Position numbers and translations under genes: made by a program
In this document: in pieces, positions 1 through 64,000 of the stretch
How the letters are laid out: every line of letters starts with the position of its first letter
How positions within the stretch are numbered: position 1 is the first letter of the stretch
Assembly (NCBI GenBank): GCA_030068145.1
Contig: JAPJBO010000174.1
Location: 186,001-250,000, forward strand
Source: Diplonema papillatum
Lineage: Eukaryota; Euglenozoa; Diplonemea; Diplonemida; Diplonemidae
DNA: 64,000 nucleotides
Direction: 5' to 3'
Notes under the pieces: model-generated
The model's input: only the letters and a program-made list of their open reading frames with translations
Database searches by the model: none
Told to the model about the DNA's origin: nothing

Positions 1-943
1 TCTCACCCCGGTGTGAAGGGTACCCGGGGCGTCGTTTTCCGCTGTTGAGCATCGGGGGGTGTGTTCCTGTGCGCCAGGCATACAACAGGCACTCTCGCGT
101 TTCAGACTTCTTGTTTAAGCGCAGGTAGCACTCTCGAACCCTCACGAGTGAAAAAGACTTGCGCCGGCCTATATCCCCTGCTGGCGGGCGGGTCGTAGGT
201 CCTGAGCTCTGCTATATAAATATACTACGCGCACGCGCAGACACAAGCGTCGTGGACCCCGATATCGGGTCCCAGACCCCGGATCCCAGGGAATCCCGGT
301 CCTGAGCACCTCCTGCGGCCCGCCAGCAAGTCATTTTCGCAACAGCCAGCAGGCTCCGGCGCAAGCGAGGACCTTTGCCCTGGCCGTGCACATTGTCGCA
401 TATCAGATGCCCATACGCCCCTTTTCTCTCTGCCGCGGCGCTTGTTGGAGTTCGACCATCTGTCGTGTCAACGCAATCAGTGATGCCAGTCGTGTCCGTT
501 TGCGGAAAAAGACAGCGACAGGCAAGAAGCTCTGCTGGCCAAGGAAGAGACGACCTTGGGCGAGCTGGTTTTAATTCCGAGCCAAGCAGAACGCCTGTTT
601 TGATAAGACTTCAGCCCACGAAACAAACCAGGAGGAGGTATTGATGCTGGTAGAACTCTAAAAAATGTGAAGAAAAAGCGCATTATAATCTCAAGCCGCC
701 AAGACGGACAGACTTGAACGTTGGCTGCCAGTTCTTACGGGTTTCTCCCGACATCCGCCTCATGCAAATGGAAGATGAACGGAACTCCTAATCGATTCAA
801 TATCTTGAATGAATGGTTAAGACGGATGCTGGAACAAGTTGATGTGCGCTCGCCCGAATTAGGCAAGTTAATGAATAGGTTCAACCGGTCACCACCCACC
901 CACTACAAACTTAGGAAGGGGCGCAAAATCATTGAAAGCCGTA
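1..943. other. no gene recognised
   Basis: I see no convincing coding exon or repeat here. A TATA-like stretch (TATATAAATATA) lies near 211-222, but nothing ties it to a transcript. The short open frames are not protein-like. Upstream exons of the LRR gene that follows could lie here. Confidence 0.4.
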
Positions 944-2048
944 ATGACGGACGGGCCCGAACAGGGTTTAGGTGTCGTCTTCGCGGTTGCCGATGACGAG
1001 GGAAACTGCAAGCCGTTCGCTGGACTCGCCTTGCTTTCGCAGGTGTGCGTCGAGGAGAACATACCAGGCACGCACTTGATCAGCCACGCGAACGCGATTC
1101 CGAGCTGTAAGCGTGTTGGTCTGCGGCGCCCCGTCAACGAAAAGCGGCTGGCAATCAACCTGCTGAGCGACCCTTCGAAGGAATCGTGCCGCTCCGCCTA
1201 CCTTTACTACTGCAAGGAGTACGCGGCGAAGCCCAACAGCGTCCTCCAACGGCAGCTGCCGGACACGCCGGGCGACTTCTCGCTCACGTCCATCGACTGC
1301 TCCGGCAACCTCATCGGCGACAACGGCCTGCTGCCCCTGCTGGAGGTTTGCCGCTTGTGCGCAGGGTGCAACTCGCTCGTCCTCCCGGACAACGGCATCA
1401 AGAACACCGGCACCGAGTGCATCGTCCACATGGCGATCGACCACCCTTCGATACAGGAAATCGACCTGGAAAACAACAGGATCACGCTCGGAGCCGGCAA
1501 GGTATTCCTTCCAACCATCTACGACGGGCAGGTCGCTCTTCCCCATCATCAGTATCATCATTAGTTTTGTATCGGCCGCGGTTGTGCGAGTGACGAGCTC
1601 TTATTTCTAACCTACGACGTCTGCACTCTTCCGCGTTTTCTGGATCTGAACCTTTGTACAGTTAACGTTCGCTTGTGGAGAAGTCCTACAGGCATCCGGC
1701 AGTGTTCTACCTAAGCAACTCAGTTTCCAACCGATACTCAGCGCAACACCCCCCACCCGCAGGTTCTTCAAGAGCTGGTGACAAAGAACCCGTCCATTCG
1801 TAGGATAAATGTAGTCGGCACCCGAATCGATCAACAGCTTCAGGTATTGCTTTAATTGATAGGTTCCACAGGGGCAGCAGTAGTCGCGGAGAGGAGAGGT
1901 ATCTCAGTTCAGATTCCTCTGCCAGGAAGTTGAAACTCATGCTCGGCAAACGGATGCACGCTTCGATAAGTATCCCTGTTCAAATTCAGCCCACGAAGCT
2001 GCCCCGCTGCGTAAAGCAGAAAACATCATTTGCCAGTCACCTACGTGA
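944..2048 (+). CDS. leucine-rich-repeat protein, three exons
   Basis: Exon 1 (944-1501) starts at the ATG of MTDGPEQ and holds ribonuclease-inhibitor-type LRRs: a repeat around SLTSIDCSGNLIGDNG, another around LVLPDNGIKNTG, and a third around IQEIDLENNRITLGAGK. A donor GTATTC follows AAG. Exon 2 (1763-1843, acceptor CCCGCAG) continues in phase 0 with VLQELVTKNPSIRRINVVGT, the next LRR, and ends before a GTATTG donor. A likely exon 3 (1926-2048, after CTCTGCCAG) gives a 40-residue hydrophilic tail and TGA. All joins are phase 0. LRR proteins of this kind usually act in protein binding, and no partner is visible. Exons 1 and 2 are well supported by LRR periodicity. Exon 3 and the start are less sure, and upstream exons are possible. 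Confidence 0.72.
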
Positions 2049-4226
2049 TGCTAGAGCCCCGGAGTTTCAGATTTCCAGCGTTCATTCTAACACAACAACA
2101 ACGCTGACAGGACCGCATTGTGAACAAGATCCGCAGCAACGCAGAAAGGAAAATGTGAAGCTTCTTTCCTGGAACAGCTGCGAAAGCACACCTTCCAGCC
2201 AAGCCATGCATGCGCGCACAGACGTTGTCTGAGGCGGCTGGGGTTTCCTGCGTCTGCCGAAGGCGTACGTCCCGTGTCTAGCACTCATTCGTTCAAAAGG
2301 CCTTTTGGCCAGGCGTGCTGACTTGTCGCGACCGCCTGGCAACAAAATGACTCGCCAGCAGCCCGTTGCGACGACTCTTCTTGGTGCACACAGCAGCTAA
2401 TTCGTGTTGTGACTTTGTCAAGTCGGCTTCCAGTCCCTCACTATGAGGAGGGCTTTGGACAACATCTCTCCCGTTAGACCGTCGGTTGGCCAAGATGAAC
2501 GGGGTTCAGGTTTCGACGATTCCGCAGTATCAGGAGTATTGCTTTGCTCACTGAAAGCTGCCGACGAGCCTCTGTTCTTGTCCCTCCTCCCCCCCTTCCG
2601 TTCCCTCACTTCGATCAAATGTGCGGGCTGCATCTCTTCTGAGACGAAGCCTGGCACAATCTGCTATGGATGGGAAGGCTTCAACCAATCAAAGCAGCCA
2701 CCGGCTCTGGACGTGGGCGAAAAAAAAACAACGCCCCCGCTTGATCTCAGCAGCTTGACTCGGCATTACTGAGAAGAAGCCCGGCAAATCTGCCGCCCCT
2801 GGAAAGGCTTCGAGCAAACAAAACAGTAACACGCGGACGAGGCCGCTTGCTCAATCAGCAGCTTATTTTGCGTGGTGCCCCAGTGCAAAAAGAAGAACAG
2901 GCAACAACGCCCTCACGTGGCGATCAGCCCAATCTGTACATCTGAACATTTGTTGAAGCGCCTTCGTGATGGTGAAGACGAAGGTCGAAATTGATCTCTG
3001 CGACAGAGGTCCTTCTTTACCGACACGCGCCTTTTTCTTTCTCACTCACGCTCGCTTCACTGACACCACTTGCGCACTTAACCATGGTGAGATGCACGGG
3101 ATCATGTACGAAAACTTCAACATCAATATAGGTAGAAGCATCTGCAGAATATCACAAGAAGCACCGCAAGTGTCGCGAAACCCAAGCACTACTCCACGAG
3201 AAAATACATAAAAACGCGGACAACAGACCGGTACGGGCTACAAGGCAACCCCTGCTCAACTTGTAGAACGTGGGGGGCCCAAGACTTGGTGTCGGTCGCA
3301 AACAGTCCCGGACACGGCTAGCCATAACCCAGAACGAAAGCGTGCACTAAATATACAACCCGTAGCCATATAGCCCTTTCTTGCTCTAAGAGAACCCATT
3401 CATGAACGGTCACACGGAGACCCTAAAACCCCGGAATTTCAAGCGAACTTTAACTCTAAAAAAGCCTCCAGGCAAAACCCCGTTTTCGCACGTCTTCGTT
3501 GTACGTGCGCGGGACTTCCAGCCGGACGTTCGCTCCTGCGCACGTCCAACTCGAAGCAAGCAAGCTGCCGGAACTGTCAGTTTTCAAGCGGAGGGTGTTC
3601 TGCTCACGGGATAAGCCGGCAGCCGCTGCTTAACGGCTAGTGCATGCTGATTCGTGTGGTCCGTGTACTTATGATGAAACAGTGACACCTGAGAGGGGGT
3701 AATACCAGGGCCGCCCACGTGATAAAGCCGTTAAGCACTGGGAACTTTTTGACCATGCTACTCTCTTGAGAGGCTCTTTCGCAGGACGTGAGAATGCGCC
3801 TCGTCAACGAAAGAAAGTCGCTCCCTCCCCAGCATCACTAGCTATTTATCAGCCTTGGTCATGCAACTGAAGATGATCTTATTGTGTCCGTCACGAGAGC
3901 TTGGGAAAATAGGAGCTGTTGGAAACAACCGCTTGCAAGTTCTGAGATAGTCGCAAACGAACGAGCACGATAGATGAGGCCGTCCTTCGATGCAGGAGCC
4001 TCAAGAATGGTCGGCGGTGGAAAGCGGAAGCAACTGCGCCTGTTTGCGCGTTCTTGGCGAAGAACAACAGCGCCTGCTGACTTTGTCAGTGTAGCGATCG
4101 AATACCAGCCACTTTCGTAAGTTCATCATTTCCGCGTGCAGCGAGCTCAAAAACCTGGGGCAGGAAAACGGAGGAGGCCTGCTCAAAACGCCTAAAAGTC
4201 ACGACCGCTAGAAGACACGAACGAAT
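2049..4226. other. intergenic, no gene recognised
   Basis: No protein family is visible. A diverged dispersed repeat of about 60 bp (CTAAAACCCCGG followed by TTTCAAG) lies near 3420-3470, with relatives near 2050-2095 and 9065-9120. An imperfect doublet (2635-2715 and 2770-2845) shares GAGACGAAGCC/GAGAAGAAGCC and GGAAAGGCTTC-type words. Confidence 0.4.
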
Positions 4227-5018
4227 ATGAGCGCCAGCGACGAGTTGCTGCTCGGTGATGCGCAGAGACCGGTGTGGGTCCCGGACGCCGAAACGAAGTC
4301 GTGCACGGCATGCGACCGAACCTTCGGTGCCACCGTGCGGAGGCATCACTGCCGGGTCTGCGGGCTCGTGTTTTGCAAGAAGTGCTGCGGGGAGAAGCTG
4401 CACCTTCCGTCATTGGGCTACAACACCCCGCAGTTGATCTGTACACGTTGCCGAGGGAGCGCGCCCGGGGTTGTCGGGATGAAGGTGCAGGTGTTGCAGG
4501 ACGTGGCTAAGGTGCGGGTGCTCTGCGGAGACGCGCCGATGCTGCCTCCGTGGGATCCGCGAAAAGCAGCGTTTTGTGGGTGCGTCGGCACGATTGAAGC
4601 GCAGGACGCGCGGGATGGCTCGGTCAAAGTGTGCTTCCCCAACGGGCCGTTCATTTGGTACCCGCCCAGTGCCCTAGTTATGGTGCTACCCACCGCGAAG
4701 TTGGCCAGTCCGAACCAGGTCGAGACGCGGGTCGTCCTCGTTTGCCGGACGAAGCTGCACTTCGAAGGCGCTTACAACAAGCTCGAAAACACGAAGCACA
4801 ACGGCGTTTCCGTGTACGCGATGGGCAGCAACCGGCTGTACAGCAACATCAAGGGCAACTGGGTGCTCACCATCTCGCCCGCCGGGATGGAGAAGGAGCA
4901 GGGCTCAATTCGAAGCAAGGAAGCGCACGGCGGCAAGAAGCACCCGTACAGTATGAACGAATGGGAGACCTTCCGAAGCGGGCAGTGGGTCCCCATCCCG
5001 GAGTTCAAAGCCTTCAAG
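4227..5018 (+). CDS. FYVE zinc finger + Mind-bomb SH3-like protein, first exon
   Basis: The ATG opens MSASDELLLG. Residues 17-75 are a complete FYVE finger: WVPD (17-20), RRHHCR (38-43) and four Cys pairs (C26/C29, C42/C45, C50/C53, C72/C75). FYVE domains bind phosphatidylinositol 3-phosphate on endosomes, and the basic RRHHCR is the lipid-contact motif. Residues about 83-152 (GMKVQVLQD to WYPPSALV) resemble the SH3-like repeat of Mind bomb proteins. Residues about 163-264 contain a third module (HNGVSVYAMGSNRLYSN, GNWVLTISPAGMEKEQGSIR, GQWVPIPEF) that I cannot name. The exon ends FKAFK before a GTGCGT donor. A candidate second exon, 5782-5913 (acceptor TTCTGCAG, phase 0), gives AQLRIGLPRTRTGIGLDGSW then a TGA. 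The acidic exon at 6443 may be an alternative end. Confidence 0.85.
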
Positions 5019-6442
5019 GTGCGTCTCCTTCTCTTTTTTGTGCTGAATCGAGTCTTCCTTCTAAAACTTGAAAAAGGTCTCCACAACGTGTTCCTGACAT
5101 TCGTTCTAGAGCTTCGAACCAGTGTAGAATCCAGGTCATCAAGCAGATTTCATCTCACATGCACACGTACACATGTTGCACAAAGAAGTCACTGGCGGCA
5201 TGCCATCAACTGTACCAAACGAATAGGTCCTGTACCGAAAGGTTCCATCACAACGAAGCCCAACAACACAGTCCCTTGTGCCAGGTGGATCCTCGCCGTG
5301 CATCAACAGCACGATCATACAAGCGGTTTCGGTGAAGGGCACCCCGGTATGCAAATGCATTCTACGCGCCGTCCGGTCACGGTTAACAGCGCCGGGATTC
5401 TCCTTGGATACATCTATGCATCGACGCACGTACATGGTCCTGTTCCAGGCTGGCACCACCTGTTGCTCTTATCTCTCGAGACTGAACCGAGGACACGGTA
5501 CCCAGTGGGGGGGTGCATGGAATCAAAGATCCAAAAGCTCGACGCTATGCGGATCCTGGTGCGTGAAAGGTACCGGACGGACGAACGGAGATATCAACGA
5601 CATTCTGCACGGACACCATTCAATTCTCACACAGACGATTACCAGCCTTCAAGTGACGAACTCGTCTACAGAAGCAAGCCTCCGCTCGAGAGTTCCGCCC
5701 ATGGCGACACTCGGAAGCACGTCTGAACGCGAAGCAGTATGAATTTTCTTCGTGCAACTACGCACTTCTTTTGTTCTGCAGGCACAGCTTCGAATCGGTC
5801 TTCCGAGGACCAGGACGGGCATTGGTTTAGACGGGTCCTGGTGGTGTGGACGCACATTTGATGCATCTTCAGGGCCAAGAGGCTGCGGCGGCCATGGGGA
5901 ACCCACTGCATGAAGAATGTGCGTTTACGTCTAATTCGCTCTGTTGCGTTTCAACTTTGGGGCAAGACGTGGTTGGACGTCGTTGTTGCAACCACGGTTT
6001 CCCACCATGCTTCGGGAGACCTTGTGCGGACAAGGGGTTTCGGTTCTTCCTTGTCGGCGGCGTTAGTGGGGTGTTTCGACACATACAGTGCCTGGGTTAG
6101 TGACCTTGGACTTTAGCTTTCAACGAATTCAAGTCAAGCTCAACGAGGTCAAGGCCTCACAACACCGGACACCCGCCCTTTCGTGAGAGGGCGATGAAGA
6201 ACCACCCTCTTTTACCCAGTTCCAGCTCGTAGGCGTCGTGACAGTCGACAGTAGACCTCCAATTATCGTGAGAGAGCTCTACCGCACCCGGATTCGTTGA
6301 GTCGATAACTTGAGACCGTGGTGGGAACGTCGTCTTGGGACGGTCCCCCAGGTCACTGAACTCTCTCGTGCATATGAACCATCTTGTCGGCAAGCTAGCT
6401 CATGTCCCACACCCCGGACTGAACAATTTCATCAGCACGCAG

Positions 6443-6748
6443 GAAAATAACGCCACACAGACAACGGAAGACGTTGACGACGATGACGACGAAGACGACT
6501 GTGACGAACTCGCAGGGAGCGCAGAACCCGAAGTTGTTGCAGTCGCCTCGGAAGAAGTAGTGCTACCCGACTTGGACTTGTCGCCTGTGCGGGATGTAGA
6601 GTATCCGGACAGAGAGGACGTGCTGGGCGTGACGACGAGCAGTGCGCAAGAGAACATGTCCTTCGCCGAGTCTGTCGACATCATTTCCGCTGCAGCTCCG
6701 GTCTCCGTGAACCAGCTCACGCTGGGCGGCATCCTTGTAGCAGAATGA
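6443..6748 (+). CDS. acidic terminal exon, possibly of the FYVE gene
   Basis: After an AG acceptor (CAGCACGCAG) the frame is open for 101 residues to TGA. It begins ENNATQTTEDVDDDDDEDD, is strongly acidic, and continues with a Val/Glu-rich stretch. Low-complexity acidic tails are common in cytosolic regulators. The phase (0) matches the donor at 5018, so it could be the last exon of the FYVE gene, with the exon at 5782 skipped or spliced differently. The open frame actually runs from 6335 without a clear start. No domain is recognisable. Confidence 0.4.
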   Translation, partial: ENNATQTTEDVDDDDDEDDCDELAGSAEPEVVAVASEEVVLPDLDLSPVRDVEYPDREDVLGVTTSSAQENMSFAESVDIISAAAPVSVNQLTLGGILVAE

Positions 6749-8534
6749 GGGGCATTTCCCCTCCTTTGTGGTGTCTTTCTTCTTCTTCGTTTGCCGAAAA
6801 AGGATTGCAGATAGTATACCATGCGCGAGCCATCAACGACCCAAGCTTCGCTGACACTGGGGCCTCCGCCTTCCCCCGGGAAGTGGCGACAAGGTGTCTG
6901 CCATATACTGCTGCCTGGGCGCCGGCGATCTCACACTGCCACGTTTTGCAGCTGGACGGAGGACAAGTGATGTTAAAACACAGTAGAAGAGGCAGTTTGC
7001 TCCAACCGCTGGAACGACGCCAAACCCGTGTATCCGCGGGACGTACCCTTCGCTCAACGGAGCTGAGGCTCCCCATCAAAACGTTAGCCGCTGCAGGCCG
7101 CGCAGTCGTGAAGACGTAACAAGGCGGCGATGAGCTTGAACCAGGCTCGCACAATTTACTTGCTTTTTTTGCTAATTGCTTTTCCTATGCACTCGTTGCC
7201 TTTGTCTGCAAAAGCCGCGGCCCCAAAATCTGAACCCAAACTTAGGACCCAAAACGTTGGACTCAGTGGACCGATCTAACAGCACGAACGAAGGGAACAT
7301 GAACTACAACCTCACAATGACCTCTAAGAAGCATGGGCAAAAATGACAAGATCTAAGCGAAGTAGTCTATAGCCACCACAGTGCGATGCCACCGGAGTGT
7401 ACAGTCCCCAAAAACAAACGAAACTGAAAATAGGACAGCCTTTCGAAGGTGAACCCATTCTTATTTTTTTGTCGGCGAGGCTCTACGACCTACGGTGAAA
7501 GAGGTGCCGATGCAAGCAACGGAAAATTCTTTCTCGGACTGACTTTTCTAGAATAGACTGACTCAGAAAGAATAGAAGAAAATCAAAGTAAGTCCGCATT
7601 GCCTCTGCTCTGATCGAAATTAAGTCCTTCAACATTCTTGCTCCCTCTCCAACCGTCGGAACAAGCACCACCACCAAGTTTTTTCAAGCTGCGCCAAGCT
7701 GACCAAACTCAGAAAACAGTCGGATGAAGGTCAGGAAGGTGAGCCTCTAAATCTGCTCCGAAGCCGACGGTCCGGAACCAGTCTGCAAAAAAGCAACAGT
7801 TATTACTTTTTCCGGCACCTGTGCTGGCCCGGGATTGCATACCTGAGTCAGCTTGACGGTGAGCAAGAGAAAAACGGAGCAGAACGCAGTGAACTGCACA
7901 GAAGTGAAAGATCGATACTGCTACTGGTGACCCACGAAGCGAACAGCATGTAGTTGCGACGAGCATGCTGTGGTCCACACAGCATGGGCAGCACGCAGTT
8001 GCTACTGCTGATGCCGAAGTCCCAACAGAAAGAAACTGCCACTCGATCCCCAGCTTCTGGCTGTGGCCTTCTGCAGGGTCTGGCCCGAGCCACCCGGCGA
8101 GTGTTCGCCCACGAAACCTGGAATTGTACCACGCTAGCGTCTCGATTTTGCAATCTGGATTCGACGACTTCGGTGAAATTGCCTTGGTGTGCACAAAATG
8201 CATCACTAACGTTCACATGCGTGCTTGTCTTCTGTTGTCACAGAACGCGACCGCCCCGACAGCAGCCATCTTCGAACAGAGAGCCGGCTCTGCAAACCAT
8301 CAAGAAACGAGGTCCTACGAACAGGAGATCATCCAGACATTGCATTCATTTACTCTGCCGATTGTGACTTGTGATCTCGACGAAGCCCGCCTCCCCCGTA
8401 CCAAGAAATAATACTATGTTCCCACGTAATCAATCATCAGTTTTCTATTCGAAACGACTTGTCACTCTTCGAAAGGGGGAATTAGCGAGACGATCGGTAT
8501 TGTAAAAGTACAGACTACGACCGCATGTTCTTCC
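6749..8534. other. intergenic, no gene recognised
   Basis: Open frames occur on both strands (for example 7709-8206 minus and 7954-8367 plus), but they overlap each other and have no family signature or plausible composition. I see no repeat structure. Confidence 0.4.
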
Positions 8535-8557
8535 GGTGTGTGTGTGTGTGTGTGTGG
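8535..8557. repeat. (TG)n microsatellite
   Basis: About eleven TG units. A second, longer TG tract lies 43 bp downstream. Confidence 0.95.
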
Positions 8558-8596
8558 ACCCGTTTTAACGTGGTGCCTTCCTGTACGAGAGACGTC

Positions 8597-8599
<3 letters not shown>

Positions 8600-8633
<34 letters not shown>
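8600..8633. repeat. (TG)n microsatellite
   Basis: About seventeen TG units. With the tract at 8535 this forms an alternating purine-pyrimidine pair able to adopt Z-DNA. Confidence 0.95.
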
Positions 8634-8638
<5 letters not shown>

Positions 8639-10157
8639 GCTGCTTTTGAGTTCTGATCCGCGTTTTGTCCATCTTCTCAGATCACCCATCCGCCGGGTGT
8701 CTCCCACCAACTGTGCAGACCGAGCCATTCCTATTCTATACTGCTAGCCCGTTATGCTTACTCAGAATCTGCGGAACGTGAAAATGGTCGAGGAAAGCAG
8801 TTCGATATGCACTTTTTGTTAGAACCACCAAAACGAGGCTCCGCCTCAGAGGGGCGCACGCAGTCGCAGATTCTCACAAGACCCCTGGACATGACAAGTC
8901 ACCACAGGAAATGAGATCGCGCTCAATATAAGTTGAACAGTCGGCAACAGGCAACAAAGACACACACACGCACATGCACTGCTACTACCACGAACTAAAT
9001 AAATATGCATACCAACATACGATACCACTAACTCAATTCAAGGAACCCTTTCGACGATGGTCACTCGAGACTCTAAAACCCCCGGTCCTCAAGTGAACAT
9101 TCACTCTACAAAGAAACGCATACCCGCATACCCTTTCATCGTGAAAGTAGTCTCCCATGGCGGTTGTTTTTTTGTATAAGCACCTGCTTTGTAGGAAATG
9201 CTTGAAGAGACTGCCAGTTGCGATCACAGGAGGTAAGCTGTAGGCCACACGAAACACAGGTAAATCTGGGTTTAGTGGCGGGCGTAAGCGTTCAGCAAAA
9301 AATGCCAAACTCTACGTCCCCAAGGAAGGATGAAAACTGGATGGAACCAGTGAGTTGTGCACGCCACCCGAACAATCCCAATTCAAAGGACCTCAGGACT
9401 GTTACGCGGGTCACGTGCAATGCCCAGGAAAGCTGCGGTGAAAAAAAAAAGGACCCAGAGGTGCCCCGGTTCACACGATCTCGTTCCGGCCTCGCGATGT
9501 CTTGCGATCACTCTCCTTTTTCGAGAAGCTTGTTCTTCGCATCCCAGCCCTGAGAGGCAGAATGAGTGAAGTTGTTCGAGAAGAGAGCAGACCTTTGCGC
9601 TTTTCATTCGCTCTGCCACGATCTGCCAAAATGCCGCGGGATGCGGAATGCATGCAGTCTTCTCGTAGGCTTGTGCAACAATCGTTAGCCAGGGAGCACC
9701 CCTGCCAAAGGCGCAATTCGGAATGCCCGGTGGTGGTAGTCGTTTTTTTCTGCTACCCAGCTAAAGAAAAAATCACGGTTCACAGTCAGAAATTTTAACT
9801 CTAAAAAAATTTCTCTCGACCGATCTTTTGCATGGTGTTAGGAGGGTCGAAGGTTTGTGGCTTCCGGCTTCGTGTAGAACTGGGTTGGGGTTTGTGAGCT
9901 TGCTGTAGAACACTGTGTGTAGATGGAATTCCTGTGGCGAAAAAAAGTTTTTTAGCCAACCCCATTTTAGCGTTATTGTGGTTTAGAGGTTCGGTGTATT
10001 AGGGTCTCCGATTGACCATTGAGGCTGTGAGGCGGGTGGTATGAGGCTAGTAGGTATGCTTATACACTTTAACTACGGCTAGCCATGTTTGTTTCATTTT
10101 CGTGGAAAAAGGTTTTTTAGGCGGAAAAATCTTTTTTAGCCACAGGAAAAACACTGT
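8634..10157. other. intergenic, no gene recognised
   Basis: No gene is visible. A copy of the diverged repeat seen at 3420 lies near 9060-9120 (ACTCTAAAACCCCCGG), and a shorter piece (TTTTAACTCTAAAAAAA) near 9794-9810. Confidence 0.4.
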
Positions 10158-10210
10158 ACCTACCCCCCCCCCCGTGTTAGTGTCGTAACACTAACACGGG
10201 GGGGTAGGTA
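10158..10210. repeat. inverted repeat with C11/G7 arms
   Basis: TACCTA, then C11, then GTGTTAGTGT, a CGTA loop, then ACACTAACAC, G7 and TAGGTA. The arms are perfect complements apart from four unpaired C. This gives a hairpin of about 23 bp, with a G-run/C-run able to form other structures. Confidence 0.9.
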
Positions 10211-10894
10211 CCCAGCCAAAGCTGCCAGGGCAGCAGTCGGATCACGTGACCCGGCAGTGCGGTACTACAACGATCGATGCGTGACCTCGAGAACGGGTTG
10301 CAACATCTCTGCTCCCTCTCTGCCCCTCCCGCTCAGCGCTTTCCAAAAAACAAGCCGTTCAAAGCAACGTGCGGGGCCACGTAGGCGAAGGTCCCAGCGC
10401 ACAAACAAACATGCAATCAGCGGAAATGCTAGCTCCCTCAGGAAAATGCTTGCGGTTGGCGACTAGCGATGCAACGCGTCGACGGGGGCTTGTTCGAAGG
10501 ATGTTGGACCGAGCCTACGAGCTCGCGGTCACTTCCTTTGTCTTGGCTTTTGGTTTGAAGTGCTTGAAAGAATGTCGGTTCTTCAAGGGCCTTTCCACAG
10601 TCGACGTAGTAGTAGCTGCCACAGGTCAGAGGGAACTGTGTCAAAGCCCGTCCGTACAGGCCGCCCAGCTGACGGCCTCTGTTTCGTCGGGTTCTTCAAG
10701 AGAGCCACCCTTCGACTCCGAAACAATGGGCGCCCACATTGAGCTCTCTACCAGGCTGATTCGCACAAACAATTGACTTTCCTGCTTCGACTTTTTCTTG
10801 TGCGTCTTTTTCTGTTCTCCTTTGTCTTTTCCATACAGGTGTCGAATACTAACAACCTGGCGGCTACCCTGTACTGTACTTGTACACAAAACGT

Positions 10895-11015
10895 ACCGGT
10901 AGACGTCGGCAGCGTGTTTTGGTGGTTGATCAGAGGCCCTACGTGAATAAGAATGGTAGACACAAGTGGGCAATCGATCAGCCAGCACGCAAAAACAAAG
11001 CAGAACGCTGGTCTT
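10895..11015 (+). repeat. dispersed repeat, copy 1
   Basis: It shares GGCAGCGTGTTTTGGTGGTT, a following GATCAGA, and a more diverged tail (CGATCA, CACGCA, AACAAA, AGCGC words) with 21028-21140 in the same orientation. Identity is high over the first 40 bases and falls off later. No TIR or coding content was seen. Confidence 0.7.
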
Positions 11016-11117
11016 GTTGCAAGAACATGGAGTGTCCAGCGAGTACCGAATGGGAATGCTGAAGGAAATTGTTATCGCGTGAGGGGATGTTTTCCACCTC
11101 CACCGACACTACTCGTG

Positions 11118-11556
11118 GCCACTGTTCTTCACTGTAGACGTATTTTTCTACACTGCAGACACTATTGGTCTTCGCACCAATTCAGGCACTTCCAAGCCGA
11201 GCATCGCGCCTCAAGGCTCTCCACAAGTTCTGTCCCTAAAAGTAGCCTCTCGCAGTGTCTGAAAGTCGTCTGGCAGGTGGAAATAGCTATTTTTTGCCCG
11301 AGAGAAAAGTTGTTTTCTTGCACGAGATACTTACCCGAGCTTCGGCGGCGAGTTTCGCAACATCTTTCTTTGTCTTTGGCATCCTCACCCCTGAGATCGT
11401 GTTGGAAGTGCCGGAATTGTGACGGAAAACCAAAAGTGTCTACAGTGAAGAAAAGTCCGCCCACAGTGAAGAAAAGTAGCCTACAAGCAGTGTAGAAAAG
11501 TCGGCGGGCAGGTGGAAAAGCCATCTTCTTGCCTCGAGAAGTTGTTTTCTTGCACT
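11118..11556. repeat. imperfect foldback plus direct repeat
   Basis: The left arm (about 11120-11202, ending CAGGCACTTCCAA) is complementary to the right arm (about 11403-11465, TTGGAAGTGCCGGAATTGTG). Inside and beyond it, a direct repeat of about 50 bp recurs at 11270-11325 and 11505-11555 (GGCAGGTGGAAA, CGAGAGAAAAG, TTGTTTTCTTGCAC). This is probably a degraded foldback element. The open frame across it (10953-11495) is an artefact of the repeat. Confidence 0.6.
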
Positions 11557-11668
11557 CGAACTTTTTCCGGATTGCACCACTCGGGGCGGAGGTAGGTGAG
11601 GAGACGGCTACAGTAATCCTGCACGAGACTTGGGCACGTGCCTCGTGTGGGGCAGGTGGGCCTGTGAC

Positions 11669-13413
11669 CAGTGTGAGACTTAGCTAGCTATTTGGCCAGC
11701 TAGCTATTTTTAGCTATTTATAGCTAAAAATAGCTAAAATAGCTGCCCAGACGACTGAAAATATGTTCACGTATTTTTCGTCAGAAAACCTCAGGTAGGT
11801 ACCCAAAAATGCAAAGAAATTGCGACGAAACCAGAGTTTCTGCCTCGTTCTTGTTTTCAGAGTCGCCCAACCCCCCCCTGGTACCCCCCCCCGCCCTCTC
11901 TGGGCCGTGTCACGGCGTGTGCAGGGTATCGAATTCCTGGCTGGTGACATTTTCCCGCTGGTCCATGTGGCAAACCTTTTTCGACGAGTTTTTGCTCGTT
12001 TTCAGCTCCGATGAAGAAATCCGTGAAAAATAGACCCGGAGACGAAAAACTATGTGCGTGGTTCGGGGCCCTTTACAAGTTGCAGGGCGCCGGGCGTGGA
12101 AGCCGCCAGGTGTGGATTGAGAAGGATCGGAATCGATCCCCTGGGTGGTGGCATTTCCCCGCCGGACCACGCGGCAGGCCTTTTTCGACGAATTTTAGCT
12201 CGCGATCAGCTGCAATGAAGAGATCCGTGAAAAATAGACCCGAAAACGAAAAAGTATGCGCGTGGTTCGTGGGTCCGTGCATGATGCAGGGCACCGGGTG
12301 TGGAAACCACCGGTGTGCATTGGGAAGAACGGGATTCGCTGGTTGGCGACATTTTCCCGCTGGTCCACATAGCAGACCTTTTCCGACGATTTTTTGCTTG
12401 CGAACAGCTCCGATGAAGAGATCCGTGAAAAATAGACCCGGAGACAGAAAACTATGTCGTGGTCAGTAGTTTTTACAATTTGCAGGGCACCGGGCGTAGA
12501 AACCACCAGCCTGACCAGGTGTGCATTGAACACGGACGGTATCGATCCCCTGGCTGGTGGCATTCTGTTGCTGGTCCGCGTAGCAGACCTTTGTCGACAA
12601 AGTTTTGCTCGCGATCAGCTTCGATGAAGAGATCCGTGAAAAATAGACCCGGGAATCAAACACTACGTGCGTGGTCCGTGGGTTCTTATAGGATGCAGAG
12701 CACCGGGCTTGGAAACCACCCGGTGTGCATTGAGCAGGACGGGTATCGATCCCCTGGTGGTGGCATTATGTTGCTGGTTCACGCAGCAGACCTTTTTCGA
12801 CGACTTTTTGCTCGCGATCAGCTCTGATGAAGAGATCCGTGAAAAATAGACCAGGGACCATCCAGTATGTGCGTGGTTCGGGGGTCCTTACAAGATGCAG
12901 GCACCGGGCGTGGGAACCGCACCAGGTTTGCAGTGGGAAGGACAGGAATCGATCCCTGGCTGGTGACATTTCTTGGCTGGTCCACCGTGACTCCACGTGG
13001 CAGACTTTTTTCGAATTCCTGCTCGCGATCAGCTCCGATGCGAGAAATGGACCCGGAAATGAAAAGGATTGTTTGTGGTGCGTCGGGTTTTCCCCCAGGC
13101 CCTACGATACAAGTCTACCGGCATTGTTAGCACAGAGAGAGCAGCAAGCCAGACCCAGGTCCAGTCCTACTGTGCAGTAGTCTACAGGGGGGAAGCCCGA
13201 TGAAGGGGGGGGGGGGGTAGCACGGTGTGAACCTCATGCTGATCATCTGCCTGAAAAATCCCGGAGAACTGTGGAAAACGGCACAAAATCCGAGAAAATA
13301 GTCGGAATAGTGACATTTCCGTTGAAAATGCTCAGTCAGCTATTTTAGCTATTTTAGCTATTTTCAGCTATAGCTAGCTAGCTATCAGCTAGCTATAGCT
13401 AAGTCTCACACTG
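11669..13413. mobile_element. U: hAT-like non-autonomous TIR element carrying a satellite
   Basis: The ends are CAGTGTGAGACTTAGCTA and its complement. They are flanked by CTGTGACC at 11662-11669 and 13414-13421 (8 bp if the shared C is counted in the duplication, 7 bp otherwise). CAGTG-type termini with a duplication of about 8 bp are the hallmark of hAT transposons. Subterminal regions (11680-11750 and 13335-13400) are dense in TAGCTA iterations. The interior is a tandem array of a unit of about 207 bp, and no transposase is visible. Element V at 43646 has related ends and the same satellite. Confidence 0.8.
11925..13090 (+). repeat. satellite of about 207 bp inside U
   Basis: Five to six head-to-tail copies. 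Each contains a TTTCCCGCTGGTCCACGTGG-like block, GATGAAGAGATCCGTGAAAA, then ATAGACCCGG, and a GCAGGGCACCGGGCGTGGAA-like block. Copies differ by point changes and small indels, so the array is not very young. At least two further copies lie inside V (43860-44260). Confidence 0.85.
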
Positions 13414-13421
13414 CTGTGACC

Positions 13422-13980
13422 CGCTTTGAGAACTTTGGAGTCCGGCATGTGTGCCGTTTACGGGATACATGTCAGCTTCCTGCCCACGGGGACCAAGATA
13501 GGCTCTCTCACCTCAAACATAGGACCAGCCATCATTGCATCAGTAGTAGAGCTCGTAAACAGAAAGAACCAAAAAGAAATCGTTCAACAGAACTTCAACT
13601 GTGTGGTTAAAAATGGTAAAACGAAAGTACCTGAGAGGTCAGTCTAAAATACGGAGCCCCTCAGTAAAAAGAACGAGCTGCTCCAGTGCCAGTGCGTTCT
13701 AGCGAGTCGCAGCCCCAAACAGGGCAGGCGGTCAGATTTTCTAGTGCTGGGCTTGACTGAACCAGCTGGCCCGAGGAGACCTCCCCACCACCACCCCTGA
13801 TCCTACCCTACCCTATAGTCTGACTGCCCCCTCAAAGGTGATCTCGTGTCAAGTCTGTGAAAAACACACTTCTTTCAGTACTCACAATCTTGCGGGTTGC
13901 TGTTTAATGTATTGTGCAGGCTAATAATTTGCTAGGCAGCGTGTTGCAAGTGGAAAACGATCAACCGGCACAAACGAACT

Positions 13981-14018
<38 letters not shown>

Positions 14019-14536
14019 GAGGCCGAATCGGAATTTATGTCCCACAATTTTCCACGGGATCTTGACCATTTCACCTTGGAGTCTCCGCCCGCCCAGCCCC
14101 CATAGTAAATGCACTGTGGACTAAAGCGTAGGCTATAAGGTCAGGGGGTGGCGAGTCCGATTGATTGAACCCTGCAGGTTAGTGCGGGCACCCCCCCTTC
14201 CCCCGTACCCCCCCTGCAGCACACGGCAACCCCTGCTCTGCGGAGTTTACTTCGCAGATTGCCACCGTAAAAAGAAGACAAGTCAGAGCTGCCCGAGTCG
14301 CAGTCACAATCAGGGCGAGTGCCCTGAGTTTTTTAACTGATTGCTCAGACACGGTTGTAGGGGCCATCTCCCCGTGACGGATTCGTCTGTGCTCTAGTAG
14401 CACGGGTGGTCCTGGCTGTGACGAGCTACGAACAGCCGCCTGACAAACCAGACTCACACCGCAGTCCTGTCTGCAGACACTCAGGTTCCGCGCTGATGAT
14501 GGTCCGCCTTATGTGTCCGTGGCTTAAAGGACCGAA
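13422..14536. other. intergenic with a long T tract
   Basis: No gene is recognised. A run of 36 T lies at 13982-14017, a possible poly(A) remnant of a minus-strand retrocopy, but the flanking sequence is not a recognised LINE or SINE. The stretch 14180-14220 is C-rich. Confidence 0.4.
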
Positions 14537-17060
14537 ACACGGCGCAGACGGGACCAGTGCGGTGTTGTGCACATACCCATTCCCAGCACGTTCTTGCAAT
14601 TCTCCCGTACCCCCCCTGGGCCCCCCCCGCCTGCTGCCTTCAATTCTGCTACGCGGAGTCTTTCTTCTCCCTCCAATCGCCGATATTTTTCGTCTTGACT
14701 ACGTCCCCGTTACTATCTCGTCAGCCCAAACTGCGTGCTTGCTGAAAACTGTTCTGTCCTTCTGTCTTGCTCCTATTCTGTGGTCTACACAAGCATTGAA
14801 GCCGTTGCCGGATATGTGAGCAGTATTGTGCAACTGAATTTGAGCAGGAGATAGTTCGAACCCTTTCCAATTTTACATCAGCTGTCGTGCAACCGAATGT
14901 GTGTAGTACGTCGAAGGACCATTGCCCCCCAAACCTTCCGTTCTTTTTCGGAGTGATTCTCGAATCCGGGGGTTTTGCTCTGCAAGGCATTGCGCTTGAA
15001 ACTAGTGTGCACCAGCACTATGCAAGGATCACGGCCGTCGCGCAAACCCTTGAAATCTTTTATCAGACTAAAAGCACTGGACACGATGGCGCCGAGAAGT
15101 GGGCAGGTAGCGGACTACCCTGAATCAGCCTCCGACGATGAGTGGCACCGTGCGGAATTCGAATACGAGTGCGACAGACCGCCGCGACGGCAAAGAATGC
15201 GAGCTAAGTTTCACGCTTCACCCAGCAGTATGCAACATTTTCTCCTTCGAGCGTGGGATGAGACAGCCGGATATCGCCGAAAGGGGCAAAGACGTTGTCA
15301 AGGGAGCTGCGACCTTTGGTTATTGGGAGAACCCGCAGGGCCTTCATTGACGCTGGAACTTAGTGTCTGCCTCTGTACGTTGTTTTTGCTCCAACATCTG
15401 GGGTCCTTCATAGGACCGGCTGTGCGCACTAAGAAGCCACTTGTGAATTATTTGCTGCAGCAGGAACATCCACCCAACCACGAGCTCGCAAGGTCTATCA
15501 CCTGCCCACAGCAGCAAGCACCCGAAACAGCGTGCTTGTCGTCAACATCATATCATGTTCAATCTCATTCAGCGTTTAACGGGCTTTGCAGGCAGATCTC
15601 AGCCTGCACGTTTGCCAGTGCAGAATGTGCGACTCCGTTCAACATTCAACTAAGCCTCCCCCCAGCATTGCTCAACAAGACTCACACCGCTGTCCTGTCT
15701 GCAGACACTCAGGTTCCGCGCTGATGAGTACCGCCTGATGTGTCCGTGGCTTCAAGGACCGAAACACCGTGCAGATAGGGCCAGTCTTGGTTGAGCACCT
15801 ATCCATTCCAAGCACTCTCACTTTTTTTCTTAAACCCCCAGCATTGTGCCAGCGCGTTGGCTTATGTTCAAGGTAAATATCCCTTATATCCCGCCCCTAA
15901 CAAATATGTGCCCTTATATCCCTGCCCCCAGAGCAAACTGGAACTGGTCTTAGTTTGTACTTTCTAGCTTTCATTCGATACGTTTGCAGTAGTCCCGCAA
16001 ATACACCCAGCAGATCAAAGAAAGGGGGGAAAGGTGGAAAATGCAGATCAAACGGGAGTAGAATGTGCGCACGCTTATCCGTCTCTTGACTTACTATGCC
16101 GTGTTCTGAAAGCTGTCGAGGGCCCCTCCCTAGGTTCTCGCATGATTCGTTCGCCTTTGTAACACTATCCGTTTGTAGTAAGCTTCGCAATTGTGTTCTT
16201 GCAATATCTAACCGAATGGTGGGTGGCGGATTTCCGCGCTCGTGCGCAAGACACAATTATGCTGCTTTTGCAGTGCAAGCTGAACCCGGTTCGCGTCTTC
16301 GGTTGCGGTAAAGTGTTACAAAGTCTTCGGCTTTCAGATCCGGATACGCCTTATGCAACATGATAGTTAGAGGTCACTTGAAGGGTACCCGTGTGCAGCG
16401 TTCGAAAGAGTTTGCGTATCTGGAGTCTTATTTTTTTTGGGGGAAGGCCCTTTTGACCCTGTATTTTTTGAGGAGGTTTTTGAAACAGCCCAAAGATATT
16501 CGTCGATTCCTGATATTCGTCCAGCGTATTGGTTGTCCAGATTACTAGGTGGCAGCTCTCCTCAGTACATCACAAGAATGGCTGATTCATCAACTGTCTT
16601 TGTGCCCACAGGAAGCGCGAACTGAACGCAAGGACCTTCCAGACGTGGAACACTGTACGGAGAGAAGACCACACAACGGAGCAGGCGGCCACAAGTAGTT
16701 TCTAGCAGGACTAATCCCTCACACCGAAGTAATCATGAGTTGCCTTAACGAAACGAACCGTGTGGTGCTGAACTCAGGCTGATAGGTGGGCCTTCTAAAC
16801 GTTAGCACCGGTCAGCAAGTAAACGTTGTTGTTAGCCATTGAATTGTTGTTAGCCAACCGTCCTCCCCGGTTCTGGGTTCGGTTCCGAGTTTGGAAGGTT
16901 CGGTTTTGGGGTCGGTTTCGGGTTCGCTTTCAAAACCGACCCCAAAACCGAACCCTTCCAGAATTTGGGACCCAAATTTGGGACCCAAATTTGGGACCCA
17001 AATTTGGGACCCAAATTTTGGGTCCAAAATTTGGACCCAATATTACCGGACAAATTTGTT
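14537..17060 (+). repeat. left arm of inverted duplication
   Basis: This block recurs in reverse complement at 29738 downward to about 27000. From 14537 to about 16548 the two arms are nearly identical and almost collinear: the 249-codon open frame at 14975-15724 is reproduced residue for residue at 29300-28551. Similarity resumes at 16840-17060. The shared open frames have no recognised domain. The arm includes element T1. Confidence 0.9.
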
Positions 17061-17087
17061 TTGACCGGGATATATGGGCATTACACC
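15872..17087 (+). mobile_element. T1: TIR element with 9-bp duplication
   Basis: Left end GGTAAATATCCCTTATATCC; right end complement GGTGTAATGCCCATATATCC. The imperfect TIRs extend about 37 bp to an AACAAAT block. The flanks are TATGTTCAA at 15863-15871 and 17088-17096. A subterminal unit GCCCTTATATCCC with an AACAAAT tail recurs. The interior holds a C/G-rich block (GGGTTCGGTT words, 16870-16960) and iterated TTTGGGACCCAAA (16965-17040). No transposase is seen. The duplication length fits Mutator-like elements. Confidence 0.78.
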
Positions 17088-17096
17088 TATGTTCAA

Positions 17097-19256
17097 AGTC
17101 TAAACAGTTGGCCATTAACAACAGGAACGGACAGCTCGAGTACGCAAGCGGCAAAGCTCGCGTTGTTTCTTGTTGCGGTGCTCGTCGGGTGTTTGTTTTG
17201 GAAGGCCATCCTGATGGACACGGGTGACGTGGCTGTACCGCCATTCCGGCACGAGTCTTCAGGCGGTGACAATTTCTGCGGCTCCGTTGCTCGCGAGAAC
17301 GAACATCTCCGCAATCAAGTTGCGCAACTCGAACAGCAACTTTCAGTGAACGCTCCGAAGACGGCAGTCTTGGACAAGGCGATCACTCTTCCGCCGCTTG
17401 AATCTGAAAAAACGCCGCTGGCGCCACCCGGGGGGTCTCGGAGGGCTATGGGATTAGAAGGTATCGTCAAGGTGGCTGTCGACAACACCGTTGTGCTCTC
17501 CTTTTGCTCAATTGAATACCTCGAGCCTATGACCAATTGGATTGCCTTCATGGTTCGCAATGGTATCACCAACTACGGCATTGTGTGCCTCGATCTCGAA
17601 CTGCGCGAGTATGCTTTACCTCTTAATAATTTCTCGGCGTGCGGACTCTTGGTCGTCTGTCTTTGTGTCTGAGGCCCCCAGGTCAGTCACACCACAAGTT
17701 ACACCACAAAACGAAAATAGGTGGCTGCAAGTCCGAGGGTCCGACTGCAACTATATTCTTTCCGGCTGGAAACACGGCGTCTGGGATCCTGCAGAGCCGA
17801 AAAGCAAGTGCAGCAATCAAGTTGAAGGCGACGCAACCACCAGCGGCCCGATGACTCGGCGGAAGTGCAAAACGAGCTGCGAATTGTCCTTATCGTGCCG
17901 GGCGATCGCATTCGATGATATGTCGGGGACGTGTACCAAGTGCAAGGTCTGTTCCCTCTCTCTTGTCTCCCTCTATCCCTTTTTGTATCTCTCTCGGGAA
18001 AGGTCAGCGTGGTAGCGACCATCCATGCTCTCGCCAGGCCCTGCAGCACCGACCGTTCCACGCCGATGGGGTTTCGCCCGTTTCTCGCTGGGCGAACGGG
18101 GACCGCCGACTCCCTGGGCACGCGAGGGCTCTCTCTCTTTCTCATCATCGTTCTTGTATATGGTTGCGCAGTATGTACTACGACCTGGACTCAATCGTGA
18201 ACAACGCTACAGGCGGGCTGGGTCCAGGAACCCCACGACAAGATGGAACTCGAAGTGAAGAGAACAACCACGACACTTTGGTATGATTCTTCTAGCTACC
18301 GTGGCCTCACGGGGTCCTCAACCGGTTTGGCTGATCCTCGGGGTTCTCCTTCAAAAAATGAGGTGCACAACCCAATGGAACAATCGGACAGGTACGCGCG
18401 TTGGAAGCTGCTCGTTCGACTCCTGATGAGCAACATTCACGTCATGCTTGCGGATCTTGACGCGATCTTTTTGACCAACCCCTTCACCTTTGTGAATAAC
18501 CTGCCGGCTGTGGACATGATGGGGCAACGCGGTTCGTTCCCTCCGTGGCTTGGTGAAAAGTGGGGTGCTGCTCTGTGCATGGGATACGTATTTTGGAAGA
18601 GCACAATTCCGACGAAGCAGTTCATCTCGGTGCTGCAAGGTGTGATCGAGCAGTGCGGAGATGATCAGATCGCTGTCAACGAGGCCCTGGACCGAATCAA
18701 CGTGAAGTGGGAAGAAGGCAAAGTCTCCTTCACCGAGTCGAAAAACACGTCATATGGCTCCACGGACATTGGCCTACGAGTGGCTCTCCTCCCGCACGCT
18801 GCATTTCCTCGTCAATGTGATGCGATACCGATCGAGGACTTCAAGAGGGATGTCGTCGTCGCGCACTGCTACGAATCCATAAAGGGCGGTGAGGCAAAGA
18901 AGAAGAAGGCGAAGGCGTACGGTCTTTGGATCATCAGGGTGTGTAAACGATTTCAGCGTGTTTTTTATTCGTTCCATCTTTGCCGGCTGGCTGGACGCCG
19001 TAGCAACCAGCGTTTTCAGTTGGGAAACCTGATTCTTCCCTGCGGGCAGATGGTGCTCGAATAGGCACGGGTCGAGTGAGTAGCTACCCGAAAAATGAAG
19101 ACGTGGCGCACTTCCTGGCTTTTTCATGATTTCCACTCACTTTCGCTGGCGACCTTTTTACGTCACCAACACGTTTCTTTGCAGGACGACTGGCAGCAGG
19201 TCCCGGTCAGCAACGACTTTACGCAGTACGTGCAGTCACTCATCGTGCCTTGGTGA
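17097..19256 (+). CDS. type II membrane glycosyltransferase with PAN-like domain
   Basis: The first visible exon ends at 17608. It encodes a membrane anchor (LALFLVAVLVG, about 17157-17190), a short coiled coil (ARENEHLRNQVAQLEQQLS) and the start of the catalytic fold (VVLSFCSIEYLEPMTNWIAF). A 73-nt intron (17609-17681, GTATGC to CCCCAG) rejoins GA+G. Exon 2 (17682-17946) is a Cys-rich PAN/Apple-like module (CKTSCELSLSCRAIAFDD). The catalytic exon ends at 18938 and contains the DxD motif LADLDAIFLTNP, typical of nucleotide-diphospho-sugar transferases of the PF03407 type. The last exon (19185-19256, phase 0) ends SLIVPW. Joins between 17947 and 18360 are unresolved. No ATG precedes the anchor. 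Element T1 ends 10 bp upstream and may have displaced the start. Confidence 0.75.
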
Positions 19257-21027
19257 GACAAGAAGGCTTTGCGGTGCAAATCGTTGCCCCAGCTGCTGCC
19301 TGCAGAGACGCCTTCATCTTGACGTAAGCTACTGGCCGACAGTACAAAACAGGATTGGCTGTAACAATTGTGGCGAGTCACAGTGCGGGCTCAGGGTGAA
19401 GATGCTGCCAGTTTAGAATCTCGGGTGCCTCGGCTACCTTGCATGCTGGAGCATGAGGTGCGTTGCCTCCAGCTTTTTTTGTACCTTATGTTATCCGACA
19501 CGGATGGAGGTTTTCTGTCGAAGCCGAGGACAAGTGCCGTCGTCGTCGCCGTCGATTTCGTCGCCGTCGATTTCGTGGGATCAAGCGGAGTGTCACTCGC
19601 ACAGGTCACTCTCGCTGTTGGCCTTCCAGCGTATTCCGGCGACTTGCTGATCGTGTACTCGGAGAGGAGCTGCTCTGTCTGTGTACGGAGACAACGGTTC
19701 GGTTGCACTTGCATGGACCGGACTCCTCGTGTTCTTCCGTCTTGCACGGCACTCAAGATCCTCGTTTCTATCTGTCGTAGGTCAACGGAACCCTGGACAC
19801 GGAAAGGTTGGTGTACGTGGTGTCCCCCAGTCTGACCTATCGCATTTAGCGTTGGTCAGGCATCTGCTTGAAATGGTCGAATCGAAACTTTCATCACCTC
19901 ACCAATTATGCCAGCTTTAACGGTTCCAACGCGTTCTGAGATGGACCCTCTTTTGTGTTATCGATGCATTGTTGGTAGTAAGAATTAGTAGTCGGCAGCG
20001 TACTTCATGAAGCTTGGACATGAAGCTTACCAAAGGAGGTGAGTTCCGCTGGTGAGGCACTAGCAACCGAGTCTCGAGGTTTGGTGGATTTGAAATTCTC
20101 CAATCCAGCCCACGGGCCTCATTTGCGTATGCCTCGGCATGAAAGCTGAACCGATGACATCATGATACGAAACCCTAGATAGATCGACACGTTTTCGCTT
20201 CGTCTTGGACCCAATGGTGGGTCCTTTAAATCACCAGATTTAATTCCTGGGGACGTTTGGAACGAGTTCGCTTCGTTCCAGCTCAGCATACTCCCGAACC
20301 CAGACTGCGTCAGAGCTCATTGTTTAGTCTTGGCCAACTTTTGTAAGCCCTTGGAATATGCTTAGTTGGGTGGCTACTGGTGGCTATCTTCGTCATTTTT
20401 GAGCCTTCCACCAATCCATCAGAATAATAGTTCCTCCCTCAGCAACCCTCGGTTTTTTGTTATGCGGGGGCTTGCGATCTCTGACGTGGATACGCTGCTC
20501 AGACAAGTGTCGCGATGACCCCAAGCTTTCTCACATAATTTTGTTCGTATTAGCCGGTAATTTCTTTTTGCCAATCCAGACTTTTCCGGGTTGCACCTGG
20601 GAAACTGGGATCATGCAATCCCCTGAATATTGCCTTGTCATGTTGAGCGGAAACCATAGAGAGAGCAAAGGGTTTTAAATATGAACTGTTGAACCGCTGG
20701 CAACTCGTGACGCATGAAATAGTAAACACTGTCAACGCAAGCACACAACGCGATACTCTGCACCTGAACTCACACGCATGACGGCCACGGTCCACCTGAG
20801 TAGTCTTGCCGCAAAACGGTAAACGGCATTGAATCAAGATGTGCTTCCAATCACAATCACCAAGTCATGACTCATCTGTGTTTTCTTTTTTTTTTTTTTT
20901 GCGTTGGCGCGCCGAGTTCCCGAACGCACCCCCCAGAAGATGCGTGAATCAAGAAGAAGAACCGCACTTCCTTTTTCTTCTTTAGTGGTGACAATTATTC
21001 GGGTTGTCCTACATTGGTTTGTGAAGA
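19257..21027. other. intergenic, no gene recognised
   Basis: Only unsupported open frames (for example 19368-19835 with a short GTCGTC/GCCGTCGATTTC iteration). No family signature was found. Confidence 0.4.
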
Positions 21028-21140
21028 CGTAGGCAGCGTGTTTTGGTGGTTGATCAGAATTCCTAACCTGAAAATGAGACGAAGAAAGAACAAGGGAACG
21101 ATCAACCGACACGCACAAACAAAAACGAAGCGCCTGTCTT
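21028..21140 (+). repeat. dispersed repeat, copy 2
   Basis: Same-orientation relative of 10895-11015, sharing GGCAGCGTGTTTTGGTGGTT. Confidence 0.7.
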
Positions 21141-22868
21141 TTTCACTGCAGTAATGAAGTGACCCTTCTGGAGTCACGTAGCGAAAAGCTGGCACGGGGT
21201 AGTGTGGTACTCATTTGCATGCAAATGACTCCCCACTAACGCAACAAGAAGAGACTTCTCTTTGGGCTTTTTAGTGAATGCGGTGTGGTGCTCTCTCTCT
21301 CCCATCTTTGCTGTGCCTGGTGCATGAATCTAGCCTAGCATCCCTTCCAGGGCACGAGTAGCCTCCAAAAGCGCCACTCATTCAAAGTGAACTAAAAACA
21401 ATCCTCAGTGTGGAAGTTGTTTTGTTTCGTTGAGAAGACTTGCACAGGACGAGTCCCACACGCTTAAGAACTCCTGCTACCCCAAGCATCAACTGCTGTA
21501 CAATGCTTCCGTCAAGAGCAACCATTCATTCACATCCGCAATGCGGGAAAATTACACCGCAATGCGGGAGCGGAACTCCCGCATTTTGGTGCTAAATACA
21601 GGCTAATTCGTGTTGCTTTTGCGGAGAATCACTGCCGCACGTGTTCATTCCCGCATTCACTCCCCACAACCGGTGCCGCCGTGTGGGTGTTGCCGCACAG
21701 CTGCTTGGTACTCTGAACTGAAGTTGTGAGAGGTTTGAGGCCTCCTCAGCAGGTGGGCGGGGACTGGCTGGTGATATTTTCAAAAAGGGCCCAGATTCTA
21801 CCGTATAAAAACGACAGCCTCTAAGGACAAAACCACAAGAGTTCTGAAGACGAAGGACGAAGTACGTGTGTTAAGAAGCATGGCTTACTAGGTAATGTCT
21901 GAAGCGCAGTATAGCCGCGGTATAGCACTTGTCACTTTCCCCAGGCGGTTTCGAGCTTCCGACACGCTGCAATTGGGCTGTGGCTCCTCTCCGAAGGGTG
22001 TGGATGGATAGAGGTTGTCAGGTTCTCGATCCGGTACATGTGAGGAGGGTTAGCTTGCAGCACTGCGCTTGCAGTACTGATGCGCTCTCAGTATCCAGAG
22101 CTCTCATCAGTGCCAACCTCATACCTTTCGTATCATGGAGGGCAGGAGAAACGTCGTTTTATGCCACGCACTCAACAATGAGGAGACTCCCGCTCGAGCC
22201 ATCTCACGGAGAGTGAGGTGAGGGGAGCAGTGCATGCAGAAGCTCCACTCGCTTTGGATAGCACATGCTGCACATCTGTGGCCCCTTCTACCGCACCGGT
22301 CGATCTCTTGCCGGCACCTGCTGTTTCTGGATTTGCATGAAGTGAAGCGTCTTTTTTTTTCCGCGGCAATAGAGCAGGGCCTTATATATAAAAATTCCTC
22401 CCACGTATCTGTCCATAAGTTGCTCGGAGTTACTAAAAATCCCAGTTGCGGCACAACTGCACGTTTATGTATCTGACAGGGTGCACCTCTTTGGTTGTCC
22501 TTACTGTCCATCACAGAGACTGTCCTTCGGAAGCAAAAGAGCCATGCGAAGAAGGCGAGTGTTGGGGTACTGTAGCAGTGTGCCGGGATCATTCAAGAAC
22601 ACTTGGCAGTAATCTGCAACAGCAGGGCGGACAGCCGCGGTCTTCGCTTTCTTGGCAACACGTCATGAAACAATACACAAGCCAGATATACCAGCGCCGC
22701 AGGTGCGGAAATTTTTTCAAGCTATTGGGCCAGTCGCAGGTTCCAAAATTGAGGCTGTACGTTGCTTCAACAATGATACAAAGGTGCAGTAACCGGTGCT
22801 GTGTACTGCTAGTGTGACTGCTGTACTGTAGCATTACTACTGGGCCCCTCAGCCAGGGCATTCTGTGC
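21141..22868. other. intergenic, no gene recognised
   Basis: No gene is recognised. Around 21536-21600 the words AATGCGGGAA, AATGCGGGAG and CCCGCATT recur, a short local repeat. Confidence 0.4.
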
Positions 22869-22920
22869 TTTTTTTTTTTTTTTTGTTGCTCGGACTTGGT
22901 CCGAGCACCAGACCCATATA
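22869..22920 (-). repeat. retroelement 3' end: hairpin plus poly(A)
   Basis: On the minus strand TATATATGGGTCTGG leads into an 8-bp stem (GCTCGGAC/GTCCGAGC, 3-nt loop, 22888-22906) and then, three bases later, A16 (22869-22884). The same layout closes a LINE copy at 36259-36302. Upstream sequence shows no LINE protein, so this may be a very short or different element using the same 3' signal. Confidence 0.6.
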
Positions 22921-24429
22921 TAGGCCACTGCAATAGAGCCTTCATCATGGGGGTCCTCTTTCCGGGCTCAAGCGAGATGACAATTGCAAACGCGCGTTGC
23001 GCGACCTCAGGGAGTTCCTGGCTGTATACCCGTCAGCATGAAGCACCCAAAGTACAGGCAGAACACACTGTTGCGGACGCATGCCAGCCTTCACCTTCCA
23101 AGAACCGGCGAGCACCAACCAACCCCTTCCGTAGTCCAGCCGCTGAGGTCCCCCTACCTAGCGGGTGGCAGCTTCGTTTCTCTTTGTACTTTTCCTTGCT
23201 CTGTATGTGATTCAATGCAGCTGCTGGTTTGGCCATGGTCTGCACAGAACATCCAGCACCAGTGACAGCATTGCACACGTGCAGAGCTTAACCTCACCAC
23301 TATTGGCCTGCCTCTGCGACTCTCTAGTTTTCAGTTAGAGTTACGTAGCGCAGCTGCACCCACATGTTGGATGAGACAAGGGTCGTTGAGAACGGTGGGA
23401 GCTCCGCCGTGCCATGCGCGTGAGACAAAGAGGGAGTCCTCAAACAAGAAACGAGAGAGTCTCACCTGCACCAGAATGTGAGGTGAACATGTAAACACCG
23501 GGCGAGTCGGTAGCATGTTGAACCCCGTCACAAGGGCGATGGCCTCGCGGTAAGATGTGCATGAAACGAAACATCGGTTGACACAGCAGTATGGCGGCGG
23601 TGCAGTGCCGTGCAGTGCTGTGCCAACCGTCACAACCGGTCAGAAGCCGTACCATCTGGCTGCTCTGCACAAACGACCGCGGAAGGCGGCGAAGACCACG
23701 AAGCCAAAGTAAGGCCAGGCAGGAATGACTGACGGGTCAGAAAGCCTGCAGATGAGGAAGGAAGAAATGTCCGCTGCAGTTGTCAGACTTTGCGAAGAAA
23801 AAAAGCGAAACTATAGAGGAGATCCTCCCTCTGCAGGGAGAGCTGAGGCCCGGAAGCGGACACACCCGGACAAACACGCAGACGGAACCCGCGAAGTGGT
23901 GGGACCTTTCAGCATAATAAACCCTCCCGCGCTTCCTGACAAAGAAATGGGTGAAGTTCTGCAATGCTGACCACTTACCACTTTCACCGCATCTGCCCCC
24001 TCCTTTTGAGCCCTTCATCTTCGTTCCCAGCTGTGATATCTAGCACGTACAGGTGACACCAATGATATGCAGTACCATCTGAAGATGTACGTACTTCTGA
24101 GGTGCTACATTCCTTGCTGGACGGTGAAAGTCACGTGCGCGGTGGTAGAGGAAAAGCTTCAGCTGTTGCCAACTGTGCCCTTTCTTAGCATAGGATACAG
24201 GCGAGGAGCTCCCGTTTAGCTGGAAACCCGGGATTGGATGTAGAAGAATTACGGACGTAGAATTCATTTTTAGAGGCGGAGTGAAACGAGATGAGCGCAC
24301 GTCTCTTGTGTGGTGTTTCCACGTTCCTGATGCTCGCAGTTGCATTGATCCAGGCGAGGGGTAAGGTCTACGTACCGTGTTCCGCTTTTGAATCCTGAAC
24401 AGCCGACGCTGGCTCCGAAAATTATAGAC
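22921..24429. other. intergenic, no gene recognised
   Basis: No family-level signal. An 81-codon charged open frame at 23725-23970 (MTDGSESLQMRKEEMSAAVV) could be an exon but lacks support. Confidence 0.35.
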
Positions 24430-24620
24430 ACATCAAGTGGCTGTCGACAACACCGTTGTGCTCTCCTTCTGCTCCATTGGACCATGATCAACTGGATTGC
24501 CTTCATGGTCCACATGTGTCTTGATCACGAACTGCGCGAGTATGCTTTTCGGCGTGCGGACTCTTGGTCGTAGAGTCCTTTCTGTTTATGTGTCTGAGGC
24601 CCCCAGGTCCGTCATACCAT
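24430..24620 (+). pseudogene. broken partial copy of the glycosyltransferase gene
   Basis: It aligns with 17464-17695: GTGGCTGTCGACAACACCGT, the TTGGATTGCCTTCATGGT block, CGAACTGCGCGAGTATGCTT and the GTGTCTGAGGCCCCCAGGTC junction are shared. Because the homology runs through intron 1 and its acceptor, this is a DNA-level copy, not a retrocopy. Several short internal deletions remove part of the catalytic domain and break the frame. A weaker echo of exon 2 (CACGGCGTCTGGGA) lies at about 24855. Confidence 0.8.
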
Positions 24621-24944
24621 GCCCTCAACCCATTCACCCAGCGTGTGGCGACTTTCTTGTACTTGCTCCGACCCGATAAGGGTCAGACGCTACGCAGACC
24701 CGATAAGGGTCAGCGTAGCGAGCGTCAGAGTACGAGTCAACGCTCCGCGTGTGCTCGAAGCAGCCAGGCGCGGGGGGTCGGGCGTCTGGAATAAGGCCCG
24801 CCCGCTGGCGTCATACTTCTGGATCGGGTATGATAATGGTCAGCGTCACGGCGTCTGGGAGTTGGTTAAGTACGGGTCAATGCTCCTAACGCCATGTGCT
24901 GGAATCAGGCACGCGCCGGCAGGCGGTCAACACGGACAGGTCCA

Positions 24945-25190
24945 GGAGTTTCAAATTATATTTCGACTTCAGCGCTTACACGAATTGCTCAGAGTCCACC
25001 TTGGTAGACTCGAGCATCGCCACCTTCGACCTGACGAGGTCGGCGGTCTCGTACAGGTTCTTGTTGATGTTTTGAGTTTCAACTCGTGTTGCATTTCGAT
25101 GAATCGCTTAGAGAAGTTGTCTTGGTCTTCGTCATTGGCTTGCTGCACCCGGAGGCAGTTGTCGTTTAGGATCTTGGAATCTGGGGAAGT
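24945..25190 (-). pseudogene. possible broken coiled-coil gene fragment
   Basis: In one minus frame SKRFIEMQHELK, and in another NINKNLYETADLVRSKVAML followed by ESTKVDSEQFV and stop, read as protein-like heptad sequence. The switch of frame near 25090 suggests a frameshifted host gene fragment. I cannot name the family. Confidence 0.35.
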
Positions 25191-25575
25191 TCTGGTGAAG
25201 CAAAGTTCTGGTGAAAGCAATGTTCGGGCGATGCAAAGTTCTGGTGAAAGCAAAGTTCGGGCGATGCTAAGTTCTGGTGAAAGTAAAGTTCGGGCGAAGC
25301 TAAGTCAAAGCAAAGTGCAAAGTTCGGGCGAAGCAAAGCAAAGTTCGGGCGAAGCTCAGTTCTGGTGAAGCTAAGTTCGGCGAAGCAAAGCAAAGTTCGG
25401 GTGAAGCTAAGTTCTGGGGAGGCTATGTTCAGGTGGCAGCAAAGTTCGGGCGAAAGCAAAGCAAAGTTCGGGCGATGCTAAGTTCTGGTGAAGTCAAGTT
25501 CGGGCGAAGCTAAGTCAAAGCAAGTTCGGGTGAAGCTAAGTTTTGGGGAGGCTAAGTTCTGGTGAAAGCAAAGTC
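25185..25575 (+). repeat. AAGTTCGGGCGAAGC-type minisatellite
   Basis: Irregular tandem array built from AAGTTCTGGTGAAGC and AAGTTCGGGCGAAGC, with AAAGC spacers, in more than fifteen variants. It is adjacent to the coiled-coil fragment. Confidence 0.85.
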
Positions 25576-26989
25576 CCGGAAAGTAAAGCTGGCTTCAATG
25601 CCCCACCCGAGACGTCTCAAGACGTTCTGGTGCCTCAGAGCGACTGGTTGCACCGTTTCACAACTTGCAGTGAGGCGCAAGCTGGCCACCGCGGCCACAC
25701 TCGATCCCCGATCGGGTGCCTCAAGCAAGTACTCAAGAGAACCACGTCAGAGCCAGGTTCCTGGCTGCACCGTCTGACCGTGCCACGCTGATGTTCGGGG
25801 CTAATTGCGGTGACAGTACTGTAGTAGCTGGCCAGATGCTACAGCCGAGAGTCAGGCGAGACATGATCTCATCAGACTCAGGATCCGTTTCTTGGCCTGA
25901 CAACGGTCATTCTCCACTGTCCACGGCATCCTTGTTGAGGCTGTGTCACACTGTGACTGTGGCTGTGGCTGACTCACAGCCGCGTGACAGCGGCGCCTTC
26001 ACTCCACTGAGCCAGTAGTCCCGGTCCTGCTGCTGTTCCTTGCTGCAGCTGCTGCTCCATTGTCCAGCCTCTCCACTCCAGGCACTCGGAGTCGGACAGC
26101 TATAGCGATACCCTGTGTTCTGGAGGTGAATCCTGCGGACGGTGGGTGTGCAGTTTACGGCTGCCGCTGATTTCACTTACGCAGTGAAGCCCGCAGTGAA
26201 GGAAGCTGTCCACCGTCGTGCAACCGGTGTGTGTGTGCAACCAGTTGCGGTGCAGGCTGTGAAGGTCCTTGCGTTCAGTTCGCGATTCCTGTGGGCACAA
26301 CGACAGTTGATGACTTCAGGAAGGAATCAGCCATTCTTGCGTGAGCTGCAGATTCCGTCTGTCGGCAACAGTGTCCGACTGTGTCGCTACCTTGGGTTGT
26401 TAGCCCACCGTCCTCCGCAGTTCTGGCCCATCTGTCTTGTAATCTGGGTTCAGTTCCGAGTTTGGTTTCCTATCCGAGGCTATCGGGCACTGGTTCGGTT
26501 TCGGGTTGAGGTTCGGTTTCGGGTTCGGTTCTGCCACCATCACTCCTCACCAACCGAACCCGAACTTCTGGGTTCGGGTTCGATTTCGGGTTTGGCTCGC
26601 CGTGGCCCGTCGTGGGCGTCAACGCGCACGCGCCCCGCTCTCCTCCTTCGTTTGCTGCGAGTCCGCACGACTCTGCCACGAGACTGACACGATTGCTGGC
26701 CATATTTGGCGGTTTTTGGTCAAGCTTGGCCGATTTTCTCAGATTTTGGCCTATTTTGGTAGTACCTTCGACCTCCGTTTTTTAGCAGACGGTGCTTGAC
26801 TGGAGCGTTCACGGGAGGGGTTTTCTTCACAGATCTTTGAGCACTGAGGGCCAAACACTACCGGATTTGGCTCAAAACGAGCTGATAACACGCGATTTCA
26901 CTCACCACAGGGAGAAAAAAAAATTTGCGAGGGGTCTCCCCTACAGATTTCTCCCTACAACGGTATCATGCGACGAAAATAACGTTATA
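25576..26989. other. no gene; partial T-family relative
   Basis: 26398-26600 resembles the interior of T1 (GTTAGCC, CCGTCCTCC, GTTCCGAGTTTGG, then iterated TTCGGGTTCGG). The rest shows nothing recognisable. Confidence 0.45.
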
Positions 26990-29857
26990 ATAATCTTATA
27001 TCCCGGTCAAAACAAATTTGTGCCCTTATATCCCGGTTCGGGATATAAGGGCACCAAATTTGTTTTGAACCGGGTTTTTAGGGCAGGTTCAAAATTTGGG
27101 TCTGAAATTTTGGGTCCAGAATTTGGGTCCAAAGTTTGGGTCCAAAATTTGGGTCCAAAATTTGGGTCCAAAATTTGGGTCCAAAATTTGGGTTCAAAAT
27201 TTGGGTCCAAAATTTGGGTCCAAAATTTGTGTCCAGAATTTGGGTCCAAAATTTGGGTCCAGAATTTGGGTCCAAATATTGGGTCCAAATATTGGGTCCA
27301 AATATTGGGTCCAAATATTGGGTCCAAATATTGGGTCCAAATATTGGCTCCAAAAAATATAGGGTCCAAATATTGGGTCCAAATTTTGGACCCAAAATTT
27401 GGGTCTAAAATTTGGGTCAAAATGTGGGTCCCAAATTTGGGTCCAGAATTTGGGTCCCAAATTCTGGAAGGGTTCGGTTTTGGGGTCAGTTTTGAAACCG
27501 AACCCGAAACCGAACCCAAAACCGAACCTTCCAAACTCGGAACCGAACCCAGGACGGTAGGCTAACAACAAGGTGGCAGCTCTCCTCAGTACATCACGCA
27601 AGAATGGCTTATTCCTTCCTGAAGTGTCTTTGAACTGTCTTTGTGAGAAGGCACGCGGTGGCTATCGGGAAACTGCGTCGCGCACTCAGACAGAATTGAC
27701 AGCATGTACTTGGAACCCTTTCTCACGGTCAGTAATCTGGACAACCATTACGCTGGACGAATATCAGGAATCGACGAATATCTTCGGGCTGTTTCAAAAT
27801 TCTTCTCGAAAATACAGGGTCAAAAGGGCCTTCCCCCCCCCAAAAAAAAGACTCCAGATACGCAAACTCTTTCGAACGCTGCACACGGGTATCCTTCAAG
27901 TGACCTCTAACTATCTGTTGCATACGCGTATCCGGATCTGAAAGCTGAAGACTTTGTAACACTTTACCGCGACCGAAGTCGCGAACCGGGTTCAGCTTGC
28001 ACTGCAAAAGCAGCATAATTGTGTCTTGCGCACGAGCGCGGAAATCCGCCACCCACCATTCGGTTAGATATTGCAAGAACACAATTGCGAAGCTTACTAC
28101 AAACGGATAGTGTTACAAAGGCGAACGAATCATGCGAGAACCTATGGAGGGGCCCCTCGACAGCTTTCAGAACACGGCATAGTAAGTCAAGAGACGGATA
28201 AGCGTGCGCACATTCTACTCCCGTTTGATCTGCATTTTCCACCTTTCCCCCTTTCTTTGATCTGCTGGGTGTATTTGCGGGACTACTGCAAACGTATCGA
28301 ATGAAAGCTAGAAAGTACAAACTAAGACCAGTTCCAGTTTGCTCTGGGGGCAGGGATATAAGGGCACATATTTGTTAGGGGCGGGATATAAGGGATATTT
28401 ACCTTGAACATAAGCCAACGCGCTGGCACAATGCTGGGGGTTTAAGAAAAAAAGTGAGAGTGCTTGGAATGGATAGGTGCTCAACCAAGACTGGCCCTAT
28501 CTGCACGGTGTTTCGGTCCTTGAAGCCACGGACACATCAGGCGGTACTCATCAGCGCGGAACCTGAGTGTCTGCAGACAGGACAGCGGTGTGAGTCTTGT
28601 TGAGCAATGCTGGGGGGAGGCTTAGTTGAATGTTGAACGGAGTCGCACATTCTGCACTGGCAAACGTGCAGGCTGAGATCTGCCTGCAAAGCCCGTTAAA
28701 CGCTGAATGAGATTGAACATGATATGATGTTGACGACAAGCACGCTGTTTCGGGTGCTTGCTGCTGTGGGCAGGTGATAGACCTTGCGAGCTCGTGGTTG
28801 GGTGGATGTTCCTGCTGCAGCAAATAATTCACAAGTGGCTTCTTAGTGCGCACAGCCGGTCCTATGAAGGACCCCAGATGTTGGAGCAAAAACAACGTAC
28901 AGAGGCAGACACTAAGTTCCAGCGTCAATGAAGGCCCTGCGGGTTCTCCCAATAACCAAAGGTCGCAGCTCCCTTGACAACGTCTTTGCCCCTTTCGGCG
29001 ATATCCGGCTGTCTCATCCCACGCTCGAAGGAGAAAATGTTGCATACTGCTGGGTGAAGCGTGAAACTTAGCTCGCATTCTTTGCCGTCGCGGCGGTCTG
29101 TCGCACTCGTATTCGAATTCCGCACGGTGCCACTCATCGTCGGAGGCTGATTCAGGGTAGTCCGCTACCTGCCCACTTCTCGGCGCCATCGTGTCCAGTG
29201 CTTTTAGTCTGATAAAAGATTTCAAGGGTTTGCGCGACGGCCGTGATCCTTGCATAGTGCTGGTGCACACTAGTTTCAAGCGCAATGCCTTGCAGAGCAA
29301 AACCCCCGGATTCGAGAATCACTCCGAAAAAGAACGGAAGGTTTGGGGGGCAATGGTCCTTCGACGTACTACACACATTCGGTTGCACGACAGCTGATGT
29401 AAAATTGGAAAGGGTTCGAACTATCTCCTGCTCAAATTCAGTTGCACAATACTGCTCACATATCCGGCAACGGCTTCAATGCTTGTGTAGACCACAGAAT
29501 AGGAGCAAGACAGAAGGACAGAACAGTTTTCAGCAAGCACGCAGTTTGGGCTGACGAGATAGTAACGGGGACGTAGTCAAGACGAAAAATATCGGCGATT
29601 GGAGGGAGAAGAAAGACTCCGCGTAGCAGAATTGAAGGCAGCAGGCGGGGGGGGCCCAGGGGGGGTACGGGAGAATTGCAAGAACGTGCTGGGAATGGGT
29701 ATGTGCTCAACACCGCACTGGTCCCGTCTGCGCCGTGTACGGGATATAAGGGCACCAAATTTGTTTTGAACCGGGATATAAGGGCACCAAATTTGTTTTG
29801 AACCGGGATATAAGGGCACATATTTGTTAGGGGCGGGATATAAGGGAAATTTACCTA
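26990..29857 (-). repeat. right arm of inverted duplication with T2 and T-type ends
   Basis: Reverse complement of 14537-17060, from 29738 to about 27000. It contains T2 (28403 down to about 26995), whose left end matches T1. The outer end (29738-29857) is a fresh T-type terminus: GGTAAATTTCCCTTATATCC and three to four GCCCTTATATCCCGG units with AACAAATTTG tails. This arm is therefore bounded by T-family ends on both sides, and may itself have moved as a composite. Short duplications at the outer borders were not found. Confidence 0.75.
27070..27465 (+). repeat. AATTTGGGTCCAAA-type array inside T2
   Basis: More than twenty copies of a 15-bp unit, GGTCCAAAATTT and GGTCCAAATATT variants. In T1 the corresponding block has only about five units, so the array differs in length between the two arms. 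The open frames through it on both strands are repeat artefacts. Confidence 0.9.
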
Positions 29858-30436
29858 GTATTAGCCTGATTATTACGTATTATTAGATCTAAATGATTCA
29901 TACATGTACGCCTATATATTTTTTATAGGCGCATATAGGCAACAAAATAATAGCATATAGGCGCATATAGGCGAAATAAATTCAGAAATAATATAAGATA
30001 ATGCAGAAATATTTGAGAAACAGTCAAAAATAATATTTTATTAATATTTTCCTGTTGACTTCCCTGGCTGTTTTCTCGTGCAGAAACGCGGCTCTGTGCT
30101 GTCAGAAGCTGAGAAAGGCTGCTGGAACATGTTCTCGCGAAAAGACAGTGTCCCAAGGTCACGTAGCGACTTTGACTACGTGATTTTGCTTGTGTGCATG
30201 ATGAAGGCTGTCACAGATTGGAGAATGTACGCATAGCTGGGTCCATGTTTGCTTCGCCTTCGTGCACAACAAAGGCTGTGTCATGCCGTCGAAACAGCAT
30301 TTGTCCGCGTTTAGAGCACGTTCACCAAGAACAGGACATCTTCGCATCGAGTGTGGTCGACAAGAGGTTGGTCAACGGTGGTCTAGTTTGCAGAGTGTGA
30401 AAACACGACTGCCAACACCTATCCACGTTCTTATTT
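29858..30436. other. AT-rich spacer, no gene recognised
   Basis: AT-rich, with GGCGCATATAGGC iterated near 29910-29970. No gene was seen. Confidence 0.45.
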
Positions 30437-33400
30437 TTGGCCGAGGGAGTCGAGCTCCCCCCCAGCCGCCGTCATCGAGGAAGAACGTCAGAAGGTCAAG
30501 CTCCGCCTGGCTCAGCGCCCCCTCAGGGGCGCCCCGGGTTGCCGAGGATCCTGCCGGTGGCGGCGACGCTGCTGGGTCCCCCGAGCCTGGGGCCTGCGCC
30601 GGCACTAGAGGGGTGGGCTGGCCCTCGATGGCGCCAGGAGGCTCCGGCTGACCGGAGTCCCGTGCTTGCGTCGCGGGGGCAGGATCGGCGGGCGCCTGCG
30701 ACGAAGCCGCGGGGACGGGCAGCTGATCCTCGGGGCTCGGCGGAACAACGACATCGTGCAAGGCGAGGCTGAAAAGCAGCGGCCCCAAGGGGTCCCCTTG
30801 TTGGACTCCACACTCGGAGGAGATCCTCCGGTCGCCCACCACTAGCGCGGAGTGTTTCTCGTACGCTGCCAACGCGTACCCCAACAGTTGGGGGGCGTGT
30901 CGGTTGACACTGCGGATGATCGCTTCCCGCCGCAGCATATTGAAAGCGTTGGCGAAGTCGATCTGCAGTATGCCCCTGTCGGTCACGTCTCTGTCGCGGT
31001 ACAGGGCCGCAACCCTGCGGATGGCGTGCACGCCTGCGTCGGCCCCCGCCTTGACACTGACACCGACTTGCCCACTCCGCAGGAGGACGTTCGCCCCCAG
31101 GTCCTTGATTGCCCGGTCGGATGCGAGGACCTTGCCGGCCACCCGGCGCAGGATCTCCCCACATGCAATGGGCCTGATGCCGCCGGACTTCTTAACCAAC
31201 GGGACGAGCCTCGCCCCGAACAGGTACGGCCGGGCGGCTGCAGCCACCCTACCGGAAGAAAGGGCCCAGACCGCGTCTGCCACTGCCTCTTTGAACGACC
31301 CGGAGACGTCCCACAGGTCGAGGAGGTGCTGTGCAGACAAGCCGGACGGGCCGGCGGCGGTGCCTTTCGGCATCTTCTTCAGCACCCGGCGGATGACGCC
31401 CGGGGAGGGCTTCGCCACGGCCACGGGCCGCAGGCTGCGGTCGTCAGGCAGCTCGGGGGCAGGGGGGTGCAGTTCCATCAGGGCCGCCAGCGTGGCGTCG
31501 TCCGCCGGAGCAGTCTGCGCCGCGGAAAGCGCAGAGACGGCCCGCGAGTAACATCGGTCGCGGGCCCGCCGGAGGACCTGCCGCACAGTGGCCCCGTCCA
31601 GGTCGTCCACGGACTCGACGTCCGTTTGCAGCTCGAGCCTGTTGTCGACGTCGTCTGCAACCGGGTAGGTTCGCCGGCGCGCGCGGCGTTCGGCCTTCCC
31701 GGCTGAGACGGCCCGGGCCTCAGCCCACAGGGTGTCCAGCTGCCCGGCCCTCCAAAGGCGGACGCGGCGGCGGAGGGCCTCCGTCACCGCCTTCCGCCCC
31801 CCCCGGTGGGTGGTCGCGAGGACGAGGGGGGCGAAGGCGTACGCCCGCAACCACCCGGCGTCATCGGTGGCTGCCCTGAGGACGGTCTCGAAGAGAGCTG
31901 AGACCTGCGGCTTTGCGGCTGCCGGTACCCGCTCCAGAGTACGAATGCCGGCAGTCGCAACCTCTTCGAACGTGAAGGGGATTGCTCCCCCCCGATAGCC
32001 TTCCTGGCCCGCGGCCCCGGGAGCGCCCCCTGATGGCTCCGCGGGAGTCCGAGGCGGGATCGCCGCCGGCTCCCTCCCGCCAGCCACGGCTTCCCGGTAG
32101 GCCTTGGAGCAGGGGCACCACATCCGGTGTCTACCCCTCCGTTCCCCGGTCGTGCGGCAGATGCACACGGGCGCCGGTGCCCTCTGCGACCCCGCTGCGC
32201 TCTGCAGACTGGCCGATGGCGGCCCCGTGCTGGCCGGTGCCGGTTCTGCGCCCGTGGGGGCCGGGTCCTGTGCGTCGCTGGCTGCCGGCCCCGGGTTGGG
32301 GTGGATGTCCCCATCCACGCAGAGATCGTCCCCGCCCCGCCCTCGCGAGAGGACGCGGACGGCCGCGGAGCTGCAGCCCCCCGAGGGGCCCGGCAGCGGC
32401 CCCGGGTTGCGCTCGACGTCCCCGTCAACGCAGGGGTCGTCCCCCCCCCTTCCCAGGGAGACGTGCGCGTGCGGGGGCGCTGGGGCATGGGCGGCCCGGA
32501 CGCTGTCCGGGAAGAGGACAGGCGTCAAGGACGCGGAGGACGAAGCCGGGGGACTTCGCCTCGCCGCCGTGCCTCTCCCTCGGCCGGCCGAAGCAGGGGC
32601 CGAAGGGCTGCGCCGCCCAGTCGCCAGCCGAGCGGCCAAGGCCCGGGCCGCCGCCGCTATACCGGCGCCCCGGCCTCGCCCCATACCCGCGAACGACTTC
32701 CGCCTGACTACGGAGGCCGGAGTCCCAACTGGCGACCGGGACGCGGGGCGCTTAGCAGGGGTCCCCGGTGTTCCGCACACAGCATTCAGCAAGCTCTGAC
32801 AAGCTTGGCTGACGGGTGGGCGCGGGTCCGGCGAGCAGGCTGCCCCCGCCGGGGTGTGAGCGTTGCCGCCCGGCCCAGCGGCGGGGGTCGCCGTCTCTGA
32901 CGGCCCTCCCGGCCCCGGAGCGGGAGGACTGGGGCACGGGAGGTGCGCCCCCCCCCAGGCACTGCCTGTCGGGAACGACGCTTCCGACGGAGTGCCCCAT
33001 GCTAGGCCAGAAGGGGGCGTCTCCCACCCGGCGAGGGGGTCTTCGGCGCTGTGGGGCTGCTTGCGGCGCCTGGCCGCTGGCGTGTCGACCGGCGAGCGCG
33101 ACGCAGGGCGCTTGTCGCCGGGGACCAAGCCGGCCCCCGGAGTGCCGGGCCCGACCCCCGGGGACGGGCCGTACCGGGCAGGCCCGGCCCCCGCGACCGG
33201 CGGCAAGCCAGTTCCGGCGCCCCCCTCTCCGGGGCTGACTTCCGCTGGGGCCGCGGCTAGGCCGGACCTGTCGTTCGTGGCCGACCCGTTCCCGAGGCCG
33301 GCCTCCGAGGGTGCCTCCGGTTGGCCGGGTTCGGCGCTCGCGTCGCTCGCCGGCTGGCCCGCCAGCGACAAGCCGCCCCCGGGCCCCACGTTGCCGGAGC

Positions 33401-34734
33401 CCGGGCCGCTCCCGTCACCCCCGTCGCGATCGTCGCCTCCGCCGCGGCCCCCCACGTCGCCCGACGAGCCCGACTCCGATTCACCATCAGAGTCCGACTC
33501 GTCGGAGTCCGGGAAGGGCTCGACAGCCGAGGATCCGCTCGCCGCCAGGTCCGCGGCGTGACGGAACCGACGACGCTCCCGCCGGAGCTTGCGCTCCGCG
33601 GTCTGGGCGTCGGCTGCCCTGCCGCCCGCCCGCCCCCCCGGCGCTCCGGCGGGTTCTACCTGGTCGGCCCCCTCGATAGCGTCGGGGGAACCGGCCTGGT
33701 CTGCCACATCGCGAGCTGCGCCGGCTGCGACCGGGGCGGCCTCCCTGTGGGGCGCGGCAGGACCCACCGGGTCGCCCTCGCCGCACGAGGCGGCGGGGAC
33801 GACCTGGTCTGCCCCGCCGGCGGGAACCCCCGCGTCCCCGGGCAGCGACAGTGCCCTGGGCCGGGACGCAGGCGGAGGCAGGCTCCCGTCCCGAGGGGAG
33901 GCAGGGGACGACGCCGTCCTGTTCGACGCGCTGCCGAACAGGACACCGTCGCAAGCGGGAGCCTCGCGCTCGAAAGCGGCCTCCTCACCCTGCTCCGCCC
34001 CCCTCGGAGCAGGGTGAGGGGCGGCGGGGCCCGCCTGCAGGACGGGCTGGAGCGGGGCCCCGAAAGGGCCCGGTGCCGCGAACGGGAAGCCCTGTTGGGG
34101 GCCTCCCTGAGCCGGCTGGGCCTGGGGCCTCTCCGCCTGCCACCGCAGGCAGAGCTCGCGCATGTGGCGGAGGCCCCCGTCTCCCACCGCCACATGGGCC
34201 AGCCGTCGACCGCGTTGCCTGTTGTGTTGGTTGATTGCGAGGGGGGTGGAAGGAACGGTTGGGGTATTGGGGGTGAACAGGAAAGCGTACCTGCCCCGGG
34301 CGCGGGTGCCGATTCGGGCACCTGGCATCCCTGCATCTGCCCCGCTGGAAGGCCGGGCAGACCGGGAGAAGCCGGTGCACGTACCGGCACTGCACCCGAC
34401 GGCAGCCCGCGCGTCGGAAGTTGAAGTCTCTGCAGACTTCACCTTCCCGCGCGGATTGCGCCGGGTGCACCCGGGCCCGGGGGACGGCTGCGGCGTCATC
34501 GGCGGCGGCGGCGGCGGCGTCGTCAGCGTCGGCGGCGGCGGCGTCGTCAGCGGCGGCGGCGTCGACAGCGGCAGCGGGAGAGCTCCGCCTGAGCGCCTCC
34601 GCAAACGAGCGGGGCAGCGGAACCGGGCCAGCGGACGCGGCGGCGTCCGCACTCCTACCGGCGGCAGGGGCCGCCTGCCCCTGACCACCCGGTGGCGTCC
34701 GGGGGGGCCGATCCCCCCCCGGGGACGGCGGCAT
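30372..34734 (-). CDS. RLE-LINE polyprotein: CCCH fingers, tandem 2A motifs, reverse transcriptase
   Basis: ATG at 34734. The first frame encodes an Ala/Asp-rich segment and two CCCH fingers (CRDFNFRRAGCRRVQCRYVH and CPAFQRGRCRDARCPNRH). Near 34200 the protein-like reading moves to another frame, so this copy has a frameshift, or the family uses one. The rest (to 30437) is open: an acidic Ser-rich region, 2A-like motifs at about 32450-32397 and 32339-32286, a Cys pair region (CICRTTGERRGRHRMWCPC), then the RT with motif A DFANAFNMLRRE, motif B GVQQGDPLGPLLFSLALH and motif C LLTFFLDDG. About 76 Pro/Ala-rich residues separate B and C. The sequence beyond 30437 is not LINE. Such proteins copy their own RNA by target-primed reverse transcription. 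Confidence 0.85.
32286..32339 (-). other. 2A-like ribosome-skipping motif (second)
   Basis: Encodes GGDDLCVDGDIHPNPGP, 20 residues downstream of the first. NPGP is intact and the preceding residues deviate from the strict consensus (DIHP). The surrounding GRGGDD.CVDGD is shared with the first motif, which points to an internal duplication. Confidence 0.7.
32397..32450 (-). other. 2A-like ribosome-skipping motif (first)
   Basis: Encodes GGDDPCVDGDVERNPGP, which fits the D(V/I)ExNPGP consensus exactly. In known 2A peptides the Gly-Pro bond is not formed, so upstream and downstream proteins are released separately from one ORF. Confidence 0.8.
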
Positions 34735-34745
34735 CTTCTCAACGG

Positions 34746-34840
34746 TTTTTTTTTTTTTTTTTTGGGAGCGCGGGCAGGGATTTATATAGCTTTTCCTCCT
34801 CTGCAGAAAAGTCCTTTTCGCCCTCGGGGTCCTGTGGTGG
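34746..34840 (-). repeat. 3' end and poly(A) of an upstream LINE copy
   Basis: Minus strand: ATATAAATCCC, then CCCGCGCTCCC, then A18. CCCGCGCTCC before poly(A) is also the 3' end of LINE copy 2 at 58122, so copy 1 was inserted into, or joined to, the tail of another copy. Confidence 0.6.
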
Positions 34841-36082
34841 ATCCAAAATTAATTAGAATTGGTAGTCAAGAGGCAAGCACTACCAGGGCAGCCCAGCCCA
34901 ACCCAGTGTTGGAACAAGAATCAGACGAAATGGTTAAGCTAATTTGTAAGACAGGGGGGGTCTGGGGGGCAGCGCCCCCCAGCGCACGGTACGGTACAGC
35001 GAAGAATTTCCGCGCCGGTCAACTCCTAGTATTGAATCCAAATTCAGTTAGAACCGGTAGTCAACGTCTGATGCCGAACCCCAAATCTAATTAAAATCGG
35101 TACTCAACGTCCAATTTCCGATCCTGAATTTAATTAGAATTGGTAGTCAACGTCCAATTTCCGATTCCAAATTTAAATAGAATTGGTAGTCAACGTTCAG
35201 GTTTGGCTCCAAATTTAATTAAAATTGGTAGTCAACGTCTAGGTTCGGATCCACAACCAATTAGACTTGGTAGTCAACGTCTGATGCCAAATCCAAAATT
35301 TAATTAGAATTGCTAGGCAACGTCCAGTTTCGGATCCCAAATTTAATTACAATTGGTAGTCAACGTCCAGTTTCGGATTCCAAATTTAATTACAATCCGT
35401 AGTCAACGTCTGATGTCGTATCCAAAATTTAATTAGAAGTGGTAGTCAACGTCCAAATTCGGATCCCAAATTTAATTAGAATTGGTAGTCAACGTCCAAC
35501 TTCCGATTCTGAATTTAATTAGAATTGGTAGTATGTCGGATCCCAAATTTAATTAGAAGTGGTAGTCAACGTCTATTGTCGGATCTCAAATTTAATTAGA
35601 ATTGGTAGTCAACGTTCGATTTTGAATCCAAATTTAATTAGAATTGGTAGTCAACGGTCAATTTTGAATCCGATTTAATTAGAATTGGTAGTCAACGTTC
35701 AATTTTGAACACAAATTTAATTAGAATTGGTAGTCAACGTTCAATTTTGAATCCAAATTTAATTAGAATTGGTAGTCAACGGTCAATTTTGAATCCGATT
35801 TAATTAGAATTGGTAGTCAACGTTCAATTTTGAACACAAATTTAATTAGAATTGGTAGTCAACGTTCAATTTTGAATCCAAATTTAATTAGAATTGGTAG
35901 TCAACGTTCAATTTCCGATCTCAAATTTAATTAGAATTGGTAGTCAACGTTCAATTTTGAATCCAAATTTAATTAGAATTGGTAGTCAACGTCCAATTTC
36001 CGATCCCAAATTTAATTAGAATTGGTAGTCAACGTTCAATTTCCGATCCCAAATTTAATTAGACTTGGTAGTCAACGTCTCG
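34841..36082. repeat. 40-bp minisatellite
   Basis: About 27 copies of a 38-42 bp unit containing AATTTAATTAGAATTGGTAG, then TCAACGT, then a variable segment (CCAATTTCCGATCC or TCAATTTTGAATCC). One unit lies at 34845 and the continuous array starts near 35030. At 35654-35900 three-unit blocks are duplicated as a higher-order repeat. No coding potential. Confidence 0.95.
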
Positions 36083-36258
36083 CCTCCCACCACCTCCGCC
36101 CCTGGCCCTCCTGCCTCCTCTTTCCCCGCCTCCGTTTTACTCTTCCTGCCCCCATGGCTTCGCCATGGCTTTCGCCATGGCTTCGTCCCTCACCCCCGCT
36201 GATCCCGGTTGGTAGTGACCCGGCCTTACCCCAACCCCCAGCCCAAAATTAAGTCAAT
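36083..36258. other. pyrimidine-rich spacer
   Basis: C/T-rich, with the ATGGCTTCGCC word repeated three times near 36153-36186. Nothing else was seen. Confidence 0.4.
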
Positions 36259-36714
36259 TTTTTTTTTTTCGCGCTCGGGGTGGCCCCGAGCCCCAGACCC
36301 ATATATAAATCACTGAGCGCGGGACACTGTACAAGCCATGTTGATACAGCGGGGCTGCCGGTATCCGGTTGCTTCCGGAGCGGTAGTCCAAAAAAATGCT
36401 TCTTCAGCACACAGTGAACGCCAGTCTCACTGCGACCTGGGCTGGCCTGCTAGCGAGCAGGTCCGACCAGGTAAAAAAACCCGCGATGCAGTGACACTAC
36501 CCCCTGCAACAGGGTGGACCGCTTCGTCCGGTCGCGCCCCGCCAGATGAAATGACTATTCTTGCCACCCCTTGGGCTACCTGAAAGCTCAATTGGTGGAA
36601 GAAGTCCTGGCAGGCGGCCGAAGCGGTCCGGTCTTCACGGAGGGCGCTTTTGCGGGCTATTTGCCGCAACTCCGTGAGTGCTCCAGGACACCACGCTCCG
36701 AAGGTGTCCACGAC
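36259..36714 (-). mobile_element. RLE-LINE 3' fragment (copy A)
   Basis: Minus strand, preceded by A16 (36715-36730). It begins inside the ORF at VVDTFGAWCPGALTELRQIA, the C-terminal domain that follows the endonuclease in this family, and runs to TGA. The 3' UTR ends with CATATATAAATCAC-type sequence and an 8-bp hairpin (36273-36291), followed by poly(A) (36259-36270). It is 5' truncated, as LINE copies usually are. Confidence 0.85.
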
Positions 36715-36730
36715 TTTTTTTTTTTTTTTT

Positions 36731-36745
36731 GGATCTTCTCAACGG
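36731..36745 (-). repeat. 15-nt island between two poly(A) tracts
   Basis: CCGTTGAGAAGATCC on the minus strand, flanked by A21 and A16. The first 13 bases equal the 5' start of LINE copy 1. It is either a tiny LINE 5' remnant or a short leader acquired during reverse transcription. Confidence 0.7.
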
Positions 36746-36766
36746 TTTTTTTTTTTTTTTTTTTTT

Positions 36767-37436
36767 ACTAAACATGAAATGTTGGAGGAAATGAGAAGCT
36801 CGTCGCCGCAAACCGTGGCGTTTTCACTTGCGTCCTGAATCCAGCTTTACGTAAAAAACGATCAGGCACTGCGTTCAACGAAAGCGCGGGACACTGTACT
36901 TGCCATGTTGGTACAGCGGGGCTGCCGGTATCCGGTTGCTTCCGGAGCGGTAGTCCAAAGAAATGCTTCTTCAGCACACTGTGAACGCCTGTCTCACAGC
37001 GACACGGGACTGGCCTGCGCGTGACTGCTAACAGGTCCGACCCGGTAAAAAAACCCGCGATGCAGTGACTCTACCCCCTGCATCAGGGTGGATCCGCTTC
37101 GTCCGGTCGCGCCCCACCAGATGCAATGACGATCCTTGCCACCCCTCGGGCTATAGAAAAGCTCAAGCGGTGGAAGAGGTCCTGGCAGGCGGCCGAAACG
37201 GTCCGGTCTTCACGGAGGGCGTTGGCGCGGGCAATGTGCCGCAGCTCCGTGATTGCTCCTGGGCACCAGGCCCCGAACGTGTCTACAACTAGCGGCACCG
37301 CCTTCCATTCCCGCGGGTCTGGCTCATTGGCGATGATTGCGTTGTAGACACGCTCCTTGACGGCTACAGCGTACGCGGCTGTTGCGCCCCCTGGCTCTGC
37401 CGCCGCCCGGGCTGCGTAGTGCGGCTGCGAGAGTTG
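36767..37436 (-). mobile_element. RLE-LINE 3' fragment (copy B)
   Basis: Minus strand, preceded by A14 (37437-37450) and starting CAACTCTCGCAGCC. It encodes the C-terminal domain with AAAEPGGATAAYAVAVKERV and VVDTFGAWCPGAITELRHIA, ending ARPDEADPP and stop at 37083. The 3' UTR is longer than in copy A and ends in A21. The interval TCTCGCAGCCGCACTACG is the intact version of the site where Z sits in copy 2. Confidence 0.88.
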
Positions 37437-37450
37437 TTTTTTTTTTTTTT

Positions 37451-37610
37451 CAGTTCAGTTTCTAACCCGACAGTAAACCCGGCCCAGTGAAGCCGTTGCC
37501 TACGGGCGTCGACATGTTAAAAAAAAAAATAAAAAAAAATTCGGTGCACCGACAGCACACCCACGGTCCCACCTGACCATAGGAAGGTCCAAAAGGGTGG
37601 ACTGAGCACT
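37451..37610. other. spacer, no gene recognised
   Basis: Short A-rich spacer between LINE copy B and the 192-bp doublet. Confidence 0.4.
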
Positions 37611-37989
37611 GGAGCGGTCACTGAGGCAGATAGGTAGCTGCAACACAAGAACAGTGCATTAGCAACCAAAACAAAAAAAGACAACCCTCCGGGCCGAGAG
37701 CGGACAATGAGCACGGGATAGAACAGCGTCGGAAACACCAGCCCGGTGTTTCCGACGCAGCCGGAGGCGACCTGGCCAACGAACCGCACCACGCAGAGTA
37801 CTGGAGCGGTCACTGAGGCAGATAGGTAGCTGCAACACAAGAACAGTGCATTAGCAACCAAAACAAAAAAAGACAACCCTCCGGGCCGAGAGCGGACAAC
37901 GAGCACGGGATGGAACAGCGTCGGAAACACCAGCCCGGTGTTTCCGACGCTGCCGGAAGCGACCAGGCCAACGGACCGCACCACGCAAC
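37611..37989. repeat. 192-bp tandem doublet
   Basis: Two head-to-tail copies (37611-37802 and 37803-37989) starting GGAGCGGTCACTGAGGCAGA, only a few differences apart. Each ends in an inverted GTCGGAAACACC/GGTGTTTCCGAC hairpin region. Element S is inserted at the end of the second unit. Confidence 0.9.
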
Positions 37990-39575
37990 GAGGTGAAGTC
38001 CTAAATATGACGTTTGAAACTTTTTTTGCCCATTCTATCACTATTTCAAACTTTTATACCATTCTATTACTACCCCCAAACTTTTATACCATTCTATTAC
38101 TACCCCCAAACTTTTATTCCATTCTATTACTACCCCCAAACTTTTATACCATTCTATTACTACCCCCAAACTTTTATTCCATTCTATTACTACCCCCAAA
38201 CTTTTATACCATTCTATTACTACCCCCAAACTTTTATACCATTCTATTACTATTGCAACTCTGGAGACTGAATTCACCCATTGCTGGCAGCCCTCGGTAC
38301 AAAAACAAGTACATGCTTGTCACAAAAGCCTTGTGCGAGTCTGCCTCTATTCGACTTGGAAGTGAAGTTGCCTCATGATGTAAATGTGTCACATTGTGTG
38401 GACCATTACGCGGTATCCAAACATGAAGGAGACCGGCTTGTAGTATGGTCAAAACTTGAACCCATTACGGTCCCAAAGCTGAACCCCATTCCCAAACTTT
38501 GAACCCATTTTGGTGTCACCCAGTGAGTCGGTCACTGAATTACGTTAGTACAGTGTTAGGAACAGTCACCAAGTCCAGGGTGCCCGACACTTCTACTGTT
38601 TTTCCACTTTCCATCCCCAGCCCCGAGAGCCGCGGGCTTTCCAGGGCTGGGTCCCATTGACAGCCTGGGAACCATTCCCGCAGCATGTACTACGTGTTGC
38701 CCGTAAACGAAACGTAGCCAAGCTCTGCGAGTTGATGTTGCCGACTCAGTTGACATCCTGGCATTCCTGATGACACCTGTTCTGCGAGAACTCTCAAATG
38801 GAATTACCAAAGCCGGTAACCCACATGGAAGGGTTTGTGCTGACTCGCAGGCCCGGGCGGCAGGGTTGTGCAGCAGAGCGCGACTGCGGTGGGCCAAAGA
38901 AACTGACCGATGATTTCTAGCGTTATTTGTGGATTTCACAGCGGCCGGCGACCAGTCTGAGTCGTCGGAGTGGCTGAACGGTCGACCAAATCTTCGGTGG
39001 AACCCTGGGCCGGGCACAGTCGTAGTGGCTTTTGTTCGGCGATATAGCGTAGACTCCAGAATCCAGCACCGTGCTGCGTGCACGCGTACTGACTCGTATC
39101 TGAGCCTGATTAGCGTCAAACTGCGGAACTACAGGATTGGAGTGGGATTCCCACGGAAGCTCCCTCCACAGGGTGGAGTCGGGGCAAAACAGAATGTCGG
39201 GGTCGTCGACTCCGCAAACGAGAGACCGAAACCACTTAGACTCCGTGCTGGCAGTTTGAGATTTCGTCTTTGCTTAGAAACTTGCGGCAAAGCAAAAAGG
39301 GGCCTCTTTGTTTCGTGCGGTGGGACAACGCTTCAACGTTTTCGGTACTGACGCCAAGTGCTGGGGGGGGGATTGAAATAGAATGGTACAAAAGGTCGGG
39401 GATAGTAATAGAATGGTATAAAAACTTGGGGATAGTAATAGAATGGTATAAAAGTTTGGGGATAGTAATAGAATGGTATAAAAGTTTGGGGATAGTAATA
39501 GAATGGTATAAAAGTTTGCGATAGTAATAGAATGGTATAAAAGTTTGGGGATAGTAATAGAAAGTACTTCGCCTC
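37990..39575. mobile_element. S: TIR element with inverted subterminal arrays
   Basis: The ends GAGGTGAAGTCCT and GAGGCGAAGTACT (complement) are flanked by CCACGCAAC at 37981-37989 and 39576-39584. The left array (38040-38265) has seven to eight 30-bp units, ACCATTCTATTACTAC plus a CAAACTTTTAT tail; the right array (39380-39560) is the inverted version with six units. The interior (38277-39356) has no recognisable protein, and carries Y-type words (TTGAACCCATTACGGT, 38456-38500). A 9-bp duplication suggests a Mutator-like transposase acting in trans. Confidence 0.8.
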
Positions 39576-39584
39576 CCACGCAAC

Positions 39585-40348
39585 AGCGCCGCAAAGCGAA
39601 ACAGAGACAAGCAGCAAACTCAAAGGCCCCGGAAGGAAGAACAAAGTAGAGGCAGGCGAAGCGCCCAGCCCCCGCAAACAAAAGTCAGCGAGAGGTAGAC
39701 AGACGACACGCATAGCGCCACCAAACCAGCCCCCCCCGACCGAAGCGGAGGACCGACTCAACAGGCAAACCTGGCACGCCAGGGTTACCAAAAGACGTCA
39801 GAACACCGCACCGGAAAGGGAGGGCGAGCGAAGGACGAAGCCACAACAAAACCAAGGAAAAAAAACCATCACTGCACACAACACGCAGAGCCAAGCAGCA
39901 GATCAGCAGCGAACCAAAGCAACCCTTTTGACAAACTATTATCACAGGCAACTGACTGCACGACAATCGCCGGAAACACACCGACCGCGACTGGTAAAGC
40001 CTGGCACGCCAGGACATCATTACCAGAAGAGCGGCCAAGAACAAGGGGAGGGCGGGCAAGAATCCCACTGAACCCCCCCACAACCATACCAAGAACAAAG
40101 AACGAACCAAAGAAAACAGAAAACAAACAAACGCCCCAAGGATGAAGAGGAGGCACAAGGAACCTTAGCACCGTATCCCCAAGCCTAACCCGGGTGCGGT
40201 TTCCAAATTATTGAGATTGAAATTGAATTTTTCCAACACACCTCGACTCCTGCGACACAAAAGGAAAACAAGCGCGTGGCGTGCCTTCCGGCACAAAGCG
40301 GGCCCAGTAACGCCCCTACCTGCGAGGACACTTGCGGGCGCCTCATGC
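39585..40348. other. spacer before LINE copy 2
   Basis: Purine-rich on the plus strand. The 14-bp near-palindrome CCTGGCACGCCAGG occurs near 39769 and 39999 in otherwise related contexts, suggesting a diverged doublet of about 230 bp. No gene was seen. Confidence 0.4.
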
Positions 40349-40367
40349 AAAAAAAAAAAAAAAAAAA

Positions 40368-42334
40368 GGGTGAAGGCCGGAGCGGACGCGGGAATTCTCG
40401 CCGTCCGTAGGGTGGCGGCCATGTACCGCAGTGAAGGCGGGGCGGGCAAGGGCATCCTCCAGATCGACCTGGCGAACGCATTCAACTCCCTGCAGAGGGA
40501 GGCGATCATTCAAAGCGCCAGCAGGCATGCCCCCCAGGTCTTGGCGTACACCATGGCGGCATACGGGAAGCACTCCATACTGCAAGTTGGAGACCAAACG
40601 CTCACTTCCGAGCGTGGGGTGCAACAGGGGGACCCCTTGGGGCCTCTCCTCTTCAGCCTGGCGCTGCAGGACGTCATCGCGCCGCCGCCGCCGCCGGCCG
40701 AGGCTGCGGCAGCGCCACAGGTCGGCCCGGCAGTCCAGCCGGCGCCGGAAGAGGCCCCGGGGGCGGGCGCTCAGGCTCCGCGGCCGGAGGAGCCCGCGGA
40801 CCCCGCAGGAGCCGTGGAAGGCGGAGAGGGCCCTCCTGAGCAGGGGCCACCGCCACCGCACGAGCCGGGGCCAGCGCAACCGCCACCCGAGGACCCAGCC
40901 CACGGGGGCCCGGCGGAGCCCGGAGAGCCGGCCCTCGCGCCCCCGGGCCCGATTCCGCCGGCGCCGGTGGCCCAGATACCGCGAGGCGCCCCCGAGGATC
41001 CGGAGGGCGCCGGGCCAGTAGCACAGGAGCCGGCACCTCAGGAGCAGCCGGAGGCCGCGCCCAACCACTCAGCGCTGAGCCGGCCCAGCCTCGAGCTCCT
41101 GACGTTCTACCTCGACGACGGGGTAACGGGCGGGGAACTCGACTCGATCGCGCGATGGCTGTGCGAGTTCGAGCGGCGAGCCGCAGCAGTCGGTCTGAGC
41201 CTCAATAGGGGCAAGTGCAGACTGGCGATTGCCCCGGGCGCCGAGGTACCGGCGGGCCTAGACGGCATCGAGACGTGCTCCCTCGATGAGATCGAGCACC
41301 TGGGTGTGCCGTGCGGATCGCCGGAGAAGATCCGCGCGTTCGTTGAGCGGGTGGCACAGGGCGCCGAGAGGAAGCTGAGGGTGATCGCGTCCCTACCTGA
41401 CGCGCACGTGGCGCTCACGCTGACGAAGTTCTGTGCCGGCTTCGTTGGAGTGGTGCACCTCATGCGCGCGACAGGGCCCGTCTTCGACTACGCGGGCATC
41501 GACCGCGTCACCCAGTCCTGTCTCGCGACGATCACCGGGATCGAAACCGATGACGCGTCGTGGACACAGGCGTCACTCCCCGTCAGGATGGGCGGCCTCG
41601 GCCTCCACAGCTGTGCGGACGTGAGCGGGATTGCCCACATCGCCGCGGCGCTGGACGGGGGGCCGCATCTCCCCGCCCTCGTGGCCACGTGGCAGCAGGA
41701 CGACACCGTCCAAGCGTCCCTCGTCGACCCGCGCCTTGCAACCTATGAATCCGTCCTGGAGAAGATCCAGGACGTCATGCAGGCACGAGCCGAGTACGAG
41801 GGGCGAGGACAGAAGGCATGGTCGTCCGCCTTGGCCACCGAGAAGAGGAAGAACCTTCTCGAGTCGCTGACGGAGGAGCTCGGCCACTCCGGCCAACTGC
41901 AGGGTCAGGCCCTGACCCGGGCTCAAGACCGGATCCGGGCGCGGATCCAAAGCGGCTCCGGCAAGCACGCTTCGGCGTGGTTGTACGGCAACCCTGAGGC
42001 GGATACCGCAATGTGGTTGTCTCCGGGCGAGCGGGCGGTGGCAGTCCGGCTTCGGTTGGGGCTTCCAATTGCGGCCGCGCCGGGGGAGTGCCGCCTTTGC
42101 GGACACGGTGCGACCGACGTCAACGGATCGCACGCCCAGACGTGTTTCGGCAGCGGCCGCCGAACGCGCCTTCACAACGCGCTGCGCGACATCGTCGCCG
42201 ACTTCGCTCGACGAGGACTGCTCGGTCCTTCCATCGAGCGAGCCGTGTTCGCTAACGCGCGGCGCAAGCGCCCGGACATCAGCTACGTCCGGGATGGCAC
42301 CACCGTCCTACTTGACGTCGCTGTCACGTACCCC
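40368..42334 (+). CDS. RLE-LINE reverse transcriptase and endonuclease (5' truncated)
   Basis: Begins VKAGADAGILAVRRVAAMYR, inside the RT. Motif A QIDLANAFNSLQRE is near 40461, motif B GVQQGDPLGPLLFSLALQ near 40617, and motif C LLTFYLDDG near 41098. B and C are separated by about 133 residues, mostly Pro, Ala, Glu and Gly, whereas this gap is normally a few tens of residues. A thumb and linker follow, then a zinc knuckle CRLCGHGATDVNGSHAQTC (about 42090) and the PD-(D/E)xK-type motif RPDI with LLDVAVTYP (about 42271-42333), the restriction-like endonuclease that nicks the target. The C-terminal domain continues at 57638. The whole piece is open without internal stops. Confidence 0.92.
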
Positions 42335-44743
42335 GGGACAATTCCCATTATAGTACACTTCCTTATGTTTGTGCCCATTCTCGAACACTATTTAACTTTT
42401 TGCCCTTTCTCGAACACTCGCTAACTTTTTGCCCATTCTCGAACACTTTTTATTTTTTTGCCCAGTCTCGGTAACTTTGTGCCCATTCTCGAACACTATT
42501 TAACGTTTTGCCCATTCTCGAACATTCCAGTTTTTGTGGTGAAAATGTCACTTCCCCGAGACATTTGCCTCAAGTTTCACCGCGAGAACAACTGCGTTCA
42601 CTGATTCGAAGACGGTACCCTTGCTAACTTCAGGCCGCAGCCACTTCGGCATCTACACTCGGGTTCTGGGTTGGGAGAGCTTGGTTGCTTCAAGCTCTTC
42701 TACACGTGACGGTATGCGAGCTACCCCGTAAAAACCCGGCACAGACTTCACTGAGTTTGCTCGTCTTGCTTGCAAATTGCGCGGCAGCCATTGAGTGACC
42801 TTAGTTCACTGACCTACACCAGGAGAAGCAGCTTGCAAACTTTGCAGCAAAGTGATTCAAAAAATTTGACCGAAATTTCTTGGGTCAAAAAATTTCGGTC
42901 AATTTTTGGGTCAAAATTTTTGGACAAAATTTTTGGGTCAAAATTTTTGGTCAAAAATTTTTGGTCAAAAATTTTTGGTCAAAAATTCGGGGTCCAATTT
43001 TTTGGTCAACTTTTTTTCAGAGTTGAAGTGGCAGCGGTTACACTTGGCACATGGCTGCATGATGGCAGGAGAAATGGCTCCTGCCATGCGCCCTGGCGGC
43101 TCGCCGGCAATTCCAGTCTCTCTCTCAGCCTGCCAGCCTGCGGCAGGGAGGACAAGATCCAGTCACCATCCGCCAGCTCCTGATTATTTTCAGACGACTG
43201 GCACTTTTTCTTTGCAGCTTCTACTGTAAGAGTAGCATCACTCAAATCTTGATTGGCTGCGGCGTTACTTACCGCTCTGAGTCTCTCCCGCTCCTCCTCT
43301 GGAGTCATTCGTGACGTCGCGCCCGTCGCTGGTTACTACTCGTGGTAAAACAGTGGCTCTGATTCTGAAGAGGTTTCGGCACAGAATTAGGAAGCGCTAC
43401 AAGTAGAACGGGCTGGTCACTCGCGCATACCTGAATTATGCACGAATCTGTGTGCTCAATGCCTTTAGAAAACCGTTTACCCGTAGTCTGCGGTGTCAAT
43501 GACCTAGTGCGCAACCAGGATACCGAGCCGGGACGCAGCAGCCAACCACAATGCTGGCACCTTGTTCGAGGAACGGATCCGACGGAAATCGGAATCGGAA
43601 ATGGCGAACCCAAAAATGGCTGGGATTTTTTGGATGTATGGGTGGCAGTGTGGCTCCTGGGGCCTGGCGCGTTTGGCGTGGCGTGGCGCGCGCCAAGCGC
43701 GCCAAGCCTGGCGCGTTTGGCGCGGCGCGGCGCGTTTGGCGCACCCTGTAGCCCCAAGGAAATTTAGGCTCCCTCGTCACATGCACGGGGCAAAAAGAGT
43801 GCCTCGGGGGAATTGATAATTTTCCCGGGCCATTTTCCAATGCACAAACAGTGGAATCTGGGTCTGGCAAAAGTTGTGGTGATATTTTCCCGCTGGTCCA
43901 CGTAGCAGATCTTTTTCAACGACGTTTTGCTCGCCCTCAGCTCCGATGAAGAGAACGGTTCAAAATAGACTCGGGGACCCATACGTATGTGTGTGGTTCG
44001 TGACTCCTCATAAGATGCAGAGCACCGGGCGGCAGGTTTACCACGGGAAGGACAGGAATCGTCCCCAGGTAGGTGACAATTTCCCGCTGGTCCACGTAGC
44101 AACTTTTTCCCGACGACTTTTTGCTCGATTTTTTCTCGGATGAAGAGAACGGTGCCAAATAGACCCGGAACCGTAAGTGGATCCCTGTGGTTCGTCGGCC
44201 TTGCATTGCCGCAGGGTACCATGGAATACCGTGGCGAACACGTCCAAACCGGTCCAAAAACGCTGCTTGCAGGGATCGATCCCCTGGAAAAAGCTTGTTT
44301 TTCAGTGGCTCTGGAAGGACACAGGGGTGTGGGAAGGCACCAGAATAGGTTGACACCTTCTGAGAACAGGTTCTCTGGAAGATTTCGTCATCGATCTTCT
44401 CATCGAAGAAAAAATTTGTCGGAACGCACGCCGGGATCGCAGAGAAAATGGACGAATGATGAACCCAAAATGAAAAGGTTGTCAATTCCTGGTGAAACCA
44501 CTAAGGGCGCGCCAATCGCGCCAAACGCGCCAAACGCGCCAGAAAACAGGGTTTTCTGGCGCGGCCTGGCGCGGCTGGCGCAGGAGCCACACTGTGGGTG
44601 GTGAGTTCGAATCCCACCCTGGGCAATTTTCAATGTTCGAGAATGGGCAAAAAGTTAAAAAGTGTTCGAGAATGGGCAAAACGTTAGCGAGTGTTCGAGA
44701 ATGGGCAAAAAGTTAAATTGTGTTCGAGAATGGGAATTAGCCC
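42335..44743 (+). mobile_element. X1: TIR element inserted in LINE copy 2
   Basis: Ends GGGACAATTCCCATTATAGT and the complement of GGGGCTAATTCCCATTCTCG-type sequence, flanked by CACGTACCCC at 42325-42334 and 44744-44753. The subterminal arrays at both ends are of GCCCATTCTCGAACAC with TTTAACTTTTT tails, inverted relative to each other. The interior has a GGTCAAAAATTT-type array (42850-43010) and a tRNA-like B box (GTTCGAATCC, about 44608). No transposase. It is longer than X2 and X3 only because V is inserted in it. Confidence 0.88.
43646..44594. mobile_element. V: hAT-like element inside X1, carrying satellite units
   Basis: TIR CAGTGTGGCTCCTG at both ends, flanked by TGGGTGG at 43639-43645 and 44595-44601. 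X2 and X3 show the site without it. The subterminal regions are GGCGCG-rich (43665-43750 and 44508-44580). The interior holds about two units of the same satellite that fills U (GATGAAGAGAACGG, CAAAATAGAC, AGAGCACCGGGC). U and V thus belong to one family of satellite-carrying elements. Confidence 0.85.
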
Positions 44744-44898
44744 CACGTACCCCCTACAACTCTCGCAGCGGGCTGGTGCCCATTACAGCACGGTTTTGTT
44801 AGATTTGCCCATTACAGCACGGTCTTCCTTAGATTTGCCCATTCGGTGTTTTCGAGTGCCCATTACAGCACGGTTTTCTTAGATTTGCCCATTTGGTG

Positions 44899-46334
44899 GG
44901 GACAATTCCCATTATAGTACACTTCCTTATGTTTGTGCCCATTCTCGAACACTATTTAACTTTTTGCCCATTCTCGAACACTCGCTAACTTTTTGCCCAT
45001 TCTCGAACACTTTTTAACTTTTTGCCCATTCTCGGTAACTTTGTGCCCATTCTCGAACACTATTTAACTTTTTGCCCATTCTCGAACATTCCAGTTTTTG
45101 TGGTGAAAATGTCACTTCCCCGAGACATTTGCCTCAAGTTTCACCGCGAGAACAGCTGCGTTCACTGATTCGAAGACGGTACCCTTGCTAACTTCAGGCC
45201 GCAGCCTCTTGGGCATCTAAACTCGGGTTCTTGGTTGCTTCAAGCTCTTCTACACGTGACGGTGGTGTGCGAGCTACCCCGTTTAAAAACCCGGCACAGA
45301 CTTCACTGAGTTTGCTCGTCTTGCTTGCAAATTGCGCGGCGGCCATTGAGTGACCTTAGTTTGCAGCAAAGTGATTCAAAAAATTTGACCGAAAATTTTT
45401 GGGTCAAAATTTTTCGGTCAATTTTTCGGTCAAATTTTTTGGGTCAAAAATTTAGGACAAAATTTTTGGGTCAAAAATTTTGGGTCAAAAATTTAGGACA
45501 AAATTTTTGGGTCAAATTTTTTGGTCAAAAATTCGGGGTCCAATTTTTTTTCCGAGTTGAAGTGGCAGCGGTTACACTTGGCACATGGCTGCATGATGGC
45601 AGGAGAAATGGCTCCTGCCATGCGCCCTGGCGGCTCGCCGGCAATTCCAGTCTCTCTCTCAGCCTGCCAGCCTGCGGCAGGGAGGACAAGATCCAGTCAC
45701 CATCCGCCAGCTCCTGATTATTTTCAGACGACTGGCACTTTTTCTTTGCAGCTGTAAGAGTAGCATCACTCAAATCTTGATTGGCTGCGGCGTTCGCTCT
45801 GAGTCTCTCCCGCTCCTCCTCTGGGGTCATTCGTGACGTCGCGCCCGTCGCTGGTTACTACTCGTGGTAAAACAGTGGCTCTGATTCTGAAGAGGTTTCG
45901 GCACAGAATTAGGAAGCGCTACAAGTAGAACGGGCTGGTCACTCGCGCATACCTGAATTATGCACGAATCTGTGTGCACAATGCCTTTAGAAACCCGTTT
46001 ACCCGTAGCCTGCGGTGTCAATGACCCAGTGCGCAGCCAGTATACCGAGCCGGGACGCAGCAGCCAAAATGCTGGCACCTTGTTCGAGGAACGGATCCGA
46101 CGGAAATCGGAATCGGAAATGGCGAACCCAAAAATGGCTGGGATTTTTTGGATGTCTTGGTGGTGAGTTCGAATCCCACCCTGGGCAAATTTCAATGTTC
46201 GAGAATGGGCAAAAAGTTAGGCGACTGTTCGAGAATGGGCAAAAGTTAAAAAGTGTTCGAGAATGGGCAAAAAGTTAGCGAGTGTTCGAGAATGGGCAAA
46301 AAGTTAAATTGTGTTCGAGAATGGGAATTAGCCC
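44899..46334 (+). mobile_element. X2: X-family element in the left arm of Z
   Basis: Same ends and arrays as X1, flanked by CATTTGGTG at 44890-44898 and 46335-46343. It lacks V. GTTCGAATCC B box at about 46168. The right arm of Z retains the unoccupied equivalent of this site. Confidence 0.88.
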
Positions 46335-46343
46335 CATTTGGTG

Positions 46344-47408
46344 CCTCAAAAAGTGTCACTCGCGGGATTGGCTTTTTTTGAACCCGAAAAAGTGTCACAT
46401 GCAGGACTCGAACTCACGACCTTCAGACCTTCCTCTGCGTTGTGACGGTGACATCCACATTTTGGACGATGGACAATGGGCTGTCACCGGGCATAGCTGT
46501 CAGCCACATTGTGGCCCATTTGACCACAAAGTAGCCACAACCTTGTGGCTACCTTTGTGGCCAGGTGGACACCTTCAGTCTGTCAGAAGTTCAGATGAGG
46601 TTGACGGGTTTTAGGGCCAGCATTTGGGCCAGCTGCTACGCCGTTTCTGGCTGAAATTCTGCTGGACCACGTCGCCGGCCAAGACTGAAAGAAAATGGCA
46701 GTTGTTGTCAACATTCATCCAAAATTCCGGGCCAAATCATCCCAATGTCACCTTCGTAGTGGCCGCACGCTTCGCGTGTTCCGCGCACTTTTGACGAGCA
46801 CGTGCCGCAGCGACGATGTAGTGACACACTGCAGGCGCAGCGACGCATTCCGTTCGCATCCCGCATCCACCCGAATGATGAGAGTCCGAATCAGCTACCA
46901 GCTCAGCTGGAACTGTCAATTTCATCTCTGAAATCTTTCTCCCTACAACACACAGGAACGTGTGCACAAGGTCAAACAGCTTAGGTTTTAGGTTCAAGTT
47001 TTGGGTTCTTTTGGTTCCCGGTTTTGGCACCATTTGGGTCCAAGTTTTGGGTCCTTTCAAGTTGCGGCCCCTTCGCCAGGCTGACGTTGCACGCATTTTC
47101 TGCGGAGCAAAAACTCTCGCCATTTTCACCGCCCCCTGCCAGCTTCGACCATACCTTTTCTTTGCAGCTTTCTAGTATGATTCAAATCGGACTGGCTGCT
47201 GTGGTACTTTACCGCTCTCTGCAGCGGTCTCGAGGTCGCTGGTTCTGAAGAGGCTATCGGACAGAAATCGTAAGAAGAAGTGGAAGTTGTACTACAGAAC
47301 TGTAGAACGGGTCTGTCACCCGCGCGAAGTGAATTATGCACGAATCTGTGCATAATTCCTACTACTACCGGGACAAGCGGGTCGGCCGCGGGACCACCGA
47401 ACGGTGAA
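46344..47408. repeat. left inverted arm of Z
   Basis: Reverse-complement partner of 56054-55632 plus 50614-50150. It includes a tRNA-like B box (complement GTTCGAGTCCTGC, about 46401-46416), the unoccupied APE-LINE target GCACGCTTCGCG (about 46766), GGGTCC/CAAGTTTT iterations (46985-47060) and a block (47255-47408) repeated at 49740-49900. No protein was recognised. Confidence 0.8.
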
Positions 47409-47418
47409 CGTGCAAGCA

Positions 47419-49168
47419 GGGCCAAAACCCATTACAGTATGTTATCCAAACTTTGAACCCATTACGGTACATGATCCAAACTTTGAACCCATTACGGTAT
47501 GGTGCCAAACTTTGAACCCATTACGGTATGGTTTTCCAAACTTTGAACGAATTACGGTAGGTTCCAAACTTTGAAACCCATTACGGTATGGTTTTCAAAC
47601 TTTGAACGAATTCGGTAAGTGTAAAATTTGAGCCCAATTTCGGTACCGTTGTCAGTCGAGGTCTGCAAGTTGTTAACAACGCAATGTAATTGGGCGACAA
47701 ATTCATCTTCTGTGGTCATGCTGGCCGAGCGGCTGTGTGCTGTTGCTACAGCTGTAGTAAACCTCGTGATCAGCAGGCACTGAAACCTACGGCCACGTCC
47801 GGATTGTGATTGGACCGGAAGAAGAGTCATGCTCATCGAGCTGCTTGCCACTTAGCCGCACCGTTGCGACAAATTTAAGAACAAAGTTCACAATCAGAAA
47901 CGAAAGGTAAACCTGATCATTGTGGACGCATTTTGGGAAGCTTTGGAACGTTCGCGCCATTCGCAGATGATTCTGTCCATCGCTTGCGTCAACAGGAAGG
48001 CAAAAAGAGAGAGATGAGGAGGAGGAAGGGAAAACTTCATGATCAGCAGTGAAAGTTGGCAGGCACTGCCCCTACTGTAGTACGGCGACCTCGGAAGCTC
48101 AGTGGAGTACTCTTCTCCCTGTTGCGAAAGCAGGATCCCTACCGACAGCGTAGGAGAGGAATAACCACCGACGGCCCATTACAGGGGGGGGGCTAAATAC
48201 AAAGAGCGCCCGTTGTATTCAAAGCGTCAAGCTCAAAATGCAGGTTCGCGGCAGAACGTGGTCTTCGAACACAACTGTTTTTCCATGCTAATCAACCGTG
48301 GGATTCTGCCCCCGTACAGAGGGAGCAGTTTTCGAGCAGCATTTGATACTTCGCAGTCGGTCTGAGTCCGCGACTCTGACTCCGCGAGCGGCAGGCCGTC
48401 ACTGGATCCGGAAGTAGCAGCGGCGTTTCAGCCACAGGGTCGACTCGAGCGTGAATCGGACAAGCCGAATCGGAAGTGGACTCGTCGGGACCTCCTCCCA
48501 TGAAGTCTGATGACGAGTGACGGAGGGCCCGGACCGCCGTCCGACCTGCTGGACAGGGAAGGAAGGCATTGGACCGGACCCCGGGGTGGGCGGATCGGGG
48601 GCGAGTGCGCCGCAATGGTGGTTGCCATGCACCGACTCTTCTTCAAACCCGAGCACTTCCCCTGGGGATGCATCTGTGCGAGGTCCTTCAGAAATCGAGA
48701 GGTCCAAAGCAAGCAGCCAACCTCGAGCATGTGCCAAAAGACACAAACTGGATCCATCGACGCCAACTTCACATCTATGATCTCTCTCCACGTCCGCTTC
48801 TACGTATCTCGTTGGTGTTGGGCTTATAACCTGACAGTGACACCGAAATGCTCAAACTTGAGAGTCAAAGTTTAGAAATCATGCCGGAATTGGTTCAAAT
48901 TTGGAACCTCACCGTAATGGGTTCAAAGTTTGAAAACCATACCGTAATGGGTTCAAAGTTTGAAAACCATACCGTAATGGGTTCAAAGTTTGGGACCATA
49001 CCGTAATGGGTTTCAAAGTTTGGAACCTACCGTAATTCGTTCAAAGTTTGAAAATCCATACCGTAATGGGTTCAAAGTTTGGATTGACATACCGTAATGG
49101 GTTCAAAGTTCGGACCATACTGTAATTCGTTCAAAGTTTGGATAACATACTGTAATGGGTTTTGGCCC
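47419..49168. mobile_element. Y: TIR element with perfect 40-bp ends inside Z
   Basis: The TIR begins GGGCCAAAACCCATTACAGT and is identical at both ends for about 40 bp. It is flanked by CGTGCAAGCA at 47409-47418 and 49169-49178, and an unoccupied copy of the site lies near 49900-49909. The arrays of ACCCATTACGGTATGG with CAAACTTTG tails at 47440-47640 and 48880-49150 are inverted. The interior (47650-48870) has no recognised gene. The perfect TIRs suggest fairly recent insertion. Confidence 0.92.
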
Positions 49169-50150
49169 CGTGCAAGCAACATGGACGGACGGCGCCTTGC
49201 TCCCAGCGGAAGCGCGACGCGCGACGCAAGCAGGGGGAAGCGCCCGCAAGAAGCCGAGGCCGCAGCAGCCGCCTGCGAACGAGAAGCAGGTGGCCGCCCA
49301 CGAACCCACTGTTACCCAGCTCGTCTCCGCCGCGGCTCTGTCCGCGGCTCCGAAGCGGAGCCGCGGAGACGAGCAGGTGAAACAAAACACAGGGGAGTCG
49401 AGATCTCGGCCGCGGGGACAGTGGGAGGAAAGGAAGTGCGCCGAATCATCTGGTGGGGGCGGGCACAAAGTAGCCACAAACCGACTGGCGGACACAACTT
49501 CTTGGGGTTTTTGGACGGAGCTGCTACACCTATCCTGGTGCGGCACTCATTGGCGGTAAACGGTTTACTAAACCTCTGTAGTAGTAGGTTGAACTTGATA
49601 TGCAGCAACAATCTCTTTGCACGCGTCGTGTCATGCTTCGGTCGCTTCTTGCCCGCGTACTGTTTGTCTCCGGTGCGCGCTTCACGTCCCGATGTGCAGT
49701 TTGACGACGAGCTCGAGGAACCACCAGATGATTCGGCGCAGGCTATCGGACAGAAATCGTAAGAAGAAGTGGAAGTTGTACTACAGAACTGTAGAACGGG
49801 TCTGTCACCCGCGCGAAGTGAATTATGCACGAATCTGTGTGCATAATTCCTACTACTACCGGGACAAGCGGGTCGGCCGCGGGACCACCGAACGGTGAAC
49901 GTGCAAGCAACATGGACGGACGGCGCCTTGCTCCCAGCGGAAGCGCGACGCGCGACGCGACGACGAGCAAGCAGGGGGAAGCGCCCGCAAGAAGCCGAGG
50001 ACGCAGCAGCCGCCTGCGAACGAGAAGCAGGTGGCCGCCCACGAACCCACTGTCTCCCAGCTCGTCTCCGCGGCTCCGAAGCGGAGCCGCGGAGACGAGC
50101 AGGTGAAACAAAACACAGGGGAGTCGAGATCTCGGCCGCGGGGTCTTCAG
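49169..50150. repeat. centre of Z: direct repeat of about 410 bp
   Basis: Unit 1 (47255-47418 joined to 49179-49425, split by Y) and unit 2 (49740-50147) are near-identical direct repeats. Each contains CAACATGGACGGACGGCGCC and a GCTCGTCTCCGCGG-type palindrome, perfect in unit 2. The stretch 49425-49740 lies between them. A 221-codon open frame (49097-49762) crosses the Y boundary and is not trusted. The alternative frame through both units (APKRSRGDEQVKQNTGESRS) is basic and could be a remnant of a protein. Confidence 0.65.
50060..50100. repeat. perfect 19-bp hairpin in the centre of Z
   Basis: GCTCGTCTCCGCGGCTCCG, loop AAG, then its exact complement. The copy in unit 1 (about 49318-49375) is enlarged by an insertion in the left arm. 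Confidence 0.9.
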
Positions 50151-50680
50151 AACCAGCGACCTCGAGACCGCTGCAGAGAGCGGTAAAGTACCACAGCAGC
50201 CAGTCCGATTTGAATGATACTACTAGTAGAAAGCTGCAAAGAAAAGGTACGGTCGAAGCTGGCAGGGGGCGGTGAAAATGGCGAGGGGTTTTGCTCCGCA
50301 GAAAATGCGTGCAACGTCAGCCTGGCGAAGGGGCCGCAACTTGAAGGACCCAAAACTTGGACCCAAATGGTGCCAAAACCGGGAACCAAATTGAGAACCC
50401 ACTAAGCTCGGATCCAGACCCAAAACTTGACAGTCACACTGACTAATGGGTAGCTGATTCGGACTCTCATCATTCGGGTGGATGCGGGATGCGAACGGAA
50501 TGCGTCGCTGCGCCTGCAGTGTGTCACTACATCGTCGTGCAAGGCGGTCACCGCCGCGGTGAGTGGAGAGCTTCGGAGTGCGTGCTCGTCTGCGCGGAAC
50601 ACGCGAAGCGTGCGTATAAGTCGATCTTTGAGTGCGTGAGCCCCTCCGAAGAAAGGTCCATCGCACTAGTTCCAAGCTAC

Positions 50681-53600
50681 TTAGCCCGGGTCTCTGGGTC
50701 GCGTCCCCCTCCTTCTTTTGGTCGCCTGGTCCTGCGTCTTGTTGGTCCGTCCGGGCTGGGGGCTTCGCGCTTCCCCTTCGTCTTGCATCACCTCGTCTCC
50801 ACTCCCTGCCGCACGGGCTCCTACGTTTTGTGCCACCTGCGACGCGGGTCGCTTTACTGCTCTTCTGCGCGACGGCTGCTCTGTACTCGTTGCCTTATCC
50901 GCGATTGCCGCTTCTCGTACCGACCGCGCCTGCCTTTCCTGTTCTGCCTTTCGCCTCTGTGGTCCGTCGGCCGCCTCAGCTCGGGCGTCCTGCTGTGCTG
51001 TCTGGATCTCCTCGTCTTCCTTCTTACGTTGCTTGGCACTCCGTGCCGCCCGCGTCGCTTGCGGCGCGGGCCTCTTCAGAGCCGGTCGTCCTCGTGCGCG
51101 CTGTTCCGCCTTCGTATCCTGGTTCGCGCCCTCTGCCTCCGGCGCACCTCTTGACACTTCCTTGCCCTGGGCGGTGTTCCTCTTCGAGCTCCTCCCTCCT
51201 CGTCCCGCCTGATTCTCCTGTTCCGCTAAGGTGAACCACTTCTGGGCCCGTCGCCCCCTTTCCTCGTCCGATGGGTACCACTTTTTGAAATCGAATTTTC
51301 CTAGTCTCTCCCCGTCTTCCCTGCGCTCTGTTTGTACCTTTCCGTGTTCTGCCTTCGTGTACTCTCCTGCCGACACCTCGAGCCCTCGTAGCGCTTGCAG
51401 GGTATCTCTGCCCAGGATACAGCGCCTCTCCAGACCCTCCGTCCACCGTCCTGACGCGCCGAGCCGCCGCAGCCAACCTATTGATTTCTTTCTTGCCGGC
51501 AAAAGCTCCCCATCGTGGGTTCCTTGGAGCGTCTTGAGCATCCCCAACAGCGTCCTCATTTTTCCCGCGAGCGCAGCTCCTCCATGCGCTTCCCTTTTCT
51601 GGCCTGCGTCCTCCTCTCCGTCCTCTGCGTCTTCCGGCCCAACCGCCTTCTGTCCGCGTCGCGGCAGGTCCATTCCGGATTCGACTTCAAAGTCCACGGC
51701 GAGTTCTATGAACGTCACCGCCATCTCTTCCTCGCTCTTGGCCCAACGCAGTGTCGCCAGCCATTGCGCCAGCGCTAAGTATAGCGCCCTTCCATGCTTC
51801 CAGTTTCTGGGCATGTAGTCCGCCAGTGAATTCTGGATCACTTCCGTCTCCTGCGGCGCCCACTCCCAAGGATATGCAAGCCCACGTCCGTCGCTTTCCC
51901 GCTGCACCGGCTTCTTGTCCCTCCTCTGCCTCTCCAGGGTGATCTGGACCATCATGCCCTGCACACTGTTGACAAGTTGGCGCGTCAAGCCCCTGCAGAC
52001 CCATGCCCCTGCTCCTTCACCTCCTCTCTCTTTCTTCGGTTTGATCCCGCAAACGGACATACACTTCGGCCATTTCTGCCATTCTAGCGCGGTTACCGCA
52101 TACGTCGTTCGTATGGCGTCCCACTCTCCACATCGCCACCACATGTGTAGGTGGTCCTCGTCTTCCTTTCCGCAGTACTTGCACGTTGCGCTCGGTTGCA
52201 TCTTCCGTTGGTGCAACCGCGTCTGCGGCAGCACTGCATCCGCCATGATGTGCCTGAGCACACCTCGTTCATACGCGCTAAGGTTGACGGCAGTCGCTCC
52301 GCGCTCTTCCCTAGCCTCCCCTTTCCCGCGCCCTACTTCCAGCAGTCGCAGCGTTGCGTTGCGGTCCACGCCCTCACCAATCCCTTCCAGGTTCTTCCTG
52401 TCGATGTTCCGCCACCGCCAGAGCCTCAGGGCTTCGCGCGCCAGGTGCCCCAGCTCCTTGAGGTCGTCCAGTGTCCTCAGATCGACTTCCTTCCCTCGCC
52501 CGTCGCCCGTCTCCGTCTCGTCTGTATGGTCGTCGGGAATTCGGATCGACCACGGTCCCGTCCTTTGCCACTTCATGGCCTCTAACGTCCCGTCAAGCAA
52601 GTGTACCGGCCCCGAGGTGCTCGGGCAGGGAAAGACGCGGGCCGCCGCTTGCATGTGCGCCCTACACCTCTCCGAGTCCTTCATCAGCGCCATCCACGTC
52701 ATGACTCGTCGGTAGTGCACGGCCACCGGTGGATCCACCAAGTGACCCTTCCTCACGAGCGAGAGGCTAATCGCGGCGCAACGTCCCCGCCTATCCCTAC
52801 CTGCAAGTCCCCTTTCAATTGCAGCTGTCAACTGTGCGAGCCACTTCTTCTCCGGCTCCTGTACCTCTACCCCGTAAATTGCCTTCGGGATCACGACCGA
52901 AGCGTAGATCCTCTCCTTCTTCTCCTGCGGCAGGGGTAACTTGCCCGCCCTCTTCGCGATTTTGGACGCCTCGTCCAACCTGCTCGACAAGACCTTCTGG
53001 GCGCCTCCGTCGGTACCCAAACCTGCCCCCAAGCACTTCAACCACGCCACCTTCTCGACCTCCTGGCCGGCTATCCGAGGGTTGGCCTCGGCTTCGCTCT
53101 CCCGCTTTCTCTTCCTACCGCCCTCCTCCTCGTCCGGCGGACGCTTAGCCCTCACTACCGTCCATTTGCTCTTGCGGGCGTTGGGTCGCTGACCCGTGTC
53201 GCCGCAAAACTCCTCCGTCAGAGCCACTGCCCGCGTCAAATCCGGCTTCGTCCTCGTCACGACCTCGGTGTCATCCGCAAATGCTTGCGGTTCGGCCCCC
53301 GGGACCTCCTCTTCAACGAGATACATCCAGACCGACACGAGCGCGTTCAGGAAGATTACGCTCAGCGGACAGCCCTGCAGAATCCCGTTCGTCGCCTTGA
53401 ACTCCTTCCCCAGCCCCGCCGGAAGCTTGAACCGTCGCCTCAGCTGGCGGTACATGCCCCGCACTGCATTCAACACTGATGGCGGCAGTCCCATGTCTTC
53501 CACAAGCTTCAACATGATCTCCTGCGGTATGCGGTCAAAACATTTGCTGTAGTCGAACGCCACGGCGAAAAGATCCTCGTCGTTCAGCAGAGCCGCTTCC

Positions 53601-55630
53601 ATCTTCGCCGCCAAGAGCCAGTACACCTCCTGCGTCCTTCCCTTCTTCCTGAAACCGCGTTGATCGGGGTGCGCCCACGATTCTTGCCATTCCCTCACGA
53701 AACGGAGGCGCGTCGCCGCCCAGAGGCGGTACATAACGCTCGTTATCGTGATCGGGCGTTGCTCGAGAGGCTGCGGACCCTCCCCCTTCGGGATCAACAC
53801 CACCAGCGCCTGCGCCACCACCTCGGGCCAGCTGCCGGCCCCCTCCACGTCGTTCAGCGCCAGCGCAATCACGTCGAGGAGAGGCACCGGCAGCGTCTTC
53901 AACTCGCACACTCGCCAGCCGTCCATCCCCCCGGCTTTCCGCGCCTTCATCTTCTTCAGCGTCGCGCTCAGGTCTTCTCCGGTCAACGGGCGGTCCTCGC
54001 AAGCTCCCCTCTTCACGTACTTGCCATACCTTCGCACGAAGTCCTCCCACTTCGGCTCCCGTACCTCCTTGTACATCTGGAACACGCCTCCCCACGCCTT
54101 CTCGCCTCGCAGGATCTCATCCATCTCATGGAGATCGGCGGTCACCGACCCATCTCCCCTCTCGACGAACAGGGTGCTGTGCCTCTCCGGCTGCTTGCAC
54201 CAGTCGTAGACACGCTTGGGGTTGTCGTCGATCGCCCGACGCATCTCCCCCCTCCACGTTTCCAGCCTTTTTGTTCTCCTCGCCGCCCGCGTCCTTTCGT
54301 GCTCCTTCTTCAACATGCCGCAGAGCGCCTGCAGCTCAGGCAGTGCAGGCGGGTTCGCCTCCTCCCACAGGCGCGAATCAACGTGCTTGACGCCCGCCCT
54401 GCGGGCTTTTCTCCACACTCTCATCTCCTCCGTGCTCGGCTGGCCGCAGGTGTCCCGCTTCTCTCCCAGCCGCACCAGCTCCTCGAGTCTTCTGCAGGAG
54501 CCGAGTCTCGCCCTCGTGTCCCGGTCATCCGCATCCGCCTCTCCGTCAACTTGCCTCGCCGCAGGGCTGCGCACGCACTCTCCCGCCTGCTGCCCTCTCC
54601 CGACGTATTGGCGCGGCTTCTCCAGTAGCCCTCCACTCCTCTCCAGCAGGTACTGTTCTGCAGCATCGCACACCGTCTTCCATTTCGCGTCGACCCCCTG
54701 CGCGGCTCGATACCGGTGTGCAGCTTCCTTGGCCCATTTCTCCGCCATGCCGAATTCCTCCTCGGGGTCCATCGCGCTCCAATCTGCGACAGGGAAGGCC
54801 CTCGGTAGCTTCAGTTGCGGGTAGCGCTGCTCCAACCGCTCGAGATCCAGCCTCACCACGACTGGCCTGTGAGTCGGTATCGACTCGGCTGTCAGTACGT
54901 TCACCCCCGATATCGCCACTGCCGCCACCGAGTTCGCGAATATCGCGTCTATACGCCTTCCTTTCTTCGACGCCATGCACGTGGCCGCAGGTTGTTGGGC
55001 GTACTGCTTGGCCCACGTACTGCCGACATCGACCCACTTCCCGGATTGGACGGCTGCGTTCAAAATCGGGCTTTCCTCGGGCTCGACGTTGAAGTCCCCC
55101 GCGATGAGAATTGGCACGTCCCCTAGGGTGGCCGCGTAGCTGAGGGTATCCGCCAGGATCTCCTCCGTTGCGTCCTCATCTGACACGACCCCGTAGATCG
55201 ACATCATGGAGAGGCTCCTCCTCCCGTCCCCGTACGCCACCTGTGCGTGCGCAAATCTACCCTTCTCCCAATGTCGCTTCGTCAGTTCCCCCGGCGGAAC
55301 CGCGCGCGCGGGCAGTTCGGTCGCCGCGGAGAACGCTACTCCCCCGTACTCCGTCCGCAAAGCCGTCTTTATCCGAGTCTGGCCCTGCATGCGTCCCCAA
55401 ACCAGCCTCTTCCCTCTACTTCGGGCTTCCCCCTCCGCCTGGGCCCTGTCCCTCTCGCACACCCTCACCTCTTGCAAAGCTAGCAAATCCACCTTCCTTC
55501 CCCAGGCTTCCATTGTGTGGACTTCTGGGTGCGCGAGCAAGGACGTGACATTGGCGGAGGCGGCGATCAGCCCTGTCACCGCCGGTCCCGGATTCTCGTG
55601 CACATCCCCGCACGTCAGCAGAGATCCCCT
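50681..55630 (-). CDS. APE-LINE ORF: 2A, AP endonuclease, reverse transcriptase, zinc knuckle
   Basis: About 1,650 codons, open throughout. It opens with RGSLLTCGDVHENPGP. Counting from the V of DVHENPGP, the AP endonuclease spans about 12-250 (ASANVTSLL, LLALQEVRV, ILIAGDFNVEPEES at about 172, RIDAIFAN, SIPTHRPVVV at about 243). RT motif A is FAVAFDYSKCFDRIPQE (about 684), B GILQGCPLSVIFLNALV (about 743), C AFADDTEVV (about 776). A zinc knuckle CKYCGKEDEDHLHMWWRC lies at about 1143. From about 1480 the tail is basic and disordered, with repeated (K)RPA motifs (ALKRPAPQA, AVKRPASQV) that look like nuclear-localisation signals. No ATG precedes the 2A: the frame meets TAG 18 nt upstream of the element. 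The first internal Met would cut off the endonuclease start. Confidence 0.93.
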   Translation of the reverse strand, partial: RGSLLTCGDVHENPGPAVTGLIAASANVTSLLAHPEVHTMEAWGRKVDLLALQEVRVCERDRAQAEGEARSRGKRLVWGRMQGQTRIKTALRTEYGGVAFSAATELPARAVPPGELTKRHWEKGRFAHAQVAYGDGRRSLSMMSIYGVVSDEDATEEILADTLSYAATLGDVPILIAGDFNVEPEESPILNAAVQSGKWVDVGSTWAKQYAQQPAATCMASKKGRRIDAIFANSVAAVAISGVNVLTAESIPTHRPVVVRLDLERLEQRYPQLKLPRAFPVADWSAMDPEEEFGMAEKWAKEAAHRYRAAQGVDAKWKTVCDAAEQYLLERSGGLLEKPRQYVGRGQQAGECVRSPAARQVDGEADADDRDTRARLGSCRRLEELVRLGEKRDTCGQPSTEEMRVWRKARRAGVKHVDSRLWEEANPPALPELQALCGMLKKEHERTRAARRTKRLETWRGEMRRAIDDNPKRVYDWCKQPERHSTLFVERGDGSVTADLHEMDEILRGEKAWGGVFQMYKEVREPKWEDFVRRYGKYVKRGACEDRPLTGEDLSATLKKMKARKAGGMDGWRVCELKTLPVPLLDVIALALNDVEGAGSWPEVVAQALVVLIPKGEGPQPLEQRPITITSVMYRLWAATRLRFVREWQESWAHPDQRGFRKKGRTQEVYWLLAAKMEAALLNDEDLFAVAFDYSKCFDRIPQEIMLKLVEDMGLPPSVLNAVRGMYRQLRRRFKLPAGLGKEFKATNGILQGCPLSVIFLNALVSVWMYLVEEEVPGAEPQAFADDTEVVTRTKPDLTRAVALTEEFCGDTGQRPNARKSKWTVVRAKRPPDEEEGGRKRKRESEAEANPRIAGQEVEKVAWLKCLGAGLGTDGGAQKVLSSRLDEASKIAKRAGKLPLPQEKKERIYASVVIPKAIYGVEVQEPEKKWLAQLTAAIERGLAGRDRRGRCAAISLSLVRKGHLVDPPVAVHYRRVMTWMALMKDSERCRAHMQAAARVFPCPSTSGPVHLLDGTLEAMKWQRTGPWSIRIPDDHTDETETGDGRGKEVDLRTLDDLKELGHLAREALRLWRWRNIDRKNLEGIGEGVDRNATLRLLEVGRGKGEAREERGATAVNLSAYERGVLRHIMADAVLPQTRLHQRKMQPSATCKYCGKEDEDHLHMWWRCGEWDAIRTTYAVTALEWQKWPKCMSVCGIKPKKERGGEGAGAWVCRGLTRQLVNSVQGMMVQITLERQRRDKKPVQRESDGRGLAYPWEWAPQETEVIQNSLADYMPRNWKHGRALYLALAQWLATLRWAKSEEEMAVTFIELAVDFEVESGMDLPRRGQKAVGPEDAEDGEEDAGQKREAHGGAALAGKMRTLLGMLKTLQGTHDGELLPARKKSIGWLRRLGASGRWTEGLERRCILGRDTLQALRGLEVSAGEYTKAEHGKVQTERREDGERLGKFDFKKWYPSDEERGRRAQKWFTLAEQENQAGRGGRSSKRNTAQGKEVSRGAPEAEGANQDTKAEQRARGRPALKRPAPQATRAARSAKQRKKEDEEIQTAQQDARAEAADGPQRRKAEQERQARSVREAAIADKATSTEQPSRRRAVKRPASQVAQNVGARAAGSGDEVMQDEGEARSPQPGRTNKTQDQATKRRRGTRPRDPG

Positions 55631-55631
55631 T
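55583..55631 (-). other. T2A-like ribosome-skipping peptide at the LINE 5' end
   Basis: RGSLLTCGDVHENPGP differs from the Thosea asigna virus 2A core (RGSLLTCGDVEENPGP) by one residue, His for Glu. The element's first base lies one nucleotide before the Arg codon. Confidence 0.9.
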
Positions 55632-55644
55632 CGCGAAGCGTGCG

Positions 55645-56064
55645 GCCACTACGAAGGTGACATTGGGATTATTTGGCCCGGAATTTTGGATGACAACAAC
55701 TGCCATTTTCTTCTCAGTCTTGGCCGGCGACGTGGTTCAGCAGAATTTCAGCCAGAAACGGCGTAGCAGCTGTAACAGCTGGCCCAAAAGCTGGCCCTAA
55801 AACCCGTCAACCTCATCTGAACTTCTGACAGACTGAAGGTGTCCACCTGGCCACAAAGGTAGCCACAAGGTTGGCTACTTTGTGGTCAAATGGGCCACAA
55901 TGTGGCTGACAGCTATGCCCGGTGACAGCCCATTGTCCATCGTCCAAAATGTGGATGTCACCGTCACAACGCAGAGGAAGGTCTGAAGGTCGTGAGTTCG
56001 AGTCCTGCATGTGACACTTTTTCGGGTTCAAAAAAAGCCAATCCCGCAAGTGACACTTTTTGAG
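55645..56064. repeat. right inverted arm of Z (between APE LINE and X3)
   Basis: Reverse complement of 46335-46770. It includes GTGGCTACTTTGTGG-type inverted words and the B-box sequence GTTCGAGTCCTGC (about 55996). Confidence 0.8.
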
Positions 56065-57487
56065 GGGCTAATTCCCATTCTCGAACACAATTTAACTTTT
56101 TGCCCATTCTCGAACACTCGCTAACTTTTTGCCCATTCTCGAACACTTTTTAACTTTTTGCCCATTCTCGAACAGTCGCCTAACTTTTTGCCCATTCTCG
56201 AACATTGAAATTTGCCCAGGGTGGGATTCGAACTCACCACCCATACATCCAAAAAATCCCAGCCATTTTTGGGTTCGCCATTTCCGATTCCGATTTCCGT
56301 CGGATCCGTTCCTCGAACAAGGTGCCAGCATTGTGGTTGGCTGCTGCGTCCCGGCTCGGTATCCTGGTTGCGCACTGGGTCATTGACACCGCAGACTACG
56401 GGTAAACGGTTTTCTAAACACAGATTCGTGCATAATTCAGGTATGCGCGAGTGACCAGCCCGTTCTACTTGTAGCGCTTCCTAATTCTGTGCCGAAACCT
56501 CTTCAGAATCAGAGCCACTGTTTTACCACGAGTAGTAACCAGCGACGGGCGCGACGTCACGAATGACTCCAGAGGAGGAGCGGGAGAGACTCAGAGCGGT
56601 AAGTAACGCCGCAGCCAATCAAGATTTGAGTGATGCTACTCTTACAGTAGAAGCTGCAAAGAAAAAGTGCCAGTCGTCTGAAAATAATCAGGAGCTGGCG
56701 GATGGTGACTGGATCTTGTCCTCCCTGCCGCAGGCTGGCAGGCTGAGAGAGAGACTGGAATTGCCGGCGAGCCGCCAGGGCGCATGGCAGGAGCCATTTC
56801 TCCTGCCATCATGCAGCCATGTGCCAAGTGTAACCGCTGCCACTTCAACTCTGAAAAAAAGTTGACCAAAAAAATTGGACCCCGAATTTTTGACCAAAAA
56901 TTTTTGACCAAAAATTTTGACCCAAAAATTGACCGAAATTTTTTGACCCAAAAAATTTCGGTCAATTTTTTTGAATCACTTTGCTGCAAAGTTTGCAAGC
57001 TGCTTCTCCTGGTGTAGGTCAGTGAACTAAGGTCACTCAATGGCCGCCGCGCAATTTGCAAGCAAGACGAGCAAACTCAGTGAAGTCTGTGCCGGGTTTT
57101 TAAACGGGGTAGCTCGCACACCACCGTCACGTGTAGAAGAGCTTGAAGCAACCAAGAACCCGAGTGTAGATGCCGAAGAGGCTGCGGCCTGAAGTTAGCA
57201 AGGGTACCGTCTTCGAATCAGTGAACGCAGCTGTTCTCGCGGTGAAACTTGAGGCAAATGTCTCGGGGAAGTGACATTTTCACCACAAAAACTGGAATGT
57301 TCGAGAATGGGCAAAACGTTAAATAGTGTTCGAGAATGGGCACAAAGTTACCGAGAATGGGCAAAAAGTTAAAAAGTGTTCGAGAATGGGCAAAAAGTTA
57401 GCGAGTGTTCGAGAATGGGCAAAAAGTTAAATAGTGTTCGAGAATGGGCACAAACATAAGGAAGTGTACTATAATGGGAATTGTCCC
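56065..57487 (-). mobile_element. X3: X-family element in the right arm of Z
   Basis: Same ends as X1 and X2, opposite strand, flanked by ACTTTTTGAG at 56055-56064 and 57488-57497. It lacks V. The left arm of Z has the unoccupied site. Relative to Z's ends it has the same orientation as X2. Confidence 0.9.
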
Positions 57488-57637
57488 ACTTTTTGAGGCA
57501 CCGAATGGGCAAATCTAACAAAACCGTGCTGTAATGGGCACTCGAAAACACCGAATGGGCAAATCTAAGGAAGACCGTGCTGTAATGGGCAAATCTAACA
57601 AAACCGTGCTGTAATGGGCACCAGCCCCTCTCGCAGC

Positions 57638-58122
57638 CGCACTACGCAGCCCGGGCGGCGGCAGAGCCAGCGTACGCTGTAGCCGTCAAGGAGCGTGTCT
57701 ACAACGCAATCATCGCCAATGAGCCAGACCCGCGGGAATGGAAGGCGGTGCCGCTAGTTGTAGACACGTTCGGGGCCTGGTGCCCAGCCTCAGGAGCAAT
57801 CACGGAGCTGCGGCACATTGCCCGCGCCAACGCCCTCCGTGAAGACCGGACCGTTTCGGCCGCCTGCCAGGACCTCTTCCACCGCTTGAGCTTTTCTATA
57901 GCCCGAGGGGTGGCAAGGATCGTCATTGCATCTGGTGGGGCGCGACCGGACGAAGCGGATCCACCCTGATGCAGGGGGTAGAGTCACTGCATCGCGGGTT
58001 TTTTTACCTGGTCGGACCTGCTCGCTAGCAGGCCAGCCCAGGTCGCAGTGAGACTGGCGTTCACTGTGTGCTCCGGATACCGGTAGCCCCGCTGTACTGG
58101 CTTGTACAGTGTCCCGCGCTCC
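57638..58122 (+). CDS. C-terminal domain of RLE-LINE copy 2
   Basis: Continues the frame after Z: PHYAARAAAEPAYAVAVKER, then REWKAVPLVVDTFGAWCPAS to ARPDEADPP and stop at 57969. This domain follows the endonuclease in copies A and B as well. Compared with copy B it lacks GGAT after AAAEP and has two extra residues (AS) near CPASGAITEL. The 3' UTR runs to CCCGCGCTCC at 58122, then A13. Unlike copy A it has no terminal hairpin. Confidence 0.88.
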
Positions 58123-58148
58123 AAAAAAAAAAAAATTTTTTTTTTTTT
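58123..58148. repeat. A13-T13 junction between LINE and tRNA gene
   Basis: The 13-base poly(A) of the LINE abuts a 13-base poly(T), giving a perfect palindrome 5 bp upstream of the tRNA gene. Confidence 0.9.
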
Positions 58149-58153
58149 CGGCA

Positions 58154-58226
58154 GCCCCGTTGGCGCAACGGATAGCGCGTTGGACTTCTAATCCAAAGGT
58201 TGTGGGTTCGAATCCCACACGGGGTA
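58154..58226 (+). tRNA. tRNA-Arg (anticodon TCT)
   Basis: 73 nt, no intron. Acceptor GCCCCGT/ACGGGGT (first pair G-T), anticodon arm TTGGA-CTTCTAA-TCCAA with TCT, T arm GTGGG-TTCGAAT-CCCAC, discriminator A. A box TGGCGCAACGG and B box GGTTCGAATCC fit the Pol III promoter consensus. It decodes AGA, and TTTT at 58228 would end transcription. All stems pair, so it looks functional. Confidence 0.95.
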
Positions 58227-58227
58227 G

Positions 58228-58231
58228 TTTT
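58228..58231 (+). terminator. Pol III terminator of tRNA-Arg
   Basis: TTTT directly after the discriminator and one G. Confidence 0.7.
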
Positions 58232-59097
58232 CCTTGTTTGCGCCGCGCCTGAAAAGATCAATTCCGCCATCTGGGGGTTTTTACGACCTACGGATTTCCA
58301 CGTTCCACTGCCGCGCCGGTGAAATTATCAATTCCGCCAGTTGGGGTTTTTTGACGACTTGCCCGACTGTGGAGACACATTTTCAACCACCATTTTAACC
58401 CAAGGTTCACCTTTTTCTCGGTATCCAAACTTGGGTCCCAAACTTGGGTCCCCAACTTGGGTCCCCAACTTGGGTCCCCAACTTGGGTCCCCAACTTGGG
58501 TCCCCAACGTGTTTGTTGCAGTAGAGTGATTGTCAGGCCTTCGACTACCCTGAGCAACGCACTGAGCACACAGTCGGTGTCTACGTAACAGCAGATGGGT
58601 CGCGCTGCGGGCGCCGCAGAAGGGGGTCGTGCCGTGTCGGCGGGTGTTCGCCGCTTCTTCTCACCGCGTTTGCGGAGCCCTCGCCGAGCTTGATTGGCCG
58701 TGTGAGCAACCATTGAGCAAAGAAACTGCACTACTACCTTGACGTTTATTCACAAAATTTCAAGTTTTTTTTTTTTTTTTCAAGATGTGACAAAAAATGG
58801 GCAAATCCAACAACTTCTGAAAAGGAGTTTGTCAATCCATGTTATCAGCACCAATAACAACGACCCCCCCCCATCCCCTCACACACACACAAAGCTGAAC
58901 CTCACAAGCACAAACCGTCAAAAGACACCAATCTGTACGGCCATACGAAAAAAGGTAGAGGCAGTCCTCCCCGGGGTGCAGTAACCAACTTCCAGATGTT
59001 TCCATTCACTTCAGCCTGTAACTCCCTTCGTCGGTATAGGAATTAACCTCCCCTGGGTGGGCTGGTCTGACAAATTCTAAAGGAAGGAACAGATCCG
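58232..59097. other. spacer with GGGTCCCCAACTT array
   Basis: Five to six tandem copies of a 15-bp unit GGGTCCCCAACTT at 58430-58510, related in wording to the GGGTCCAAAATTT arrays of the TIR elements. A short doublet, AATTCCGCCA then TGGGG, occurs at 58261 and 58331. T16 lies near 58766-58781. No gene was seen. Confidence 0.5.
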
Positions 59098-61320
59098 ATG
59101 GATCCGCGCTCGAAGGAACCCCGGGGCAGGGAGGACACCCGCGTCGGGGAGATCTTCGAGCTGATTGATTCGGATGGGAGTGGGTTTGTGTCTGTCGACG
59201 AGGTGGTGGCCTTTAATCAGTGTCTGCCGAGGCCGATCGCTCACGGAGACCTCGTCAGCTTTTTTAAAGAAGCGGACGCAGATTATAACAACCTCATCGA
59301 CCGCGCCGAGTTCCGGCAGCTCGTCTCCAAAATGGAACAGTCCGTCGGCTTGCAGACCCCGGAGATGGTCCGGCTGTTCTCAAACTCGTGCTATCAAAAG
59401 CTGTTCCTCCTGGTAGACGGGGATGAAGGCGGAACAATAAGCGGCGATGAGTTGCTCCGGCTGGTAACACTGCTGAGCTCTCGGTTGAGGCTCGCGGTCA
59501 CGGACGACGACATTCGGCGGATGAAGCGGGAGCTGTGCCTCGAGGACTCTGCAATCACACCGGAGAAGTTCGCAGACCTGATTTCGACGGTGGCCAACGA
59601 TGTCCCCGTTTCGCAGGTCCTGCACGCGTTTTCAGCAGCGCACGAGGACTCGCAGTCCCGAGCAGTCCAGGCGTTCAGCGCCTTCTTTCAGTCCGGTGGG
59701 GCAGCCCCATTCCTCTCGAAACGAGCGCGTAAATGCACATCGCCGAATCTGTCGGTTACGAGTCCTGTTTTGCCTTCGTCCAATACATGCTCTCCCGCGT
59801 TGATCGCAGCCGATTTGGTGTCTCGGAAAGCGTACGACGACAGCATCAACAGCGCGACACAGTCTTCATTCCCGCAGGGGACGCTCTTTAAATCTTCGCT
59901 GCCACCCCCACATGTGGTGCAGGTGTCTCCCCTTTCGAACGCACCTCCTCCCATTGCGCAACCGAGGGCGCCCCCCCCGCCTCAACCCTCTGCGTCTCAA
60001 AACCGAGGTTCCTTCCCGACACCGCCGCCTCCCGCAGATATCAGCCCGACCTTGCGTCCGCCGGACCCACCCGTAGCACCGAAAGACTTACCCACGTTAC
60101 ACTCGTCACCCGCTCCCAAAGCCCCGCCTCCCCCGCCATCTCTACCGGACGGGCGTCAACCCGCTTGTCTCGTCGCTACTGCACTTCCAACTGCAGCATT
60201 GGACGACCCCATTGGCATCGCTTCGCCCAGAACACCTTCCACCGTATGTAGGCCTTGACTTATTTTGTTTTGCATTTTAACAGCACAGCGGGATGACTTG
60301 AGGCCGCGAGGGGGCTGACGAACGCCGGCCGCTGGCTCGCCCGCGCGTTAACCCGGCGCACACACCGATCCTGGCAGGCTCAGACCCCTGATGATGCAGA
60401 AGCCAACTACCAACGGAGGGGACAGAACACCTGTTTCGAAGTACCTGTTCGCTCGACTGAAAAAAGAAAAGGAAGAAGCATCCGACCCAACATCCAACAG
60501 CAACAGCCGTCCAACGAAAACAGGAAGCCGACGAGGAAGATTTCTTGAAGTCAATCGCGACGCCGAGGGGGAACCCTAGCACGCGTTTTGAGCGGCGGTC
60601 TCCAGGTGCAAGCGTCGAAGCCGAATTGCTTTTCACACAAGTCGAGTCGCCGAAGTCCTCCGAAACGGCAGGCACGCCGCCACACCGCAGAACCGCCGAA
60701 CTTGTCGTCGATCAAGCCTTTGTGGGCGGGCGGCATCCGCGTACCGACGCAACGGATCCCGGTACAACGGCAATCCGACCGTTGCTGTCGCCGACCGGGG
60801 CATGTATGCCAGTAAGAGGTGAACCGCTTGCTGCCGGGCCGCGCTCGGATCTGTTGCCGCCTCCTATTTCACCTCGCCTGCCGTTGTCACCACAAGTTGT
60901 ATGCATCTCTTTTTCACCGCCGCTCTTTCAGATGACACTGTCTCCAGGCTTTATTTTCCAGAGACCGTCCTTCCTCCCAACAATACGAGAAAGGCTCTTG
61001 GGAGCGTGCACAATCCACGGTTGACTGTCAGATCATCGGGAATACCTCCCGGAGAGCGACCGACGCCGTCCATCGCCGGCAACGCCTCCACGTCGATGCG
61101 GTTCGACGTTACCCTCGACCCCGGTCAGCGCGGCCGGCCGGCTGCGGAGACTGCGGGCGCCCACGGCGAGCACCCGCGGCGAAAGCGAACGGCGGCCGCA
61201 CCCATCCCCGCGACGCTCTCCCCCCCGTCCACACTCGGCCGCTTCTTCACCCAGCGACCAATAGCCTCGCGCTCGCGCTCGACGCCCAGCTCGTCTGCTG
61301 CGGCCGTCCGTGAGAAATTT
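59098..61320 (+). CDS. EF-hand and proline-rich protein, exon 1 and downstream exons
   Basis: Exon 1 (59098-60243) starts MDPRSKEPRG. EF-hand loop 1 is canonical (DSDGSGFVSVDE, 24-35), loop 2 degenerate (DADYNNLIDRAE, 60-71), loop 3 plausible (DGDEGGTISGDE, 107-118). From about residue 255 the protein is proline-rich (APPPIAQP, PPPPPSLP), typical of SH3 or profilin ligands. A GTATGT donor follows at 60244. Candidate later exons are KPTTNGGDRTPVSKYLFARL from about 60401, a Pro/Ser-rich frame at 60545-60895, and another at 60937-61320 (LYFPETVLPPNNTRKALGSV). Their joins are unresolved. It is probably a calcium-responsive scaffold, with role unknown. The rRNA-like sequence begins where the last frame ends. 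Confidence 0.7.
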
Positions 61321-61680
61321 GGTTCATCCTGCCAGTAGTCATATGCTTGTTTCAAGCATTACGCCATGCAAGTCTCCGAGTAAATGGATCAACAGTGGGT
61401 CTGCAGACGGCTCATGAAATTGGTGGCAATCTACGGGGAAGGGGCCTTTTGGGCCCAGTTGGATAACAATGGTAACTCCATTGCTTATACATGTCCGAAG
61501 AATCCAACTCGAGTCACGCGGGGTCGAGGTGGATACACTTGACCGAGATTAGAACCAACGCTAGCAATAGCAGCGGTGTGTGGATGAAACAGGTCAATCA
61601 GATAGTACACGACCAAGTCGGTGCAACCCTGCAAGAGCTTCTGCCCTACCCGCACAAAGACGTTCGAAGTTTTGGAGAGG
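61321..61680 (+). rRNA. 5' part of an 18S rRNA-like sequence (fragment, divergent)
   Basis: Starts GGTTCATCCTGCCAGTAGTC then ATATGCTTGTTTCAA, nearly identical to the universal 5' end of 18S. Further anchors in the right order are GCCATGCAAGTCTC, GACGGCTCATGAAA, GGATAACAATGGTAACTCCA, CTTATACATG, TTAGAACCAACGC and TTCTGCCCTACC. Between anchors it is strongly divergent. About the first 350 nt of a molecule of about 1.8 kb is present. It is either a displaced pseudogene of a fast-evolving rRNA or a foreign piece. Confidence 0.75.
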
Positions 61681-62605
61681 AACTTCCCGCGTGCGCTAGG
61701 GCAGTGTTCTACACGACGCACTAGTTATGAGGTTTCACTAGTTATTAACTAGCTCAATAGTGAAATTTAAAACTTGCTCGGGGTATGAAGTTCTAAGTTT
61801 TTGCCCATAACGGTATGAAGTTCTGAGTTTTTGCCCATAACGGTATAGTCACTAAGTTTTTGCCCATAACGGTATGGTCGCTAAGTTTTTGCCCATAACG
61901 GTATGGAAATCCAAGTTTTTGCCCATAACGGTTCCACACTTCCTGTGTGGATTTTGGGTCCTTGCTTTGGGGTCGAAGTTTTGGCCAAACTTGTGCCACG
62001 ACCCAAACTTGGACCCACACAAGTTTTGAGTCCAAGTATTGGGTCAAGTTTTGACTCCAAGTTTTGGGTCCAAGTATTGGGTCCAAGTTTTGGGTCCAAG
62101 TATTGGGTTCAAATTTGTGGGTCCAGTTTGGCTCGATTTTTGGTTCAAGGTTTGGGTCCAAATTTTGGACCAACTTTTCCGCACGTTGGCGTGAAAAGCT
62201 CCTTCTTACTTTTCATGCTCGATCTCTGATGATGTGGACGGGCGACCAGTAACCCAACGTCACCCGGCCATGCGCGCACTACCGAGCAACGACTTCGAGC
62301 TGAGTCTCCAAAAAGTTTGAAACCTCATTTTCGTGCATGTTGTATAATTCCGGTGTTGTCCCGCAAAATCTAGAGAGATCGGAATTTGATCAGCGGGTGG
62401 ATGGAAGTTCCTGTTGGCAGAATTGAACTGCGGAAAACACAACAGAAATTGCCACATTGAACAGCTAAAGGCTTCAAGTAACCTGTCTTCTCCCAACATA
62501 CCCAGAACAGCCGCCCGCACGCGTCAACGGGCCACACAGCTGTAGTCAAGATTGTAATCAAATCAAACTTGAAACATACAGTCTGCGGTGTTGCACATAC
62601 ATCCG
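61681..62605. repeat. Q: CCCATAACGG array and GGGTCCAAGTTTT array
   Basis: 61795-61930 holds five units of about 29 bp, GCCCATAACGGTATGG with CTAAGTTTTT tails. 61960-62170 holds GGGTCCAAGTTTT iterations. This matches one end of a Y/Z-type element. An opposite end and duplication were not found, so it is probably truncated. 62180-62605 shows nothing recognisable. Confidence 0.6.
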
Positions 62606-64000
62606 ATGCCGCGCCTAAGTGGCGGAGACGCCGTCGGGAGAGTGACGCAGTGGTTGACGGAGTTGATGAGCGAATATGGCGAAGTGAAAGGAGTCCTCGT
62701 GTCGCTTGAGGCGGGATTCGGTAGAGTAGTGCTTGGTACCGCTAAGCAGGCTAGCGATGTCGTTATGTTTGCGGAGGGCGGCGTTCTAGATTCGTTCGGA
62801 AAGACCCAAAAGCTGACAGTTCGGCTCCTGTCCGAAGCTGGGCGTCATGCGACGGGAAGCTTCGAGGAAATTGACGAGCCCGCACTACAACACACCCAAA
62901 CCCCGGGTCGCATTTCGCACGGGTCATTGAGTCTTTCTCCGTACGGCAGAGGCGAGCCCAGACACGAAGAGGTGCGCCCAGTCCGAATGCGCGAACCTTA
63001 CGACTTGATGTTCCTTCCGTCGACGTCAATGCTGCGGCATACAAAAGAAAATGCTAGTTTGATCTCGGGCATGCAGCGAGCCGCATCGGATATCACGAGC
63101 CCATTGTGCAGACAGGTAGCGGTGGAAGGCCACGACCGCCTCACTAGTTCTAGCATTTTCTCGGCGGAAGAACGTCGTACGGCGAGGCTGCACACGCAAT
63201 ACACCGATAAACTCCCACCGCAAGACAAGCCGGCTGCGTGTGACAGTGACTTGGTCGGCCTGAAGATGCTGGCAGAGACGCACTCACAGAAACAACCCTC
63301 GATTGGCCTCGATTTGCTGATCAGTTCGTCACAAGCCGCCAGGCATGACGTGATGCGCTCATGGTCTGAGGTGCTGGTTGCCCACAGCGAGCCGAGCAGC
63401 CCGATGACCTTACATTACGACTCACCACGGTTGACAAGGAGGGAGCCTGTCGACGAAGCAGACCACAACAAGCTGCTCAGCCAGGAGTCCCCGCGAGCCC
63501 TGCTTGAGAGGAAGAAGTGCATCAAAGAAGAGCTGCGCAGCATCGGGCTACCAGACGACTTAAAACATCGGTTACACGGGGAGCTGCACCGTATCTATGA
63601 TGAGCTATCGAAGGTGTACGCAGAGAGCGTGTTGGAAGACCATCCGCGTTCTGACCGGGTCAAGGCCAACATCAGCAGCCTGTCGGCAAAGCGCCAAGAA
63701 GAGAAACTGTCCCTCCAACGCCGGTTGCACCAGCCACAGCCCGACAACATCTTCTCTCACCTCCGTTTGCAGCGCACCGTCAGCAAGAGGCTGCACGAAA
63801 CGGATGCGATGAGTCCGCAACCGTTTGTTACTGATTTCGCAATACCTGAGGTTGAGACTGCCATGGACACACGACAGGAAGAAGCAACGACATTCGTCCC
63901 TCTTGTCAGTCAACCAGCCCCGCCTAGGCTTCCGGCAAAGGCTCGCAGGAGGTTCAAGGCGGTCGATGCTGATGATTTCAGCGTCGAGCGCTTTGCTCAA
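62606..64000 (+). CDS. unknown protein with RRM-like N-terminus, runs off the window
   Basis: An ATG at 62606 opens a frame of 465 codons with no stop up to the last base, by far the longest host frame here. Residues about 13-75 (WLTELMSEYGEVKGVLVSLE, AGFGRVVLGTAKQASDVVMF, KLTVRLL) have the length and hydrophobic pattern of an RRM, with FGRVVLGT at the RNP1 position but without its aromatic residues. Residues about 100-290 are hydrophilic. A helical segment with heptads follows (LLERKKCIKEELRS, HRIYDELSKVYAESV, about 305-345). The C-terminus lies beyond 64000. The RRM reading is an inference from pattern only; no other family is recognised. Confidence 0.7.
   Translation, partial: MPRLSGGDAVGRVTQWLTELMSEYGEVKGVLVSLEAGFGRVVLGTAKQASDVVMFAEGGVLDSFGKTQKLTVRLLSEAGRHATGSFEEIDEPALQHTQTPGRISHGSLSLSPYGRGEPRHEEVRPVRMREPYDLMFLPSTSMLRHTKENASLISGMQRAASDITSPLCRQVAVEGHDRLTSSSIFSAEERRTARLHTQYTDKLPPQDKPAACDSDLVGLKMLAETHSQKQPSIGLDLLISSSQAARHDVMRSWSEVLVAHSEPSSPMTLHYDSPRLTRREPVDEADHNKLLSQESPRALLERKKCIKEELRSIGLPDDLKHRLHGELHRIYDELSKVYAESVLEDHPRSDRVKANISSLSAKRQEEKLSLQRRLHQPQPDNIFSHLRLQRTVSKRLHETDAMSPQPFVTDFAIPEVETAMDTRQEEATTFVPLVSQPAPPRLPAKARRRFKAVDADDFSVERFAQ

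What the first reader, a model, noticed from the sequence alone, without database searches (positions are those of the whole stretch)
37990..62170. One iterated unit of about 30 bp unites six TIR-element families
X, Y, Z, S, T and Q all carry subterminal arrays with a period of 29-30 bp. The unit has a CCCATTA-type head and an AAACTTT-type tail: X GCCCATTCTCGAACAC/TTTAACTTTTT, Y ACCCATTACGGTATGG/CAAACTTTG, Z GCCCATTACAGCACGG/GTTAGATTT, Q GCCCATAACGGTATGG/CTAAGTTTTT, S ACCATTCTATTACTAC/CAAACTTTTAT, T GCCCTTATATCCCGG/CAAAACAAATTTG. Where both ends are present the arrays are inverted. The termini of X, Y, Z and T also align (GG[GT]..AAT.CCCATTA.AG), and the duplications are 9-10 bp. This looks like a superfamily whose transposase reads a helically phased array (30 bp is about three turns). 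The families differ in unit sequence, as if site and transposase co-evolve. The duplication length suggests Mutator-like transposases, but no transposase is in the window.
Basis: partly seen in the sequence, partly recalled or inferred. Interest (0 to 1): 0.88.

Follow-up and report, generated by a model that had tools for sequence, protein, structure and literature searches.

The report
Mutator-type transposons with 29-bp end arrays
The repeated ~30-letter units at the ends of these elements belong to Mutator-type jumping genes of the marine protist Diplonema papillatum; the arrays look like rows of docking sites for the elements' own transposases, and site and enzyme seem to have diverged together.

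Summary
The observation largely holds. The window is from Diplonema papillatum. All 14 TRF arrays of period 29-32 (>=2.5 copies) in it carry a CCCAT/CCATT/CCCTTA-type head and lie at ends of X, Y, Z, S, T or Q. X1-X3, Y, Z, S and a T copy have exact 9- or 10-bp target duplications. Elsewhere in the genome, elements with X, Y, Z and T ends hold MULE (Mutator-superfamily) ORFs. Of 12 MULE ORFs examined, 10 have an array on at least one side; L063 and L064 show none in the stretch fetched. The plan is a 7-9 bp cap, then 29-32 bp units. The unit is one homologous sequence in one transposase clade and in Q; S and T are weak; G1 has the plan with an unrelated unit. Unit and transposase distances correlate. 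Helical phasing fails at 10.5 bp/turn. S and Q have no known transposase; most ORFs were found through the MULE domain, so other transposases could have been missed. Binding is inferred. Tandem end arrays are known in Mutator elements; this is a new variant.

The parts
37990..39575 (.). Element S (non-autonomous, 1586 bp), ends GAGGYGAAG, inverted 30-bp arrays about 38017-38256 and 39368-39563, 9-bp target duplication CCACGCAAC
   Evidence: the right-end matches elsewhere in the genome stop at the same end
42335..44743 (+). Element X1 (2409 bp), ends GGGACAAT / GGGCTAAT, 29-bp arrays, duplication CACGTACCCC
44770..57627 (.). Element Z (12858 bp with nested inserts X2, Y, X3 and a LINE-type retroelement), ends GGGCTGG+TGCCCATTACAGCACGG, duplication CTCTCGCAGC
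44899..46334 (+). Element X2 (1436 bp), inserted in Z, duplication CATTTGGTG; left array spacings 29,29,29,29,21,29
47419..49168 (.). Element Y (1750 bp), ends GGGCCAA+AACCCATTACAGTATG, 29/30-bp arrays, duplication CGTGCAAGCA
   Evidence: pre-insertion relative 49870-49969
56065..57487 (-). Element X3 (1423 bp), inserted in Z, duplication ACTTTTTGAG
61782..61932 (+). Q array (29/30-bp units TGCCCATAACGGTATGG...), one-sided, cap missing; followed by 13-bp repeats
   Evidence: Q ends with cap GGGCTGA in L067
15872..17087 (.). T copy (1216 bp), ends GGTAAATA / GGTGTAA, duplication TATGTTCAA; only one or two units per end
26990..29855 (-). Second T copy (left limit approximate): left end without its cap, right array of 32-bp units, right cap GGTAAATT
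40169..42424 (+). [not shown]
50681..55648 (-). LINE-type ORF (endonuclease, reverse transcriptase) inserted in the right arm of Z
   Evidence: insert boundary read by eye

Best explanation
These are non-autonomous members of a radiation of Mutator-like (MULE) cut-and-paste transposons in Diplonema papillatum. Each end is a 7-9 bp cap, probably the cleavage end, followed without a gap by a few to about a dozen copies of a 29-32 bp unit pointing inward. Each unit is most likely one docking site for the family's own transposase, read by a zinc-finger-like domain near its N terminus. Several transposase molecules per end would bring the two ends together, and insertion makes a 9-10 bp stagger. 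Families diverge as unit and transposase change together, so non-autonomous copies follow the transposase whose site they carry. Shown: ends, arrays, duplications, transposase ORFs, correlation of the distances. Inferred: binding, synapsis, trans-mobilisation, site isolation.
For: Elements with these ends and a MULE ORF between them: X in L012 (754 aa), Y in L060 (756 aa), Z in L059 (832 aa), X' in L061 (747 aa), N in L062 (773 aa), T in L074/L065 (585 aa, plus a 286-aa ORF in another frame), W in L075/L066 (566 aa). X', Y, Z and N have exact 9-10 bp duplications and X one with a single mismatch; G1 has ATATTTATA. PF10551 is over its cut-off in 10 of 10 transposase ORFs scanned, and in the X' and W matches. 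D226, D290, C311, H314 and E401 are invariant in 12 of 12 aligned ORFs. MURA of maize binds a conserved ~32 bp motif, about one unit long (PMC3310237, passages seen).
Against: No binding or transposition data. The flanks of the autonomous T agree in only 7 of 9 bases (read by eye). The T copy at 15872-17087 moved, by its exact duplication, with only one or two units per end, so a long array is not required for every family. Spacings vary (21, 28-31; some heads in Y and N are degenerate). No transposase was found for S or Q. L063 and L064 showed no array in 4.8 kb, though their ends were not located. The correlation of unit and transposase is also expected from co-descent alone, and I chose the units by eye.
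Confidence: 0.73

Rival explanations
1. The arrays are by-products: minisatellite growth by slippage and unequal exchange at fold-back ends, of which only the outermost unit or two matter to the transposase.
For: Q-type units also occur as long satellite-like runs (for example C806:79125-85890); 13-bp repeats next to the arrays expand too; unit numbers differ between copies; the T copy at 15872-17087 has one or two units per end yet an exact duplication. A fold-back element gave rise to a satellite in Drosophila virilis (Tetris, PMC4079207; search listing only).
Against: Inward arrays stand at both ends of X, X', Y, Z, N, S, W, Q and G1 copies in which both sides were read, in both transposase clades, and wherever the cap was read the first unit starts 7-9 bp from the end (in S by an alignment made by eye).
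Confidence: 0.19
2. The architecture in clade A, in T and in G1 arose separately (convergence), so the finding merges two or three unrelated unit families.
For: G1 units are no closer to clade A units than shuffles (78 to 669 of 1000 shuffles reach the score); T against clade A is marginal (4 to 71) and the T-like G3 unit also (13 to 196) (first listed unit of each family). The two clades are far apart in the tree.
Against: Cap, start of unit 1 directly after the cap, unit length and 9-bp duplication are shared; the caps GGGATAAT (G1) and GGGCTAAT (X) differ in one base; T's terminal bases align with N and X by eye.
Confidence: 0.35
3. The arrays are regulatory (promoters or chromatin marks) rather than transposition sites.
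For: Long Mutator TIRs hold promoters as well as binding sites (PMC3310237, passages seen).
Against: Copies without a transposase ORF keep arrays at both ends (X2, Y, S).
Confidence: 0.08

Closest known systems
Muta1 and Muta5, Mutator-like elements of Aedes aegypti (PMC5225508; passages seen)
   Same: MULE transposase, 8-9 bp duplications, terminal motif followed by a tandem array (9 copies), many non-autonomous copies; ten of twelve long-TIR families there have such repeats
   Different: Units of 12 and 15 bp (9-15 bp overall) against 29-32 bp here
Tm1 of root-knot nematodes, Mutator/Foldback (PMC3169594; passages seen)
   Same: Composite inverted ends with variable numbers of tandem units, 9-bp duplications, Phantom-like transposase
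   Different: 13-15 bp unit; asymmetric 7-bp end motifs
Maize MuDR/Mu (PMC3310237; passages seen)
   Same: MURA binds a conserved ~32 bp motif in the TIR; 9-11 bp duplication
   Different: As recalled, one such motif per TIR, not an array
Rehavkus (PMC6446971; passages seen)
   Same: 9-bp duplication, minisatellite near one end
   Different: PHD finger in the transposase; none matched here

Membership tests
MULE / Mutator superfamily | MULE transposase domain | tested here: met
   PF10551 above cut-off in 10 of 10 transposase ORFs scanned: X, Y, Z, N, L063, L064, G2, G1, G3, T; X' and W lie at matches that are over the cut-off. The ORFs were mostly found through this domain
MULE / Mutator superfamily | DDE triad with C(2)H between second D and E | tested here: met
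   D226, D290, C311, H314, E401 invariant in 12 of 12 aligned ORFs; that these columns are the triad and motif is recalled, not from a call
MULE / Mutator superfamily | Target duplication of 8-11 bp | tested here: met
   9 or 10 bp, exact, in X1, X2, X3, Y, Z, S and a T copy and in autonomous X', Y, Z, N; autonomous X one mismatch; autonomous T 7 of 9 only; X copies 16 of 18 that could be judged
MULE / Mutator superfamily | S and Q carry a MULE transposase | tested here: inconclusive
   S pairs span 1.6-2.7 kb (coordinates); the 4.9 kb Q candidate L067 has no ORF over 225 aa
Foldback-type composite ends | Inverted ends made of tandem units | tested here: met
Rehavkus | PHD finger in transposase | tested here: not met
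   no PHD family in the Pfam scans at E <= 0.01
   Phase concentration at 10.5 bp/turn 0.07-0.40 in 8 arrays (X, X', Y, Z), P 0.45-0.96 against random spacings
Transposase-binding array | Units bound by the cognate transposase | not testable with these tools
   needs protein-DNA binding data

The most novel reading that the evidence does not exclude
Two deeply split MULE clades in one genome (about 20-25% transposase identity) keep one end plan, a cap abutting an iterated ~30 bp docking site, while each family's unit and transposase have changed together. That makes a natural series in which transposase families became mutually isolated by re-tuning an array of sites, with a conserved 21-bp short unit (X, X', and a different one in Z) as an architectural element inside the array.
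Probability: 0.42. Interest if true: 0.66.

Novelty: new variant of a known kind. Interest (0 to 1): 0.52.

Why it matters
It assigns several abundant repeats of a diplonemid genome to one transposon radiation whose ends the genome paper did not describe in the passages I saw (PMC10161547). It also offers about ten transposase/site pairs in one species, a ready set for testing how a transposase and its repeated binding site diverge together and how non-autonomous elements find their helper.

Tried and rejected
Helical phasing: rejected at 10.4-10.55 bp/turn. A period near 9.8 bp fits the spacings (0.85-0.96 in all 8 arrays), but it is neither free nor nucleosomal DNA as I know them, so I make nothing of it.

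Autonomous S: 18 pairs of left and right ends that I matched by eye from the coordinates (40 best candidates each, of 201 and 319) span 1.6-2.7 kb; none is long enough for a MULE ORF of the kind found here, and none lies at a match. Autonomous Q: L067 (4.9 kb between inverted arrays) has no ORF over 225 aa and no matching duplication by eye.

Preference of X for other elements' arrays: 8 of 16 X insertions have two or more heads within 60 bp of the empty site, against 5.8% of random positions. I do not rely on it, because the query carried 19 bases of Z flank and so favoured such copies; one of the 8 (X1) counts only because Z lies next to it.

Homologues outside Diplonema: two protein searches gave P0001 (Diplonema) and one plant protein at 23% identity; only about 8000 word-sharing candidates were scored each time, so absence elsewhere is not shown.

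Literature on diplonemid Mutator elements: one search listed 15 of 1,219 papers, with the genome paper the only one naming Diplonema; the 10 of 829 listed do not contain 'diplonemid'. Supplements and other journals were not searched.

The search of the own genome by protein (Y transposase) did not complete, so the number of MULE lineages is not known; the matches beyond the loci named here were not examined.

Full report
Host and setting. The window is contig C174:186001-250000 of a 271 Mb, 2910-contig genome. The X transposase found below is 100% identical over 98% of its stop-to-stop ORF to P0001, named as a Diplonema papillatum protein whose longest contig has the length of contig C489. [quoted passage not shown] the passages I saw describe no ends.

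Observation. Autocorrelation of 15 hand-marked arrays: 12 exceed all 300 dinucleotide shuffles at a lag of 29-32; Z_L only ties at lag 29 (its best lag is 51), Z_R and T_L do not exceed. TRF finds 17 arrays of period 27-34 with at least 2.5 copies in the window, overlapping rows collapsed; the 14 of period 29-32 all have the head word and all sit at ends of the named families. Exact duplications of 9 or 10 bp flank X1, X2, X3, Y, Z, S and a T copy at 15872-17087. The retroelement ORF that X1 and Z interrupt reads on in one frame across both empty sites. X copies: of 20 loci fetched, 15 show paired ends (16 elements), and with three in the window there are 19; 16 have a duplication (two with one mismatch), 2 have none, and 1 could not be judged because the contig ends; pairings of ends that belong to different elements were dropped. 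Lengths are 9 bp in nine and 10 bp in seven.

Anatomy. Cut at the head, the ends that I could read consist of cap plus units. Caps: X GGGACAAT and GGGCTAAT; X' GGGCTAAT; Y GGGCCAA; Z GGGCTGG; N GGGTCATT and GAGTCAAT; W GGGCCAAT (left only); Q GGGCTGA; T GGTGTAA and GGTAAATT; G3 GGTGTAA (one side); G1 GGGCTTTT and GGGATAAT; S GAGGTGAAG and GAGGCGAAG, where the first unit is degenerate and placed by eye. G2 shows no cap. Spacings are mostly 28-31; values of 57-60 in Y and N are two units with a degenerate head between them. One 21-bp unit stands in the left X array (unit 5), in both X' arrays (units 4 and 5) and in both Z arrays (unit 3). The X and X' 21-bp units are nearly identical (TGCCCATTCTCGRTAACTTTG; one copy ends TGTG) although their ordinary units differ; the Z one is different. 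I have no explanation. In T some units are reversed, so its ends contain short palindromes, and the T copy at 15872-17087 has one or two units per end.

Transposases. PF10551 gives 150 scored matches of 245 candidates in the genome. One X-ended element of 3508 bp (L012) holds a 754-aa MULE ORF. So 10 of the 12 MULE ORFs in alignment A2 have units on at least one side. L063 and L064 have none in 4.8 kb; L064 is nearly identical to T in protein, and I did not find out why it lacks ends. These ORFs were mostly reached through the MULE domain, so the set says little about elements with other transposases.

Relations. Y, Z, N and X' are 40-72% identical to X. T against Y is 25% over 422 aa, E 9e-19; clade B members are 20-25% identical to X. 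The tree has two strongly supported groups: A (X, X', G2, Y, Z, W, N) and B (T, G3, L064, G1, L063); the place of G1 within B is unsupported and the plant outgroup sits on a long branch. Invariant columns include D226, D290, C311, H314 and E401, which I read by recall as the MULE catalytic triad and C(2)H motif; C68, C78, H102 and C104 are invariant or nearly so, which I read by recall as a WRKY/GCM-type zinc finger.

Are the units one unit? Shuffle tests with the first listed unit of each family, uncorrected: the 21 clade-A pairs are each reached by at most 25 of 1000 shuffles; Q by 0 of 1000 against six of seven clade-A families and 151 against N; S by 2 to 428; T by 4 to 71; G3 by 13 to 196; G1 by 78 to 669. 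So homology of the unit is supported in clade A and for Q, is weak for S and T, and is not seen for G1. Distances of units and transposases correlate (10 families r 0.80, 1 of 20000 permutations; clade A r 0.63, 79 of 5040). The units were picked by hand and the smallest distance was used; co-descent alone predicts a correlation.

Phasing. Heads are not on one helical face: concentration 0.07-0.40 at 10.5 bp/turn, P 0.45-0.96, in eight arrays of X, X', Y and Z.

Mechanism. Each unit is about as long as the ~32 bp motif that MURA binds (PMC3310237, passages). Together with arrays at both ends of copies that have no transposase ORF this favours rows of transposase docking sites. Tandem end arrays are known from Muta1 and Muta5 and Tm1 with units of 12-15 bp, so this is a variant of a known kind: a longer unit, abutting the cap, kept across a whole radiation. 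Growth into satellite-like runs (Q units) shows that unit number is also driven by turnover, which is the main rival for array length.

Open points. S and Q have no known transposase; the duplication of the autonomous T is imperfect although the window copy's is exact; nothing here measures binding.

Noticed in passing
L041/L069 (C1218) and L042/L077 (C1987): A MULE ORF of the X-like G2 lineage is followed 38 bases on, same strand, by an ORF with a YTDTDS motif and a weak endonuclease VII match just under its cut-off (a B-type DNA polymerase by recall). The junction is the same in two contigs, no array lies between, and the PF03175 search did not list either place. It may be a virus-like neighbour or a composite element.
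   Followed up: partly
G000:C806:79125-85890, C274:38477-40784, C443:5097-6293: Matches to Q-type 30-bp units tile satellite-like stretches of 1.2 to 6.8 kb (list cut).
   Followed up: no
L022:1334-4378: A 31-bp tandem array of 98 copies without the head word.
   Followed up: no
L017, L019, L022, L026, L027; L021, L028: A further 29-bp unit family, TACCATTCTCACACAGTCGCAACAAATG (back-to-back inverted arrays in L019 and L026); and in L021/L028 a 30-bp unit GCATATATTTGTAAAAAACAGTTTTTTCGC.
   Followed up: no
window 61372-61677: Partial eukaryotic small-subunit rRNA (model positions 57-388 of 1831) just before the Q array.
   Followed up: no
window 58154-58226: tRNA-Arg (TCT), found by ARAGORN and Rfam.
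   Followed up: no
window 14537-16040 and 28235-29738: A 1504-bp perfect inverted duplication that includes one end of the T copy at 15872.
   Followed up: no
L012, L065, L067 and window 42873-43016, 45392-45549, 62020-62168: Runs of ~13-bp repeats (GGGTCCAAGTTTT type) lie just inside or beside many of the arrays.
   Followed up: partly
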